Shown piece after piece: positions 1-58,482 of a stretch of 58,482 bases of DNA. The notes beneath the pieces are model-generated. The model worked only from the letters and a program-made list of their open reading frames with translations, had not been told where the DNA came from and made no database searches. This DNA is from Prevotella sp. (GTDB lineage: Bacteria; Bacteroidota; Bacteroidia; Bacteroidales; Bacteroidaceae). The stretch is from assembly GCA_017483185.1 (NCBI GenBank), contig JAFULM010000035.1:1-58482 (forward strand). Direction: 5' to 3'. How positions within the stretch are numbered: the first letter of the stretch is position 1; each line of letters starts with the position of its first letter. The position numbers were made by a program, and so were the translations under genes.

Positions 1-159
1 AAGTACAAGGAAGAAGAAGTACTAAATTACTTCATAAACAGATCTACCAATGCTCATGCTGAATCTCTTAACTCTAAGTTGAAAGGCTTTAGAGCACAAC
101 TACGCGGTGTGCAGGATTTACCTTTCTTTATGTTCAGAGCATCCATAATCTTTGGATAA
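1..159 (+). mobile_element. C-terminal end of an ISL3-type transposase (cut by window start)
   Basis: The frame is open from base 1 to a TAA at 157-159 and encodes about 52 residues. The stretch STNAHAESLNSKLKGFR followed by FFMFRASIIFG resembles the C-terminal end of DDE transposases of the ISL3 (IS204/IS1001) group, which contain the last catalytic acidic residue in an N-A-x-x-E context. The rest of the gene lies left of the window. The IS right end should lie in the roughly 50 bases after the stop, because maturase-like coding sequence begins near 210. The exact terminus cannot be fixed without the left end. Family assignment is from recollected motifs only. Confidence 0.65.
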
Positions 160-231
160 CATGATTATATTGCCACGGACTTATGCAACTGTGCCGGGAA
201 ATCTCCACAGCTAAATCTACTTACAGACCGC

Positions 232-687
232 ATGATACTTGAAAAAATGAATAACTGTAATGCGGGATGGGAAAATATCACATTAGCATCCGACGGAAAG
301 TTCTATGTTTGTCCTGCGTTCTACCATAGTCAAATAATAGATGGAACAGAAATATCTATAAACGAAGTTAGCAAGAAAGGATATAGCATTGGAAACTTGA
401 TATCAGGATTGAATATTAAGAATCCCCAATTGTATCGTCTTGACCATGCTCCAATATGTAGTAAATGCGATGCCTACCAATGCCGACGTTGTGTCTGGCT
501 TAACAGGAAGACAACTTGCGAAGTGAATACTCCAAGTCATGAGCAATGTGTGGTGGCACATTTGGAACGAAATGCAAGCCGTGAATTATTGAATAACATT
601 CGTCGTCACGGATATTTCTTACCAGAAAAAGAGGAAATCAAAAAGATTGATAATCTTGACCCTTTTAACAAAAGAGAAGCTTGGTAA
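232..687 (+). pseudogene. CXXX-repeat peptide maturase (radical SAM), C-terminal fragment
   Basis: This is 151 residues from the first ATG, but the frame stays open back to the IS transposase stop at 157-159, and homologous-looking sequence (LNLLTDRMILEKMNNCNAGW) starts near 211. It contains the Cys-rich C-terminal region typical of radical-SAM peptide maturases (SPASM-like): a Cys in FYVCPAFYH, then ICSKCDAYQCRRC, and further Cys near residues 96 and 106. The N-terminal radical-SAM barrel with its CxxxCxxC cluster is absent, so this piece cannot do SAM chemistry alone. A full enzyme would modify the Cys-rich peptide encoded at 912-1316. The likely cause is insertion of the upstream IS element into the gene; the 5' half may still lie left of the IS. 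It could instead be a stand-alone SPASM-like accessory protein, which I think less likely. Confidence 0.6.
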
Positions 688-718
688 TTATAAAACTAAA
701 TAACAAATATTACACCTT

Positions 719-883
719 ATGAATGTCATAAATAGACGAGAATGGTTTAAACGGACCTCAAAGATATTACCTTTCTTATTCTTATCATTCTTTTCCGCTG
801 CTTATGCGCATTCCAAACCATCAATGAATACCTCATGCATTTCTTATGCTAAAGATAAAGATACAATAACATTTAAAAGGTAA
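719..883 (+). CDS. Small twin-arginine leader peptide (54 aa) in the CXXX cluster
   Basis: A 54-codon gene from ATG 719 to TAA 881-883, about 30 bases after the maturase fragment. The N-terminus reads INRREWFKRTSK followed by a hydrophobic stretch LPFLFLSFFSAAYA, an apparent twin-arginine (Tat) signal with an A-Y-A cleavage site near residue 30. The mature part is only about 24 residues with a single Cys (residue 40). It resembles a shortened version of the neighbouring CXXX precursor: similar leader, little core. It could be a second substrate, a decayed precursor, or an accessory exported peptide. No family is recognised. Support for coding comes from the intact Tat-like signal and the position between co-directional genes. 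Confidence 0.55.
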   Translation: MNVINRREWFKRTSKILPFLFLSFFSAAYAHSKPSMNTSCISYAKDKDTITFKR

Positions 884-911
884 CATTAAAAATAACGTTA
901 TTAAATTTCGT

Positions 912-1316
912 ATGAAAAAGAAAAAAGATGATTTAATTAGTCGACGAGATTTTTTCAAGAAAGCGAAATCAAAGGCTCTCCCCATTTTATCCATTGCATT
1001 TGCTTCATCACCATTACTAACAGTTACCACAAAAGCGAAAGTACCTTCCGGATGTTATATGGGGACATGCATGGGTACATGCTTTATGGGGTGCATGATG
1101 AGTTGTGGAGGAAGCTGTCTTAATGCTTGTTATACTTCGTGCGTCAGTCAATGTGCAATGATGTGCAATGGAAGTTGTCGTGGCGGCTGTAACGAGATAT
1201 GTGCACAAGGTTGCTCCTCCTGTGTAGGAGAATGCAAAATAGGATGTGATAATGGATGTGCAGGAAGTTGCATAGCAAACTGCGCAAGCTACTCTGAACA
1301 TCCGACTTATGAATAG
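912..1316 (+). CDS. CXXX-repeat radical-SAM target peptide with Tat leader
   Basis: 134 residues. Residues 10-16 read SRRDFFK, a near-perfect twin-arginine motif, followed by a hydrophobic segment (ALPILSIAFASSPLLTV), so the product should be exported folded by the Tat pathway. From about residue 48 the core is a run of 20 Cys, 17 of whose 19 spacings are exactly four residues (CMGT, CFMG, CMMS, CGGS, CLNA and so on), with the X positions rich in Gly, Ser, Met and Asn. This architecture matches the family named CXXX repeat peptides, which occur beside a radical-SAM/SPASM maturase and a small accessory protein. The inferred role is precursor of a ribosomally made peptide in which Cys residues are modified, probably to thioethers. 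The C-terminal tail after the last Cys is ASYSEHPTYE. The chemistry and final function are unknown. AT-rich like its neighbours. Confidence 0.85.
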   Translation: MKKKKDDLISRRDFFKKAKSKALPILSIAFASSPLLTVTTKAKVPSGCYMGTCMGTCFMGCMMSCGGSCLNACYTSCVSQCAMMCNGSCRGGCNEICAQGCSSCVGECKIGCDNGCAGSCIANCASYSEHPTYE

Positions 1317-1344
1317 ATTTATATCCTTTAATAAAATAACAGAT

Positions 1345-1851
1345 ATGAAAACATTGCGAATATTAAAACTGTGTATGCTATTAACTGTAGCAGGAATTAT
1401 TTCAGGTTGCGACAAAGAAGATGAAGAAACGACTTCATCAACTACAAATGTCGAAAATACGAAAAAACGAAATATAACAAAGCCAACATTTGATAAGTTT
1501 TTGACTACAACTGATACCGATGGGTTCTCTGTTCGGGTAAGATTTAAAACAGGTGGCGATTCGGAATCAAATCTGAGTGCTACCGTACATTGGTCCGCGT
1601 ATTCCCAAAAGCCATCTAAAGCACCAACAAAGAGAGAACTAGAAAAAACAGAAAGTATGCGTCAGTATGGCTCCGCTGTATATCATAATACTGGTTCTAA
1701 AAAAGGTATGACAGAGAGCATTGTCTTTGACAAATCTCACGCAGGTTACAATGGTGGTACTTATATCTATTATTATGTAGAATGTAAAAACAGCGTAGGA
1801 ACTGCTACTTCCTCCTTAACATATACAATAGTGAAAAGATCTGGTTATTAA
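1345..1851 (+). CDS. Lipoprotein of the CXXX cluster
   Basis: 168 residues from ATG 1345. An earlier in-frame ATG at 1309 overlaps the precursor gene and would put 12 polar residues before the signal, so 1345 is preferred. The signal peptide ends in the lipobox GIISGC (Cys22). The acidic stretch DKEDEE right after the Cys resembles the surface-export signal of Bacteroidota lipoproteins. The mature part has a Thr/Ser-rich linker and then about 110 residues with alternating hydrophobic and polar residues (TYIYYYVECKNSVGTATS), suggestive of an Ig or fibronectin III-like beta sandwich. Not recognised as a named family. Its position between the precursor and the CXXX accessory gene suggests a role in holding or displaying the exported peptide at the surface, which is inference. 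Confidence 0.7.
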   Translation: MKTLRILKLCMLLTVAGIISGCDKEDEETTSSTTNVENTKKRNITKPTFDKFLTTTDTDGFSVRVRFKTGGDSESNLSATVHWSAYSQKPSKAPTKRELEKTESMRQYGSAVYHNTGSKKGMTESIVFDKSHAGYNGGTYIYYYVECKNSVGTATSSLTYTIVKRSGY

Positions 1852-1871
1852 CATTAAATTAAGACAAAACA

Positions 1872-2150
1872 ATGGAAAAGAAAATTGTCGGTCAAGTAAC
1901 GGCCGAGGAAAAGAATGAGATTCTGACGCTCTTTGAGCGCCGCAATGGTCTGAATGAACTGGCAAAAATTCTCACGGCGGATAACGGTGAACTGTATGAG
2001 AAGCTGGTTAAGGACATGGGTGAGACGGGAACGAAGTTTCAGAACTGGTGGGACCGCATGGGCGCAAAATATCAGTGGGAAAGCGTGGAAGGCGGCAATT
2101 GGGAAATAAATTTCGACACGTGCGAGATTTTTCTTGTGACCAACGAATAG
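1872..2150 (+). CDS. CXXX repeat peptide modification system accessory protein
   Basis: 92 residues, with no signal peptide or membrane segment, so cytoplasmic. The N-terminus KIVGQVTAEEKNEILTLFERRNGL and the central Trp-rich WWDRMGAKYQW, together with its place beside a CXXX precursor and maturase, fit the small protein known only as 'CXXX repeat peptide modification system protein'. A role in substrate presentation or leader binding, like the recognition elements of other radical-SAM peptide systems, would be reasonable but is not shown by the sequence. It starts 20 bases after the lipoprotein stop and is followed 35 bases later by tatA, so one transcript is likely. Base composition rises from here toward that of the surrounding chromosome. 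Confidence 0.65.
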   Translation: MEKKIVGQVTAEEKNEILTLFERRNGLNELAKILTADNGELYEKLVKDMGETGTKFQNWWDRMGAKYQWESVEGGNWEINFDTCEIFLVTNE

Positions 2151-2185
2151 GAATTGTTACTAACGAATAGAATAGAAACGAAATA

Positions 2186-2479
2186 ATGATGACGATACTG
2201 ACGATTGTCCAGCCTCTTTTCATAGGAACGACGGAGCTTCTGTTAATCGGAGGCATGGCCCTGCTGCTCTTCGGCGGTAAGAAATTGCCGGAAATGATGC
2301 GCGGACTTGGACAGGGCATGAAAGAGTTTAAGAAAGGTATGGCGATGGAAGAAACGGACGCTCAGGATTCGCCCGAGGAAAAAGAGCGGGAAGAAGTTAA
2401 CGGAAATGCCGTCCGAGAATCTTCATCTGAAACCGGCGTAAATACGAAAAAAGGACAAGAAGGTGATAGAAGAAAATAA
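2186..2479 (+). CDS. tatA: Twin-arginine translocase subunit TatA
   Basis: 97 residues. A single N-terminal membrane helix ([19 protein letters not shown]) is followed by the family signature [14 protein letters not shown] and an amphipathic helix, then a charged tail rich in Glu, Asp and Lys. TatA oligomers form the pore for folded Tat substrates in the inner membrane. Two consecutive ATG codons (2186, 2189) are possible starts. The stop overlaps the likely tatC start by 17 bases, indicating translational coupling. No tatB is present, so this is a minimal TatA/TatC system in which TatA must serve both roles. Two proteins with twin-arginine leaders lie just upstream (719-883 and 912-1316), the obvious candidate substrates. 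Confidence 0.9.
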
Positions 2480-3296
2480 TGAATCCGCAGGCCATTCCAG
2501 CATGGAGAAAGCAAATGATGGTTCCTCTATGCTCACTTTTGGCGGTCATCTAGAGGCTCTGCGCTGCATGCTCTTCCGCATAATCGGCGTGACGGGAGCA
2601 ATCGCCATTGTTGTGTTCTGCATGAAGGACACAACATGGCAGTTGCTGCTGGCCCCGAGCGAGTGGGACTTTGTGACCTACCGTGTCATCGAAGACATAA
2701 TCAGAAGCGTTGGCTTCAGTGATTTTTGTTTCGAGGAATATCACGTAGAGCTGATTGCAACCGACCTGTCCAGTCAGTTCATGACCCACATCACGACCGC
2801 CTTCTATCTCGGATTGCTTGGTGCCTCACCTTATATATTATATGAGTTGTTCCGGTTCGTTTCTCCAGCACTGTATGAAAACGAACGCCGCTATTCCGTT
2901 CAGGCGGTAGTGGTCATCTATGTGCTATTCCTGTTCGGCGTGCTGATGAGCTACTACATGCTCTTCCCCGTATCATTCAGATTTCTCGGAACATATAGCG
3001 TTTCCGAACGAGTCCACAGCACAATCACGCTCGATAGCTATGTCACCTCATTCACGACATTGACATTGCTCATGGGAGTTGTCTTCCAGTTACCAGTCGT
3101 TGCCTTTCTTTTGGCCAAGATGGGCATGATAACGTCAGTATTGTTGTCCGCTTACCGCAAACATGCCTTCCTGTTGATAATGGTTGTAGCGGCCGTCATA
3201 ACCCCTCCGGACCTGATGACCCTTGTGCTGGTCACGGTTCCGTTATATCTCCTCTATGAGGTGAGCATAAGGGTGGTGCGGTTGGTTGAGGCATGA
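2463..3296 (+). CDS. tatC: Twin-arginine translocase subunit TatC
   Basis: 277 residues from GTG 2463. An ATG at 2502 would give a 264-residue form starting closer to the conserved FGGHLEALR, and the overlap with tatA favours GTG only weakly. Six membrane helices can be followed, with the family hallmarks HLEALR before the first helix, the [19 protein letters not shown] segment around the second and third helices (its Pro and Glu are functionally important in TatC), and the C-terminal [15 protein letters not shown] block. TatC is the receptor that binds the twin-arginine signal. It ends 26 bases before the convergent TonB receptor gene. Confidence 0.93.
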
Positions 3297-3322
3297 CATA
3301 TTCAGCCTGATAACCTCCTAAA

Positions 3323-5704
3323 TCATCTCAGCGTTATATTCACATCTACACCCCCATGCACGGGCAGACCGCGCTGGGCGAACTGGCGCCCCACCCCATC
3401 AACGGAACTGCTGACGAGGAATGTGTTATACTTAGTGTCCGTCAGGTTGCGCCCCCACAGACGGACGCGAACGGAACCCAGATTGAACACGGCATGGGCG
3501 CCGAGTGTGGCATAAAAGTCCTGTCCGGCCGTGTTGTCAGCATCCCACCATGTCTTGCCCTGCCCTGACACGTCGGCACCGATGGTCAACGAGCGCAGCA
3601 GACCGGTCGTCGAGATCGGGAAGCGCCAGTCGGCCGTAGCACTGAACGTGTGACGCGGTATGAAAGGCACATAGCGGCCGCGGTAGCTACGTGTCTCCTC
3701 CGTTGTCTCACTGCCATTACGGACACTGACAACATCGGTATAGCTGCGGAACGTCGAGTGGGCAAAACCGTAGGTTCCGGACCATGTCATACGGCCGTCG
3801 AAACCACTGCCACGCAACGTCAGTTCAGCACCCACACTGCTACTGCGACCGGCATTGACCATCATGCGGCCGTAACCGTAGTTGGCAGCCATGACCGACA
3901 ACTGCTGATTGCGTATCTGCATGAAGAAGGCAGCGATGTCGGCATGCACACGGTTGTCGAAAAGATTGAGGTGGGCGCCGGCTTCATAGTTCCAACTCGT
4001 CTCCGGTTCGTATGATATTGTATTGTTGACAAGTGTATAATCCTCCGGCGTGTGTGCGACCATAACGTTCTCGCTCATCAGCGTCATCATCTCCTTGCCA
4101 AGCGAGCGCTGCTCGGTCTGAAAAATATCAGAAAACATCTGCAGATTGTATCCGCCTGCACGGAAACCCTTGCTGACCGTCGCATAGGCATTGCCACTAC
4201 GTCCGAGATTGACGGTCAAACCGAATTTTGGCAACAACTGGTGATATTCGTGAGTATCGTCACCGGCCAAGACCGACTGGTAAGTGTGGCTACTGCTTAT
4301 AGGCCGTCCTTTCATCATGCCGGAATATCCGAGCGTGAAACGCGCTTCAGTATCATAGTCGATAGCCGTGTGCTGATAGTCGTAGCGCAGACCGAGGGTA
4401 ATGGTCAGACGATCACTTATCCTCAGATTGCTTTCATGATAGACGCCGAAATTGAGCAGCGGCGTGTCAAAACTCCCCGGGACACGATTGTCCGTCAACG
4501 ACAAGTTGTCGGCTATTGCCGCCGGCATGCCCATCGAACGTATGATACGGTTGTTCATGGCGTCACCAAAGAACACCGGTCCGTCCGTATGCAACCACTG
4601 ATGACTGAAAAACACCCCGGACGTGTGTTGCCAGTGTTCATGTCCGCGACCGCTGAGCGTCACTTCCTGCACCACTCCGTTCATCCGTTCGCGCTGTTCC
4701 AACAACAGATAGTCCTGCGGCAGATAGTCCTGATCCATCTGCATGAGGTCACTCAGATGCTGATAGCTCGTGACTGAAGTGAGACTGACGCGGCCGAAAT
4801 CATACGCCATGTTGACGGCCGTGTTGACCATCTGACGCCGATAGCCGTTCATGATGTTCATCGAGGGATCATCCCACGTATCGGTGTCCGGATGATATTC
4901 GCCGTATGCGAAACCGTTCTGATTGACATACTGATAGTCGGCCGTGATGTCGGCCGTCAGCCGTGGTGTCGGCAGCCATATCAGACGGGCACGCCCGCCG
5001 GCCTCATTGACCAGATCCGCTCGGTCATCTAAGCGGGCATTACGGAAAAAGCCTCTCCCGCCACTGTAATATCCGGCTGTGGAAAAAGCCAGCCTCTCGC
5101 TCGGGCGGTGATAGTGGGCGACCTCCACACTGCCACCCGGTTCCGTACTGCCACTCAGCCGGATGTCCGTCCCCTGATAGTGAAGCGGATTTTTTGAGAA
5201 TATACGCACGATGCCGCCCTCTGCATTCATACCGTAGAGCGTTCCCTGCGGTCCACGCAATACGTCGACACGGTCTGTCTGATAGAACCGGGTGTTGATG
5301 GCGCTCTTGCACAACAGAGGCATGCCGTCATAATAGACACCGACCGCCGGGCTGCCCGTACGCGAACCGATGCCGCGAACATAGACGGATGAGGTCAGGC
5401 GCGAACCGTAGGCCGGGATTGTGAACGACGGGATATAGGTCGAAAGACTGCTGAGGTCGTTTATTCCGAGCGAAGACATTTCGCGGCCGGTCATCACACT
5501 GCTGCTCATCGGCAGACTGCGCAACAGTCCGAATTCTTTCGTACGTGCGACAACGGTCAGTTCGTCAAGGTCGATCACACGGGATGTGTCGGCCACGGCT
5601 TCGGCCGCCACCGCGTTTTCAGCTGTTTCTGACGATTTTGAAAAAGCCTGGGGTGAAAAGAAGATGAGTCCGGCCAGGCACTGCATAAAGTGGTTTGCGT
5701 TCAT
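3323..5704 (-). CDS. TonB-dependent outer-membrane receptor
   Basis: 793 residues. A signal peptide is followed by a short N-terminal extension with a TonB-box-like segment (VIDLDELTVVART, about residues 43-55), a plug domain (about 60-170, containing VYVRGIGSR and RVDVLRGPQGTLYGMNAEGG) and a 22-strand-type barrel ending in a typical C-terminal strand (GGVDVNITLR). There is no carboxypeptidase-regulatory-like domain at the N-terminus and no SusD partner beside it. It is therefore closer to the siderophore/metal or vitamin receptor type than to SusC glycan importers. The substrate cannot be read from the sequence. It is transcribed alone, from a good promoter at 5735-5765. Confidence 0.92.
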   Translation of the reverse strand: MNANHFMQCLAGLIFFSPQAFSKSSETAENAVAAEAVADTSRVIDLDELTVVARTKEFGLLRSLPMSSSVMTGREMSSLGINDLSSLSTYIPSFTIPAYGSRLTSSVYVRGIGSRTGSPAVGVYYDGMPLLCKSAINTRFYQTDRVDVLRGPQGTLYGMNAEGGIVRIFSKNPLHYQGTDIRLSGSTEPGGSVEVAHYHRPSERLAFSTAGYYSGGRGFFRNARLDDRADLVNEAGGRARLIWLPTPRLTADITADYQYVNQNGFAYGEYHPDTDTWDDPSMNIMNGYRRQMVNTAVNMAYDFGRVSLTSVTSYQHLSDLMQMDQDYLPQDYLLLEQRERMNGVVQEVTLSGRGHEHWQHTSGVFFSHQWLHTDGPVFFGDAMNNRIIRSMGMPAAIADNLSLTDNRVPGSFDTPLLNFGVYHESNLRISDRLTITLGLRYDYQHTAIDYDTEARFTLGYSGMMKGRPISSSHTYQSVLAGDDTHEYHQLLPKFGLTVNLGRSGNAYATVSKGFRAGGYNLQMFSDIFQTEQRSLGKEMMTLMSENVMVAHTPEDYTLVNNTISYEPETSWNYEAGAHLNLFDNRVHADIAAFFMQIRNQQLSVMAANYGYGRMMVNAGRSSSVGAELTLRGSGFDGRMTWSGTYGFAHSTFRSYTDVVSVRNGSETTEETRSYRGRYVPFIPRHTFSATADWRFPISTTGLLRSLTIGADVSGQGKTWWDADNTAGQDFYATLGAHAVFNLGSVRVRLWGRNLTDTKYNTFLVSSSVDGVGRQFAQRGLPVHGGVDVNITLR

Positions 5705-5734
5705 TGCGCGTTGTTTGGTTCTTGATTACGGGTG

Positions 5735-5765
5735 CAAAGGTAATGCTTCCGGAGCGAGCACACAA
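5735..5765 (-). promoter_or_regulatory. Promoter of the TonB receptor gene
   Basis: On the minus strand, TACCTTTG (5735-5742) is the Bacteroidota -7 element TAnnTTTG. TTG at 5763-5765 sits 20 bases upstream as the -33 element. Predicted transcription start is about 25 bases before the ATG at 5704. No operator-like palindrome was recognised in it. Upstream, 5766-6116 holds only a diverged flank of the hairpin repeat, with a match to the AAAAACTCGGAAT motif at 5921-5934. Confidence 0.7.
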
Positions 5766-6116
5766 TCATCATTTATAAGGATTTTCAGAGTCTCGCCATA
5801 CCTTTATAGCATATCAAAATATGGTTCATGAACACAAGCATGGACATACAACCATTTTAATATGTTCCTCAAAACCATTTGATCTGTCAACAGTCTGAAT
5901 ATCTTCGCTATATTGTCATAAAAATTCTGAATTTAACGCCCACGAGAGCAGGGACTTTCCAAAATAAAACGGACGCGACTCCAAATTTTCAAATCTCGCG
6001 CGTATCAAAAATTCGGGGTCCGAGCGGCATTTTCTTTACATATTTTGCAATCGTCTGACTGACAATCACTTACAAACAGCGCCCATCCCGTCACATTCCG
6101 ACGCCATCGCCCCTAC

Positions 6117-6229
6117 CCTGCCGTAAGGGCCTCCCGAGGTTGCCGTAAGGGCCCCGTTGCATCGCCGTAAGGCCGCCGTCGTACTGCGAAAGCGGCCCCG
6201 CGACAACCCAAGGAGGCCCTTACGGCAGG
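6117..6229 (+). repeat. 113-bp covarying hairpin element, copy A
   Basis: Perfect 18-bp inverted arms at 6117-6134 (CCTGCCGTAAGGGCCTCC) and 6212-6229 enclose 77 bases. The total length of 113 bp is the same as copies C (38518-38630) and D (45465-45577). Inside, GGTTG/CAACC extends the stem past a small internal loop, and GGCCGC/GCGGCC forms an inner hairpin. It lies between the divergent TonB receptor and FtsZ-fragment genes. The 5' flank homology seen in the other copies is weak here (AAAAATTCTGAATTT at 5920-5934). Confidence 0.8.
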
Positions 6230-6292
6230 AAAACGGCAGCTTTTCGGGGCAAAATCAGCAATCAAAAACACGACGAAATCTCCGCTTCAGAA

Positions 6293-6381
6293 GAGCCGTA
6301 AGGCCTTCCTTGCTATGAAATTGCGCAGAAACCTGTTCGCCGACGCAATCCTGTCACGAGCCGGGAGGCCCTTACGGCCTC
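6293..6381 (+). repeat. Second, imperfect hairpin related to copy A
   Basis: GAGCCGTAAGGCCTTCC (6293-6309) and GGGAGGCCCTTACGGCCTC (6363-6381) pair with one bulge. The GCCGTAAGG(G)CCT word is the same as in the copy A arms, so this is probably a partial or degenerate duplicate of the element beside it. No coding sequence spans it convincingly. Confidence 0.6.
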
Positions 6382-6763
6382 AAAACGCCCTCCGAAATGA
6401 GCAAAACCGAGCTTTCCGGAATATTGGTTTTTGTAAAGATATGCGACACTCATCACCTTTTTTTTGGGGGGGCGACACTCCGCACACTTTCTTCAGCCTA
6501 CACCAACACAACGGACTCACTTAAAGATAGCTCATCCTACTTTGCGGCTGTAAATATCGGATGAACCTTAAAGATTTCCCAATGATGTCGTTGTTTGTTG
6601 ACTCTTTAGAATTCAAAAGAGGCAATCCTCAATGCTGCTAACCACGCCAAAATTCGGGTGAAAGACATTTTTTAGAAATATTACATCACAAGCCTTGCGG
6701 GAAATTCATGCTTTCGGTTTCTTTCATTACCTTTGTCAAGAAATTAAAAAAGGAACAGAATTT
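6382..6763. other. Gene-free gap
   Basis: 382 bases between the hairpin repeats and the FtsZ fragment. It holds a T8-G7 homopolymer junction at about 6459-6473, which is not inside a gene, and AT-rich sequence before the FtsZ-like start that may be a copy of the native ftsZ upstream region. No promoter, RNA or terminator was recognised. Confidence 0.4.
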
Positions 6764-6958
6764 ATGAACGACGACCAGCTGATAAACTTCGGAGAACCCG
6801 TGACGGACCAGTCGCAAAACATCATTAAGGTAATCGGTGTTGGTGGCGGTGGATGCAACGCCGTACGCAACATATACAACGAAAAGATAACAGGAGTGAC
6901 ACTTGCCGTGTGCAACACGGATAGCAAGTCGCTCGCACCATCGCCCGTGCCCGTGAAA
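6764..6958 (+). pseudogene. FtsZ N-terminal fragment
   Basis: From ATG 6764 about 65 codons match the FtsZ N-terminus: IIKVIGVGGGGCNAVRNIY (first nucleotide-binding loop), GVTLAVCNTDSKSLAPSPVPVK. Homology stops at about 6958, and the frame then runs through unrelated sequence to TAG 7001-7003. The tubulin signature GGGTGTG, the T7 loop and the whole C-terminal domain are missing, so it cannot polymerise. A complete ftsZ presumably exists elsewhere in the division cluster. The clean join to a different gene remnant in another frame indicates a duplication plus deletion. If translated, the 79-residue product could bind FtsZ through its N-terminal face, but nothing here requires that. Confidence 0.75.
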
Positions 6959-7560
6959 ATGACACCACACCCGAGAACATCGCAAGACAGCTATCGCTAT
7001 TAGTGAATCAACTGCGGAGAATGGAGCGGACAGATCTGCTGCTCCACTCCACCGGCATACCCGTATTGGAAGAGTTGCGCATCGAGGCGGCAAAGAGCAA
7101 GTTGAGCCATCTGCGAATAACGAAAGACTATCGGTTTGTTCTCACAGACTACAATCGCGAGGTGGAGCTTCAGCCCGTACACAAGGCTGTATATATGCTC
7201 TTTCTTGCTCACCCCAAGGGCATCGAGTTCAAAAGACTTGCCGACCATCGCGACGAATTGCTGCGATACTACATGGCAACGGCAAGCAGCATGGACAAAC
7301 AGAAAATTGAAGAGAGCGTAGACCGGCTCGTCAATCCGCTCGACAACGCCATAAATGAGAAATGCTCGCGCATAAAGAAAGTGTTTCTTGAAATAATGGA
7401 TCCATATACGGCCAGTTACTATATCGTCAGCGGCCATACCCGGCGTCATGTCTCCGGAACCTCCAAGATATGGTTTGAACGGCTCAAACTCATAACACTG
7501 CCACGGGAGCTTGTCATAACTGACAATCCGGATGTCATTCGCTTATTGCAGCGAGACTGA
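6959..7560 (+). pseudogene. 5'-truncated conserved hypothetical with winged-helix-like block
   Basis: The frame ending at TGA 7558-7560 is open back to 6925, but gene-like sequence (ENIARQLSLLVNQLRRMERTDLL) begins only at the FtsZ junction near 6960. This suggests the 5' part was lost. Possible restarts are GTG 7003, overlapping the previous stop, and ATG 7021. The middle block ELQPVHKAVYMLFLAHPKGI followed by LADHRDELLRYY looks like a winged-helix unit, and the C-terminal part (WFERLKLITLPRELV) is unrecognised. I do not know the family. It may still produce a 180-185 residue protein. Confidence 0.5.
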
Positions 7561-7577
7561 ATTAAGACGTGGAGCTG

Positions 7578-8612
7578 TCATTCGTTGACCGCGCCGCAGA
7601 CGGGGCAGACGCCTTTACGGCGCATCTCCGCCCCGCAACGGCCGCAGATATAGCCGTTACGTGAACAGCGGAGATAGCGGCGGACGGCGAAGACGATATA
7701 AACGACGAGCAACGGATAGCCGGCGTAATATAGCGTGGAGATGCTGAACACGATGTAGTTGACCGCACAGACTGCCGCCAACCCGCAGAGATAGAGAATG
7801 GCTTCGCCGACGGAAAGGCGTCGGAAGACATCGTCAGCCACGGCCAACGCCACGATGATGAGCGTCCAAACGAGACACATGAATATCCCGAGATGGAGCG
7901 GAAGGGAGAAGGGATTGAGCGACGGATGGTAATAGAAATGACGCCACGACTCGGCCCCGAAAAGCTGGATGGAGGCGTAGACGACGGCTGAAGTGGCGAC
8001 AAGCAAGGCCAACAGTGTGGGATAAAACGAGGATATATCGCGGAAATGAACTATACGCGCATTATGGCGTTTGAGGAAACGGAGGCCATAGACGGCTGTC
8101 ACTATCACAACGAAAGAAAGGAAAATGAGAAGATGGACGTCGGAGAAGATGTCTATAAATTGTGAAATAGGGTCATCAGGGTTTACAGCCGGCAACATGA
8201 TGTTCTCGCGTATCCAGCCTTGGGTGGCCTGGTCGCGGGCTATCTTAACCCAAACGGAGTCGATGGTGTCTGCCGGCATTGTCATTATGTCGGCGACGAC
8301 AACACGATCACCACGTATGACGGTGACTGAATCGAAAGGCAATTCGTCCGGAGCCTGACACACTATCCGCAATGAGTCTGCTTTGACGACAAAGTTATAG
8401 TTTTGTGCATAATGATGGGTTGTGGAGAATGAGATGGAATCCAATTGTCTTTCGGTGAGATTCCACGCGTCGGGTGTGCGCTCCGAGGAATTGTAGCATG
8501 ACGACAGTACGGCTACACAAGCCATGAGACACATGACCAAAGCACGGTCGGGAAACCGAAGCCAAGGCCGGATGCGGTCTGGTATATTAGAATATGATGC
8601 GGTTGTTCTCAT
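7578..8612 (-). CDS. Membrane lipoprotein with C-terminal zinc ribbon
   Basis: 344 residues. A hydrophobic N-terminus ends in the lipobox VLSSC (about residues 35-39). There follows a periplasmic region of roughly 110 residues with an SH3-like flavour (GDRVVVADIM..DSVWVKIARDQATQGWI), then about five membrane helices between residues 155 and 320. The last 20 residues are a zinc ribbon, CGRCGAEMRRKGVCPVC, on the cytoplasmic side. It is the last gene of the kinase operon, 14 bases after the U32 gene. The zinc ribbon matches the theme of the first, third and fourth genes of that operon, so it may be a membrane anchor or sensor for the same module. No named family is recognised. Confidence 0.75.
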   Translation of the reverse strand: MRTTASYSNIPDRIRPWLRFPDRALVMCLMACVAVLSSCYNSSERTPDAWNLTERQLDSISFSTTHHYAQNYNFVVKADSLRIVCQAPDELPFDSVTVIRGDRVVVADIMTMPADTIDSVWVKIARDQATQGWIRENIMLPAVNPDDPISQFIDIFSDVHLLIFLSFVVIVTAVYGLRFLKRHNARIVHFRDISSFYPTLLALLVATSAVVYASIQLFGAESWRHFYYHPSLNPFSLPLHLGIFMCLVWTLIIVALAVADDVFRRLSVGEAILYLCGLAAVCAVNYIVFSISTLYYAGYPLLVVYIVFAVRRYLRCSRNGYICGRCGAEMRRKGVCPVCGAVNE

Positions 8613-8626
8613 TCTTCCTGATTGAT

Positions 8627-10468
8627 TTAGTATTTTGTCTCCTCTTTATACAACGACATCCGGCAGTGACGACAGTCAAACTCCAAACGGAAACGGCGCC
8701 CGTCGGGAAGAGAGAGGAACAGCGGTTCACGCCATGTGGGGCGACGTCCACCATGCTTAACACAAAATCCGAGTGCATAACGCAGACAGTAACGACACTG
8801 CATCAGTGGCGCTTTGCTATCGGGACGCAATTCAAAAGCCGGTGAAATGTCAGACATTCCGCATCCGGCGTAATATCGGCGGGCGGCATCATTGGCTACA
8901 TTGTGGAAACATGTATAGGGGTAAGACGGTGCAGGACGCGACGGATTGGAAGCCGGAACGATGCTCTCGCGGCCATCAAGGGGTCTGTTTTGGTATTCCG
9001 CCATCAGTTGTTCGACGGCAGAACGGCGCAATTGGGCCAGACGACCGGCTGGAATGAACCACCGGAAATCACCATCGAGCACGACATCCGAACACTCGTA
9101 GGGAGTGTTGCCAAGTTTCGTGAGCTGGCGTATGATATTGTCACGCTGGGGTTGCTGCGCCTCCTGATGCTCTGCCTCCATCGCGACTGTCACACTACGA
9201 CCGCCGATGACAGTTGCTGTGAGACAAAAACCGGAGTCAGTCGCGTCAAGGGTCATGCGCAATGGTATCTTACGCTCTGCGCTGGGGCGTTCCAACAGGG
9301 TCTCAAACTCTCTGTCACTATTGCGATAAAGGCGTGTCCCCTGACGCAGACGTGACGGCATCTTCTGCGGAAAGAGGCGATTTCCCTCGACTCTATTGAC
9401 TCTGAAGCCCTCCAACTGGCGTTCCTCGTTGAGGAAGCACAAGCCGTCTCCGTTGGAAAACGAAGACAAGCCGGCCACATTAAAAGAATTACCACGAATC
9501 TCTTTGACAGTACCGACAAACTCGCCGATGGCCTTTGGGGTATCCATTGAGGATATGTCGGAACGACGGCCGTCAAGAAAGTAGTCGGTGAAACCTCGGT
9601 TGAACGTCTTGCTCAGATTGGGTTCGAACGTATAACGGCAACGCCCTAATGATGCGCGACGATAAAGATCGGGATGACGACGTATGATTGTGTCAAGTCG
9701 GCGGCTATAAGCTGCTGTCACATTCTTAACATAAGCTACGTCTTTCAACCGTCCTTCAATCTTGAATGACGTAGCTCCGGCAGCGACAAGCTGTTCCAGA
9801 CCGTCGCAACGGTTCATATCTTTCAGCGAAAGCAGATGGCGGCCACGCTCTATGACACGGTCGTCGGCATCCGTCAAGTCAAAGCGGAGACGGCAGAACT
9901 GTGCGCACTCTCCCCTATTGGCGGAACGGCCGAAGCAGGATTGGGATGCATAACAGAGGCCACTGTATGACACACATAACGCTCCATGAACAAAAACTTC
10001 CAATTCCACATCGGGAACAGCAGCATGTATGGCGGCAATGTCTTCTGCGGAAAGTTCACGAGCCAACACCACACGGCTGAAACCGGAATCCCGCAGCCAC
10101 TCTACTTTGTCTGACGTGCGGTTATCCATCTGCGTACTGGCATGCAGAGCCATCCTTCTGACCATGCCGACGACAGCCAGATCCTGCACAATGACGGCAT
10201 CGACACCAGCGGCTTCCAGACTTTCGATCAGTCTGCGGGTGTCCGCAAGTTCCTTATCATACACGATGGTGTTGACTGTAACATAAACCTTTGCCGCATA
10301 CAGATGGGCATAACGGCACAATTCGGCGATGTCATCAACTGAATTTCCTGCGGCCGCACGTGCGCCGAAATGTTCGGCACCGATATAGACAGCATCGGCG
10401 CCATGATCTATGGCGGCCTTTCCACATTCGAGATTGCGGGCAGGGGCAAGAAGTTCTAAATATGTCAC
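8627..10468 (-). CDS. U32 family peptidase-like (RlhA/TrhP-type RNA hydroxylation protein)
   Basis: 613 residues. The N-terminal TIM-barrel-like region starts LELLAPARNLECGKAAIDHGADAVYIG, typical of U32 proteins. The family signature (ELEVFVHGALCVSYSGLCY) carries Cys165, Cys172, Cys178, Cys188 and Cys192, and the CFGRSANRGECAQFCR block matches the cluster that holds an Fe-S centre in RlhA/TrhP-type members. These hydroxylate 23S rRNA or tRNA uridines rather than cleaving peptides. A C-terminal extension carries a second Cys group (MQCRYCLRYALGFCVKHGG, FDCRHC). The GTG start overlaps the metA stop by four bases (GTGA), showing translational coupling. Which RNA it acts on is not visible. Confidence 0.85.
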   Translation of the reverse strand: MTYLELLAPARNLECGKAAIDHGADAVYIGAEHFGARAAAGNSVDDIAELCRYAHLYAAKVYVTVNTIVYDKELADTRRLIESLEAAGVDAVIVQDLAVVGMVRRMALHASTQMDNRTSDKVEWLRDSGFSRVVLARELSAEDIAAIHAAVPDVELEVFVHGALCVSYSGLCYASQSCFGRSANRGECAQFCRLRFDLTDADDRVIERGRHLLSLKDMNRCDGLEQLVAAGATSFKIEGRLKDVAYVKNVTAAYSRRLDTIIRRHPDLYRRASLGRCRYTFEPNLSKTFNRGFTDYFLDGRRSDISSMDTPKAIGEFVGTVKEIRGNSFNVAGLSSFSNGDGLCFLNEERQLEGFRVNRVEGNRLFPQKMPSRLRQGTRLYRNSDREFETLLERPSAERKIPLRMTLDATDSGFCLTATVIGGRSVTVAMEAEHQEAQQPQRDNIIRQLTKLGNTPYECSDVVLDGDFRWFIPAGRLAQLRRSAVEQLMAEYQNRPLDGRESIVPASNPSRPAPSYPYTCFHNVANDAARRYYAGCGMSDISPAFELRPDSKAPLMQCRYCLRYALGFCVKHGGRRPTWREPLFLSLPDGRRFRLEFDCRHCRMSLYKEETKY

Positions 10469-11382
10469 TCTATCTTGTTTATATCGTAAGGTGTTTCCTG
10501 ATAAACATAATAGTTTATCCAGTTGTTATAAAAAAGATTGGCATGAGCACGCCACGTTACAAGTGGTGACTGTGACGGGTCATCATCCTTATAGTAGTTG
10601 ACAGGCATATCGACATCGTCGCGTATGTCTTTGTCACGCCGATATTCTTTGTCAAGTGTGTCCGGCGAATATTCAAGATGGCCCGTTATGAAAAATTCAC
10701 GACCTCCACGTGCCATCACAATGCTGACACCACTCTCGTCTGACTCCGCAATGAGTGACAACTCGGGATTGGCGAGGATATCCTCACGTCTTACCTCTGT
10801 ATGACGGCTGTGGGGCATATTGAAAACATCATCGAAACCACGGAAGATCGGAAGGCGGGGGTCTGATATCTGTTGCTTGAATATGCCAAACATCTTGCGC
10901 GACAACGGATATTTCGGAATACCGTAATGATAATACAACCCGGCTTGTGCAGCCCAACATATATATAATGTAGAGGTGACATGGGTGCGGGCCCAAGCAA
11001 AGATGGTCTTCATCTCATCCCAATAAGTCACTTCCTCGTAACGATAGGTCTCAACCGGTGCTCCCGTTATTATCATTCCGTCAAACTTTTCGTCGGCCAT
11101 CTCTGCAAAATCGCGGTAGAACATCATCATGTGTTCTATCGGAGTGTTCTTTGGTGTGTGGCTCTTCAGTTTCATAAAACTCACGTCCAACTGCAACGGG
11201 GTGTTGGACAGCAGGCGGACGAGGTCCGTCTCTGTCGTTATCTTGAGCGGCATGAGATTGAGAATGACAATCCGCAACGGGCGAATATCCTGAGACACAG
11301 CCCGCGAGTTGTCCATGACAAATATGTTTTCCTGCTTCAGCAATTCAATGGCAGGAAGTCTGTCCGGCAATCTTAATGGCAT
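10465..11382 (-). CDS. metA: Homoserine O-acetyltransferase (MetA family)
   Basis: 305 residues, the normal family length. It acylates homoserine in methionine biosynthesis. Cys142 in LYICWAAQAGLYYHYGIPK is the catalytic nucleophile. Residue 111 is Glu (GAPVE), and in this family Glu111 goes with acetyl-CoA use while Gly111 goes with succinyl-CoA. Acetyl transfer is therefore predicted despite the frequent name homoserine succinyltransferase. It lies 20 bases downstream of the PP2C gene and overlaps the U32 gene, so methionine synthesis would be co-transcribed with the kinase/phosphatase genes. No methionine-linked riboswitch is seen in the operon. Confidence 0.93.
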   Translation of the reverse strand: MPLRLPDRLPAIELLKQENIFVMDNSRAVSQDIRPLRIVILNLMPLKITTETDLVRLLSNTPLQLDVSFMKLKSHTPKNTPIEHMMMFYRDFAEMADEKFDGMIITGAPVETYRYEEVTYWDEMKTIFAWARTHVTSTLYICWAAQAGLYYHYGIPKYPLSRKMFGIFKQQISDPRLPIFRGFDDVFNMPHSRHTEVRREDILANPELSLIAESDESGVSIVMARGGREFFITGHLEYSPDTLDKEYRRDKDIRDDVDMPVNYYKDDDPSQSPLVTWRAHANLFYNNWINYYVYQETPYDINKIE

Positions 11383-11402
11383 AAGCTATCCTGATTTTTG
11401 TT

Positions 11403-12152
11403 TTATATAATACTTGCTACACATACTGACACATTATCATACCCACCGGCTTCTATGGCTGCTGAACACAACATGTCGGCATCTCCTTTGCCCGACATGA
11501 GCAACTGGCATATCTCTTTGTCTGACAACATATCGTATAGGCCATCCGAACACATCATGTAAAGATCTCCATCACGCATATCATCGGATATATCACTGAT
11601 GTCAAGCCACGATTGGGCGATATTGGCACCGATACAATTAGTCACGACACACGAATGGGCGGCATCACCGGTGAGGGTATTCAGCGAATGGTCCACGGTC
11701 AGTTGGGTCAACTGTCCGTCACGCAAACGATAAAGGCGGCTGTCTCCACAACTCACCGTAAAGAAACGACCGTCGTAACAGATCATAGCGACAAGTGTCG
11801 TTCCCATGTTAAACAAAGAGGAATCGACATGTCCTTTGGATGAAATGATGAGATTGATGGACTCCAACCATTCATTCATAAGAACTCTAAAACCGGTCCG
11901 ATCAAGCCCTTCCGGCATGTCTCCGACGAAAAAGCGGAGATTGGTCAGTGCCTCCAGACTGGCAACCTCACCGGCATTGCAGCCTCCAAGGCCATCGGCC
12001 AATGCCACAGCGAAACGCGAATGACCATCGATGATGATTTCATCACTATATGTTCGATTTCTAATAAGCTCTCCGGCCACCAACACCATATCCTCATTAT
12101 GGGTTCTGACAGACCCCGTCTGACAGGAAGCCGATATTAATAACTTATTCAT
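11403..12152 (-). CDS. PP2C-family Ser/Thr protein phosphatase
   Basis: 249 residues, a stand-alone PP2C catalytic domain like Stp/PrpC. The metal-binding and active-site motifs are all present in order: HNEDMV (18-23), ADGLGG, VSCGDSRLYRLRDG, MMCSDGLYDML and the terminal GGYDNVSVCV. The expected role is to remove phosphate from targets of the Ser/Thr kinase encoded upstream in the same operon (16069-19053). There is no signal peptide or membrane segment, so it is cytoplasmic. It follows the FHA gene by 62 bases. Confidence 0.92.
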   Translation of the reverse strand: MNKLLISASCQTGSVRTHNEDMVLVAGELIRNRTYSDEIIIDGHSRFAVALADGLGGCNAGEVASLEALTNLRFFVGDMPEGLDRTGFRVLMNEWLESINLIISSKGHVDSSLFNMGTTLVAMICYDGRFFTVSCGDSRLYRLRDGQLTQLTVDHSLNTLTGDAAHSCVVTNCIGANIAQSWLDISDISDDMRDGDLYMMCSDGLYDMLSDKEICQLLMSGKGDADMLCSAAIEAGGYDNVSVCVASII

Positions 12153-12214
12153 ATCTGTCGAAACATTTATTTATTCGTTCACTTTTAATATCAAACATCA
12201 TTATGGGACTGACA

Positions 12215-12715
12215 TCATGATATCTCCACTAAAAAGTCAAGAGTGGCAATTGACACCGTGTCGCCGTTAGTGATAGCAGTAATACAACCGGGATGCAACT
12301 GCTTGTTATTGACTTTTGTCCCGTTTGAAGAGTTCTTGTCCACTATCCCCCACCCGATTGTAGGGTCATACACAAGCTGTGCATGCACACCCGAAATATA
12401 TTTGTTTTGTTCGAGCAGCTGATGATAAGGGCCTTGACGCCGCCCTATCACAGCACCATTAGCGCCCAAGAGGCTTATACCAAACTGAGCATTGCTCATT
12501 TTCAGTGTGGGAATAGTGTCGGGAATAGTAAATGAGACTGCTGTCGGCAAAGAGTCATCCTTTGCCTCCCACATCAATCCACCACAATATATGCAATGAC
12601 GCCCCGTTCCCACACGGCCACAACTGCTACAATAGAACAATTTTTGCCCGCATTGGTCGCAATAACGGGAGTTGTTTTCTATCTCCTCTTTACAATTTGG
12701 ACATGTTATCATCAT
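12215..12715 (-). CDS. Zinc-ribbon FHA-domain protein
   Basis: 166 residues. Two zinc ribbons open the protein (CPNCKEEIENNSRYCDQC, residues 5-22, and CSSCGRVGTGRHCIYC, about 29-44). The C-terminal part is a forkhead-associated domain with the phosphothreonine-binding signature residues: GRRQG, SGVHAQL and NSSNGTKVN. FHA domains bind phosphothreonine, so this is the likely reader of the co-encoded kinase. The zinc ribbons probably tether it to other zinc-ribbon members of the operon or to the AAA protein, whose gene ends 37 bases upstream. There is no membrane segment. Confidence 0.9.
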   Translation of the reverse strand: MMITCPNCKEEIENNSRYCDQCGQKLFYCSSCGRVGTGRHCIYCGGLMWEAKDDSLPTAVSFTIPDTIPTLKMSNAQFGISLLGANGAVIGRRQGPYHQLLEQNKYISGVHAQLVYDPTIGWGIVDKNSSNGTKVNNKQLHPGCITAITNGDTVSIATLDFLVEIS

Positions 12716-12752
12716 ATCATCTCGCTTTTACTGTCTTATTGTATCATACTTG

Positions 12753-15700
12753 TCACACGATGTCCTCCGGCAAAATGAGCTGATATGTCTCTGCCGTGAT
12801 CTGTGAAGGAGGAATCGAAGACACTCTGACAGACAATTGCTGTATCGTCGCATCAAGCATATTGCGCATCTCTCTGGCATTGCCGAATGACGCTGTCTTG
12901 GTCATTACCTTTCGGAATATGACATCCATCAGCTTGGCTTCTGCGGCAGAAGACAATATGTATTGCTCTTTGACAGCCATCTGTTTGTATATGGCAAGCA
13001 ATTCTTCCTCGTTATAATCATCAATGTGCATCCTATGAGTGAAACGACTTGCCAGACCGGTGTTGAGCGCGAGGAATGTATCCATCTGCTCCTTATAGCC
13101 TGCCACAATGACAACAAACTTGCCACGATCATCCTCCATGCGCTTCATCAGTGTCTCCACCGCTTCATTACCATAGGTGTCATTTTCTCCACCGAGCGTA
13201 TATGCCTCGTCGATGAACAATATTCCACCCATAGCCTTGTCGCACATCTTGTTGACAATCTTCGGCGTTTCACCCATATACTTACCTACCAACGTCGCAC
13301 GGCTAACCTCAACGACCTTGTTTGACGGCAGAATATCCATGCTTTGGAGTATCTCACCCATCTTACGGGCTATCGTTGTTTTTCCCGTTCCGGGATTGCC
13401 GGTCAGGACAAAGTTGAGCACCATCTGCTGGACATGCCCCACTCCATGCGCCGAACGCTGCTTCATGAACATGCTTTGGACAGCAAGACGCCTTATCATA
13501 TCCTTCACCGAACGTATTCCGACAAACTTATCAAGTTCGTCGAGCACCTCGTCCAACGGGCGGCTTCTTTCATTCTGCGGAGCCGGAATGTCATCGAGAG
13601 TAATCCGATACATATCCTCTTCACGGAACTGCGGGTTACCAATTTCCGTCATAAGCCTTTGGCTCTGCCGTTCCACTGCTTCATCAAATACACGACGAGC
13701 CTCACGTGCATTGCCGAAATTCTTGTCCCGGCGCAGATACATCTGACTGAACAGGCGGTTGATGCCCTTTTCCGTTTCTTCATCGACAGTGAAACGTTTT
13801 CCATGAGCCATCTTCAAGAATATCTCGGTCAGTTCATCTGCCGTGTAGTCGTCAAAGTGTATCGTCTGCGTGAAACGGCTCTTCAATCCAGGATTTGAGT
13901 CAATGAAGTCATGCATCTGGTCTGTATATCCGGCAACGATACAGACAAACTTACCTCTGTCATCCTCCAAACGCTTCAACAAAGTGTCGATGGCTTCTGC
14001 GCCAAAACTGTCATTATCTCCAGACTTCAGCGTGTAAGCCTCGTCGATAAACAGTACACCGCCTATGGCAGAGTCTATCAGCTGATTCGTTTTGATTGCC
14101 GTCTGACCACTATATCCGGCGACAAGCTTACTTCTGTCCGCCTCTATCAGGTGCCCACGGGAAAGGATACCGAGCGTACGAAAGACTTCAGCCATAATTC
14201 TGGCAACGGTCGTCTTACCCGTTCCCGGACTTCCGGTGAAGACATAATGCTTGCCTTGGAATGTTCCTGTCTCTCCACGGTGCACCTGCAAATTCAGATA
14301 TGCCGCCAAATTGGAAACTTCTTTTTTCACCGTATCCAATCCGACAAGACCGTCAAACTGCTTGAGACAGTCCTTATAGTCGACAGTTTTCGGCGGCTCA
14401 TACGGCACATCCTCTTCCTTTATGGTTATCAGTTCTTCATCCGAAAGAGTCTGCAAGTTCTCTTTTTCAAGCCGTCCGGCTTGTCTCTTGCATATATTAT
14501 CAAACAGATGGCGCATGGTTCTGCCATTGGCAAAATCCTTGTCGCGACTGTCGTACATGTCCTTTATCATCTTTCGGATGAGCACACCGGCCTGTTCCGA
14601 AACGATGTAATTCTTTTCTTCGGCAAATCTTAGCAGGATACGGTATAACTCATCAGGATTGTAATCCTCTATATTAAGGAAATAATTGAAGCGGCTACGG
14701 AAACCGGGATTTATCCTGAACAGATTTTCCATCTCCATCCGATAACCGGCCGATATGACGACGAAACGTCCACGATCATCCTCCATGCGCTTCATCAGTT
14801 TTTCGAGAGCCTGTGTGCCCTGACTGTCACGTTCGCCGGAACTGCTCTGAGGTGCCAACGTATAGGCCTCATCAATGAAGAGGATGCCTCCCATCGCCTT
14901 GTCGCAAAGTTTGTCAACAAGTTTAGGAGTTTCCCCCTGATACGGGCTCACCATTCCGGCACGGTCTGTCTCCACCACATGACCGCTGTCCAAATAGCCG
15001 ATTGCTGCCAATATCTCGCCAAGTTTGCGTGCGATGGTGGTCTTGCCTGTTCCGGGATTGCCGGTCAGAACGATGTGCATGCCCATCTTTTCCTTTGCGA
15101 CAAGGCCACGTTCGGCACGTTCCGAAACGTTCTTCACGGCGTATGCAATCTCTCTCACGGCCTGTTTGACCTCTTCCATTCCTATATATTGATCCATGTC
15201 GGCCAATATATCGTCGAGAGTCCTGTCCTCCGGGACATATCCGCTAATATCTTCCTCCTCCACCTTATGGACATCGGCGCCACGGCTTATAAACGACGTA
15301 AATATGTCCTCTGCCACCTTGATGGCCAGATGGGCATAACCGAAAGTGTCGTCTTTGGTCTTCACCTGCCACTTGAAATATCGCAGCAATTTCTTTTCGG
15401 CTGCCTCCGAATACATCGTTACTCCATACTTGTCGTGCAACACGTTACGACATATCAGATACAGCTCCTTATACCCGGGTGAAGGCAAGTCAAACCGGTA
15501 CTTGAAACGATTGGCAACGGCCGGATTGTTAATCAGAAAGTCATCCAGTCCCTTGTTCAGTCCGGCTATTATCACGATAGGGTCGTCACTCCATCCGTCC
15601 ATCTCAACAAACAGTTTGTCCAACGGATTGACCTGATTGGAATATCTGTCAGGGAGCAACTTCTGCACGTTGTCAAAGAAGAGTATTCCCCCTTTCGCAT

Positions 15701-16061
15701 CCTTGATGTTGGAGTCCCACTTGTCGACGAAACGTTGGAAATCCACGGCGTCCACCTTTATCAGCTTCGGCTTCTTGAGGATGTGATGCTGGTGAAAATA
15801 GTCGCGTATGACTTCGGCAAGCATGGTCTTGCCTGTTCCTGTCTCACCCGTTATTATGGCATTCACACTCAACCGGACGTTTGCCACATCCGTCCGCGAA
15901 TGAAGATACGTGTATGTGTTAACTATTGTCTTGAGCTGGTGTTTCACATCCTCAAGTCCGACCAGATTGTCGAGTACGGAGTCGACAGCCATCGGCTTTC
16001 CACACCATCGGCAATACTTGGCTATGGCACGATTGTTCCTCTTGCAATGCTCGCACTTCAT
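12753..16061 (-). CDS. Four-domain CbxX/CfqX-type AAA+ ATPase with zinc ribbon
   Basis: 1102 residues. An N-terminal zinc ribbon (CEHCKRNNRAIAKYCRWC, 3-20) is followed by four AAA+ domains with Walker A at about 72-79 (GETGTGKT), 334-341 (GNPGTGKT), 610-617 (GSPGTGKT) and 888-895 (GNPGTGKT). Domains 2-4 have intact Walker B ILFIDEAYTL or VLFIDEAYTL. Domain 1 has ILFFDN, so the catalytic Glu is replaced by Asn and it probably binds but does not hydrolyse ATP well. CbxX-like AAA domains act as remodelling chaperones (Rubisco activase CbbX, EccA of type VII secretion). With kinase, phosphatase and FHA neighbours, a phospho-controlled remodelling machine is plausible. Seven bases separate it from the kinase gene. 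Confidence 0.88.
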   Translation of the reverse strand: MKCEHCKRNNRAIAKYCRWCGKPMAVDSVLDNLVGLEDVKHQLKTIVNTYTYLHSRTDVANVRLSVNAIITGETGTGKTMLAEVIRDYFHQHHILKKPKLIKVDAVDFQRFVDKWDSNIKDAKGGILFFDNVQKLLPDRYSNQVNPLDKLFVEMDGWSDDPIVIIAGLNKGLDDFLINNPAVANRFKYRFDLPSPGYKELYLICRNVLHDKYGVTMYSEAAEKKLLRYFKWQVKTKDDTFGYAHLAIKVAEDIFTSFISRGADVHKVEEEDISGYVPEDRTLDDILADMDQYIGMEEVKQAVREIAYAVKNVSERAERGLVAKEKMGMHIVLTGNPGTGKTTIARKLGEILAAIGYLDSGHVVETDRAGMVSPYQGETPKLVDKLCDKAMGGILFIDEAYTLAPQSSSGERDSQGTQALEKLMKRMEDDRGRFVVISAGYRMEMENLFRINPGFRSRFNYFLNIEDYNPDELYRILLRFAEEKNYIVSEQAGVLIRKMIKDMYDSRDKDFANGRTMRHLFDNICKRQAGRLEKENLQTLSDEELITIKEEDVPYEPPKTVDYKDCLKQFDGLVGLDTVKKEVSNLAAYLNLQVHRGETGTFQGKHYVFTGSPGTGKTTVARIMAEVFRTLGILSRGHLIEADRSKLVAGYSGQTAIKTNQLIDSAIGGVLFIDEAYTLKSGDNDSFGAEAIDTLLKRLEDDRGKFVCIVAGYTDQMHDFIDSNPGLKSRFTQTIHFDDYTADELTEIFLKMAHGKRFTVDEETEKGINRLFSQMYLRRDKNFGNAREARRVFDEAVERQSQRLMTEIGNPQFREEDMYRITLDDIPAPQNERSRPLDEVLDELDKFVGIRSVKDMIRRLAVQSMFMKQRSAHGVGHVQQMVLNFVLTGNPGTGKTTIARKMGEILQSMDILPSNKVVEVSRATLVGKYMGETPKIVNKMCDKAMGGILFIDEAYTLGGENDTYGNEAVETLMKRMEDDRGKFVVIVAGYKEQMDTFLALNTGLASRFTHRMHIDDYNEEELLAIYKQMAVKEQYILSSAAEAKLMDVIFRKVMTKTASFGNAREMRNMLDATIQQLSVRVSSIPPSQITAETYQLILPEDIV

Positions 16062-16068
16062 ACGCGTC

Positions 16069-19053
16069 CTATCTAATATTATTTTGTGACGATACGGCTG
16101 TCGTCAAAACAGTCTCATGCGTATTGGGCTGTCCTGGTACATTCACATCGAGAAGTTTCGGACTGTACACCACCATCTCTATCACAAGCAATGCCGCCAT
16201 CAATGTCCAAAGAGAATAATGGATCACAACCTCGCCGGACATGGCGCGTATGCGGTCCTGAGTGTCATCAAGGATACCGAACTTGGAGCCCTTGAAGCGA
16301 TAAGACTTTGTCTTGAACGTATAGTATAGTGGTTCTATCAGTGTGGTCTTGATATCATCTTTCAGCATATCGTCCATCAGCATGGTGTCCTCCGAGCTGT
16401 TTCCGCGGAAACACGTCAGATGACAAATAGCCATGTATATCAGTGTCATGACAATAATGGCTGGCAATAGCAAAACCGACCACTGCATCTCCACAAATCT
16501 CAATATGGCCACCGGCAACAGAGACGTGAGGAAGCCCAAGACTGCTCCAAGGCACGAAATAAGGAAGCCGTTGCCGCGGAAGTAGGCCGTCACTCCGACT
16601 ATCAGCGCCGTGACTCCACCGACCGGGATACCAACGGCAAACATGGCGTACTTCAGCAGAGTGGCATGATTGCCGACGCCACACACGACCAACAACAGCA
16701 ACCATATTCCGCAGAGGCCATAGAAGGCTGTCCGCCAAAACATTTCCTTTGTCTTTGCCTGTTCGTATCCACGACGCACCTCTTCATACTTGCGGGCTAT
16801 CTCTGTCTTTGCGGCAATAAATCGCTTGTTGTATGTCATCTGGGCATCATATTCACCCAGCACCGTTATCCAGCGCTCGAGCATACGTTCATAGCTGTAA
16901 GCCTCTCCGAAATCTGTTTGAGGATTTTCGTGATAGAAGACAGACAACCACTGGGGGAAATATCCCGAACGTATTTCGGTCCGGATGGCAGACCGGTGCT
17001 TGTTGTCGATGTCGAGACCATCCTTCAACACGCCGCCATCCGGCAATTCGTATGACGGCACGGAACCAAGCGTACGACACATTCTATATGCCGCAGTACG
17101 CAAGTCGTATGCGCCCAAACGCTCACGGTTGTCAATGCTGTCCAAATCGAAACATCTCTGAGCCTCACCAATCTGCTCCATCCAACCGTGCAGACGTGCA
17201 AAATATTGGAATCGTCCGTCACGACTGCTGTATTCGGTCATTTTTTCGGCAAAGGCCGCATCATCCAGATGCTGCCATTTAAGCAGTTGCTCATTCATCA
17301 ACTCACCGACCTTCTGGGGCGTGTCTGCCTCGCGGAGGTCGTAGGCCGCAGTGCGGTCTATGTTGTATAGCACCTTATAGGCCAATTGTTCCGAATAAGG
17401 CTTACCTTCGGTCAGTATTCTCAATGACTCGCAAGCCATCAGTTCTTCGTGGCTATACATCCAGGACAACAGACGCCCGTCCGTCAAGCTGCGCCATGTG
17501 TCCTCCGACAGATGGCCGTAACCGAAACAACAGACGATTTCTTTCAGCGTGGAAGACTTGTGACCGACAATAAATGGGACGCCGGGATCCAGTTCATAAA
17601 CCACGCGCATCACGGCATGTCGTCCGGCAGCCTCACCGGAGATATTTGTAAAATATCCGCGCATCCTGTCTACGGCACATTCCGTATGGGTCTCCAGATA
17701 AAGCCAGAGATTGTCGTTACGATTGGTGAGCATGACAGCATATTCGTCGATATTCTCCAACAGGGAGACCACCACGTCGCGCACTTTTCTCAAGTCACGG
17801 CCCTTCACGTCCTTGTAGGGATAGTCCGGAGCCATCGTGTATATCGACTCCATGAAACCGGCATGACGGTCGACCGGATATTTGTTTTTCACGATGTCGT
17901 CCACATAGAGACTCAACTTGCTGTTGCCGCTTTGTTCGAGCCATGTCGTAATCTTTCCGCTGTACAGGAAGCCACACGCCGCACGCTCATTATCCAATAG
18001 CAACGGTATGAGTTCCTCCAGATCGTCTGCGACGAGATTGCGTTCCGGATCGACGATGAAACTGCGGTATCGCAGATGTGGTGACGTCACGTCCACTTTC
18101 GGCGACTCTCCGAGAAACCACTGTTCCACCTCATGATAAGTCCATCGCGAGGTCGGCTTGACTGCTGTCAGTCCCTGAACAATCATACGCACGCGCTCCG
18201 GCAGTTCGCGCACGCCGTCCAAACGGCCTTCATTCTTTCGTTTCATCATCACCCGTTCGTCGCTCCCGAGCGGATTTTTGCCATTCCACAGGGTGAGCAG
18301 TGTTATACCGAGTGAGTAGTAGTCGGCGGCAGTAGAGATTTCCACCTCTCCGTCGATGACGTCGTTGTACATCTCCGGAGCGGCATACATCGGTGTGCGT
18401 GCCTGCATCGTGCGATGGAGGTGGCCTTCACCCGTCATAACCGACGATATGCCGAAGTCTCCGAGCACCAGTTCTGTCTGTTTCTCATCACGGAAGAAGA
18501 AGTTGCTCGGCTTGATGTCCTTGTGTATCACCTTGTAGTTGTGACAACACGCGAGAGCTGCCGCAGCCTGAAGGGCTATGCGGCGGAAACGGTCCATGTC
18601 GTTTCCGAGTTTATATGTTCCGAGCGTTCCGCCACAGAGATACTCCATCAGTTCGTAGTAGCGCTGACGGCCGCCGATATAGATTTTTCCGAAATCATAT
18701 AAACGGACAATCATGTCAAACCGGATGTTGGACACGACCTGCAGCACATCCTTCTTGAGACGCACGTCGGGATAATAGAGCTTGAGCACATAGTCCTGAC
18801 CGTCATGATTGACAAGAAAGACCTGCGCCTCACCCGATGTATCGCTCAGACTTTTGCGGCATACGTATGTCTGCCCCCGCAACTCAAAGGTCTCCTGCCG
18901 TCCGACGGGCAGCGGCGATGCGTCCGTTCCGGCCGTCCGGCCACCGAGCCGCAAGGTGCAATCCTGCGGCTGTCCAGATGCAGCAAGCCCTATCGTCGCA
19001 TCACTGCCGGCCACTTCTGTCCGTATCGTAAGTTCGTCTTTGTCCATTTTCAC
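16069..19053 (-). CDS. Ser/Thr protein kinase with C-terminal membrane segments
   Basis: 994 residues. The kinase domain spans roughly residues 60-315 with the ATP-binding Lys91 (YVLKLYYP), catalytic loop HKDIKPSN (Asp179), DFG (199-201) and APE (225-227). The HKD in place of HRD makes it a non-RD type kinase, often regulated other than by activation-loop phosphorylation. A long middle region (about 320-780) is alpha-helical and unrecognised. About four hydrophobic helices follow between 785 and 885, with another near 965, so the protein is anchored in the inner membrane with the kinase inside. Its start overlaps the zinc-ribbon gene stop by four bases, and the AAA gene follows after seven. 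It is the writer of the operon's phospho-signalling set. Confidence 0.88.
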   Translation of the reverse strand: MKMDKDELTIRTEVAGSDATIGLAASGQPQDCTLRLGGRTAGTDASPLPVGRQETFELRGQTYVCRKSLSDTSGEAQVFLVNHDGQDYVLKLYYPDVRLKKDVLQVVSNIRFDMIVRLYDFGKIYIGGRQRYYELMEYLCGGTLGTYKLGNDMDRFRRIALQAAAALACCHNYKVIHKDIKPSNFFFRDEKQTELVLGDFGISSVMTGEGHLHRTMQARTPMYAAPEMYNDVIDGEVEISTAADYYSLGITLLTLWNGKNPLGSDERVMMKRKNEGRLDGVRELPERVRMIVQGLTAVKPTSRWTYHEVEQWFLGESPKVDVTSPHLRYRSFIVDPERNLVADDLEELIPLLLDNERAACGFLYSGKITTWLEQSGNSKLSLYVDDIVKNKYPVDRHAGFMESIYTMAPDYPYKDVKGRDLRKVRDVVVSLLENIDEYAVMLTNRNDNLWLYLETHTECAVDRMRGYFTNISGEAAGRHAVMRVVYELDPGVPFIVGHKSSTLKEIVCCFGYGHLSEDTWRSLTDGRLLSWMYSHEELMACESLRILTEGKPYSEQLAYKVLYNIDRTAAYDLREADTPQKVGELMNEQLLKWQHLDDAAFAEKMTEYSSRDGRFQYFARLHGWMEQIGEAQRCFDLDSIDNRERLGAYDLRTAAYRMCRTLGSVPSYELPDGGVLKDGLDIDNKHRSAIRTEIRSGYFPQWLSVFYHENPQTDFGEAYSYERMLERWITVLGEYDAQMTYNKRFIAAKTEIARKYEEVRRGYEQAKTKEMFWRTAFYGLCGIWLLLLVVCGVGNHATLLKYAMFAVGIPVGGVTALIVGVTAYFRGNGFLISCLGAVLGFLTSLLPVAILRFVEMQWSVLLLPAIIVMTLIYMAICHLTCFRGNSSEDTMLMDDMLKDDIKTTLIEPLYYTFKTKSYRFKGSKFGILDDTQDRIRAMSGEVVIHYSLWTLMAALLVIEMVVYSPKLLDVNVPGQPNTHETVLTTAVSSQNNIR

Positions 19054-19916
19054 TTGTCGTCTTTAATTTGCTCCATACTGTTTTTCCCCAGCACTATCCA
19101 CTTTCCGCCCATCTGCGGCTTGGCACATCCACAAGGACTGCTGTGCATGGCGTGCTTGTAGTTGCACAACCATGCCACACGCAGACCGGCAGGTCTGCTG
19201 GCCATGATGCAGTTGCGGGCCTTCACGGGCGACAGATTCGGTTCGACCGGTATCTGCCCCAATAGGGCGGACAGTTTTTCCATTATCTCATTCTTGCGCT
19301 TGTTCAGTTCCTCAACCGTCATTCGCTCCGACTCCTGCGGCACCACCGTCGCCGGATCTTCTCCACGGTCGGACGCCAGCAGTTCCAGCACTCTCTGTCT
19401 CAACAGTTCGGTGGCACGGTCTGTCTCCATGTCACTTCGCGAGGTGTATGGCATCACTCGCTCCAGACGTGACAGTTCGCGTGATTGTATGATCATTTCG
19501 TCATACAGAGGTCCCTGTCTGCGCTCAAGCGCCATCGCTGCGGCTTCCGGCGTGAGCGGTGTTCCACAGCGTTTGCAGAAAGAAAAGTGGTTGATGGTCT
19601 TGCACACGGGACACTCTATTCCCGCTCTGGGACTGCCGCACTCGGGACAATAGGCCGACGCGGGGTCCACATGTGCTCCGCAGAAAGAGCAGACCTCCGT
19701 GTTGATGTAACTGTGGCACGACTCACAATAGTCAGCTCCTTCATCTACGGGAGCGCCACATATCGGACAAACGACTGCATGTGCTTCATTCTGTTGCTGT
19801 GCTTGACCGGCCTCTGTCGGAGCCTTACTTTCCTGTGGTACGTTCTCCATTTCCGGCCGCAATGTACGTTCTATATGATTTGTCTGTCCTAAGTTCGTAG
19901 TGCTATTATCTACCAT
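19050..19916 (-). CDS. Triple zinc-ribbon protein, first gene of the kinase operon
   Basis: About 288 residues from ATG 19916. A TTG start 33 bases earlier would lie inside the -7 promoter element, so it is rejected. After a polar N-terminus come three tandem zinc ribbons (CPICGAPVDEGADYCESC, CSFCGAHVDPASAYCPEC, CPVCKTINHFSFCKRC). A helical region follows, and then a C-terminal domain with further Cys residues (WLCNYKHAMHSSPCGCAK) that may be another metal site. There is no membrane segment. It is translationally coupled to the kinase gene (four-base overlap). Zinc ribbons recur in four proteins of this operon, suggesting a common docking mode. The function is otherwise unknown. Confidence 0.8.
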   Translation of the reverse strand: MVDNSTTNLGQTNHIERTLRPEMENVPQESKAPTEAGQAQQQNEAHAVVCPICGAPVDEGADYCESCHSYINTEVCSFCGAHVDPASAYCPECGSPRAGIECPVCKTINHFSFCKRCGTPLTPEAAAMALERRQGPLYDEMIIQSRELSRLERVMPYTSRSDMETDRATELLRQRVLELLASDRGEDPATVVPQESERMTVEELNKRKNEIMEKLSALLGQIPVEPNLSPVKARNCIMASRPAGLRVAWLCNYKHAMHSSPCGCAKPQMGGKWIVLGKNSMEQIKDDK

Positions 19917-19946
19917 ATCACTTAACGTGTAAGTTGCTTTATTTTG

Positions 19947-19954
19947 CAAAAGTA
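19947..19954 (-). promoter_or_regulatory. -7 element of the kinase operon promoter
   Basis: TACTTTTG on the minus strand fits TAnnTTTG. Two TTG triplets lie 14-20 bases upstream as possible -33 elements. Transcription would begin about 20-25 bases before ATG 19916, which decides that start over the TTG at 19949. Confidence 0.6.
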
Positions 19955-20142
19955 AGTAAAAAATTTCACAACAAGGCGAAAATAATCCGCTAAATATCCA
20001 TTGGACTTAATCTTTCTTTTCCAATCTGTTATACAGGATTTACAAAACGACAAGCGGGAACGCCATCCACACTTAGTGCAAGTGGTGCTACAACTTACAA
20101 AAAATCTTCGCGTCCATGCGTTTTTACGCCGGAACCGAATTG

Positions 20143-20430
20143 TTAAAAACTCGGAATTAAACTGACAAGTGCCTCTGTATTTTTTGCGATATTCATAAAA
20201 GACAATCCAAAGGGCACAAATTTGCGAATTTTGAGCGTGCATCTTTTACTACCTGACACACAGGCCGTTATAAACAAAACAGCAAAAGTGTGCAAACAAA
20301 ATCACGGCAAAGGTTTTGCCGTAAGGCCCTTACGGGGTTGCAACGGGGCGCTCGTTGCATGACGACGGGGCGCTCGCTGCAGTACAACGGCGTGCCCGTT
20401 GCGACCCCGGGAGGGCCTTATTGGTCGGCA
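20143..20430 (+). repeat. Hairpin repeat element, copy B with 5' flank
   Basis: The 5' flank begins TTAAAAACTCGGAAT (20143-20157). At 20223-20247 it carries a 25-base block that matches copy D (45374-45398) at 23 positions. The core (about 20316-20430) is an imperfect hairpin: GCCGTAAGGCCCT on the left pairs with AGGGCCTTATTGGTCGGC on the right with a five-base bulge, then GGGGTTGCAACGGG pairs with CCCGTTGCGACCCC with one mismatch. An inner CAACGG/CCGTTG hairpin is also present. It lies between the divergent zinc-ribbon and NfeD-like genes. Nothing else but the two promoters was seen in 19955-20720. Confidence 0.7.
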
Positions 20431-20654
20431 ACGGAGAAAATTTCGGATGACAACGGCGGCAAAATGTCAAGATTTCGGCTTTACACCGCTCTTTTATTGA
20501 AAATCTCAAATGTTAAATTTTGGGATTTTTTATGACACAAAAGAGGACTGATTGACTAACTGCCTTTCTCTTTCAAATATACGTCGTCACGTCTTCCAAC
20601 GTTAAAGAAAAATAAAAACCAAAACTCAATCATACGCATATCGTCATTTTTAAC

Positions 20655-20662
20655 TAATTTTG
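20655..20662 (+). promoter_or_regulatory. -7 element before the NfeD-like/flotillin genes
   Basis: TAATTTTG fits the Bacteroidota -7 consensus and lies 58 bases before the ATG at 20721. No clear TTG -33 element is present at the expected distance, so support is moderate. Confidence 0.45.
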
Positions 20663-20720
20663 AAGAATGGGAGCATCATGACGATTGCTTTCGAACACAC
20701 ATCTTAATATAATGTAGAAT

Positions 20721-21236
20721 ATGGATGCTACACAGATTTTTTGGCTCATAGCGCTGGTTTCGACCGGTGTTTTCGTTATACAGTTCGTCATTTCCATCTT
20801 CTTCGGAGACGTGGACGTCGACTTCGACGGAGATTCTTCGGTGGACACGGACATGAGCAGCATCGTCTCTTTCAAGGGACTTGTCCACTTCGGCATAGGC
20901 TTCGGCTGGGCTATGGTGTTGGCCGGCGAGGCGACGGCGGCGGCCCTGCTGACAGCCACGGTCACGGGACTGGTCTTTGTGTTCGTCCTGTGGAAACTGT
21001 ACGTCATGGCCGGACGTCTCCAAAAGGAGACTCCGACGGAACGCCCGGAAGCGCTGGTGGGACGTCACGGGACGGTCTACACCAACATGGGCGACGGACG
21101 ATATATCCTCCAGATAAGCCACAACGGAGCACTGAGGGAGCTCGACGTCATCTCCGACTCGCGCTGTTGTGACTACAAGACGGGCGAGCGGCTGACCGTG
21201 AAGAGCTTTAAGGACAATGTCTATTATGTCAAATGA
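20721..21236 (+). CDS. NfeD/YuaF-like membrane protein with OB-fold domain
   Basis: 171 residues. Three hydrophobic helices occupy residues 5-30, about 53-72 and 75-98. The C-terminal 65 residues (ALVGRHGTVYTNMGDGRYILQIS...TGERLTVKSF) look like the small beta-barrel of NfeD/YuaF proteins. Such proteins pair with flotillins in many bacteria, and here the flotillin gene begins 87 bases downstream on the same strand. The pair would form membrane microdomain complexes. An acidic loop (DVDVDFDGDSSVDTD) between the first two helices is notable. The gene is divergent from the kinase operon. Confidence 0.75.
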   Translation: MDATQIFWLIALVSTGVFVIQFVISIFFGDVDVDFDGDSSVDTDMSSIVSFKGLVHFGIGFGWAMVLAGEATAAALLTATVTGLVFVFVLWKLYVMAGRLQKETPTERPEALVGRHGTVYTNMGDGRYILQISHNGALRELDVISDSRCCDYKTGERLTVKSFKDNVYYVK

Positions 21237-21323
21237 CGTGCCGGCTGTGCTGTGACGCATGCAAAGGAGAATGGGAAAATGAAGTTCACTGACAATTCTA
21301 TTAATTAATCAATCATTATAATT

Positions 21324-22997
21324 ATGGATCAAAACCTTTTGATAATGGCGGCCATACTCGTGGTCGTCGTAGTTATTACATTCGTGGGCATACTCTCGCG
21401 CTACCGCAAATGCAAGAGTGACGAAGTGCTCGTTGTTTACGGTAAGACCGGCGGAGCGAAGTCGGCAAAACTCTATCATGGCGGCGCCGCCTTCGTATGG
21501 CCCATCGTGCAGGGATATGAGTTCCTGTCGATGAAGCCGATGCAGATTGATTGCAAACTGACCGGAGCTATCTCCGCGCAGAACATCCGCGTGGACGTCC
21601 CGACGACCATCACCGTGGCCATCTCCACCGACCCGGAAATCATGCAGAACGCTGCCGAACGTATGCTCGGACTGGGCTTTGAGGACAAGCAGAACCTCAT
21701 CACCGATGTTGTCTACGGACAGATGCGTCTCGTCATAGCCGACATGACCATCGAGGAGCTCAACTCCGACCGCGACAAGTTCCTGTCGAAGGTGAAGGAC
21801 AACATCGACACCGAGTTGAGCAAGTTCGGTCTCTATCTGATGAACATCAACATCAGTGACATCCGCGACGCCGCCAACTATATCGTCAACCTCGGTAAGG
21901 AGGCTGAGAGCAAGGCGCAGAACGAGGCTCAGGCCAACATCGAGGAACAGGAGAAGCTGGGTGCTATCAAGATTGCCAACCAGATCCGCGAGCGTGAGAC
22001 GAAGGTGGCCGAGACCCGCAAGGACCAGGAGGTGGCCATCGCGTCGACAAAGAAGGAACAGGAGATCGCTATCGCCGAGACCCTGAAGGACCAGGAGATT
22101 TCGGTGGCACACGCCGACCGTGACCGTATCTCTCAGGTGGCTCAGGCCAACGCCGAGAAAGAGGCTCAGGTGGCAAAGGCAGAGGCAGAGAAGAACATCA
22201 ACATCGAGAAGGCCAACACCGACAAGGAAAGCCGCATCGCCGAACTCAACTCCGACATGGAAATCAAGAAGGCCGACGCCGCCAAGAAAGCTGCCGTCGG
22301 ACGCAACGAGGCTCAGAAGGACATCGCGCGCTCTGACGCCGAACTTCAGGTGACTCAGGCCAACGCCGACAAGGAGGCCGGTGAGGCCGCCGCACGCTCT
22401 GAGGCCGCCATCCAGACGGCACGCGAGCAGGCTCAGAAGGAGGTAGAGGAGGCCAAGGCGCTCAAGGTCGAGTCGTCGCTGAAGGCAGAGAAGATTGTGC
22501 CGGCCGAGATTGCAAAACAGGAGGCCATCCTTCAGGCTGACGCGCTGGCCGAGAAGGTGACCCGCGAGGCCGACGCCCGCGCCAAGGCCACACTGGCACA
22601 GGCTGAAGCTGAGGCAAAGGCCATTCGCATGAAGTTGGAGGCCGAGGCCGAAGGTAAGAAGATGTCGTTGTTGGCCGAGGCTGAAGGATTTGAGGCAATG
22701 GTTAAGGCAGCCGAGCTCAACCCGTCAATCGCCATCCAATATAAGATGGTCGACCAGTGGAAGGAAATCGCCGGCGAACAGGTCAAGGCGTTCGAGAAGA
22801 TGCAGCTCGGCAACGTCACCGTATTCGATGGCGGAAACGGAGCGACAAGCAACTTCCTCAACACGCTCGTCAAGACCGTGGCCCCGAGTCTCGGTGTGCT
22901 GGACAAACTGCCCATCGGCGAGACGGTGAAAAACATCATCAATCCCGACGGCGCTCAGAAAAAGCAGGAAGAAGACAAGAAGAAAGGCGAGGCGTGA
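21324..22997 (+). CDS. Flotillin family protein
   Basis: 557 residues. An N-terminal hydrophobic helix (LLIMAAILVVVVVITFVGIL) anchors the protein. The SPFH/band-7 domain covers roughly residues 30-200 (KTGGAKSAKLYHGGAAFVW to LYLMNINISDI). A long Ala/Glu/Lys-rich coiled coil of repeated KEAQVAKAEAEKN-type units spans about 190-460, as in FloT/FloA and eukaryotic flotillins. The C-terminal part contains the conserved QYKMVDQW segment. Flotillins scaffold membrane microdomains and recruit signalling and secretion proteins. It is likely co-transcribed with the NfeD-like gene. A near-perfect hairpin follows directly after the stop. Confidence 0.92.
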   Translation: MDQNLLIMAAILVVVVVITFVGILSRYRKCKSDEVLVVYGKTGGAKSAKLYHGGAAFVWPIVQGYEFLSMKPMQIDCKLTGAISAQNIRVDVPTTITVAISTDPEIMQNAAERMLGLGFEDKQNLITDVVYGQMRLVIADMTIEELNSDRDKFLSKVKDNIDTELSKFGLYLMNINISDIRDAANYIVNLGKEAESKAQNEAQANIEEQEKLGAIKIANQIRERETKVAETRKDQEVAIASTKKEQEIAIAETLKDQEISVAHADRDRISQVAQANAEKEAQVAKAEAEKNINIEKANTDKESRIAELNSDMEIKKADAAKKAAVGRNEAQKDIARSDAELQVTQANADKEAGEAAARSEAAIQTAREQAQKEVEEAKALKVESSLKAEKIVPAEIAKQEAILQADALAEKVTREADARAKATLAQAEAEAKAIRMKLEAEAEGKKMSLLAEAEGFEAMVKAAELNPSIAIQYKMVDQWKEIAGEQVKAFEKMQLGNVTVFDGGNGATSNFLNTLVKTVAPSLGVLDKLPIGETVKNIINPDGAQKKQEEDKKKGEA

Positions 22998-23003
22998 GAA
23001 CAT

Positions 23004-23080
23004 CAATCCCAATGATAAAATCAGAAACGGCCGCTGCGGAATTTCCGCGGTGGCCGTTTCTGATTTTATCATTGGGATTG
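23004..23080. terminator. Long hairpin between flotillin and M13 peptidase genes
   Basis: Arms of 37 bases (23004-23040 and 23044-23080) pair with only two mismatches around a three-base ATT loop. The arms read CAATCCCAATGATAAAATCA at the outer end and are GC-rich near the loop. It sits six bases after the flotillin stop and serves convergent genes from both sides, so it probably acts as a bidirectional terminator or mRNA 3' end. No clear T-run follows. Confidence 0.75.
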
Positions 23081-23195
23081 TGGAGGAGCGAGGAATGTGG
23101 AAGGAGAAATGTTTCTGAGTGATAAGCAAATCCTGTAAAACTCGGTTGCAAATAAAGCATTTCTCCCTCCTCGCTCCACACTCCTCCCTCCACAA
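23081..23195. repeat. Imperfect GGAG-rich inverted repeat at convergent gene ends
   Basis: GTGGAGGAGCGAGGAATGTGG (from 23081) and the complement at 23155-23195 pair imperfectly. The right arm contains CCACACTCCTCC, a word shared with the perfect hairpin at 42284-42413, so the two may belong to one family. It immediately precedes the M13 peptidase stop. Confidence 0.5.
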
Positions 23196-23203
23196 AAACC
23201 GAA

Positions 23204-25243
23204 TTACCAGAGCGACAGGCGCTGTGCCTTGGGGATGAACATCTTGTCACCCTCCTTCACGCCAAATGCGTCATACCACATGTCGACATGAGGCAGCGCA
23301 CCGTTGACACGCCAGCGTCCGAGAGAGTGCGGGTCACTCTTCGTACGGTTGCGGATCTCGGCGTCAGTGATATTTGCTGCCCACACACCGGCGTAAGCGA
23401 GGAAGAAGCGCTGCTCCGGAGTGAAACCGTCGATGACGGGCAACGGAGCGTCCTTTGTAACATTCTTGAAAGCGTAGTATGCCACCTGCAGACCGCCGTG
23501 GTCGGCAAGATTCTCGCCAAGCGTGAACTTACCGTTGGCGTTGAGGCCCGGCAATACCTCGATTGATGAAAAGAAAGCAGCATAACCGTCGGCACGCTCC
23601 ATGAAATTGCGTCCGTCACTCTCCGTCCACCAGTCGTTCATGTTTCCATCCTTATCGTAGTGGCGGCCCTGATCGTCAAAGCCGTGGGTCATCTCATGAC
23701 CAATCACGACACCGATGGCACCATAGTTGAACGCATCGTCAGCCGTCGGATCGAAGAACGGAACCTGAAGGATTCCGGCGGGGAAGCAGATTTCGTTGGT
23801 CGTCGGGTTGTAGTAGGCATTCACCGTCTGCGGATACATGTGCCATTCGTCCTTGTCAACGGGCTTGCCGGCTTTCTTGTTGATAGTATGTTTTGTCCAG
23901 AAGCGGTAACATTCGATGATGTTCTCCAGATAAGACTTGGACGGATCGATGTTCAGAGCCGACATGTCGGTCCACTTGTCGGGATAGCCGATCTTCACGT
24001 AGAAGGCGTTGAGCTTCGCCAGCGCATTCTGTTTTGTTGAGTCGCTCATCCAGTCCTGAGCCTTGATGCGTTCGCCCAAGGCCACCTGCAGATTGGCCAC
24101 AAGCTTCTGCATACGTTCCTTTGACGATGCGGGGAAATATTTTGCTACATAAATTTTGCCCAAAGCCTCACCCATCTGACGCTCCACCTGAGACGTGACG
24201 CGCTTCCACAACGGGTGCATCTCCTTGCGGCCGGACATGGTCTTGCCGAAGAAATCAAACTGTGCGGCTGCGACCTCGTCGCCCAAATAGTTGGCAAATG
24301 AATTTATCTGGTCCCACTCAAGATAATCACGATATTCATCTGGAGTCAGAGAAGCTATCAGCCGGTCGGCACCGTCCATGAATTCAGGCTGTCCGACGAC
24401 AATCTCCTTCATGTGTTCGGGCTTCAGTCCGGATGCGCCCATGAGCTCGACGAGACGCGAGTGAGGGTATCTGGCGTTGAAGTCGGCGAGCGTCATCTTG
24501 GTGTAATTGGCCTCCGGGTCACGCAGTTCGGACATTGATTTGGATACCTTGGCCAGTTCTGTCTCGATCTTCATGATGTTCTGCATTTTCGCCGTAGCCT
24601 TCTTTTCGTTGAATCCGAAGAGACGGAACATACGGACGAGATGCTTCTTGTAAGCCTCACGTATCTCCGTTGTTGCAGAATCCGTGTCCAGATAATACTC
24701 CTTCTGCCTCAACGTGATGCCGCTCTGCACGACATTGAGGATATTCCAGCCGGCGTTCTTCTCGTCAGCACCGATATACGTACCGTAGAACTCATCGTTG
24801 CCATAGGAAGCAAGCTCCAATTGGATAGCGAAAAGGGCCTCGATTGTCTTCGCCTTCTCCATCCGTCCGATGAGGGGCATGAGCGGTTTGACACCCTCCT
24901 TGTTGCGGCGCACGGAGTCAGTGGCCAGCTTGTAGAGGTCGCTCAGCTTCTTCTCGGTCGTTCCCGGGGCGTAAGTGCCGCTCTGAAGGTCGCTGAGAAT
25001 AGAGTTGATGCGTTTGTCGTTGTCCTCGCCGAGCTGGTCGAAGCTGCCGTAGCGCGAGTATGCCGCGGGCAGCGGATGATTCTTCATCCAGCCTCCGCAG
25101 GCGAAATCATAGAAATCCGTCACCGGATTGACACTACGGTCGAGATTGGCCGGGTCAATGCCCGACCGGAGTTGCTCCTGAGCGGCAGATGTCATCGCCA
25201 ATGAGGCCATTGCCACGATAGGAAGAAATCGTTTCATCTTCAT
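23204..25243 (-). CDS. M13 family zinc metallopeptidase (neprilysin/PepO type), secreted
   Basis: 679 residues from ATG 25243. The frame extends 40 codons further upstream, but the segment MKMKRFLPIVAMASLAMTSA is a clean signal peptide and marks the start. The Peptidase_M13 N-terminal domain begins with the typical VNPVTDFYDFACGGW. The zinc site is HEMTH (516-520), with the third ligand Glu577 in GENLADHGG, and NAYYNPTTNEICFPAGILQ is the family's substrate-binding block. The protein ends with the characteristic C-terminal ...SLW. It should cleave oligopeptides in the periplasm or at the surface. It is transcribed alone or after the ABC-F gene (77 bases upstream). Confidence 0.94.
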   Translation of the reverse strand: MKMKRFLPIVAMASLAMTSAAQEQLRSGIDPANLDRSVNPVTDFYDFACGGWMKNHPLPAAYSRYGSFDQLGEDNDKRINSILSDLQSGTYAPGTTEKKLSDLYKLATDSVRRNKEGVKPLMPLIGRMEKAKTIEALFAIQLELASYGNDEFYGTYIGADEKNAGWNILNVVQSGITLRQKEYYLDTDSATTEIREAYKKHLVRMFRLFGFNEKKATAKMQNIMKIETELAKVSKSMSELRDPEANYTKMTLADFNARYPHSRLVELMGASGLKPEHMKEIVVGQPEFMDGADRLIASLTPDEYRDYLEWDQINSFANYLGDEVAAAQFDFFGKTMSGRKEMHPLWKRVTSQVERQMGEALGKIYVAKYFPASSKERMQKLVANLQVALGERIKAQDWMSDSTKQNALAKLNAFYVKIGYPDKWTDMSALNIDPSKSYLENIIECYRFWTKHTINKKAGKPVDKDEWHMYPQTVNAYYNPTTNEICFPAGILQVPFFDPTADDAFNYGAIGVVIGHEMTHGFDDQGRHYDKDGNMNDWWTESDGRNFMERADGYAAFFSSIEVLPGLNANGKFTLGENLADHGGLQVAYYAFKNVTKDAPLPVIDGFTPEQRFFLAYAGVWAANITDAEIRNRTKSDPHSLGRWRVNGALPHVDMWYDAFGVKEGDKMFIPKAQRLSLW

Positions 25244-25320
25244 GTTTATATGTGTATTGATTAGTTGTTTCGTGATTGTATGCCTGTTGCTTCTGATGTC
25301 TCCGAAATCACAGCCGGTGT

Positions 25321-27255
25321 TCATTCCATCAAGGCCTCCAATTCCTCGGAGAGCTTCTCCCACTTCTCCACTTCGGCGTCAAGAGCCTTTTTCGTGGAGG
25401 TATATTCGGTGATAAGTTCCATGTTTGACGCATTCTCCGGTTCACAAAGAATGGCGTCAAGCTCCTTCAGGCGTTTCTCCATGCGCTCGATGGCCTTCTC
25501 CGAGTCGGCCACAGCCTTCTCCGCCTTACGCACGCGCTTTTGCTGCTCCTTGTGTTCGGCATAGCTCTGCTTCGTCACGGCAGGACGCGGTTCCTCCTGC
25601 TTCTGTTCCGGGGCGGGCTGCTGACGGCTACCGAGCTGGTTGAGCGATTCGATGTTGCGACCACGCAGGAAGTCGTAGATGCCGCCGATATGCTCGCGCA
25701 CCCGTCCTCCGCCGAACTCATAGACCTTCGTGACGAGGCCGTCGAGGAACTCGCGGTCGTGGCTCACGACGATGGCCGTACCATCGAAAGCGCGTATCGC
25801 CTCCTTCAGGACGTCCTTTGACTGCATGTCGAGGTGGTTGGTCGGCTCGTCGAGGATAAGCAGATTGACCGGTTCGAGCAACAGACGGATCATCGCCAGA
25901 CGACTACGCTCGCCACCGCTGAGGACCTTGACCTTCTTGTCGGACGCCTCGCCGCCGAACATGAACGCACCGAGAATGTCGTTGATGCGCAGGCGTATCT
26001 CACCTTTGGCGACATTGTCGATGGTCTCGAAGACGGTAAGGTTTTCGTCAAGCATTTGCGCCTGATTCTGCGCGAAATAGCCTATCTGTATGTTATGGCC
26101 TATCTTGAGCATGCCGGTATATGGTATCTCTCCCATGATACACTTGACAAGCGTTGACTTTCCCTCGCCGTTCTTTCCCACGAAAGCCACTTTCTCGCCA
26201 CGCTTGATGGTGAGCGTGACGTGGTCGAAAACGGTATGATCGCCGTAATCCTTGCGCACTTCGTCGCAAATCACGGGATAGTCGCCGCTGCGCAGACATG
26301 GCGGGAACTTCAGACGCAGGGCCGAAGTGTCCACCTCGTCGATTTCGATGGGAACGATTTTCTCCAGCTGCTTGATGCGGCTCTGAACCTGAACGGCCTT
26401 CGTCGGCTTGTAGCGGAACTTCTCGATGAAGTCTTTCATGTCCGCAATCTCTTTCTGCTGGTTCTCGTATGCGCGGAGCTGCTGCTCGCGGCGTTCCTGA
26501 CGCAGCACGACATACTCGTCATATTTCACGCGGTAGTCGACCACACGGCCGCAGGAAATCTCCAGCGTACGGTTGGTCACATTATTTATAAAGGCACGGT
26601 CGTGGCTCACGAGCACCACCGCTCCCGACGACTGGGCGAGAAACTGCTCCAACCACTGTATGCTCTCGATGTCGAGGTGGTTGGTCGGCTCGTCAAGCAA
26701 CAGGACATCGGGACGCTGAAGGAGAATCTTGGCCAGCTCGATGCGCATACGCCATCCACCGCTGAACTCGCTCGTGGGACGCTCCAAATCCGTGCGCAGA
26801 AATCCCAGACCGCACAGCGTGCGTTCTATCTCCGCCTCGTAGCTCTCGGCTCCCATCATCATATAGCGTTCGTGCTCCTGCGTGAAACGCTGGACGAGTT
26901 CCATATATTCCTCACTTTCATAGTCGGTGCGCTCGGCCAACTGCCGCTCCATCTCGTCGATGCGCTCCTTGAGACGGGTGTTTCCGGCGAACGCCTTGCG
27001 CGTCTCTTCGCGCACGGTGGTGTCGTCCTGCAGACGCATGACCTGCGGCAAATAACCTATCGTCGTATCGTTGGGCACGGCAACCACACCGGCCGTCGGC
27101 TTCTGCATGCCGCAGAGTATTTTGAGCATGGTCGATTTGCCAGCTCCGTTCTTGCCCACAAGAGCAATGCGGTCACGCTGGTTTATCACAAAACTGACGT
27201 CGCTGAACAATGGCTTTATCCCGAATTCGACTTTAAGTCCTTCTACTGAAATCAT
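25321..27255 (-). CDS. ABC-F family ATPase (ribosome-associated)
   Basis: 644 residues with two ATP-binding cassettes and no membrane domain. Walker A occurs at about 34-42 (GKNGAGKST) and again near 350 (GKNGEGKST). The signature motifs are FSGGWRMRIELA and LSGGERSRLAM, and both cassettes have LLLDEPTNHLD or LILDEPTNHLD. The linker with conserved Arg/Lys residues and a C-terminal coiled coil (about 560-640) match the Uup/YheS-like ABC-F group that acts on stalled ribosomes. It is not a transporter. There is no reason to assign an antibiotic-resistance role. Confidence 0.92.
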   Translation of the reverse strand: MISVEGLKVEFGIKPLFSDVSFVINQRDRIALVGKNGAGKSTMLKILCGMQKPTAGVVAVPNDTTIGYLPQVMRLQDDTTVREETRKAFAGNTRLKERIDEMERQLAERTDYESEEYMELVQRFTQEHERYMMMGAESYEAEIERTLCGLGFLRTDLERPTSEFSGGWRMRIELAKILLQRPDVLLLDEPTNHLDIESIQWLEQFLAQSSGAVVLVSHDRAFINNVTNRTLEISCGRVVDYRVKYDEYVVLRQERREQQLRAYENQQKEIADMKDFIEKFRYKPTKAVQVQSRIKQLEKIVPIEIDEVDTSALRLKFPPCLRSGDYPVICDEVRKDYGDHTVFDHVTLTIKRGEKVAFVGKNGEGKSTLVKCIMGEIPYTGMLKIGHNIQIGYFAQNQAQMLDENLTVFETIDNVAKGEIRLRINDILGAFMFGGEASDKKVKVLSGGERSRLAMIRLLLEPVNLLILDEPTNHLDMQSKDVLKEAIRAFDGTAIVVSHDREFLDGLVTKVYEFGGGRVREHIGGIYDFLRGRNIESLNQLGSRQQPAPEQKQEEPRPAVTKQSYAEHKEQQKRVRKAEKAVADSEKAIERMEKRLKELDAILCEPENASNMELITEYTSTKKALDAEVEKWEKLSEELEALME

Positions 27256-27287
27256 CTACAATGCAATCAAATATGTGTATGAATGTG

Positions 27288-27295
27288 CAAAATTA
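27288..27295 (-). promoter_or_regulatory. -7 element of the ABC-F gene
   Basis: TAATTTTG on the minus strand, 33 bases before ATG 27255, fits TAnnTTTG. A TTG at the ideal -33 position was not found. Confidence 0.45.
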
Positions 27296-27427
27296 CTCCA
27301 TTTTTCCGATTAAAGCGAATAAATGTATCACAAAATGGAGAAAGGCGGCGTAAACAGGACTACCAGCGGAAAAACAAAGACGCCATTCCTTGGACTCATC
27401 CGGCAAATCTGAGAAAGTAATATGACT

Positions 27428-27529
27428 CATATTACCAACCAATATAACTCATATTACTTTGCAATATAACCTATATTGCAAAGAGAAACAGGCTATATTG
27501 GTCGGTAATATAGCCTGTTTCTCTTTGCA
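27428..27529 (-). terminator. Array of AT-rich palindromes after the transglutaminase-like gene
   Basis: The strongest unit is a perfect 23-bp stem (27477-27499 with 27507-27529, loop GGTCGGT). Beside it, GCAATATA/TATATTGC (27461-27479) forms another hairpin that shares bases with the first. ATATTACCAACCAATATA (27430-27447) is nearly the complement of the loop region TATATTGGTCGGTAATATA. The array lies just downstream of the stop at 27576 on the minus strand, so it likely ends that transcript. The remainder of the 320-base gap is plain AT-rich sequence. Confidence 0.6.
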
Positions 27530-27575
27530 GCACTGGCTGAACGGAAGTAACAGTCAGGGTATTTCTGACCACCTG

Positions 27576-29048
27576 TCACCGGTCAAGAAGTATGACGCGG
27601 GCAGCCTGATTGTCCATACCGGACATGGTCCGGCCCACACCGGCACCAATATATGTCGGGTCACAGACCGTGAAGCGACAGCCGGACAGTTCAATATAGT
27701 CTCCGGCGACGGTTTCACCAGGAAAACATACGGCAGTGGCCAGATGGCCGGGATAATAGACGAGGACGACATCAAGGCCGAGCAGGTCACGCACAAGACG
27801 GGAGAACAGTATGGAACGGTCCTCGCAGTCGCAATAAGGATAATGCAAAGTCTCCTCTGCAAAGAACGCGCGGTCATGTCCCCACACCTTCTCGTCATAT
27901 TCATAGACAAAGGCCGTCTGCACGAAATTAAGAAGCCGTTCGGCAGCTTCTTTCTTGTCCAACCCGGCAAGCTGTTCACGCAGCGGCGTATAAAGCATGC
28001 GCGCCACCTCCTCATCCATAGGGACATTGGCATATACGGCCCAACGGGTCATGACATTACGGTCCGTCTCCGACGCCGGATAGCTGTCATAGAAATCATT
28101 CAGGTTCTTATTGACGCTGACCTCAGCCTTTATTTCAGGATAACGTTCCGATTGAAGTTTCCGCACGGGAGTTTCCTCGCGGGCCAGTTTCGGCTGGCGG
28201 CGCATCTGCAACGAAAGTGACTGTTCTTTCGGAAAGGCGACATCACAGACTTCCATGCGGCGGACATTATCGTCCGTCGGATAATAGCGGGTGCCGCCGA
28301 TATCAAAGAAAGGACGGCTGTATATGGTGTGGTTGCTGCCATAGAGCAACACCAACCGTCCGTCAGTCCTTCCGAGGCGCATCCTGTAGCCTGACTGACA
28401 ATAGACGTATGCCGTCAGCATCACTGCCTCATCTCCATTGCCCATGCACGCCTCGGCCATTGTCTGCAGCAGCGAGAGGTAGGCCCAATCGGACAGTTCC
28501 ATCCTGACGCGCAGTTCAAGGCAATCACGCAGCAGATTGTCATACGCTTCACCGGCCATCTTTTCCCATGCAGAAGACAGGACGTCGTTGGACAATCCGC
28601 TAAGACGGAACCGGCAGTCATCGTCAAAGCGCACCTTGACGTCCGTGCCGTAGAACCGGAATGCCACACTTTTCTCCTCCTCCGTCACAGGCACCTCACG
28701 TATTGGAACCAACGGAAGAGGCTGCGGAGTGAGCACCGGCGGCTCAACAATATCGCGTATCGGAACGGGGCTGCTCTCCCGTAGCGGCACACGATGTTCT
28801 TCCTTTGGCATCACCACCGGCGGCACGGTCTCATCCTTGGGGCGCGGTATGGCCGACGAGGCTGTGAAAGTCTGCCACGCATGCTTCATGAATTCGGCAT
28901 AACGTCTGTTAGCTTCGACCCGAAACTCCGCATAACGGTCACCGGCTTGCTGCCGGAACTGACCGTACTGCTGTTTCAGACCGTTTCCCTGAGCAAGAGA
29001 TGAAGACGCAATGGACAGACACAGGGATATCAGGAATAAATGTTTCAT
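27576..29048 (-). CDS. Secreted transglutaminase-like cysteine protein
   Basis: 490 residues from ATG 29048, chosen because MKHLFLISLCLSIASSSLAQ is a signal peptide; the frame reaches 14 codons further. A charged YAEF-repeat segment (GDRYAEFRVEANRRYAEFM) and a Pro-rich linker precede the body. The C-terminal part has a transglutaminase/papain-like triad in order: Cys408 in YCDCEDRSILFSRL, His435 in YYPGHLATAV and Asp463 in TVCDPTYIGA. Such domains may act as proteases or cross-linkers. The exact reaction is unknown. It is downstream of the barrel and caspase genes on the same strand. Confidence 0.75.
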   Translation of the reverse strand: MKHLFLISLCLSIASSSLAQGNGLKQQYGQFRQQAGDRYAEFRVEANRRYAEFMKHAWQTFTASSAIPRPKDETVPPVVMPKEEHRVPLRESSPVPIRDIVEPPVLTPQPLPLVPIREVPVTEEEKSVAFRFYGTDVKVRFDDDCRFRLSGLSNDVLSSAWEKMAGEAYDNLLRDCLELRVRMELSDWAYLSLLQTMAEACMGNGDEAVMLTAYVYCQSGYRMRLGRTDGRLVLLYGSNHTIYSRPFFDIGGTRYYPTDDNVRRMEVCDVAFPKEQSLSLQMRRQPKLAREETPVRKLQSERYPEIKAEVSVNKNLNDFYDSYPASETDRNVMTRWAVYANVPMDEEVARMLYTPLREQLAGLDKKEAAERLLNFVQTAFVYEYDEKVWGHDRAFFAEETLHYPYCDCEDRSILFSRLVRDLLGLDVVLVYYPGHLATAVCFPGETVAGDYIELSGCRFTVCDPTYIGAGVGRTMSGMDNQAARVILLDR

Positions 29049-29145
29049 AGCATATAACGGTTTTATATAACGACAGTGACAATACAACAAAGACGGACTT
29101 GCTTATCCCTGAAACAAAATCCGTCTTTGCCGTTAATTGATTGGA

Positions 29146-29790
29146 TTAGAATTTATAACCTAAGGTCACATAAGCGGCTGCGTTCTTAACGTCTCCGCCA
29201 CCGGGCGCGAACTTCAGAAGACCGAGCTCATACTCTGCACCGAACACAAAGCGATGGAACTCAAAATCCACGCCGAGGTCAAGACCGGCATCAAAACGCT
29301 TTCCCGCCTCTTCGCCTTCATAAGACTTGAAGAGGTCCTCATCCCAGCTACCGCCTTCGTTGCCGTCACCATAAGACGAAGAGCCCTTGAAACGTCCGGA
29401 GATGGCGTATGCAAAATAAGGACCGGCCTTGAGCGCGAGATTCCAGCTGTCGTTGAGGTTGATGCGATAGGCGGCTACGATAGGCACCTGTATATAGAAT
29501 ACATCAAGTGTTTCCTTATAGGATTCACTGTAACCACCATATACTTCACCGAGGTCTTCACCATACTCTGCACCTTTCCATGCCAGTTCAAGAGAGGGCA
29601 TCAACGACCAGTTGGAAGACAGCGGCTTCTCTATTCCGACACCAATCTTGCCGACAAAATGGTTTTCCATACCCTCAACGTCACCATAGCATGTCGCGAA
29701 ACCGACACCGCCTTTGACGTTCCATGTAATCTGAGCTGACGCTGCGACAGCGAACATGGCCACACACAATAAACTAAATAGCTTTTTCAT
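29146..29790 (-). CDS. Outer-membrane beta-barrel protein
   Basis: 214 residues. The signal peptide MKKLFSLLCVAMFAVAASAQ is followed by alternating strands (ITWNVKGGVGFATCYGD, WSLMPSLELAWKGAEYG, YIQVPIVAAYRINL, FHRFVFGAEYELGLL) and a C-terminal YVTLGYKF that ends in Phe, typical of small eight-strand porin-like proteins of Bacteroidota. Function unknown; these often support envelope integrity. It lies 97 bases before the transglutaminase-like start and 81 bases after the caspase gene, so it could share their transcript. Confidence 0.85.
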   Translation of the reverse strand: MKKLFSLLCVAMFAVAASAQITWNVKGGVGFATCYGDVEGMENHFVGKIGVGIEKPLSSNWSLMPSLELAWKGAEYGEDLGEVYGGYSESYKETLDVFYIQVPIVAAYRINLNDSWNLALKAGPYFAYAISGRFKGSSSYGDGNEGGSWDEDLFKSYEGEEAGKRFDAGLDLGVDFEFHRFVFGAEYELGLLKFAPGGGDVKNAAAYVTLGYKF

Positions 29791-29871
29791 AACTTTGATT
29801 TTAAATTAATGAATAAATTAATATGAATTAAAAAGAATATTATTCTCTCCGAATAAGAACAGTGCCGCTGC

Positions 29872-31512
29872 TCAGAAATGCTGTTCCTTCCACTTTGCCT
29901 TCATTCCTGCCGACACATTTACCGACGGCGTCTGCAACTTGTCGTTCTCCAGCATGGAGTTTTTCTTCACCTCCGACGACACGGTTGAGAATAATTCACC
30001 GAACGAGACCTTGCCCTTTGTCTCCTTGAGTTTGTTCAACAAAAAGTAGGTGAACATGCCATGACGCTTTTCCTGATAGGCCAGAGCCGTCTCGTCATCT
30101 GATGCAGCCGTGAAGACAACGATATTTCCGCTCAGGACTTCCTCCTTCGGCTTGATGGCTATACCTCGGGCCGCCACAAGCGCCTGTCCGCTGCCACGCT
30201 TGACACCGCTGAAACAGGCGTCGAGCAACACCGTGACGCTCTGTGTCTTCAGTTTACCCAGACGTCCGTAGAAATCGCTGAGTTTGAAACACGTGGTGAT
30301 GTCCTTCGGAAATCCGTCCGTAGGAATGAGATAAGCAGTCTTGTCCTTCTCATCCGGCATACCGTGGCCGGCATAATAAAGGAGCATCTTCGACTTCCCT
30401 TCAGTCACGTTGGCCATCGTCTCCATCCAGTTAAGGGCGCGCTTTATATCGGTATAGGATGCGTTGATAAATGTCTTTATCTGTTTTTCCGGTATGCCGA
30501 GAGTCTTTATACAGTACTCCCGGAAAACCTCTCCGTCCCTTTGGGCGAATTCCACTTCAGGCACATCCTCATACTTTTCGTTGGCTATGATCACACAATA
30601 CATATCCCGATTCTTGTCCGTGGCAATCACCGGAATATCCATGTCCACGTCAACAGGAGGCAGAGCCGGTACGGCGGGTTCAACAGCCGGCCGGGACTCA
30701 ACGGCGGCCGCCACCTCCTTCGAGCCGGAGGCGTCTTTACCCAATCCGATCTTGCCAAGCAGTTTTCCCATCACACTTTTCTTCGGCTTGGGCGTTTCGG
30801 CTGCCAGTTCCGCGTTTTTGCGTAACCGTTCGGCCTCCTTTCTGGCCAGCTCAGCATCTTCCGCGGCCTTCTTGGCCTCTGCCTTGGCGATGGCCAGCTT
30901 GTCATATTCAGCCTTCATCTGCATTTGCAACTGCTGTTGCTGTTCCTTCACGGCAGCCTTGGCGGCCTTGGCTTCTGCCTTTGCCTGTCTGGCAGCTTCC
31001 TCCTCAGCCCGCTTGCGGTCGGCCTCAACGGCATGACTATTTGCGGCTATCAACTCTCCGCCGGCTTTAGGATAATGCTCCAGCCCCTGACGTATGGCGT
31101 TCTCGTCAAACGTCGACGGCATGGTCAAGGTCATCATGCTGTTGTCACGGAAAGCGTTCTTCCCGATATACTTTATCGACGGCGGCAGCGATACGGTCTG
31201 GAGCTTACGGAATTCGTTGAAGCAGAATTTGTCAAGAGACTCTATTCCGTCCTCCAGCGTGAGGTTGACCGTCAGATAGTTGACACCGTTAAGGAACGTA
31301 CTGACCTGCTTCACCGGATAGTCCGTGCCCTTATATGTCACCGTAGCGGGTATGGTCACATCCATCGCCTTTACACTGAATCCAGTGACACAGACGCTGT
31401 TGCCCATCAGCTTGCACTTGAATTGCACGCCCTTATAGACAAACTCGAAACGCTGCGCCATGACCACGGCGGCCATAAGGCAGCAGATTATTGACAGTGC
31501 TGTCCTTTTCAT
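29872..31512 (-). CDS. Secreted caspase-family (C14) protein with leucine-rich and coiled-coil regions
   Basis: 546 residues. A signal peptide (to about residue 20) is followed by a BspA-type leucine-rich block (about 50-145: VTIPATVTYKGTDYPVKQV, LQTVSLPPSIKYIGKNAF). Next is an Ala/Glu/Lys coiled coil (160-240), and then a caspase fold (about 300-545). The dyad is His383 in LLYYAGHG and Cys433 in LLDACFSG, both in standard context, so an active endopeptidase is expected. Secretion of a caspase-like enzyme to the envelope is less common than cytoplasmic forms. Its start overlaps the DUF4384 gene stop by four bases, so the two are coupled. Substrates are unknown. Confidence 0.9.
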   Translation of the reverse strand: MKRTALSIICCLMAAVVMAQRFEFVYKGVQFKCKLMGNSVCVTGFSVKAMDVTIPATVTYKGTDYPVKQVSTFLNGVNYLTVNLTLEDGIESLDKFCFNEFRKLQTVSLPPSIKYIGKNAFRDNSMMTLTMPSTFDENAIRQGLEHYPKAGGELIAANSHAVEADRKRAEEEAARQAKAEAKAAKAAVKEQQQQLQMQMKAEYDKLAIAKAEAKKAAEDAELARKEAERLRKNAELAAETPKPKKSVMGKLLGKIGLGKDASGSKEVAAAVESRPAVEPAVPALPPVDVDMDIPVIATDKNRDMYCVIIANEKYEDVPEVEFAQRDGEVFREYCIKTLGIPEKQIKTFINASYTDIKRALNWMETMANVTEGKSKMLLYYAGHGMPDEKDKTAYLIPTDGFPKDITTCFKLSDFYGRLGKLKTQSVTVLLDACFSGVKRGSGQALVAARGIAIKPKEEVLSGNIVVFTAASDDETALAYQEKRHGMFTYFLLNKLKETKGKVSFGELFSTVSSEVKKNSMLENDKLQTPSVNVSAGMKAKWKEQHF

Positions 31513-32378
31513 TGTTGTTTTGATATAATTAAAGGTTTCATTATTGTTTGCATTTCCTTGTCATGCTTACGGCATCGTGTCAGCCATGACTGGAAATCGG
31601 CGTAAGCCAGCTGCCGTGGCAGTGTCTCGGCGGCACTGCTATCCACGGCCTTGGCAAACGATTGAGGCGAGAAGACCACGTAAATCTGGTTGTGTTCCGA
31701 CGCCCGCGAGCACGTCAGGGTGTATTCGTCCACGTATTCCTGTTCCCGTTCAGGTGCTTCCCGGGTATGGAAAAAGAGATAGCGGCGGTTGGCCTCAACC
31801 TTGTATATGCCGTCCGTCTGACTGCGGTATGGCAACAGACAATAGGCATTGCGCTCCGCATCAATCAGGTAGACGGCGAGAAAACCGCTCACGGGCGACA
31901 CAAACGACAGATACATGTCGTCTCCGTCACGGAACTCGTCCGCTTCAAACTTGTCTTCCGTACCGTTGCGCAACACGCAGGCCTTGATGTCCACACGGGC
32001 GGAGACAATCTCCCGAGCCTTACCCCGCACACGGACACGAACCACGAGCATGCCCTGCTCGTATGATATGTCATATTCCGGCTCACCCTCCGTCTCTATC
32101 CATTCTCCCTTGACCTCACTACCGCCGATGGACAGGAAGTCTATGTCAGACCGGCCGTTACGGTTCTCCATACGTGTGGCATTGGTCTGACTGACAATCG
32201 TTCCGAACTCGTCGGCCAGAGCCTGTATCTTCGCCCGGTCGAGAGCCGTGCGCCGAGCCTCCTCCAGACTGACGTTCTCTGGTGCATGATAGGTGTATTC
32301 ACCCTCCACCGCCTTCATCTTCTGGGAGAAGACGGGGATGGTGAATAACAGGAAAAAATATAAAAAAGTATGCTTCAT
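31509..32378 (-). CDS. DUF4384-domain secreted protein, caspase partner
   Basis: 289 residues from ATG 32378, the start of a signal peptide (MKHTFLYFFLLFTIPVFSQ); 50 upstream codons in frame are rejected. The N-terminal half (about 30-145: SLEEARRTALDRAKIQALADEFG) resembles the flavoprotein-like/LPP20-type ARRxAxxxAK pattern found in envelope proteins. The second half (DGDDMYLSFVSPVSGFLAVYLID..YCLLPY) is a DUF4384 domain, which often occurs in or beside bacterial caspases. Coupled to the caspase gene by a four-base overlap. It may present or regulate the caspase, which is inference. Confidence 0.75.
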   Translation of the reverse strand: MKHTFLYFFLLFTIPVFSQKMKAVEGEYTYHAPENVSLEEARRTALDRAKIQALADEFGTIVSQTNATRMENRNGRSDIDFLSIGGSEVKGEWIETEGEPEYDISYEQGMLVVRVRVRGKAREIVSARVDIKACVLRNGTEDKFEADEFRDGDDMYLSFVSPVSGFLAVYLIDAERNAYCLLPYRSQTDGIYKVEANRRYLFFHTREAPEREQEYVDEYTLTCSRASEHNQIYVVFSPQSFAKAVDSSAAETLPRQLAYADFQSWLTRCRKHDKEMQTIMKPLIISKQQ

Positions 32379-32424
32379 GTCCACGACACAGGTTACAATC
32401 CGTGATGATCCGTTGCGCCGGAGA

Positions 32425-33099
32425 TTACCATCCCAACAGCTCGTCCAACTTCTGATGCAGTCCGTCGCCCTTTTCTTCCAGCTGTTCGTAGACGGCTTTC
32501 TTGGCTGCAGCCTTTGCCATGTTGCCATTGTAGGCTATGCGCACAAGGACCTCCTTGTTCTTGTTAGGCTTGACACGGTACAGTTCCATGACGGTGATGG
32601 TACGTCCGATGCTCTGCGAAATGAGGTTCTTGGCCGCCATGATGCTCTGGGTGACTGATGCGGCTTGCTCTGCCGCCAGCTGTTTGTTGGACACGGTGTT
32701 TTCCACCAGTGCCGTTATTTCTGTCTGAATCTGTCCCGCAAGATTCTGCTTGGCAAGCTCCAGGGCCTGCATCTTGGCTGCGTCATAATTCTCGGCGATG
32801 CTGATAGCCTCACCCATGAGATACTTCGGATACATGTCTTCATCATATTCCATCTGCATCATGTATGACCTGTCAAGTTGCTTGACCAGTGGCAACGCTC
32901 CGGGAGCAGACTGCCAACCCTCTTTCTCCAATTTCTTGGCTTCCTTGCGCGATGTCTTTGAAGCCTTTTCGTTCAATTCCGCCTTTGAGGCTTTAGCCAT
33001 TTCGCGACGTTCCTTAATCTGTTCCTTTGAGATTTGGGCTGATGCTGCGGTAAACACACCTGCCAGCATAAGCGTCAGAAGACATTTGGCTGCTTTCAT
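32425..33099 (-). CDS. LPP20-like secreted protein
   Basis: 224 residues. The signal peptide MKAAKCLLTLMLAGVFTAASA is followed by a highly charged Lys/Glu segment (SKEQIKERREMAKASKAELN) and then an LPP20-type domain (about 100-215: AMQALELAKQNLAGQIQTEI.., VLVRIAYNGNMAKAAAKKA). There is no lipobox Cys. It is the first gene of the LPP20-DUF4384-caspase set, 46 bases before the next start. Function unknown. The upstream 400 bases carry a promoter and a structured, terminated RNA, so expression may be attenuated. Confidence 0.75.
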   Translation of the reverse strand: MKAAKCLLTLMLAGVFTAASAQISKEQIKERREMAKASKAELNEKASKTSRKEAKKLEKEGWQSAPGALPLVKQLDRSYMMQMEYDEDMYPKYLMGEAISIAENYDAAKMQALELAKQNLAGQIQTEITALVENTVSNKQLAAEQAASVTQSIMAAKNLISQSIGRTITVMELYRVKPNKNKEVLVRIAYNGNMAKAAAKKAVYEQLEEKGDGLHQKLDELLGW

Positions 33100-33181
33100 A
33101 TTATTACATTATTAATGTATGTCCGCAGCTCCCGAACCGGACGGTTCCTCTTCCGTATTTTTGATTTGGAGGCCATATAAT

Positions 33182-33510
33182 AAAAAAAGCGCGGGAACTG
33201 CACCTGTCACTTATCCCGCATACTGGGCCTCGCAATTGCCTTTGGTCAAGGATAAGCAACTGCAGAGGCCCACGCCGATATGTATATATGTGCCACACCA
33301 TGCACCCGCATGAAATCATACGGACACAATAATGGCTGTATATAACACACCCATGAACATCTACTGCTGCATTATCGTGTGACCGTCTTTTGAAGTTGCG
33401 AGTTTCAGTATGCCACAGATAAAACGTCAAGTAAACGTCTTCTTCTATATATAGCACATCCCCACCCTTCATTCCCGGCATATTCTATCCGAGAATATCG
33501 GCGTAGGTTT
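33182..33510 (-). ncRNA. Candidate structured RNA with own promoter and terminator
   Basis: On the minus strand a consensus promoter (33517-33546) predicts a transcript starting near 33510. Its 5' end CCTACGCCGATAT (33495-33507) pairs over 13 bp, with one G-U, to 33269-33281. Inside are an 11-bp helix (33370-33380 with 33324-33334, one G-U) and a CCGTATG/CATGCGG hairpin. Then come a GGGCCTC/GAGGCCC hairpin (33225-33231 with 33265-33271) and a terminator stem (33214-33219 with 33191-33197) followed by seven T (33182-33188). Three bases are shared by the closing stem and the next hairpin, so they could switch. No tmRNA, RNase P, SRP or 6S signature was recognised. It may be a free RNA or an attenuator of the LPP20 gene 80 bases downstream. 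Confidence 0.6.
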
Positions 33511-33516
33511 GCGTTG

Positions 33517-33546
33517 CAAATATACGAAAAAGTTTTAAATATACAA
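33517..33546 (-). promoter_or_regulatory. Consensus promoter of the candidate RNA
   Basis: TATATTTG (33517-33524) and TTG within a T-run (33544-33546), 19 bases apart, are an excellent Bacteroidota promoter on the minus strand. No annotated gene starts within 400 bases of it. The rest of the gap up to the AraC gene stop (33547-33752) is AT-rich, and nothing was recognised in it. Confidence 0.75.
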
Positions 33547-33752
33547 AAAAACGTTGTAAAATTCTTCCAACATCCGACATTAATGACGGACAAATGACGA
33601 ACAGGGAAAAAGGAACGATGTCCATATCAACCGTCGACAGCACAAAAAAATTCCATAACAGAAATGCCGATACCAGCTCGTGAAGAAACGGTATCGGCAT
33701 TTTTGTCATGAAATCAACATTCAGGAAAAAGCCGGCGGGACAGCCGCAAGCA

Positions 33753-34643
33753 TCAGACGGCCGCGCGATATTGCGTCGGCGTCTTGCCGGTATGGGCTTT
33801 GAAGAAGCGAACGAAGTGCTGGGAATACTCAAAACCGAGACGTTGTCCCACACGTGTGATGGTGAGCGACTCGTCGTTAAGCAGTTCTTTGGCGGCTGCA
33901 AGAAGACGAGCGGCTATGAAGTCTTTGGCCGTACGTCCGGTCTCCACCTTCACCAGCTCACTAAAGTAGCCGTTGGACAAGCAGCACTTGTCGGCAAAAT
34001 AGGCGACAGTCGGCAAACCTTCACGCTCTGCTTTCGTAGCGATATAGTCCTTCAGCAGCGTATCAAACTTCTTCACGACCGAATGGTTGATTTCCTCTCG
34101 CGTCACAAACTGCCGGTCGTAGAAGCGCAGACAGTAGTTCAGAAGCAATTCGATGTTGGACACGATGAGGTCGCGACTGTGCTTGTCAATGGAGCGGCGA
34201 AGCTCCTGACTGATCATGTCGAGCACGCCGCGGAAAATCTCTATTTCACCCGCTGACAGATGGAGTGCCTCGTTACTCGAATATGAGAAGAACTCATAGC
34301 GCGAGATATTCCGGCCCAAAGACGTTCGGGCAAGAAGATCCGGATGGAAGACGATAGCTGTCCACTTAGGATATTTCACACCCGACATAGGACTCACATG
34401 AATCGTCTGCCCCGGAGCAAAACTCGTCACGGTCATCTCGTCGAAGTCATATTTGGTGCGGCCATACGACAACTGACATCCCTTGTTTTCTTTCAAAAAG
34501 AGGGCATAGAGACCATAGTGGGTGACACACTCTTCCACCTCATGCGGTTTGTCAAATCGAGCGACGCTCACCAATGGATGGAGGGTTTCAAAGCCATACT
34601 GCTCATTGAACTGCTGGACGGTATCGAAATATATCTGTTTCAT
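33753..34643 (-). CDS. AraC-family transcriptional regulator
   Basis: 296 residues. The N-terminal 180 residues form a cupin-like sensor (VTSFAPGQTIHVSPMSGVKYPKW). The C-terminal 100 residues hold the paired helix-turn-helix: FADKCCLSNGYFSELVKVETG and ITRVGQRLGFEYSQHFVRFFKAHTGKTPTQYR, the latter the family signature. It follows the decarboxylase-cupin gene by 62 bases on the same strand. It probably regulates that gene and the DXS-like and flavodoxin genes upstream, which is inferred from position only. Confidence 0.93.
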   Translation of the reverse strand: MKQIYFDTVQQFNEQYGFETLHPLVSVARFDKPHEVEECVTHYGLYALFLKENKGCQLSYGRTKYDFDEMTVTSFAPGQTIHVSPMSGVKYPKWTAIVFHPDLLARTSLGRNISRYEFFSYSSNEALHLSAGEIEIFRGVLDMISQELRRSIDKHSRDLIVSNIELLLNYCLRFYDRQFVTREEINHSVVKKFDTLLKDYIATKAEREGLPTVAYFADKCCLSNGYFSELVKVETGRTAKDFIAARLLAAAKELLNDESLTITRVGQRLGFEYSQHFVRFFKAHTGKTPTQYRAAV

Positions 34644-34705
34644 ATTCTTGTATATTCCAAGACACTGATATTGCGTCTTATCATTATAACGTAACGGCTG
34701 ACGGA

Positions 34706-35824
34706 TTATTGTTGTGACAGACTGTCGTAAGCAGCGTCGTCAACAGGCTCGAGCCATTCGTTGCTCTCTTCTCCTGACGTACGGACGTGAGTGGCGTAAT
34801 GCTGGAACCATGAGTCGCGCTGCGCGCCATGCCAGTGCTTCACACCTTCGGGGATGTCGACCACGTCGCCGGCCTTGAGCGCAACGGCCGGTTTTCCCCA
34901 TTCCTGATACCATCCCTTGCCGCTGACGCAAATGAGCACCTGACGCGCACCGTGATGGATATGCCAGTTGTTGCGACATCCCGGCTCAAAGGTCACGTTC
35001 GACAGCGGAAGCACGGTCTTTTCGCCGTCCGCCGCCAGATTTACGGGCTGAATGGGATTAAGATAGCTGTTGCCGATGAAATATCTGGCAAAGTTCACGT
35101 TCGGATTACCCATCTCAAATTCGCTCACTAACGTCAGACATTCCGAAGTGAGATAAGCACAGAGTTCGTCGACTTGCTCTTGGGTGTTACCCATCATCAC
35201 TGCGCCACGCTTGTGGGAAGCCAGCTGGCTGTCAACGCCCTTCAAGCCCGAAAGGGCCGCAACGGTGACGATTTCGCGGTCTGACGGCGACAGCTGGTCA
35301 CCGGCGAAGATATCCCCGAAGAGATGGCTTTTCAGATAATAGTCGTCCTGCGGGCAGAAATCGAAGTTGAAAGGACGGCCGGACAGTTTCGTCTGTATTT
35401 CCGTGCCGCGCTTCAACGCCTCTTCCGCATTATCCCACATCGCAGGACGAGTCCACGGCCGTCCCTCATTGTCGGCGATGCCTTGTGACTTGCGATTGTC
35501 AAGGACCGTCTTCAACCGGTTCAGTGCGTTGAGCGAACGGGGGAAGCCCGTATAGGCATACAAATGTGAAAAAGCCTCCTTCAGTTCGTTTACCGTCACC
35601 CCGTTGTCAAGGGCCTTGCGTATTGCCGGGTCAAGTCGCTTCATGTCTCCCTGTGCCTCAAGACAGGCACATTCGGCCAATGATAGCTGACGCGCTGTCA
35701 ATGTCTTTGTCTCCATTTCGTTCTTATTGATTTTACTTTCGCTTTGGTTCAGACTCTCTGGCGTCTGCGCCGTAGCAGCCATTCCCAATGTCACCGCAGC
35801 CAAAAATACGGTCAACCGCTTCAT
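34706..35824 (-). CDS. Carboxymuconolactone decarboxylase-cupin fusion, exported
   Basis: 372 residues with a signal peptide (MKRLTVFLAAVTLGMAATA). Two AhpD/CMD-like units follow (about 55-125, VNELKEAFSHLYAYTGFPRSLNAL; and about 165-245, REIVTVAALSGLKGVDSQLASH). A C-terminal cupin (about 270-350) has the metal-binding pattern HIHHGARQ..GxW and HWHGAQRDSWF. The catalytic CxxC of AhpD peroxidases is absent, so this is a CMD-type protein of unknown substrate. It begins one base after the end of the DXS-like gene, so co-translation is likely. Confidence 0.85.
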   Translation of the reverse strand: MKRLTVFLAAVTLGMAATAQTPESLNQSESKINKNEMETKTLTARQLSLAECACLEAQGDMKRLDPAIRKALDNGVTVNELKEAFSHLYAYTGFPRSLNALNRLKTVLDNRKSQGIADNEGRPWTRPAMWDNAEEALKRGTEIQTKLSGRPFNFDFCPQDDYYLKSHLFGDIFAGDQLSPSDREIVTVAALSGLKGVDSQLASHKRGAVMMGNTQEQVDELCAYLTSECLTLVSEFEMGNPNVNFARYFIGNSYLNPIQPVNLAADGEKTVLPLSNVTFEPGCRNNWHIHHGARQVLICVSGKGWYQEWGKPAVALKAGDVVDIPEGVKHWHGAQRDSWFQHYATHVRTSGEESNEWLEPVDDAAYDSLSQQ

Positions 35825-35825
35825 G

Positions 35826-37580
35826 TCAAGATATTGTTTTCATGATGTCTTCCACTATCATACTGTCCACCAGTCTGTTGGCAGCAAGGAGTTCCGGTAG
35901 CGAATAGCGGTCGACAAACTCCTTTCGAACTCCATAGCAGAGCGTCCTGACCGCTGACGGGCCATAATGTCTTGCTATCTTCTCACCAAATCCACCCTCG
36001 ATGGCTCCGTCCTCGAGAGTCACTGCCACGCGATGGTCGGCGGCGAGACTGTCCAACAGAGCGGTGTCAAGACCGGAGATGTAGCGCGGGTTGATGAGGG
36101 TAGCGTTGATGCCATGCTCCTCCAACATCTTGCGGACGCTCTCACCGAGCGTGAAGAAATTGCCGAGAGCGAAGATGACGACGTCCCTGCCCTGCTCGAC
36201 CACCTCATACTTGCCCAGACAGGAATAGTCAGCGGCCACAGGGCGCGTCGCGTGACGTACCGGTCCCACCGGCACGCGGATGGCCACCGGATGCTCCCGA
36301 TAGCCGACACTCCAGTCGAGCATGGACTGATATTCCTCCCAGTTGGTCGGAGCGAGATATACGAGATTGGGGATATTGCTCAGCAGCGGTATGTCGAAAT
36401 GACACAGATGGGTCACGTCGTTCATCGTGGCGAGCGAGCCCCAGAGCACGAGTATCGTCGCCGGATTGTCGTTGATGCAAAGGTCTTGCGACAGCTGGTC
36501 GTAGGCGCGCTGTATGAACGAGCTGCAAACACCGAACACGGGTTTGCCTCCCGCCTTTGCTATGCCGGACGCCAAGGCCACGGCATGCTCCTCGGCTATG
36601 CCGACATCGACAAACTGGCGGCCGGTCTCGCGGCGCCGTTCGGGCGTCCAGCCCCAGATGCCGGGCGTACCGGCCGTGATTGCGCAGACGGTCTTGTCCT
36701 GCTTCATCAGTTCCAAAAGGCGTGTCGGAGCAAGTTCGTCGTAGGACTCACCGACGAAAGCGTTCTTCAGTTCGCCGGTGGCGATATCGAACGGTGCGCT
36801 CCAATGCCAGCGCTCCTTGTCCTGCTCGGCAAGTTCATAGCCCTTGCCTTTCAGCGTGTTGATATGTACGACGACAGGATGGTCGATATCTTTCACTTTG
36901 CGGAAAGCCTCGATGAGCGACGCGATGTCGTTGCCACGGTCCACGTAGACATAGTCGAGTCCCATAGCGCGGAAGAGATTGTTGGGACACTTGCCGTCGG
37001 ACTGACGCAGCTCCTGCAGGTTCTGATAGAGTCCGCCGTGGTTTTCGGCTATCGACATCTGGTTGTCGTTGACCACGACAATGAAGTTTGTTCCCAATTC
37101 GGCAGCCCAGTCAAGACCTTCCAACGCCTCTCCACCGCTCAACGAACCGTCACCTATCACGGCGATGACATTGCCACGCTCTCCGCGCAGGTCGCGTCCC
37201 TTGGCCAATCCTCCGGCCAGACTGACCGAAGTGGATGTATGGCCGATGACGAAATGGTCGTGCTCGCTCTCCGACGGCTCCGAATAACCCGACACGTCGT
37301 CATAGCAGTCCTGCTTCAGAAACGCGCCGATGCGTCCCGTAAGCATCTTGTGGACATAACTCTGATGGGACACGTCGAAGACAATCTTGTCCTCGGGGGA
37401 GTTGAATACGTAGTGCATTGCGATGGTGGCCTCAACCATTCCGAGGTTGGGACCGCAGTGGCCGCCGTGACGGCTCAGTTTTTCGATGAGCAACGTGCGT
37501 GCCTCACCGGCCACCTCCTGCATTTCGTCCAAAGTCAGCCGTTTGACATCGGCGGGTGATTTGATTTTCTCTATTATCAT
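35826..37580 (-). CDS. 1-deoxy-D-xylulose-5-phosphate synthase-like protein
   Basis: 584 residues, somewhat shorter than the usual 620-640 of DXS. The order and motifs are those of DXS: GGHCGPNLGMVEATIAMHYVF, DVSHQSYVHKMLTGR, the thiamine-diphosphate motif GDGSLSGG (143-150) with NDNQMSI (171-177), and the pyrimidine-domain FVDVGIAEEHAVALASG. DXS condenses pyruvate and glyceraldehyde 3-phosphate, feeding isoprenoids, thiamine and pyridoxal. The setting, between a flavodoxin-type reductase and a CMD-cupin gene, is not that of a housekeeping dxs. It may be a paralogue with a different acceptor. The TTP half is complete, so activity is expected. Confidence 0.8.
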   Translation of the reverse strand: MIIEKIKSPADVKRLTLDEMQEVAGEARTLLIEKLSRHGGHCGPNLGMVEATIAMHYVFNSPEDKIVFDVSHQSYVHKMLTGRIGAFLKQDCYDDVSGYSEPSESEHDHFVIGHTSTSVSLAGGLAKGRDLRGERGNVIAVIGDGSLSGGEALEGLDWAAELGTNFIVVVNDNQMSIAENHGGLYQNLQELRQSDGKCPNNLFRAMGLDYVYVDRGNDIASLIEAFRKVKDIDHPVVVHINTLKGKGYELAEQDKERWHWSAPFDIATGELKNAFVGESYDELAPTRLLELMKQDKTVCAITAGTPGIWGWTPERRRETGRQFVDVGIAEEHAVALASGIAKAGGKPVFGVCSSFIQRAYDQLSQDLCINDNPATILVLWGSLATMNDVTHLCHFDIPLLSNIPNLVYLAPTNWEEYQSMLDWSVGYREHPVAIRVPVGPVRHATRPVAADYSCLGKYEVVEQGRDVVIFALGNFFTLGESVRKMLEEHGINATLINPRYISGLDTALLDSLAADHRVAVTLEDGAIEGGFGEKIARHYGPSAVRTLCYGVRKEFVDRYSLPELLAANRLVDSMIVEDIMKTIS

Positions 37581-37666
37581 TGTATTTGTTCCTTTGTAGT
37601 TTCTTTCTTCATTTCTAATAATGGTATATAACTAAGACGCGAAGTCCGCAGCTACGGCATCGCCGC

Positions 37667-38209
37667 CTATCCGACAGACCGTCCCATCTCGTATGCCTCC
37701 GCCAGCGCCTTATGGCCGGCGACGTCACCCATATCGTTGACACCTCCGGCAAAGACGCTGCCCGCGAGGCGGCACTTGGGATAGCAGGCAATCCATCCGC
37801 CGAGTCCGTGGACAGCACCTTCGGGTGTCTCCGCCTCATCTTCTGCGGCTGCCGTGAGCATGTAGATGTCGCGGAAACGGTAGTCGGTGTCATAGAGCGC
37901 GTTGGCACGGTCGAGCAATGTCTTCATCTGGCCGCTCATCTCATAATAATAAATAGGTGTGGCGTAGGCAATGACATCGGCATCATGCATCTTCCGGATG
38001 ATGGGATTCATATCGTCGTCGATGACACATTTCCCGAGTTTGCCGCAGGAGAGACATCCTCGACAGAAACGGATGTCCTTTCCTCTCAACGTTATTTTCT
38101 CAACCTCATGGCCGGCATCTGCCGCACCACGCACGAACTCATCCGCCAAAGCCTCCGAATTGCTCTTCGGACGCAGGCTTGTCGATATCACCAATACCTT
38201 TTTGCTCAT
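37667..38209 (-). CDS. Flavodoxin-type NAD(P)H-dependent oxidoreductase
   Basis: 180 residues. The N-terminus KKVLVISTSLRPKSNSEALADEF is the phosphate-binding loop of the NADPH-dependent FMN reductase/flavodoxin-like fold. DVIAYATPIYYYEMSGQMKTLLDR is the typical flavin-site block. A Cys set, FCRGCLSCGKLGKCV (48-62), is common in iron-sulfur flavoproteins of this group and may bind a cluster. It leads the minus-strand set of flavodoxin, DXS-like, CMD-cupin and AraC genes from a strong promoter at 38244-38274. Substrate unknown. Confidence 0.88.
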   Translation of the reverse strand: MSKKVLVISTSLRPKSNSEALADEFVRGAADAGHEVEKITLRGKDIRFCRGCLSCGKLGKCVIDDDMNPIIRKMHDADVIAYATPIYYYEMSGQMKTLLDRANALYDTDYRFRDIYMLTAAAEDEAETPEGAVHGLGGWIACYPKCRLAGSVFAGGVNDMGDVAGHKALAEAYEMGRSVG

Positions 38210-38243
38210 AATTCCGATGTGATTTTGTTAATGTTTCCGGATG

Positions 38244-38274
38244 CAAAATTACTGATTTATAATGAATAAACAAA
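38244..38274 (-). promoter_or_regulatory. Promoter of the flavodoxin-DXS-like operon
   Basis: TAATTTTG (38244-38251) and TTTG (38271-38274) on the minus strand with 19 bases between the -7 element and the TTG match the Bacteroidota consensus closely. The predicted start lies about 30 bases before ATG 38209. The stretch 38275-38517 holds nothing else recognised. Confidence 0.72.
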
Positions 38275-38517
38275 TACCCGGATTTTGGCAATAGTTACCC
38301 GTTTTAAGGATAATATGGTTCTTTCGGAATATGGAGTGACTGTTGCTTGCAAAATATGATCGCGACCATATTAAGATCTCGATTCATAAGTCTTCCAAAG
38401 AAAAGCATGTCACGATAATATCAAAAATTTAACATTTAAGATTCTCTTGAAAATGACACGATATTGCCATTGTTTTAACATTTGCACGTCATTTTCCGAC
38501 CGAAAAAATCCGGCGGT

Positions 38518-38787
38518 CTTGCCGTAAGGGCCTTATTGGTCTGCAACGGGCACGCCGTTATCGTCCGACGAGCACGCCGTTGCAACACAACGAGGGCCCC
38601 GTTGCAAAGCAATAAGGCCCTTACGGCAAGAGCGAAAAAACGTCGCAATTTTTCAGAATAGCGTAACTTACAGAATGACAAGCACTTGCAAAAACCGCCG
38701 AATTTTTGCGATTTTTGGCCCTCGGGACAATTATTTCCGAATCATCTCAATTTTACGGGAAGTTTGTAAAGTTTATTCTGAGTTTTT
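38518..38787 (-). repeat. Hairpin repeat element, copy C (inverted)
   Basis: The core at 38518-38630 has perfect 21-bp arms (38518-38538 and 38610-38630) around 71 bases, total 113 bp. Inside, TGCAACGG/CCGTTGCA and CAACG/CGTTG form two hairpins. On the right, the complement of the flank motif AAAAACTCAGAAT lies at 38775-38787, so this copy points left, opposite to copies A, B and D. It lies between the divergent flavodoxin and NifU-like genes. The arms share only 14 of 21 bases with copy D, yet each copy is self-complementary. Confidence 0.8.
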
Positions 38788-39002
38788 AACACTTCGTCCC
38801 GACGCATCTTCATATAAACAGTCACATTTTGGAGACCTGTTACTTGAAATACAACTCCAATTGCCGGATAAACCGGAAAATTGCCACCCACACATATCAA
38901 ACATATACCAAGCCAAGTATCTTTTTTCTACAAAGCCGGAAAATGGCGTTAAAGAGTTGAAAAAGAATACCCGATAATAGGTATTTATTCCGAATATTTT
39001 AG

Positions 39003-39010
39003 TAATTTTG
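39003..39010 (+). promoter_or_regulatory. -7 element of the NifU-like/GGGtGRT operon
   Basis: TAATTTTG, 59 bases before ATG 39069. A clear TTG at -33 was not seen. The leader is AT-rich without evident structure. Confidence 0.5.
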
Positions 39011-39068
39011 CGCTCGTAAAACTAAAATATAGTATTAGTATTCATTATTTATATAAACTGTAAAGAAT

Positions 39069-39770
39069 ATGACTTATTCTAACGAAGTCAACAACATGTG
39101 CGTTGTTGCCAAAGGCCCGAACCACGGCCCCGCCCCCATTCCCGAAGAAGGAAAATGGATTCAGGCAAAGGAAATAAAGGACATCTCCGGTTACACCCAC
39201 GGTGTGGGTTGGTGTGCACCTCAGCAGGGTGCCTGCAAACTCTCTCTGAACATCAAGGAGGGCGTCATCCAGGAGTGCCTCGTCGAGACAATCGGATGTA
39301 CCGGTATGACTCACTCTGCCGCTATGGCTTCTGAGATTCTTCCGGGCAAGACCATCCTCGAAGCTCTCAACACGGACCTCGTGTGCGACGCTATCAACAC
39401 CGCCATGCGCGAGCTGTTCCTGCAGATCGTTTACGGACGTTCACAGAGCGCATTCTCTGAGGACGGACTCGTCATCGGTGCCGGTCTCGAGGACCTCGGC
39501 AAGGGTCTGCGCAGCCAGACAGGTACGCTCTACGGAACAGTTGCCAAGGGTACACGCTACCTCGAACTGACCGAAGGCTACATCACAAAGATGTTCCTCG
39601 ACAAGGACAATCAGGTGTGCGGCTACGAGTATGTACACCTCGGCAAGATGATGGAGGCCATCAAGGCCGGCATGGACGCCAACGAGGCCGTGAAGAAATT
39701 CACCGGTTCTTACGGACGCACAACTGCCGAGCAGGGAATTGTTAAGACTATTGACCCACGTAAAGAATAA
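39069..39770 (+). CDS. NifU/IscU-like iron-sulfur scaffold protein
   Basis: 233 residues. An IscU-like core carries Cys49 (GVGWCAPQQG), Cys56, Cys70, Cys77 (ETIGCTGMTHSAAMAS) and Cys106. The GCTGMTHSAAMASEILPGKT block corresponds to the middle Cys region of NifU-type scaffolds. The C-terminal 100 residues are an extension specific to this subgroup. The gene is followed after 15 bases by the GGGtGRT gene, with which it seems to form a fixed pair. A cluster-assembly or carrier role is likely, but the partner enzyme is not known. Strong codon preference (frequent CTC, GGT, AAG) suggests high expression. Confidence 0.8.
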   Translation: MTYSNEVNNMCVVAKGPNHGPAPIPEEGKWIQAKEIKDISGYTHGVGWCAPQQGACKLSLNIKEGVIQECLVETIGCTGMTHSAAMASEILPGKTILEALNTDLVCDAINTAMRELFLQIVYGRSQSAFSEDGLVIGAGLEDLGKGLRSQTGTLYGTVAKGTRYLELTEGYITKMFLDKDNQVCGYEYVHLGKMMEAIKAGMDANEAVKKFTGSYGRTTAEQGIVKTIDPRKE

Positions 39771-39785
39771 GAGGAGGACCGACTA

Positions 39786-40799
39786 ATGATAAGAAAAGTA
39801 AGTTTTGAGAGCCAGGAGCGTCGCATCAAGCAGGTTATCGCTACGCTCAACGAGAACGGTATCAAGGACATCGAAGAGGCAAACCAGATTTGCGAAGAGG
39901 CCGGCATCGATCCCTATCAGATTTGCGAGGACACACAGCGCATCTGCTTCGAGAACGCAAAGTGGGCATACGTATGCGGTGCTGCCATCGCTATCAAGAA
40001 GGGCGTGAAGAGCGCTGCCGACGCTGCTGAGGCCATCGGTCTCGGTCTGCAGAGCTTCTGCATCCCCGGTTCTGTTGCTGACGACCGCAAGGTAGGTATC
40101 GGCCACGGTAACCTCGCTGCCCGTCTGCTCCGCGAGGAGACACAGTGCTTCGCCTTCCTCGCCGGTCACGAGAGCTTCGCAGCTGCCGAGGGTGCCATCA
40201 AGATTGCCGAAATGGCAAACAAGGTGCGCAAGAACCCGCTCCGCGTCATCCTCAACGGACTCGGCAAGGACGCAGCCATGATCATCAGCCGCATCAACGG
40301 TTTCACATACGTACAGACCAAGTTCGACTACTATACAGGCAAGGTTGAGGTCGTAAACCGCACCGCTTATTCTGACGGTCCGCGTGCCAAGGTCAACTGC
40401 TACGGCGCTGACGACGTCCGCGAAGGTGTTGCCATCAACTGGTTGGAGGACGTAGACGTGTCCATCACCGGTAACTCGACCAACCCGACACGCTTCCAGC
40501 ACCCCGTTGCCGGAACGTACAAGAAGGAGCGCGTGCTCGCCGGCAAGCCCTACTTCTCAGTAGCTTCAGGTGGCGGTACAGGCCGCACGCTCCATCCGGA
40601 CAACATGGCCGCCGGTCCCGCTTCATACGGTATGACCGACACATTGGGCCGCATGCACTCTGACGCTCAGTTCGCAGGTTCTTCTTCAGTGCCTGCTCAC
40701 GTTGAGATGATGGGCTTCCTCGGTATCGGCAACAACCCGATGGTTGGTGCTACCGTAGCAATCGCCGTCGAAATCGACATGGCTCTGAACAAGAAGTAA
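39786..40799 (+). CDS. GGGtGRT protein
   Basis: 337 residues. The family is named for the motif seen here as SGGGTGRTLHPDNMA in the C-terminal third. Other conserved-looking blocks are KFDYYTGKVEVVNRTAYSDG and FLGIGNNPMVGATVAIAVEI. There is no signal peptide or membrane segment. The biochemical function is unknown. The tight pairing with an iron-sulfur scaffold gene suggests a metallo-enzyme or cluster-dependent protein, and several Cys (residues 36, 46, 52, 60) near the N-terminus could be ligands. An Rho-independent terminator follows at 40873-40903. Confidence 0.9.
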   Translation: MIRKVSFESQERRIKQVIATLNENGIKDIEEANQICEEAGIDPYQICEDTQRICFENAKWAYVCGAAIAIKKGVKSAADAAEAIGLGLQSFCIPGSVADDRKVGIGHGNLAARLLREETQCFAFLAGHESFAAAEGAIKIAEMANKVRKNPLRVILNGLGKDAAMIISRINGFTYVQTKFDYYTGKVEVVNRTAYSDGPRAKVNCYGADDVREGVAINWLEDVDVSITGNSTNPTRFQHPVAGTYKKERVLAGKPYFSVASGGGTGRTLHPDNMAAGPASYGMTDTLGRMHSDAQFAGSSSVPAHVEMMGFLGIGNNPMVGATVAIAVEIDMALNKK

Positions 40800-40872
40800 T
40801 CTGGTAAAGTAAAACTAAATGCCAAACGTCGTGAGACGTGTCATTAGAATTATATTTTTCATGGTATTTTTG

Positions 40873-40903
40873 ACCTGCGCTCTTCGGAGTGCAGGTTTTT
40901 TTT
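40873..40903 (+). terminator. Intrinsic terminator of the GGGtGRT operon
   Basis: ACCTGCGCTC and GAGTGCAGGT pair over 10 bp (one G-U) around a TTCG tetraloop, followed by eight T. A textbook terminator 74 bases after the stop. Confidence 0.9.
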
Positions 40904-41031
40904 GCCGATACGACAAACAATAAACGCCGCTACACAAACGTTGATATAATGAAGTGTGACAGTCAAGGCAACATTACTTCAAGAAAAACAAAGGCACATC
41001 GCATACAACCCAAATAGAGATATTGAACATC

Positions 41032-42279
41032 ATGGAGAGGACATATATAATTATAATAAGGTGTATAGGCGTCATCATTTGCCTGTTCACTGCCATTTCC
41101 GGAGCAGACGCTGTCAGGCAGACCATCCACAGTCCACATGTAAAGACACTGCAGGCTGTGGTCAACCGCGACTGGTTGTCACCGCCCGTGATGACATTGG
41201 GTTCCGACGACGTCCTCAATATCGCCTTCGACGAACTCTCACACGAGTATCACCGCTTCACATACCACATCGAACATTGCGAGGCAGACTGGTCACCGTC
41301 AACAGAACTGTTTGAAAGCGACTATCTCAGCGGTTTCAACGACAACCCGATCGAGGACTACCAGAACTCCATCAACACCACGGTGCTATACACCCACTAC
41401 TCCATGCAACTGCCGAACGAGCGCTGCCGCCTGAAAATGAGCGGCAACTATCGCCTCACAATATTGGATGAGGACGGCGACAAGGCCGCCGAAGTGCGCT
41501 TCATGGTCGTCGAACCGCTGATGAACGTAAGCCTCGAATGTCTCACCAACACCGACATTGACATCAACAAGAGCCACCAACAGATTTCAATGGGTGTCTC
41601 TTTCGGAACGCTCCGCGTAACCAATCACAGCGAACAAGTCCATGTCGTGGTCAGCCAGAACGACCGTGACGACAACATCAAGACCGGGATGAAGCCGGCA
41701 ATCATCACCGCCCGCGGACTGGAATGGCGCCACTGCCGCGACCTGATATTCCCAGCCGGCAACGAATACCACAAATATGAAATTCTGGACGTCAGCCATC
41801 CCACGATGGGAATAGAACGGATAGTCTGGGACGGCAACGACTACAACGTCTATCCGTTTGCTTCCGGCATGCGGGCTAACTACCTTTACGACCCGGACGC
41901 AAACGGTTCGTTCTACATCCGCAACAGCGACAACATCGAGAATGACATCATCAGCGAATACGTCTACGTCCACTACTGTCTCCTGTCGCCTCACGTCGCT
42001 GACGCCCGCATGGTCATCGACGGACGGTGGACGAGCGACGACAACATCGAGACATACACGATGCAGTATGACGAGGAGGCAGGCGCTTACCGCGCGGCCA
42101 TCATGCAGAAACAGGGCTACTATTCCTATCAATATCTCCTCAAGAAAGAAGACGGCACAACGGCCATCCCGCCGACGGAAGGCAGTTTCTATCAGACCGA
42201 GAACAGGTATCAGGCGTATGTCTACTACAAAGGTCAGGGAGAACGGACATGGCGTCTTGTCGGGTACAAACAGATTTAA
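41032..42279 (+). CDS. Type IX secretion system plug protein (DUF5103)
   Basis: 415 residues from ATG 41032; a TTG three codons earlier is less likely. The N-terminus ERTYIIIIRCIGVIICLFTA is a signal peptide. The mature start (HSPHVKTLQAVVNRDWLSPPVMTL) and the block YHIEHCEADWSPSTELFESD..NDNPIEDYQNSINT are the hallmarks of the DUF5103/plug protein. The plug closes the periplasmic or lateral gate of the SprA translocon of the type IX system. The C-terminal half (about 280-400) is a second beta domain. The core type IX genes are not in this window. It converges on the GH51 gene, with a 44-bp perfect hairpin between. Confidence 0.85.
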   Translation: MERTYIIIIRCIGVIICLFTAISGADAVRQTIHSPHVKTLQAVVNRDWLSPPVMTLGSDDVLNIAFDELSHEYHRFTYHIEHCEADWSPSTELFESDYLSGFNDNPIEDYQNSINTTVLYTHYSMQLPNERCRLKMSGNYRLTILDEDGDKAAEVRFMVVEPLMNVSLECLTNTDIDINKSHQQISMGVSFGTLRVTNHSEQVHVVVSQNDRDDNIKTGMKPAIITARGLEWRHCRDLIFPAGNEYHKYEILDVSHPTMGIERIVWDGNDYNVYPFASGMRANYLYDPDANGSFYIRNSDNIENDIISEYVYVHYCLLSPHVADARMVIDGRWTSDDNIETYTMQYDEEAGAYRAAIMQKQGYYSYQYLLKKEDGTTAIPPTEGSFYQTENRYQAYVYYKGQGERTWRLVGYKQI

Positions 42280-42283
42280 TATA

Positions 42284-42413
42284 TATTTTCGAGGAGTGTG
42301 GAGAGAGGAGTGAGGAGTGAGAATAGTTTTGTTATTGATTGACGACAGACGACGCCGTCATTCAACAAGACTATTCTCACTCCTCACTCCTCTCTCCACA
42401 CTCCTCGAAAATA
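42284..42413. terminator. Very long perfect hairpin between convergent genes
   Basis: Perfect 44-bp arms (42284-42327 and 42370-42413) enclose 42 bases. The arms are built of GGAGTG/GAGAG words (GAGGAGTGTGGAGAGAGGAG). It starts four bases after the plug gene stop and ends five bases before the GH51 stop. It probably acts as a two-way terminator or RNase III-type 3' processing site. The CCACACTCCTC word is shared with 23155-23195. Confidence 0.75.
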
Positions 42414-42418
42414 CTCCA

Positions 42419-45031
42419 TTAAAGCATCACCACCCGGAATGAATACGGCGGCAAAGTGATGCGCAACTTCTTGTCAGCACCCATCTTGAACGTACCGCGC
42501 TCCACGTCAACCATGCGCTGTCCGGGCTTTCCGCTGTATCCTTCGTAACGCACGATGTTGGCTATCGGCAGATTCTTGGCGTCGATGACAAGGTCGAGAG
42601 CGACCGGCAGGACATTGGCAATCTTCAGGAATGACTGTCCCGTGCGACTGTCACGCACGACACTTGCGGCCACCCGGTTGGTTGCAATGCTGTCAACCGT
42701 CAGTTGCGACTCAACATATTTGTTTCCCGAATAGGTCGAGAAGAGACGCTGGGTCTCGTAGCTCGGTGTCTTCTGGATGGACTTGTTGTCGAAATACATC
42801 ATGTCCGGACTCCAGTTGCTGTGGCCGTTTTTCGACAGCATCGGCGCGTAAGAGGTCATCGACACCACGTCGGCATTGCGCTCGATGTGGCACAGATAGG
42901 CTGCTTCGGCCAGGGCGCAGTCGAGTCCGCCCTTTCCCTGACGTGCGGCATACTCGCCGAGATAGACTTTCGGAGCCTTGCGGTCATAGCTGTCGTAGTA
43001 GTGCTGATTGTTGAGGAACCAGCCCACGCTCTCGTAATAATGTTCATCCACCATGTCGAGCACGCTGCTATTGTCGTTGGCAAACTTCCACCCTTCGATA
43101 TAGTCAGACGACGGATAGTGGAACGGGCCTACCGTACCGCACACGGTGATGTCGGGATAACGCTCCTTGATGGCACTGCATATCATGAGACAGCGCTCCT
43201 CAAACGTCGTGGAAATGATGTCCTCATTGCCTATTCCGATATACTTGAGATTGAACGGAGCGGGATGACCGGCGTCTGCGCGCATCTTTGCCCACTTGCT
43301 CGTGGCCGGGTCGCCGTTGGCCCACTCTATCATGTCGAGAATCTCCTGTATGTATGCGGGCATGTCGGCCATCGGAATACCACCCTGCTGGCCGCCATAG
43401 CCGTCCTTGTCAGGCTTTGAGTTCTGACACGGCACACCGGCAGCAAGCACCGGCAGCGGCTCGGCATGGATGTCTTCGCAGAACTGGAAATACTCGAAGA
43501 AGCCCAATCCGCGGGTCTGGTGATACTTCCATATATTGCGGTCGGGCACGCGGTCTTCCAGCGGTCCGACAGTATGGTTCCAGTGATAAATGTTGTCAAG
43601 TCCGTCGCCGTGGCTCATGCATCCGCCTGGGAAGCGCACGAACTTCGGATGAAGGTCGGCGATGGCCTGTGCGAGATCGCGGCGAAGACCATTCTTGCGA
43701 TTGTTGAATGTGTTCTGTGGGAAGAGACTGATCATGTCGACAGCCACCTCACCGTCCTTCTCCGGCACAATCATCAACTCAGCCTTGTCGGCATCAGCCG
43801 TCGGAGTGAGCACCGTTTCGTAGCGGTTCCACACACCTTCAGCGCCCTTGGTGTCAATCCGTGCCGACGCGAGCGTCCGTCCGCCGTCGACAAGAGCCAC
43901 CGTGAAACGCTTGGCACGACCGCCTATGTTGCGCACGCGGAAGCTGAAATCATAACTTTCCCCCTTGCGCACGAGCATGCCGTCCCAACCCGTATTATAT
44001 AATGTGTCAGTAGTCAGCACGGCATAATGGGGATTGTTCTTGCTCAGGGGCTTGTCCGTCATTATTTTCAGACCGCCGGCCGAGCGCCATGCCGTAGAGG
44101 CCGTCCAGTCCTTGTGGTCGCGCGACGTATATTCAAAATCACGATTCTGAACCATCTCGGCATACAGTCCGCCATCTGCGGCATAGCTGATGTCCTCGAA
44201 GAAGACACCCACGAGCTTGTCGCTGATGTCCTTCTGGCGCTTGCCGTCTATCGTGAGCGTAGCCACAGTCGGCTTGTTGCCGAGGGCATTACGCAACTCA
44301 TTGTCACGACCGACCATCAGATTGTCGAAAGCATAAATGCGCTCCAGCTCCTTCTGCTTTGTGAAGTATTCACACAAACTGTCCTCCAGTCCGAGACTCA
44401 CGTCCCACAAGAAGCCGGCCGGCGTAGGATTGCCTTTCCAAATCGGTCTGCCGGCAATGTCGTTCACCGCCACAGTGTCCGTCTTGACGCATGCGGCGTC
44501 ATATTCTCCCTGCGCAGCAGCCACGTCAGCCGTGAAGTGGCGGAACGTGGCGTCCGTCGTCGTCTTGCGCACCTGTCCGTCTTTTGTCCGGAAAAGCACC
44601 GTGTAGCGGCCGCCGCCGTCACTGCGTATCACCGGAGCCAGACACCCCTTGACCGACATGCGCGGATAGTCCTGTGGACGCCATGTGATGAGGTCGGCCG
44701 ACCAAGCCACGGCGAAACACGGCGAATAGTCATTGACCTGAAACACCGACGCATAGCCTCCTTCATCCAAACGGCAGATGAACGGTGCATACATGCGCTT
44801 CTCCGAACCCCAACTGGAATAATCGGAGGCGAAGAGTTGACCCAAATCCGTAAACATGGTGTCATTCTCATGCACAGCCACACGAAAACCCAATTTATCA
44901 CCCGGGCAATAAAGGAAAATCTCTGCCCGTGGCGGAGTCTTCTCTACGACCTTCCGGACTTTCTGTCCCACGGCCGGAATACACACAGATGCCATTAGCA
45001 GCATCAACGGTAACTTCTGTCTGATTGTCAT
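42419..45031 (-). CDS. GH51 alpha-L-arabinofuranosidase with N-terminal beta-propeller-like domain
   Basis: 870 residues with a signal peptide (QKLPLMLLMASVCIPAVGQ). Residues 35-245 resemble a five-bladed GH43-like module (MYAPFICRLDEGGYASVF, VAWSADLITWRPQDYPRMS, CLAPVIRSDGGGRYTVLF) without an obvious complete catalytic set. Residues 250-870 are a GH51 enzyme: VGVFFEDISYAADGGLYAEM, then the acid/base Glu603 in GIGNEDI and the nucleophile Glu693 in YLGEYA. A carbohydrate-binding-like insert lies at about 290-440. It releases terminal arabinofuranose from arabinan or arabinoxylan. No SusC/SusD or other glycoside hydrolases lie nearby, so it is an isolated CAZyme. Confidence 0.9.
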   Translation of the reverse strand: MTIRQKLPLMLLMASVCIPAVGQKVRKVVEKTPPRAEIFLYCPGDKLGFRVAVHENDTMFTDLGQLFASDYSSWGSEKRMYAPFICRLDEGGYASVFQVNDYSPCFAVAWSADLITWRPQDYPRMSVKGCLAPVIRSDGGGRYTVLFRTKDGQVRKTTTDATFRHFTADVAAAQGEYDAACVKTDTVAVNDIAGRPIWKGNPTPAGFLWDVSLGLEDSLCEYFTKQKELERIYAFDNLMVGRDNELRNALGNKPTVATLTIDGKRQKDISDKLVGVFFEDISYAADGGLYAEMVQNRDFEYTSRDHKDWTASTAWRSAGGLKIMTDKPLSKNNPHYAVLTTDTLYNTGWDGMLVRKGESYDFSFRVRNIGGRAKRFTVALVDGGRTLASARIDTKGAEGVWNRYETVLTPTADADKAELMIVPEKDGEVAVDMISLFPQNTFNNRKNGLRRDLAQAIADLHPKFVRFPGGCMSHGDGLDNIYHWNHTVGPLEDRVPDRNIWKYHQTRGLGFFEYFQFCEDIHAEPLPVLAAGVPCQNSKPDKDGYGGQQGGIPMADMPAYIQEILDMIEWANGDPATSKWAKMRADAGHPAPFNLKYIGIGNEDIISTTFEERCLMICSAIKERYPDITVCGTVGPFHYPSSDYIEGWKFANDNSSVLDMVDEHYYESVGWFLNNQHYYDSYDRKAPKVYLGEYAARQGKGGLDCALAEAAYLCHIERNADVVSMTSYAPMLSKNGHSNWSPDMMYFDNKSIQKTPSYETQRLFSTYSGNKYVESQLTVDSIATNRVAASVVRDSRTGQSFLKIANVLPVALDLVIDAKNLPIANIVRYEGYSGKPGQRMVDVERGTFKMGADKKLRITLPPYSFRVVML

Positions 45032-45140
45032 AATGTCTATATTGTTTTGTCTTAATAGTCAGCTCGCAATACGCATACAGCCGGACATCATCTGCACACA
45101 CACGTCCTGTGACAGAGGCTAACCGGGCCGCACACGTATG

Positions 45141-45148
45141 CAAAGATA
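45141..45148 (-). promoter_or_regulatory. -7 element of the GH51 gene
   Basis: TATCTTTG on the minus strand fits the consensus well. A TTG at 19-20 bases upstream is lacking. The leader to ATG 45031 would be about 100 bases. Beyond it, 45149-45295 shows nothing recognised. Confidence 0.5.
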
Positions 45149-45295
45149 CGGAAAATCAAACGAATAACGAAAGGTTTTCCCACCATTCGGCATTTTTCTC
45201 CATTCCTGCACTTTCGCGTGACACGCATACCACATTCCTATCATTCGGAAAACACCCCACGAGAGCAACCAAAGAAGACCGTTTTTTAAACGGCT

Positions 45296-45577
45296 GAAAA
45301 ACTCGGAATAATTCTTACAAACGCCCTCGATTTTAACACGAATTTGAAAAATAAAATCCCACGGCCGCAAATATGCGAGTTTTGCGCGTGCATCTTTTTC
45401 TTCCTGAGCGTCAAAACGTTACAGTGATTTCCACGAAAGTGTGCAACTTTTTCACCGTTTTTGTCTTGCAATAGCGGCCCCGTTGCATTGCAACAAGGCC
45501 CTCCTTGCATCACAACGGGCACGCCGTTGCACGACAAAACCTATGCCGTTGCGACCCAACGGGGCCGCTATTGCAAG
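45296..45577 (+). repeat. Hairpin repeat element, copy D with 5' flank
   Basis: The flank starts GAAAAACTCGGAAT (45296-45309). It includes the block TGCGAGTTTTGCGCGTGCAT (45374-45393) that matches copy B almost base for base. The core 45465-45577 is a perfect 21-bp inverted repeat (45465-45485 and 45557-45577) around 71 bases, total 113 bp. Inside, CAACGG-GCACG-CCGTTG and AAGG/CCTT form hairpins. Homology with copy B continues about 25 bases past the core. It lies between the divergent GH51 and methyltransferase genes. Confidence 0.82.
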
Positions 45578-45799
45578 ACCACCGACGAAATTTTGATGGA
45601 CAAAAGCGATTTTTCAGTCGGCAAACAACATTTTCCCCGTTTTTTTGAAGCATTTCTGAGATGTTAATTTAACAATCTTTTTCTGACATTTTCACACGCA
45701 TCAGCTGAGGGATCCAAAGAGGGAAAGAGTACAGGATGGACCGTCATCTGACGAATACGGTTTATAGAGCTTATAGAGAACTTAAATATCAAAGATATA

Positions 45800-45830
45800 T
45801 TGAGATTGTCAAAAGGAATTAGTATCTTTG
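45800..45830 (+). promoter_or_regulatory. Promoter of the restriction-modification genes
   Basis: TTG (45800-45802) and TATCTTTG (45823-45830) are 20 bases apart, a consensus promoter. The predicted start leaves only about 8-10 bases before ATG 45845, so the TTG at 45800 cannot be the start codon. The mRNA is almost leaderless. Confidence 0.75.
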
Positions 45831-45844
45831 CACAAAAATACATA

Positions 45845-47134
45845 ATGCTTGAGCCAAGTTTATTTCCTGAATTATATGATGCTGTTGATGAAGATATAAA
45901 CAGTACTACTTTTCAAAACAACATGAAGTTGCCTTTACATCGTTGGTATAGATATACGGCCGGTTTTTCAGGATCTTGGGTGGGGTGCATGATAGAAAAA
46001 GCGAAAAAGGAGGGTAAGAAAAGAATCATCGACCCATTTGCAGGTTCCGGAACTGTGATGGTGGAAAGCATGCTTCATGGAGTAGATTCCTTTGGCATAG
46101 AATCCAATCCTTATGTTTATAATATCGCAATGGCGAAACTTCAATGGATAGAATTGGACATTGAAAGGCTTATGCAAGAATGTCTCGATACATTGAGAAG
46201 GGCAAAAACATATCATATAACCCAAACAGAATATCCGGAACTGATTCTGAAATGTTTCCCAATAGGAACATTACAGAAATTGGAATCTTTGAAAAAAGCC
46301 AGCTTGGAAATCGAAGATGATAAAATCAGAAATTTTGTCTGGTTCATCATAACCTCAATCCTTCGCTCAACATCACCGGTCGGAACTGCACAATGGCAAT
46401 ATATACAACCCAACAAAAGCAAAGCCAAGGTCATTGACCCGTTTGATGCATATAAGGCAAAACTTTCGGAAGTGGCGACAGATATGCACAATCTTCGGAA
46501 TATGTTCGGAAGCAATTCGGTCTCAACCATATTACATGAAGATGCACGCAACATTGTTTCCGTACCGGACAAATGGGGTGACTTGGTAATAACCTCACCT
46601 CCGTATGCAAACAATTATGATTATGCTGATGCCATGCGCCTTGAAATGCTGTTTTGGAACGACATAAAAGGATGGAAAGACCTGCAAAGCAAAGTAAGTG
46701 TCAATTTGGTACGGGCATGCACTCAGCATGTTTCGGCACTTAAAGATACCGCCGAAGAATATTTGCGCTCGGACTTATTATCACCCATAAGAGACGAGAT
46801 AACTGAGAAATTCTTACTCCTTAAGAATGAAAGGATGAACCATGGCGGTAAAAAGAATTATCACTTGATGATAGCTGCATACTTTTATGACATGGCCCGG
46901 GTGTTCAAGTCATTAGACAGAGTCACCAATGATAATTGTGAAATGTGCTTTGTAATAGGAGATTCCGCTCCCTACGGCATTTACATACCGGTAGACGAAT
47001 GGTTGGGTAAACTATCGCAGGATGCAGGTTTCAATGACTATTCATTTGAAAAACTGAGAGACAGGAACGTCAAATGGAAAAACCGCAAACACAGGGTTCC
47101 ATTAAAGGAAGGTAGACTTTGGATTTATAAATAA
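45845..47134 (+). CDS. Type II DNA methyltransferase (amino-methylating)
   Basis: 429 residues from ATG 45845. The SAM-binding motif DPFAGSGTV is at 63-71 and the catalytic motif SPPY at 251-254 (LVITSPPYANNYDYAD). The order, SAM motif before catalytic motif, and the SPPY form fit amino-methyltransferases, with SPPY more usual for N4-cytosine. The segment between (about 80-240) probably contains the target-recognition region. The endonuclease gene begins 11 bases after its stop. Base composition is clearly more AT-rich than the flanks, a sign of transfer. The recognition site is not visible. Confidence 0.88.
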   Translation: MLEPSLFPELYDAVDEDINSTTFQNNMKLPLHRWYRYTAGFSGSWVGCMIEKAKKEGKKRIIDPFAGSGTVMVESMLHGVDSFGIESNPYVYNIAMAKLQWIELDIERLMQECLDTLRRAKTYHITQTEYPELILKCFPIGTLQKLESLKKASLEIEDDKIRNFVWFIITSILRSTSPVGTAQWQYIQPNKSKAKVIDPFDAYKAKLSEVATDMHNLRNMFGSNSVSTILHEDARNIVSVPDKWGDLVITSPPYANNYDYADAMRLEMLFWNDIKGWKDLQSKVSVNLVRACTQHVSALKDTAEEYLRSDLLSPIRDEITEKFLLLKNERMNHGGKKNYHLMIAAYFYDMARVFKSLDRVTNDNCEMCFVIGDSAPYGIYIPVDEWLGKLSQDAGFNDYSFEKLRDRNVKWKNRKHRVPLKEGRLWIYK

Positions 47135-47145
47135 TATAGAAAAAT

Positions 47146-48009
47146 ATGGCAGTATCTCAATCGCATACATTAGGAGAATTTTTAGGAACTTTCTTCGAGG
47201 ATTTAATGAAAGCACCTGTTCGTGAGTTCTCGGAAAAGAATGGGCTTTATTTTGACAGTTACGGATTACGCAAAGCCAGAAAAGGAAAGAAAGTATCATG
47301 GACGGACATTCACGGAAGTAGTCATGACTTGGACTTCGTGATAGAAAAGAATGGTACGGATGCTAACATTGGAACTCCTATTGCGTTCATTGAGCTCGCA
47401 TGGCGTAGATATACTAAACATTCCAAAAATAAGGCGCAAGAAATTGCAGGGGCGGTGGACCCGATATGTGAAAGGTACAAGCGTATCAAACCATTCAAAG
47501 GGGCAATTCTTAGCGGACTATTTACGGAAAATTCCTTGAGCCAATTGAAGAATGATGGCTTTCATGTATTGTATATTCCCTTTGATAAAGTAGTACAGGC
47601 GTTCAAAGTTCATGGTTTTGATGTTTTCTTTGATGAGAAAACGGAAGAATCTGACATAAAGAAAATGTATGAGACAGTAACAAAGAAGTCTAATAGACCA
47701 TTGTTGGATAAGGTGCGGAACGAATTGTTGGCTGCATGTACTGATGAAATTAATGCATTTATAAAAGATTTGAAGAATTCGTATAACAGAAAAATCAGTA
47801 GTATCTATATCCTTCCATTGCATGGCGTTAAAATAGAAGTACCCAATATAGAGAAGGCCATTCGTTTTGTGAATGATTACGAAGGATTGCCAGACAACTG
47901 TCAATTACAATATATAGAAATCTTTGTCAATTATAACAATGGTTCCGTAATTCAGTGCCAGTTCAAAGAGAAAGATGAAGTTGTCGATTTCTTAAATCAT
48001 ATCCAATAA
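47146..48009 (+). CDS. Putative type II restriction endonuclease
   Basis: 287 residues. HDLDFVIEKNG followed after about a dozen residues by PIAFIELAWRRYTKHSKNK is compatible with a PD-(D/E)xK nuclease core: an Asp, a strand, then Glu and basic residues. The later KGAILSGLFTENSLSQLKNDGFHVLYIPFDKVV looks like the Rossmann-like second half. The position directly after a methyltransferase gene, the same AT-rich composition and the absence of other partners support a type II endonuclease. The exact family and site are unknown. If correct it cuts the sequence its partner protects. Confidence 0.72.
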   Translation: MAVSQSHTLGEFLGTFFEDLMKAPVREFSEKNGLYFDSYGLRKARKGKKVSWTDIHGSSHDLDFVIEKNGTDANIGTPIAFIELAWRRYTKHSKNKAQEIAGAVDPICERYKRIKPFKGAILSGLFTENSLSQLKNDGFHVLYIPFDKVVQAFKVHGFDVFFDEKTEESDIKKMYETVTKKSNRPLLDKVRNELLAACTDEINAFIKDLKNSYNRKISSIYILPLHGVKIEVPNIEKAIRFVNDYEGLPDNCQLQYIEIFVNYNNGSVIQCQFKEKDEVVDFLNHIQ

Positions 48010-48109
48010 ATGTCGCAAGACGACCGTGTCCGCACTTTTACGTCGAAATATTTTCATAATAGGGAAAAAATCTGTAACTTTCGGCAGTTTTAGAAGACCT
48101 TCAACTGAA

Positions 48110-50800
48110 ATGAGAATGACCCACTTAAGAACTCTGACGAGAAACATACTCATACAAATGGCGATATTCGCCATGACGGCAACCGGCGTAACACCATCAA
48201 ATGCACAAATCCTGCAGGCCTCATTGTCACATTATTCGGCCGACAACGGACTGGCCAGCAACACCGTGTCCGACATCTGCCAGGACGACTACGGATACAT
48301 CTGGATTGCCACATGGAACGGTCTGTCGCGCTTCGACGGCTACGACTTCTACAACTATGCCACCGGCTACCGCAGCGGCATCCCGTCACTCCACAACCGC
48401 ATCAGCGACATCTGTATCGACTTGTCGCAAAACATCTGGATGAAGATGTATGACGGACGCATATTCGTAATAAACAGAAGCACCGACCGCATAGAGAACG
48501 CACTGCAAAATCTTCCCGACAACATGGACTTGAGATCTCCAAAGCGGCTCGCCATGACCAGCCGCGGAGAGGTCTTGGCCCTCATGAACAAAGACGGCGT
48601 ATGCCGGATGAGACTCGACAAAAACGGAGTCAAGAGTTCTCTCGTCAGCACCCGCATGCTGGAGGCGACATCTGTCGTGGAAGGCTATCAGGGAGACATC
48701 TGGGTCGGAACGGAAAAAGGCATACACCGGATGAGCCCGGCCGACGAGACTATCGAACGAAAAGGCGTCTTTGAGGACGAATACATCATGTGCATGCACT
48801 CCAACGGCTACAACATCTACGCCGGAACGGCTTCCGGAAAGATTGTCTCGTTCGCATACGGACAGACTCCGACGGTTGTTCATGAGACAGATTCCGAAAT
48901 TCGCACGGTGTTTGTCGACAGTCACGGACTGCTCTGGTTTGCAACCAAAAGGCATGGCATCTCACGGAAAAACATGGGGACAGGAGACGTCAAGGAGTTT
49001 CAGCAGCGAGTGCTCGTCCCTGCTTACGACAGCAACATCGCACTCGTGACCGAGGTCGGACAGACCGTATGGGCCAGCATGACCAACGGTGGCTTCGGAT
49101 ACTACAACCGCGAAACAGACGAAATGGAGTATTTCCACAATGACCCCAGCAACCCGTGGAACCTCTCCAACACGGTCTTAAGTTATCTCGCACTGCCGGA
49201 AGGAGTCGTGCTGGAGTCGACAGCCCGCAAGGGGTTGGAGAAACTGGACATCCTCAAGAAGACCATCACGCGAAAGAAGTTTTTTCCGGAAGACGGCACT
49301 ACCAACAGCAACGAGATTCGTGCAATGTTCTACGACGAACAAAACAAACGGCTGCTGATAGGAAACAAGCGCGGCACACTTCTTATGATTCAGAACGGAG
49401 TGACGACAGCTATCGATGACGACGGGCAGGGTGGCTCACTTGGACGCATATACGGCATCAACAAAGACAGCAAAGGAAACTATTGGCTGTGCTCGAAAGG
49501 CAAGGGTATAATAAAAATTGAACCGACGGGAGGCGGTTTCCGCAAGACCGTGTTCAGTCACAATCCGAAGGATCCGATGAGCCTTAGCTCCAACGATGTC
49601 TACTGCACTGTGGAAGACAAGTACGGCAATATCTGGGTCGCCACATACAACGGTGGCGTCAACATCATCACACGAAGCAAGGAGGGCCGCACGATCTTCC
49701 TGCACAGCGGCAACTCCATCCGCCAGTATCCTCGCAACTCATATAATAAGGTACGCACGCTTACGGTCGACCACAACGGAAATGTCTGGGCGGGAACGAC
49801 CGATGGTCTGCTGATCATGTCCTACCATAACAACAGAATCAAGATAGAGAAAGTCATGGACACGGACAACGGCGAGCGTAACCTCATGAGCAAGGATATA
49901 GTCGCTCTGGCATGTGGCAGCAAAGGCACCATCTGGATCGGAACGAACGGTGGCGGTCTGAGCCGCACCATAGGCCGGGACGAGCAGGGCAACTGGGAGT
50001 TTGAAAACTTCGGTTGCAGCGACGGTCTGCCTTCGGAGGAGATCAAGAGCATCACGTTCGACAAGAAGGGAAAGGTGTGGTTTGCCACAGACAATGTGCT
50101 CTGCTCTTTCGAAGCCGAAAAACGCATCTTCAGCACGTTCTCCACCCTCGACGGTGTGGACAACACCATCTGTTCGGAAGGTGCGGCGATAAGACTACCA
50201 GGCTCAAACATCATGTTCGGAACGTTGGACGGATGTTATATCGTGGACAGAAACAAACTGAGAAACGACAATGGTTCCATGCTCAAATTGCGCATAACGG
50301 ACTTCTTCGTGGACGACGAGCTCATGTCCCCGCGCCTCAACAGCACCTTCGACAAATATATACCGGAATGTAAAGAGGTCGAGTTGCCCAACTCCGGTTG
50401 CGCTTTCGCCCTGCGATTCGCCTCACTCAACTATCAGTTGCAGCACCGCGTACACTATCAGTATATGCTGGAGGGATACGACAAGGACTGGATAAACACT
50501 GACAGGACGAGGACTGCCGTATATACGAACGTTCCGGCAGGACGATACACGTTCAAGGTGAAAGCATTCCTGCTCGAAGCGCCCGACAAATATGACATGA
50601 AGACGATAGTCGTTGTCATGCCCCACCACTTCCTGCTCTCTTCCGATGCCATCTGGCTCTACATGGCCTTGGGTGTGGTCGGCATGATCGGATTCATGTT
50701 CTGGCGACAAAGGAAACTGGCTCTGCGCGAAAAGCGCAAAGGAAACGCACAGACAACAACAGATGATGCCGCTGACAACATACCGGAGGGAGACGCCTGA
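48110..50800 (+). CDS. Two-component-regulator propeller sensor lacking kinase and output domains
   Basis: 896 residues from ATG 48110; a -7-like TAACTTTC at 48074-48081 supports this over the upstream frame. A signal peptide (LIQMAIFAMTATGVTPSNA) precedes two seven-bladed regulator propellers with repeated G-x-IW-x-AT/GT blades (YGYIWIATWNGLSRFDGYDF, GNIWVATYNGGVNII, GTIWIGTNGGGLSR). A Y_Y_Y domain (about 735-805: YQYMLEGYDKDWINTDRTRT) and one membrane helix (about 842-865) follow. It then ends after about 30 polar residues. Hybrid two-component systems continue with histidine kinase, receiver and AraC domains; none is encoded downstream in any frame that I see. It is therefore a sensor half without an enzyme, either truncated or working through a separate partner. 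Confidence 0.88.
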   Translation: MRMTHLRTLTRNILIQMAIFAMTATGVTPSNAQILQASLSHYSADNGLASNTVSDICQDDYGYIWIATWNGLSRFDGYDFYNYATGYRSGIPSLHNRISDICIDLSQNIWMKMYDGRIFVINRSTDRIENALQNLPDNMDLRSPKRLAMTSRGEVLALMNKDGVCRMRLDKNGVKSSLVSTRMLEATSVVEGYQGDIWVGTEKGIHRMSPADETIERKGVFEDEYIMCMHSNGYNIYAGTASGKIVSFAYGQTPTVVHETDSEIRTVFVDSHGLLWFATKRHGISRKNMGTGDVKEFQQRVLVPAYDSNIALVTEVGQTVWASMTNGGFGYYNRETDEMEYFHNDPSNPWNLSNTVLSYLALPEGVVLESTARKGLEKLDILKKTITRKKFFPEDGTTNSNEIRAMFYDEQNKRLLIGNKRGTLLMIQNGVTTAIDDDGQGGSLGRIYGINKDSKGNYWLCSKGKGIIKIEPTGGGFRKTVFSHNPKDPMSLSSNDVYCTVEDKYGNIWVATYNGGVNIITRSKEGRTIFLHSGNSIRQYPRNSYNKVRTLTVDHNGNVWAGTTDGLLIMSYHNNRIKIEKVMDTDNGERNLMSKDIVALACGSKGTIWIGTNGGGLSRTIGRDEQGNWEFENFGCSDGLPSEEIKSITFDKKGKVWFATDNVLCSFEAEKRIFSTFSTLDGVDNTICSEGAAIRLPGSNIMFGTLDGCYIVDRNKLRNDNGSMLKLRITDFFVDDELMSPRLNSTFDKYIPECKEVELPNSGCAFALRFASLNYQLQHRVHYQYMLEGYDKDWINTDRTRTAVYTNVPAGRYTFKVKAFLLEAPDKYDMKTIVVVMPHHFLLSSDAIWLYMALGVVGMIGFMFWRQRKLALREKRKGNAQTTTDDAADNIPEGDA

Positions 50801-50895
50801 TGCTCCAGTGGCGTATCCGGCGGTACACCACCGACGTGATGCGAACGCGGCTGCATGACGAAATCTGCACAATAACGAAAAAAGAGGAGCAAAGG

Positions 50896-50927
50896 TTTGG
50901 CTTTTTGAATAATTCGTGCTACCTTTG
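50896..50927 (+). promoter_or_regulatory. Promoter of the riboflavin synthase transcript
   Basis: TTTG (50896-50899) and TACCTTTG (50920-50927) with 20 bases between them. The start would be near 50934, giving a leader of about 215 bases before ATG 51151. Confidence 0.75.
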
Positions 50928-50933
50928 CAAATA

Positions 50934-51115
50934 GAAAAAGGGTCGTATCGGTTAGATTGGGATACTCATCAAATAAACTTGAAAACCGAGAATACTTCTC
51001 TTGCCAATGGCGGGCCACACCCCAAAAGGGCAACAGCAATGTCGGTGGATTACAACGGCGGAGAACTCTCAAATCTTATATTAATAGGAGTTTTCATCAC
51101 ATCATCGATACGACC
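50934..51115 (+). ncRNA. Candidate structured leader of riboflavin synthase
   Basis: The predicted 5' end carries GGTCGTATCG (50941-50950), perfectly complementary to CGATACGACC (51106-51115), a 10-bp closing stem over about 155 bases. Inner hairpins include GTATC/GATAC, GAGAA/TTCTC (with loop TAC) and CCCC-AAAA-GGG. The closing stem is followed by TCTCTTTATTTTTC, which could end transcription, 36 bases before the ribE ATG. The conserved blocks of the FMN riboswitch were looked for and not found. It may be an unrecognised cis-regulator or a short RNA. Confidence 0.5.
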
Positions 51116-51150
51116 TCTCTTTATTTTTCAACCACTCAATCCTTTACAAT

Positions 51151-51750
51151 ATGTTTTCTGGAATAATAGAAGAATTTGCCACCGTGACGGCTATCGTCAA
51201 AGACCGGGAGAACATCGACTTCACTCTCAAGTGCTCGTTTGTAGACGAACTGAAGATAGACCAGAGCGTGGCACACAACGGCGTGTGTCTCACCGTGGTC
51301 AGAATAGAGGACGGCACATATACCGTGACAGCAATGAAAGAGACACTGGACCGCAGCAACCTCGGACTGCTCCACGTGGGCGACAAGGTCAACGTCGAAC
51401 GCTCGATGATGATGAACGGACGTCTGGACGGTCATATCGTGCAGGGACACGTCGACCAGACAGCCGTATGCACGGACATCAAGGACGCCGACGGAAGCAC
51501 ATACTTCACGTTTGCGTATGAAGCGGACGCCGAAATGGCCCGCCACGGCTATTTCACTGTCGACAAGGGAAGCGTCACCGTCAACGGCGTCTCACTCACC
51601 GTGTGCAACCCTACGGCCTCCTCGTTTCAAGTGGCCATCATCCCATACACATTTGAACATACCAACTTCTGCGACATACGGATAGGGACGAAAGTCAATA
51701 TAGAATTTGACATAATCGGCAAATATATCGCCCGACTGAACCAATTCTGA
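51151..51750 (+). CDS. ribE: Riboflavin synthase, alpha subunit
   Basis: 199 residues, the normal length. It converts two 6,7-dimethyl-8-ribityllumazine molecules into riboflavin. The family start MFSGIIEE is intact. The two lumazine-binding repeats are visible as SVAHNGVCLTVVRIEDGTYTV, NVERSMMMNGRLDGHIVQGHVD and, in the second half, SVTVNGVSLTVCNPTASSFQVAIIP with NIEFDIIGKYIARL. It stands alone, separated from other riboflavin genes. Behind a long structured leader and followed by a strong terminator at 51764-51799. Confidence 0.95.
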   Translation: MFSGIIEEFATVTAIVKDRENIDFTLKCSFVDELKIDQSVAHNGVCLTVVRIEDGTYTVTAMKETLDRSNLGLLHVGDKVNVERSMMMNGRLDGHIVQGHVDQTAVCTDIKDADGSTYFTFAYEADAEMARHGYFTVDKGSVTVNGVSLTVCNPTASSFQVAIIPYTFEHTNFCDIRIGTKVNIEFDIIGKYIARLNQF

Positions 51751-51763
51751 ACATACGTTAACT

Positions 51764-51799
51764 GCTCCGTTTCTTATCGAAGAAACGGAGCTTTCTTTC
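51764..51799 (+). terminator. Intrinsic terminator after ribE
   Basis: GCTCCGTTTCTT (51764-51775) and AAGAAACGGAGC (51780-51791) pair perfectly around an ATCG loop and are followed by TTTCTTTCT, 13 bases after the stop. Confidence 0.88.
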
Positions 51800-51851
51800 T
51801 ACTAACTCCCAACATACATATATCTTATTTTTTGTATCTGATTATTCTTCC

Positions 51852-51859
51852 TATATTTG
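51852..51859 (+). promoter_or_regulatory. -7 element of the efflux operon
   Basis: TATATTTG, with TTTG at 51831-51834 about 17 bases upstream as -33 element. The start would lie about 22 bases before ATG 51888. It probably drives the whole tolC-type to LytTR set, since gaps in the operon are short. Confidence 0.65.
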
Positions 51860-51887
51860 CACCGTACAAAAACAATAAGAAAGGAAT

Positions 51888-53237
51888 ATGAACAGAAGTA
51901 TCATGCTTTCAGTCATGGCCATGCTCCTTTGCTGTGTCGGAGCAAATGCCGGAAACGGCAAGACTTGGACGCTCGGCGAATGTATCGAGTATGCCATAGC
52001 CAACAATATCTCGCTGAAAAAGACGCAACTGTCACGCATGTCGGCTACGGAAGACCGCAAACAGGCGTCTGCCGCCCTATTGCCGTCACTGAGCGCTTCG
52101 ACAAACCAGTCGGTAGGTTACCGACCGTGGGTGAACGACGGTGTAAGTACGGTGTCCAACGGAACTGTCGCCACGAGCATAAACAAGTCCTACTACAACG
52201 GAAGCTACGGCATAAACGCCAGTTGGACGGTGTGGAACGGCAACCAAAACCGCAACAACATAAAGCTCAGCCGGATTACCGAGAAACAAGCCGAGCTGGA
52301 TTCTACCGCGACAGCAAACAACATTCAAGAACAGATAGCGCAATTGTACGTCCAGATACTCTATCTCAAAGAAATGATTGGAGTGGCTCGCCATAGCCAT
52401 GAGACGAGTCTGAAGAACGAAGAACGTGGTCGCGAAATGATGGTAGCAGGCAAAATGTCGAAAGCAGACCTTGCCCAGCTAACGGCACAGACGGCTCAAG
52501 ACAAGTATAATATGGTGGAAGCGGAAAGCAATCTGGCCCGCTATAAACTTCAACTGAAACAACTTCTCGAAATAACAGATGCCGGAGAGTTTGACATCAG
52601 CACTCCCGCCGCTCCGGACGAACAGGCTCTCGCCGACATCCCTGCATTGGGAGCGGTCTACGAGACTGCACTTGCCACACGGCCGGAAATAGAGAGCGGG
52701 AAACTCGGCATCGAGGGCAGCAAGCTCAACATGGCCATTGCCAAAGCCGGCAAACTCCCTACCGTGAGCCTCACAGGCGGCGTCGGTACAAGCACGACAT
52801 CCATGAACGACAAGACTTGGGGCACACAGATCAAGACAAACTTTGACGCTTCTGTCGGTGCGACGGTGAGTGTGCCCATCTTTGATAATCGGAAGACACG
52901 CACTGCAATCAACAAAGCACGGTTGCAGCAGGAGGAAAGCATCCTCGATTTGCAGGACAAACAGAAGCAACTGTACAGTACGATTGAGGGATATTGGCTC
53001 GACGCCAACACCAACCAGCAGAAGTTCCGCGCCGCAATGGCCAGCACAGAGAGCGAGCAGGCCAGCTACGACCTGCTGAGCGAGCAATTCCGGCTCGGCC
53101 TGAAGAACATCGTAGAACTGATGACAGGCAAGACAAACCTACTCAACGCACAACAAAACAGACTGCAAAGCAAGTATATGACGATACTTGACATACAACT
53201 TCTGAACTTCTATCGGGGCGAGACAATGAATATCTGA
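51888..53237 (+). CDS. TolC-family outer-membrane efflux protein
   Basis: 449 residues. The signal peptide SIMLSVMAMLLCCVGANA is followed by the family start GKTWTLGECIEYAIANNISLKKT. Two structural repeats of long helices with intervening strands follow (NASWTVWNGNQNRNNI in the first, GATVSVPIFDNRKTRTAIN in the second). This forms the outer-membrane and periplasmic tunnel for the downstream MacA/MacB-type pump. Spacing to the adaptor gene is 60 bases. Confidence 0.93.
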   Translation: MNRSIMLSVMAMLLCCVGANAGNGKTWTLGECIEYAIANNISLKKTQLSRMSATEDRKQASAALLPSLSASTNQSVGYRPWVNDGVSTVSNGTVATSINKSYYNGSYGINASWTVWNGNQNRNNIKLSRITEKQAELDSTATANNIQEQIAQLYVQILYLKEMIGVARHSHETSLKNEERGREMMVAGKMSKADLAQLTAQTAQDKYNMVEAESNLARYKLQLKQLLEITDAGEFDISTPAAPDEQALADIPALGAVYETALATRPEIESGKLGIEGSKLNMAIAKAGKLPTVSLTGGVGTSTTSMNDKTWGTQIKTNFDASVGATVSVPIFDNRKTRTAINKARLQQEESILDLQDKQKQLYSTIEGYWLDANTNQQKFRAAMASTESEQASYDLLSEQFRLGLKNIVELMTGKTNLLNAQQNRLQSKYMTILDIQLLNFYRGETMNI

Positions 53238-53297
53238 TAGACAACAACAGCACATATAATATATAATCGAGATACATTAAATATACAACTGACGAAC

Positions 53298-54473
53298 ATG
53301 AAGAAGATAAGCAAAGTATGGATAGGTATAGCAGCCATCATCGCGATTGCCGTAGGCGCATGGCTTCTGTCGGGTATGAAAAAGGAACGACCGATTGAAT
53401 TTGAGAAAGACACGGTAAAACGGGTTAACATCCGCAACAGTATCACCGCCACGGGAACCATCGAACCGGTCACATCGGTGACCGTCGGAACGCAGGTTTC
53501 GGGTATCGTCAGCAAACTGTATGTAGACTACAACAGCACCGTAAAGAAGGGACAGGTCATCGCCGAGCTTGACAAGACCAACCTGATAAGCGAGCTTAAT
53601 ACGGCCAAAGCCAACCTTTCAAGCGCTCAAAGTACGCTGGCGTATGAGGCGGCAAACTTCAAACGCTACAAGACGCTATATTCAAAGGGCCTCGTCAGCG
53701 CCGATGAATATGAGTCGGCAGAGCTGAGCTATCTCAAGGCAAAGGAGACTGTGGCATCTTCCCGGGAGACCGTTCAGAAGGCGCAGACCAACCTCGGCTA
53801 TGCAACCATCACCTCGCCGATTGACGGCATCGTTCTTTCGAAGGCCGTTGAAGAGGGCCAGACAGTGGCAGCGAGCTTCAGCACGCCTGAACTTTTCACC
53901 ATCGCACAGGACCTTACCGACATGCGCGTCGTGGCGGACGTTGACGAAGCCGACATTGGCGACGTGAAAGAAGGCGAGCGCGTGACCTTCACGGTGGACG
54001 CATATCCCGACGACACGTTCGAAGGAACGGTCACTCAGGTTCGTCAGGAGGCCACAACGACCAACAATGTGGTGACATACGAGGTTGTCATAAGCGCCCC
54101 GAACGCCGATCTCAAACTCAAACCGGGCCTCACGGCGAGCGTCACCATCTATACGGCGGAAAAGCAAGGAGTCGTCAGCGTGCCCGGCAAGGCATTGCGC
54201 TTCTCCCCCACCCCTGAGACCGTGGGCAAATATAAGATTGCCGACAAGAACGGAAAGAACAAGGTATGGACATTCGACGGCAAGACGCTGACGGCCCACA
54301 CAGTACAGATCGGCATGTCCGACGGAGTGAACACAGAAGTCCTCGGCGGCATAAAAGAAGGCACAGAGGTCATCACCGGCATCACCGAGATAATGGAAGA
54401 AGGTGCTGACAAGACTCAGCAGGAGCGGTCTCCGTTTGCCCCGGGACCGAGAAGGAACGAAAAGAAGAAATGA
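53298..54473 (+). CDS. Periplasmic adaptor (membrane fusion protein, MacA type)
   Basis: 391 residues. One N-terminal membrane helix (VWIGIAAIIAIAVGAWLLSG) is followed by a biotinyl-lipoyl-like domain split by a helical hairpin (VGTQVSGIVSKLYVDYNSTVKKGQVIAELD; hairpin about 95-160; NLGYATITSPIDGIVLSKAVEEGQTV). A beta-barrel (MRVVADVDEADIGDVKEGERV) and a membrane-proximal domain follow. It links the ABC permease to the TolC-type duct. The next gene starts four bases after its stop. Confidence 0.93.
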   Translation: MKKISKVWIGIAAIIAIAVGAWLLSGMKKERPIEFEKDTVKRVNIRNSITATGTIEPVTSVTVGTQVSGIVSKLYVDYNSTVKKGQVIAELDKTNLISELNTAKANLSSAQSTLAYEAANFKRYKTLYSKGLVSADEYESAELSYLKAKETVASSRETVQKAQTNLGYATITSPIDGIVLSKAVEEGQTVAASFSTPELFTIAQDLTDMRVVADVDEADIGDVKEGERVTFTVDAYPDDTFEGTVTQVRQEATTTNNVVTYEVVISAPNADLKLKPGLTASVTIYTAEKQGVVSVPGKALRFSPTPETVGKYKIADKNGKNKVWTFDGKTLTAHTVQIGMSDGVNTEVLGGIKEGTEVITGITEIMEEGADKTQQERSPFAPGPRRNEKKK

Positions 54474-54476
54474 GGC

Positions 54477-55235
54477 ATGGCTGAAAAAGATAGAAAAGTA
54501 GTCATCGAACTGCAGGACGTGAAGCGCCAGTTTATGGTTGGCGACGAAATGGTCCATGCCCTCCGCGGTGTCTCCTTCAAGATTTATGAGGGCGAGTTCG
54601 TCACCATCATGGGAAAATCCGGCTCCGGAAAGTCGACGCTGCTCAACCAATTAGGCTGTCTCGACACGCCCACCAGCGGCGAGTACTATCTGGACGGAGT
54701 GTCCGTGCGCACGATGTCCAAATCACAGAGAGCCGTATTGCGCAACCGCAAGATTGGTTTCATCTTCCAGAACTATAATCTTCTGGCCAAGACGACAAGT
54801 GTCGAGAACGTTGAACTGCCGCTGATGTACAACAGCGGGATTTCCGCAGCCGAACGCCACGAGCGTGCCGTAGATGCACTGAAAGCCGTAGGGCTCGGCA
54901 ACCGCCTCTCTCACAAGTCCAACCAGATGTCCGGAGGCCAGATGCAACGTGTGGCGATTGCCCGTGCTTTGGTCAACAATCCGGCCGTGATACTGGCCGA
55001 CGAGGCCACCGGAAACCTCGACACGCGAACTTCTTTCGAAATCCTCGTGCTTTTTCAGAAACTGCATGCCGAGGGCAGGACAATCATTTTTGTTACTCAC
55101 AACCCTGATATTGCCAACTATTCCAGCCGTAACATCATGCTGAGGGACGGCCGGGTGATAAGCGACGAATACAATAACAACATAATGTCAGCCGCCGAAG
55201 GTCTGGCCGCATTGCCGCCGAACACGGACGAATAA
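54477..55235 (+). CDS. ABC transporter ATP-binding protein (MacB/LolD type)
   Basis: 252 residues. Walker A is [10 protein letters not shown], the Q-loop lies in [22 protein letters not shown], the signature is [15 protein letters not shown] and Walker B is [12 protein letters not shown]. These match the MacB/LolD/FtsE class that powers mechanotransmission rather than transport through the membrane domain itself. In MacB proper this domain is fused to the permease; here they are two genes. It is followed after 39 bases by the permease gene. Confidence 0.94.
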
Positions 55236-55274
55236 ACAGCCGCGGAACGGCAGACAACAGCAAAACGAGCAACA

Positions 55275-56513
55275 ATGAACTACACAAATCTCTTCAAAAT
55301 AGCACTCCGCGCCATAGCCGCCAACAAGACCCGCTCTTTTCTCACGGCCTTGGGAATCATCATCGGCATCGGGTCGGTGATAACGATGCTTGCCGTCGGA
55401 CAAGGCACAAAGCAAAGCATACAAGCCAACATCGCCGAGATGGGCTCAAACATGATCATGATTCATCCCGGAGCAGACCGCCGGGGAGGTGTCCGTCAGG
55501 ACGCTTCGTCGATGGAAACCCTGAAGATGACGGACTACGAAGCCATCCGCGACGAGTGCAAATACATCAAAGGCATCAGTCCCGTGGTGACCAAAAGCGG
55601 CCAGTTCATCTACGGAAACGAGAACACACCGTCGACAATCTACGGCGTCAATCAGGAATATCTCGACATACGGCAGCTCAGTGTGGCCGACGGCGAGATG
55701 TTCACGGACGGCGAGATAAAGTCGAGCGCGAAGGTCTGCATACTCGGTCAGACCGTTGTGGACAATCTCTTTCCCGACGGCAGCGACCCCATCGGCAAGG
55801 TAGTGCGCTTCAATTCCATTCCGTTCCGCGTCATCGGAGTGCTGAAGAAGAAGGGCTACAACTCTATGGGCATGGACCAGGACGACCTCGTGCTGGCTCC
55901 CTATACCTCCGTAATGAAGCGACTGCTCGCCCAGACCTATCTCGGCAGCATACAGTGTTCGGCCATCACGGAAGGCGCGACAGACAAAGCCACAGCCGAG
56001 ATTACCGAAATCCTGCGCCGTAACCACAAGCTCCACGACGCGACGGACAACACCGAGGCCGACGAAGACGACTTCAACATCCGCTCACAGGAGGAGCTTG
56101 CCTCGATGATGAATTCAACGACGAACATGCTGACCATTCTTTTAGGCTGCGTTGCCGGCATCTCGCTCATCGTGGGAGGCATCGGTATCATGAACATCAT
56201 GTACGTCAGCGTCACCGAGCGGACCCGCGAGATCGGACTCCGAATGAGTGTCGGTGCCCGCGGTATAGACATACTCAACCAGTTTCTCATCGAAGCCATC
56301 CTGCTCAGCGTCACCGGCGGCATCATCGGAGTGCTGATAGGCATCAGCGCCTCCTACGCCATCAAGATGCTGGCCCACTGGCCCATCGCCATTCAGGCAT
56401 GGACAATCGTCATGAGTTTTGCCGTCTGCACGTTCACGGGTGTCTTCTTCGGATGGTATCCGGCCAAGAAAGCCGCCCAGCTCGACCCAATTGAAGCTCT
56501 GAGATATGAATGA
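55275..56513 (+). CDS. ABC transporter permease (MacB/FtsX type)
   Basis: 412 residues. The first membrane helix (residues about 20-43, RSFLTALGIIIGIGSVITMLAVG) precedes a large periplasmic MacB_PCD domain (about 45-275). Three C-terminal FtsX helices follow (about 285-400), with the typical GIMNIMYVSVTERTREIGLR block and the ending PAKKAAQLDPIEALRYE. With the separate ATPase, adaptor and TolC-type protein it forms a tripartite efflux pump. The substrate is unknown; macrolides, peptides or lipids are options in this family. The stop overlaps the sensor kinase start by eight bases. Confidence 0.94.
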   Translation: MNYTNLFKIALRAIAANKTRSFLTALGIIIGIGSVITMLAVGQGTKQSIQANIAEMGSNMIMIHPGADRRGGVRQDASSMETLKMTDYEAIRDECKYIKGISPVVTKSGQFIYGNENTPSTIYGVNQEYLDIRQLSVADGEMFTDGEIKSSAKVCILGQTVVDNLFPDGSDPIGKVVRFNSIPFRVIGVLKKKGYNSMGMDQDDLVLAPYTSVMKRLLAQTYLGSIQCSAITEGATDKATAEITEILRRNHKLHDATDNTEADEDDFNIRSQEELASMMNSTTNMLTILLGCVAGISLIVGGIGIMNIMYVSVTERTREIGLRMSVGARGIDILNQFLIEAILLSVTGGIIGVLIGISASYAIKMLAHWPIAIQAWTIVMSFAVCTFTGVFFGWYPAKKAAQLDPIEALRYE

Positions 56514-57576
56514 CAGAAGCAAACTCGTCTATCTCATCCACGCGTCGATATGGATCATAATATTCCTGTCGCCGCTCATGTCATTCAACCACGGAAACGG
56601 TGTGAGCCTACGCGAATTCGTCTTTTTCAGCGTAGGCCCGATTTCGCTTTTTGTCGTTTTCTATCTGAACTATCTCTGGCTGACACCCCATCTCTTTGTC
56701 ACCAACCGCAAGAGCTACTTCTGGATTATCAACGTGATAGTCATCGTCAGCATGGGAATAGCCCTCCACTACTGGATGACATTCACCCATCCACGCCCGA
56801 TGGGACCTCACGGTTCCGACTTCATGAGACACAGTCCGGCACCTTTAGTCACCGTTTTCCTCATCCTCCGCAACATTTTCAACCTCACCATATCGGCGGT
56901 CATCGCCATGAGCGTCCAACTGGCTTTCCGCTGGCATCAGTCGGAAACCGCACGCCGCGAGGCTGAAGCCGCACGCACCGAAGCCGAACTGAAGAATCTG
57001 CGTTCGCAGATCAATCCCCACTTCCTTCTGAACACGCTCAACAACATCTACGCCCTGACGGCCTTTGACACCGCCAGGGCTCAGGAAGCCATACTCGAAC
57101 TGAGCAAGATGCTCCGCTACATGCTCTACGACAACGAGGAACAGTATGTCAATCTGGAGAAGGAAGTCCAGTTTCTCACCAACTATGTCCGCCTGATGCG
57201 CATCCGTCTGAGCGCCGATGTCGACGTACGGATGGACACCGCCATCCCCTCTCCGTGCTGCATAAGGATTGCCCCGCTGATTTTCATCTCGCTCATTGAG
57301 AATGCCTTCAAACACGGAGTGAGCGCGACACACCCATCCTTCATACACATCAGCCTCAAAGCGGACGACGAAAGCATAACGTTCCACATCAGGAACAGCA
57401 ACTATCCCAAAGGTTCTGTCGACCGCAGCGGCCACGGCATCGGTCTGCAACAAGTAGCGACACGGTTGGAGATGGCCTATCCGGGAACATACGAATGGAC
57501 GAGAGGGACAGACAATGACAACAACATATATTCATCAACAATAATCATCCATGACACTAAGCTGCGTAATAATTGA
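56506..57576 (+). CDS. LytS-type sensor histidine kinase
   Basis: 356 residues. Four membrane helices occupy about residues 8-140. A coiled stretch (SETARREAEAARTEAELKN) leads to the His_kinase motif NPHFLLNTLNNIYAL, with His172 as the likely phospho-acceptor. The ATPase part has LIENAFKHGVSATHP and a GIGLQQVATRL box. There is no large sensor domain, so it may sense through its membrane part or through the adjacent transporter, as in BceS-like systems. Overlaps both neighbouring genes (8 and 26 bases). Confidence 0.93.
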   Translation: MNDRSKLVYLIHASIWIIIFLSPLMSFNHGNGVSLREFVFFSVGPISLFVVFYLNYLWLTPHLFVTNRKSYFWIINVIVIVSMGIALHYWMTFTHPRPMGPHGSDFMRHSPAPLVTVFLILRNIFNLTISAVIAMSVQLAFRWHQSETARREAEAARTEAELKNLRSQINPHFLLNTLNNIYALTAFDTARAQEAILELSKMLRYMLYDNEEQYVNLEKEVQFLTNYVRLMRIRLSADVDVRMDTAIPSPCCIRIAPLIFISLIENAFKHGVSATHPSFIHISLKADDESITFHIRNSNYPKGSVDRSGHGIGLQQVATRLEMAYPGTYEWTRGTDNDNNIYSSTIIIHDTKLRNN

Positions 57577-58261
57577 CGACGAGCCCCTTGCGGCCGACCT
57601 GCTGGCTGCCTATGCCGCCAAAACTCCGTTCCTCAACCTGAACGGGACCTACAACAGTGCCATCAGTGCAATAAAGGACTTGCGCGACCATCCGGCCGAT
57701 CTGATATTCCTCGACATACAGATGCCGGAGCTGAGCGGTACGGAATTTGCCCGAATACTGCCCAAAGAGTCCAAAATAATCTTCACCACAGCTTTCAGCC
57801 AGTATGCCGTCGAGGGCTATAAGGTCAACGCCATCGACTATCTTTTGAAACCGATAAGTTACGAAGAGTTTCTCCGGGCTGCGAACAAGGCTCTCGAATG
57901 GTTCACCTCCACCCGCCGCAACGAGACATGCCTGAAGGACCGCTTCATGTTGGTCAAGAGCGACTACAAACTGGTCAAGGTGTCGCTGGACGACATCCTC
58001 TACATCGAGGGCCTCAAAGACTACGTCCGGATTTTTCTCGCAAACGGCGAAAAGATTGTCTCCCTCATGAATCTGAAGAAACTCGAAGACTTCCTGCCGC
58101 ACCCGGAGTTCATGCGGACCCATCGTTCATATATCGTCCACATGAACAAAATCACGCTCATCGAACGCCTGCGCATCGTCTTCGGCGATACCTACATCCC
58201 CATATCCGACAGCTATAAGGACGAGGTCATGGCATATCTCGACAGCCACACGTTAGGATGA
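57551..58261 (+). CDS. LytTR-family response regulator
   Basis: 236 residues. The receiver domain (1-120) has Asp55 in LIFLDIQMPELSG as the phospho-acceptor, with Asp9-Asp10 and Lys in DYLLKPISYEEF. The LytTR DNA-binding domain (about 135-233) shows VSLDDILYIEGLKDYVRIFLANGEK and the MRTHRSYIVHMNKI block. With the kinase it likely controls the efflux operon in which it lies. A GATGAC/GTCATC hairpin overlaps its stop codon (about 58257-58278), without a T-run. Confidence 0.94.
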   Translation: MTLSCVIIDDEPLAADLLAAYAAKTPFLNLNGTYNSAISAIKDLRDHPADLIFLDIQMPELSGTEFARILPKESKIIFTTAFSQYAVEGYKVNAIDYLLKPISYEEFLRAANKALEWFTSTRRNETCLKDRFMLVKSDYKLVKVSLDDILYIEGLKDYVRIFLANGEKIVSLMNLKKLEDFLPHPEFMRTHRSYIVHMNKITLIERLRIVFGDTYIPISDSYKDEVMAYLDSHTLG

Positions 58262-58370
58262 CCTTTTGAAAAGTCATCAAAGCCCGTCCGACAGAGTTTT
58301 CCCATACGACAAGTACTCTCTGCACACATCTTTATCGCAGTTCATACATATTATGCATCACCCACAAGTA

Positions 58371-58482
58371 GGGTCGCGACCCGTCGCGACCGCCTCGTAG
58401 GCACATAATCAAGCACCTGACGGAACGTGCACATAAGCCAACCAAACGTGTTGTATCAGTTGGCAAGGAGGCGGTCGCGACG
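58371..58482. repeat. GC-rich palindromic repeat at the window end
   Basis: GGGTCGCGACCC (58371-58382) is a perfect palindrome. CGTCGCGACCGCCT (58382-58395) is the exact complement of AGGCGGTCGCGACG (58469-58482), with GCCAAC/GTTGGC as an inner hairpin. The sequence is cut by the window end, so its full extent is unknown. The rest of 58262-58370 shows nothing recognised. Confidence 0.55.

Follow-up and report, generated by a model that had tools for sequence, protein, structure and literature searches.

Why should four intergenic hairpins, scattered along one contig and uniform in length, carry sequence changes that appear in both arms together? The question is raised by a stretch of 58,482 nucleotides (here, the window) from Prevotella, a common gut genus; its source is a MAG, G000, of 2,472,748 bases in 61 contigs, 74.7% complete. 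A first, sequence-only reading took the hairpins to be one mobile or RNA-forming element. Mirrored changes in palindrome arms can mimic RNA covariation, and in this instance four copies were misleading: the wider family, together with orthologous copies in related genomes, points to copying of DNA. The four hairpins are members of one dispersed Prevotella repeat family of at least 125 arrays, and we think it probable—a little better than an even call—that this is a MITE-like repeat of one Prevotella clade, built on a phased DNA array, with arms that are matched by DNA-level copying.

The four copies in the window

Copies A, C and D are each 113 bp long, with perfect arms of 18, 21 and 21 bp, as had been reported, and C does lie inverted relative to the others; outside that span the arms of C and D continue for 1 and 2 bp more, to 22 and 23 bp. 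Of the 21 arm positions, C and D differ at seven, namely 6, 7, 10, 11, 16, 17 and 18, and the opposite arm shows differences at exactly those, every change mirrored in its partner just as claimed. With the span fixed at 113 bp and base frequencies equal, a perfect arm of 18 bp is expected by chance about 1e-6 times per window. Copy B is indeed imperfect, 13 of the 21 positions of its outer arm being paired, but the length of 115 bp once assigned to it does not hold, for in register it, too, is 113 bp. The features are listed below; R1 is the family model, and the sisters are two related species represented by incomplete MAGs, G152 (Prevotella CAMWVS) and G224 (CAMVUM).

5913..6441, + strand: type-A module around copy A; ends as in other type-A copies; 5914-6441 matches G152 at 76%
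6117..6229, + strand: five-palindrome array, copy A; R1 70.9 bits; 18-bp perfect outer arm
6292..6381, no strand given: degenerate second array-like stretch within copy A's type-A module; R1 E = 0.0011
20141..20537, + strand: type-1 module around copy B (TGTTAAAAACTC ... TTATGACA); from its ends and matches in G152 and G224
20315..20427, + strand: five-palindrome array, copy B; R1 93 bits; 113 bp in register
38408..38791, - strand: type-1-like module around copy C, with small flank indels; type-1 profile match; ends TGTCA and GAGTTTTTAACA
38518..38630, - strand: five-palindrome array, copy C; R1 105.4 bits; 21-bp perfect arms
45295..45688, + strand: type-1 module around copy D; from its ends and type; site without the module in both sisters
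45465..45577, + strand: five-palindrome array, copy D; R1 99 bits; 21-bp perfect arms

The 5' flank that B, C and D had been seen to share is real, and forms one end of a discrete module. Around copy B, 20138-20541, or nearly all of it, is matched as one unit at many places in G152 and G224, at about 66–74%. Copy B also sits at an apparent synteny break: the genes to its left match G152 contig C66 and G224 contig C23, those to its right C52 and C34, and in each sister one side is close to a contig end.

All four copies were said to occupy divergent gaps, and by our gene calls—here and around all arrays, those of a crude codon-usage gene finder—they do, with copy A in doubt. The ORFs to the right of A (6695-7003 and 7003-7560) have weak codon-usage scores, the first has no Pfam match, and the match of one sister across the region leaves out the stretch of ORF 6695-7003; because of this, the gap may be tandem instead.

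Family size and array anatomy

R1 was built from 41 copies, aligned over 113 columns with zero gaps. In G000 it finds at least 150 matches, both strands counted, and 148 of the 150 listed are exactly 113 bp. The genome-wide model search that the sequence-only reading had proposed resolves these into at least 125 distinct arrays, counted after the surrounding stretches had been fetched and reverse-complement duplicates merged (130 copies before merging, five of them such duplicates). This is a lower bound, 15 further listed places in G000 lying outside the count; a few pairs of arrays close to contig ends differ from each other at only 1–3 positions, and these could be assembly redundancy. The word GCCGTAAGG occurs 349 times in the MAG, versus 12 for its reversed control.

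Each array comprises five 19-bp near-palindromes with 3-bp separators, a pitch of 22 bp, and 113 bp in total. Palindromicity is high in units 1–3 and lower in units 4 and 5, and it falls near to background at the flanking positions 0 and 6, both in the 125 arrays of G000 and in seven from another member of the genus, G153, to which we return; the units, then, number five. Perfect arms, so conspicuous in the window, are not a trait of the family: arms that pair perfectly over at least 18 bp occur in only 11 of the 125.

Register is preserved over time. In 11 orthologous array pairs between G152 and G224, aligned with gaps allowed, there are 132 substitutions and 3 indel events; nine of the arrays have no indel, and two of the three events fall in the most divergent pair. 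These pairs were picked with an ungapped profile, which favours few indels, and the gap-tolerant R1 agrees, as the lengths of its listed matches attest. Around the same arrays, the first 180 bp to either side hold 459 substitutions and 21 indels; the 320 bp beyond, partly coding, hold 593 substitutions and 98 indels (42 per 294 and 56 per 299). That the register is kept suggests some function beyond passive spread.

Modules and their apparent movement

Two sharp-ended types of module enclose 80 of the 125 arrays: type 1, of about 400 bp (34 arrays), and type A, of about 530 bp (46 arrays). The other 45, copy C included, are unassigned by ungapped flank scoring, and a gapped type-1 profile does find C. 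Type-1 modules start with TGTTAAAAACTC and end with TGACA, and within 20–30 bp of either end the information per column drops from about 1 bit to roughly 0.1. Internal blocks lie at fixed distances from the array; of the 130 copies counted before merging, for example, 32 have AGTGTGCAA at -27. As for terminal inverted repeats, those of type 1 (TGTTA...TGACA) are weak, and type A has none that is clear.

In size (within 50–1000 bp), high copy number, discrete ends and apparently non-coding character—no called gene contains any of the 125 arrays—the modules resemble MITEs. Target-site duplication left no trace in 23 type-1 copies: over 3–10 bp, the likeness between their outer flanks does not exceed that between shuffled flanks. 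Nor is the one site inspected in detail (C23:44037) a clean empty site, as it differs by several repeats at once. For these two reasons we label the modules 'MITE-like' rather than filing them as MITEs.

Dispersal is indicated by close copies at different sites, and by sites in the sisters that are without the module. Two modules with different outer flanks, L179 and L186, share 94% identity across 514 bp; two more, on separate contigs (L009 and L015), are also 94% identical. Module D is absent from its site in both sister species, which is the kind of vacant site in relatives that the earlier reading had recommended seeking; C23:44037 is a 1.2-kb gap in G000 versus 230 bp in both sisters. Some difference from the sisters is seen at the L071 site as well. 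Copies are inherited, too, for several modules of G152 and G224 pair by site in the tree. The copy number, the close copies and the sites without the module uphold the original supposition of one family, dispersed, and apparently mobile in the past.

At five sites shared with the sisters (all type 1, and assigned by the genes around them, for some sites by those on a single side), the G000 module is 74–94% identical to another G000 module and 53–61% to the sisters' modules at that place. The type-1 modules at these sites have thus undergone either concerted evolution within the lineage or replacement at the same sites. Such change is not general: array identity between G000 and a sister ranges from 58 to 84% (nine comparisons, eight sites), two sites, L058/L231 and L034/L207, being at 83–84% and the others at 58–73%.

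As we picture it, the element has at its core a rigid array of DNA, whose five near-palindromes of 19 bp sit between flanks that end sharply on the outside and come in two types or more; the 22-bp phase would line the palindromes up along the same side of the helix, where a putative dimeric DNA-binding protein could meet them; and the modules would be moved in trans by a putative enzyme.

Relatives, placement and a possible binding array

Both sister species carry the family, each with at least 150 R1 matches. R1 found no matches in 59 other genomes (E ≤ 0.001, strict filters), and found 82 in G153 and 6 in G128, two more members of the genus; since both lie outside the sample of 59, spread within the genus is under-sampled. 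The arrays of G128 are longer and looser than those of G000. The pattern GCAACGGN5CCGTTGC occurs in 12 of 200 genus genomes, eight of these with a single match, and the type-1 flank block in one of 120, namely G000 itself, the sample being one without G152. A single, weak array-like stretch was seen in the cultured species Xylanibacter rodentium (L228:4254-4366). Matches in Streptomyces and Eggerthellaceae, among 31 matching stretches, were set aside as chance. As for carriage by phages or plasmids, module B had no match, and one exact 19-base pattern was absent from viral contigs.

Seven G153 arrays, picked out by a model with five units, show five units at a pitch of 22 bp spelled in other words (CAACGGAG / CTCCGTTG), and no type-1 or type-A flank is visible by eye within the 70–90 bp shown. 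Some follow stop codons, some sit in convergent gaps and some precede starts, a placement unlike that in G000. A further G153 locus, L112, one of five picked by pattern, is a lone palindrome, not an array. Five units and a 22-bp pitch, retained in a genome that uses different words, amount to an unusual constraint, and hint at a putative DNA-binding factor. A pitch of 22 bp is close to two turns of the helix, which favours a putative DNA-binding dimer over RNA.

Perhaps, then, the array is maintained by the host rather than by its own spread: five phased sites for a conserved Prevotella dimer, nucleoid or regulatory, preserved by selection, with words that shift as protein and sites co-evolve. 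This explanation accommodates G153, where the plan persists with no module seen, and the rarity of indels within arrays, 3 per 132 substitutions; it is also consistent with type-1 sequence that is lineage-specific at shared sites, though gene conversion or re-invasion accounts for that equally well.

Placement is less obliging. For 103 of the G000 arrays both neighbouring genes were called; 52 of these arrays lie in divergent gaps, 46 in tandem and 5 in convergent ones, the other 22 arrays being left untyped. As the loci were chosen because they hold arrays, the proportions are not comparable with a genome-wide null. The divergent-gap rule drawn from the window thus breaks down across the family. 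The scarcity of convergent gaps in G000 speaks for host maintenance, the varied placement of the G153 arrays against it. Nor do the neighbouring genes share a function: of 30 proteins on or near the gaps, 24 have unrelated Pfam matches and six have none. The dimer, moreover, is a putative protein only. We regard host maintenance as a serious contender, and yet on balance unlikely.

The two ideas might be joined, and a genus-wide Prevotella system envisaged in which five-site, 22-bp-phased arrays serve one putative dimeric protein, with words that co-evolve with it, and with arrays that in one clade ride in mobile modules. This we offer as a conjecture, somewhat fainter still. If true, many sites per genome would change in concert while the number and spacing of sites stayed fixed.

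RNA fold or DNA copying?

Behind the mirrored arms, the sequence-only reading saw a fold that is kept while sequence is not. Arrays transcribed into a cloverleaf-like RNA, and kept by compensatory change, could behave in this way. Predicted folds are very stable (-63 to -79 kcal/mol), and the pairing and covariation score of the outer stem exceed those of all 500 shuffles, bearing in mind that related sequences may beat shuffles without any structure. G.T mispairs are a little more numerous than A.C (594 vs 518 in the units, 287 vs 242 in the outer arms), a slight strand preference. The long outer stem is missing from most copies, however; the number of outer-stem pairs with a two-sided change is unexceptional, being reached in 174 of 500 shuffles; and in the five unit self-hairpins neither the pairing, which 476 of 500 shuffles reach, nor the two-sided changes, nor the covariation score rises above them. 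Compensatory change across species, which might have spoken for RNA, is all but missing between the sisters: in 264 outer pairs of the 11 orthologous arrays, 38 changes are one-sided, and 2 are two-sided with pairing kept. With so few perfect arms, so few mirrored changes and such ordinary self-hairpins, the proposal that fold rather than sequence is kept is not supported. The unexceptional two-sided changes of the outer stem, the self-hairpin shuffles, the one-sided changes and the slightness of the G.T excess led us to reject an RNA fold as the conserved feature, and an RNA element seems to us very unlikely.

The alternative that the same reading had allowed for, arm matching by conversion within each palindrome, fits better than selection on RNA. 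Outer arms match better within copies than across them (1L/5R, 6.93 vs 6.17 of 8), and 18 or more of 21 outer positions match in 23.2% of comparisons within copies versus 9.5% across; homogenisation and selection could both produce this. Template switching at quasipalindromes, according to the accessible part of one account, homogenises arms and inverts spacers (PMC8604942), and here some of the spacers do appear in both orientations. The centre base of unit 1 has flipped between G and C in 5 of the 11 orthologous pairs, whereas the other sites, 1,232 in number, show 9 G/C changes (P about 9e-9), a one-nucleotide flip being indistinguishable from a G/C transversion hotspot; the flip is present in four of the six pairs with a contiguous arm of 8 bp or more. 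Among type-1 copies, the centre 7-mer and its reverse complement are balanced in unit 1 (AGGCCCT/AGGGCCT, 13:12) and in unit 3 (GGCACGC/GCGTGCC, 6:6), and are not in unit 5. Unit 2 keeps to one orientation (10:1 and 8:0), though its pairing is about as good as that of unit 3, and no unit-3 flips were seen between orthologs in the 11 sister pairs, so spacer inversion is not uniform.

We take the mirrored changes in the arms to reflect block copying by a process of the template-switch type. Within a palindrome, a template switch from arm to arm, or the processing of a cruciform, would overwrite one arm with a copy of the other and invert short spacers in passing, a mechanism that we infer from the centre flips and the one-sided changes. 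Products described at quasipalindromes, in the portions of the two reports available, likewise combine homogenised arms with inverted spacers (PMC8604942, PMC7202029). Template switching there is a mutational process, not a family of elements; in our case its substrate would be a repeated array. The family thus offers a natural system in which to measure template switching and concerted evolution in bacteria.

Could the palindromes instead be topological buffers, forming cruciforms where the DNA between two divergent genes is negatively supercoiled? Half of the typed gaps, 52 of 103, are divergent and few are convergent, and the centre flips suggest that hairpins form in the DNA. Against this, 46 gaps are tandem, G153 places its arrays differently, and cruciforms have no need of an exact 22-bp pitch; buffering is, we judge, slightly less credible even than an RNA element. 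Repeats of the REP or REPIN type, moved by a RAYT (Y1) transposase, are the least likely explanation of all, for while the family consists of high-copy intergenic palindromes, and Y1 (PF01797), the one partner-enzyme domain searched, occurs once in G000, it has no match in G152 or G224 (incomplete MAGs), rich as both are in R1 matches, and five units in 400–530-bp modules are unlike the REPIN plan.

Comparison with known repeats

REP, BIME and REPIN repeats are intergenic palindromic units of high copy number; the present family departs from them in its sister genomes without a Y1 match, its five units in fixed phase and its larger modules. The ends of Mu and Tn7 bear arrays of 22-bp transposase sites that are non-palindromic. 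Here, too, 22-bp units occur in an apparently mobile element, with the difference that they are palindromes and lie in the middle. Porphyromonas belongs to the same bacterial order as Prevotella, and the nearest known kind, judged by description rather than by sequence comparison, appears to be BrickBuilt of Porphyromonas gingivalis. As set out in the accessible part of its description, BrickBuilt is likewise intergenic, with a leader, a central tandem array and a tail, and has predicted stem loops, a species-limited distribution and no Rfam match (PMC4596501). A leader and tail of this kind accompany 80 of our 125 arrays; direct repeats variable in number do not. The same part of that source gives BrickBuilt 23-nt direct repeats, 1 to 22.8 of them, where ours are 22-bp palindromes, five in number, in a nearly fixed 113 bp; 12-nt TIRs like those of ISPg elements, and 4-nt TSDs at two sites, where ours have weak ends and no TSD; and 19 copies, where ours has at least 125 arrays and several flank types (PMC4596501).

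The sequence-only reading knew of no named family with these features, and nor do Rfam or the literature we searched, most subscription papers being outside its coverage. At gathering scores in the window, Rfam has no match for the copies; the gap of copy D yields one sub-threshold match, to sucC (E 0.95). The sole Rfam match in the window is a 6S-Bacteroidales RNA (RF01693; 132 bits) at 50941-51121.

Other features of the genome

G000 has other long inverted-repeat families, with perfect arms of 29–95 bp around variable loops, the GTAGGGTCGCGACCCGTCGCGACCGCC and CAGTCCCCTCCTT types among them; examples lie at 42284-42413 and 23004-23080 in the window, and at L005:1057-1341, L008:1827-2019 and L058:1892-2047. 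Perfect arm matching may be genome-wide in G000. Stretches of the MAG are duplicated between contigs C11 and C58, C25 and C27, and C59 and C61, and several contigs terminate close to type-A copies. Copy D, finally, is adjoined by a Type II restriction-modification pair, a methyltransferase (45800-47134) and a restriction enzyme (47146-48009), and this stretch, 45800-48009, and module D are missing together in both sister species.
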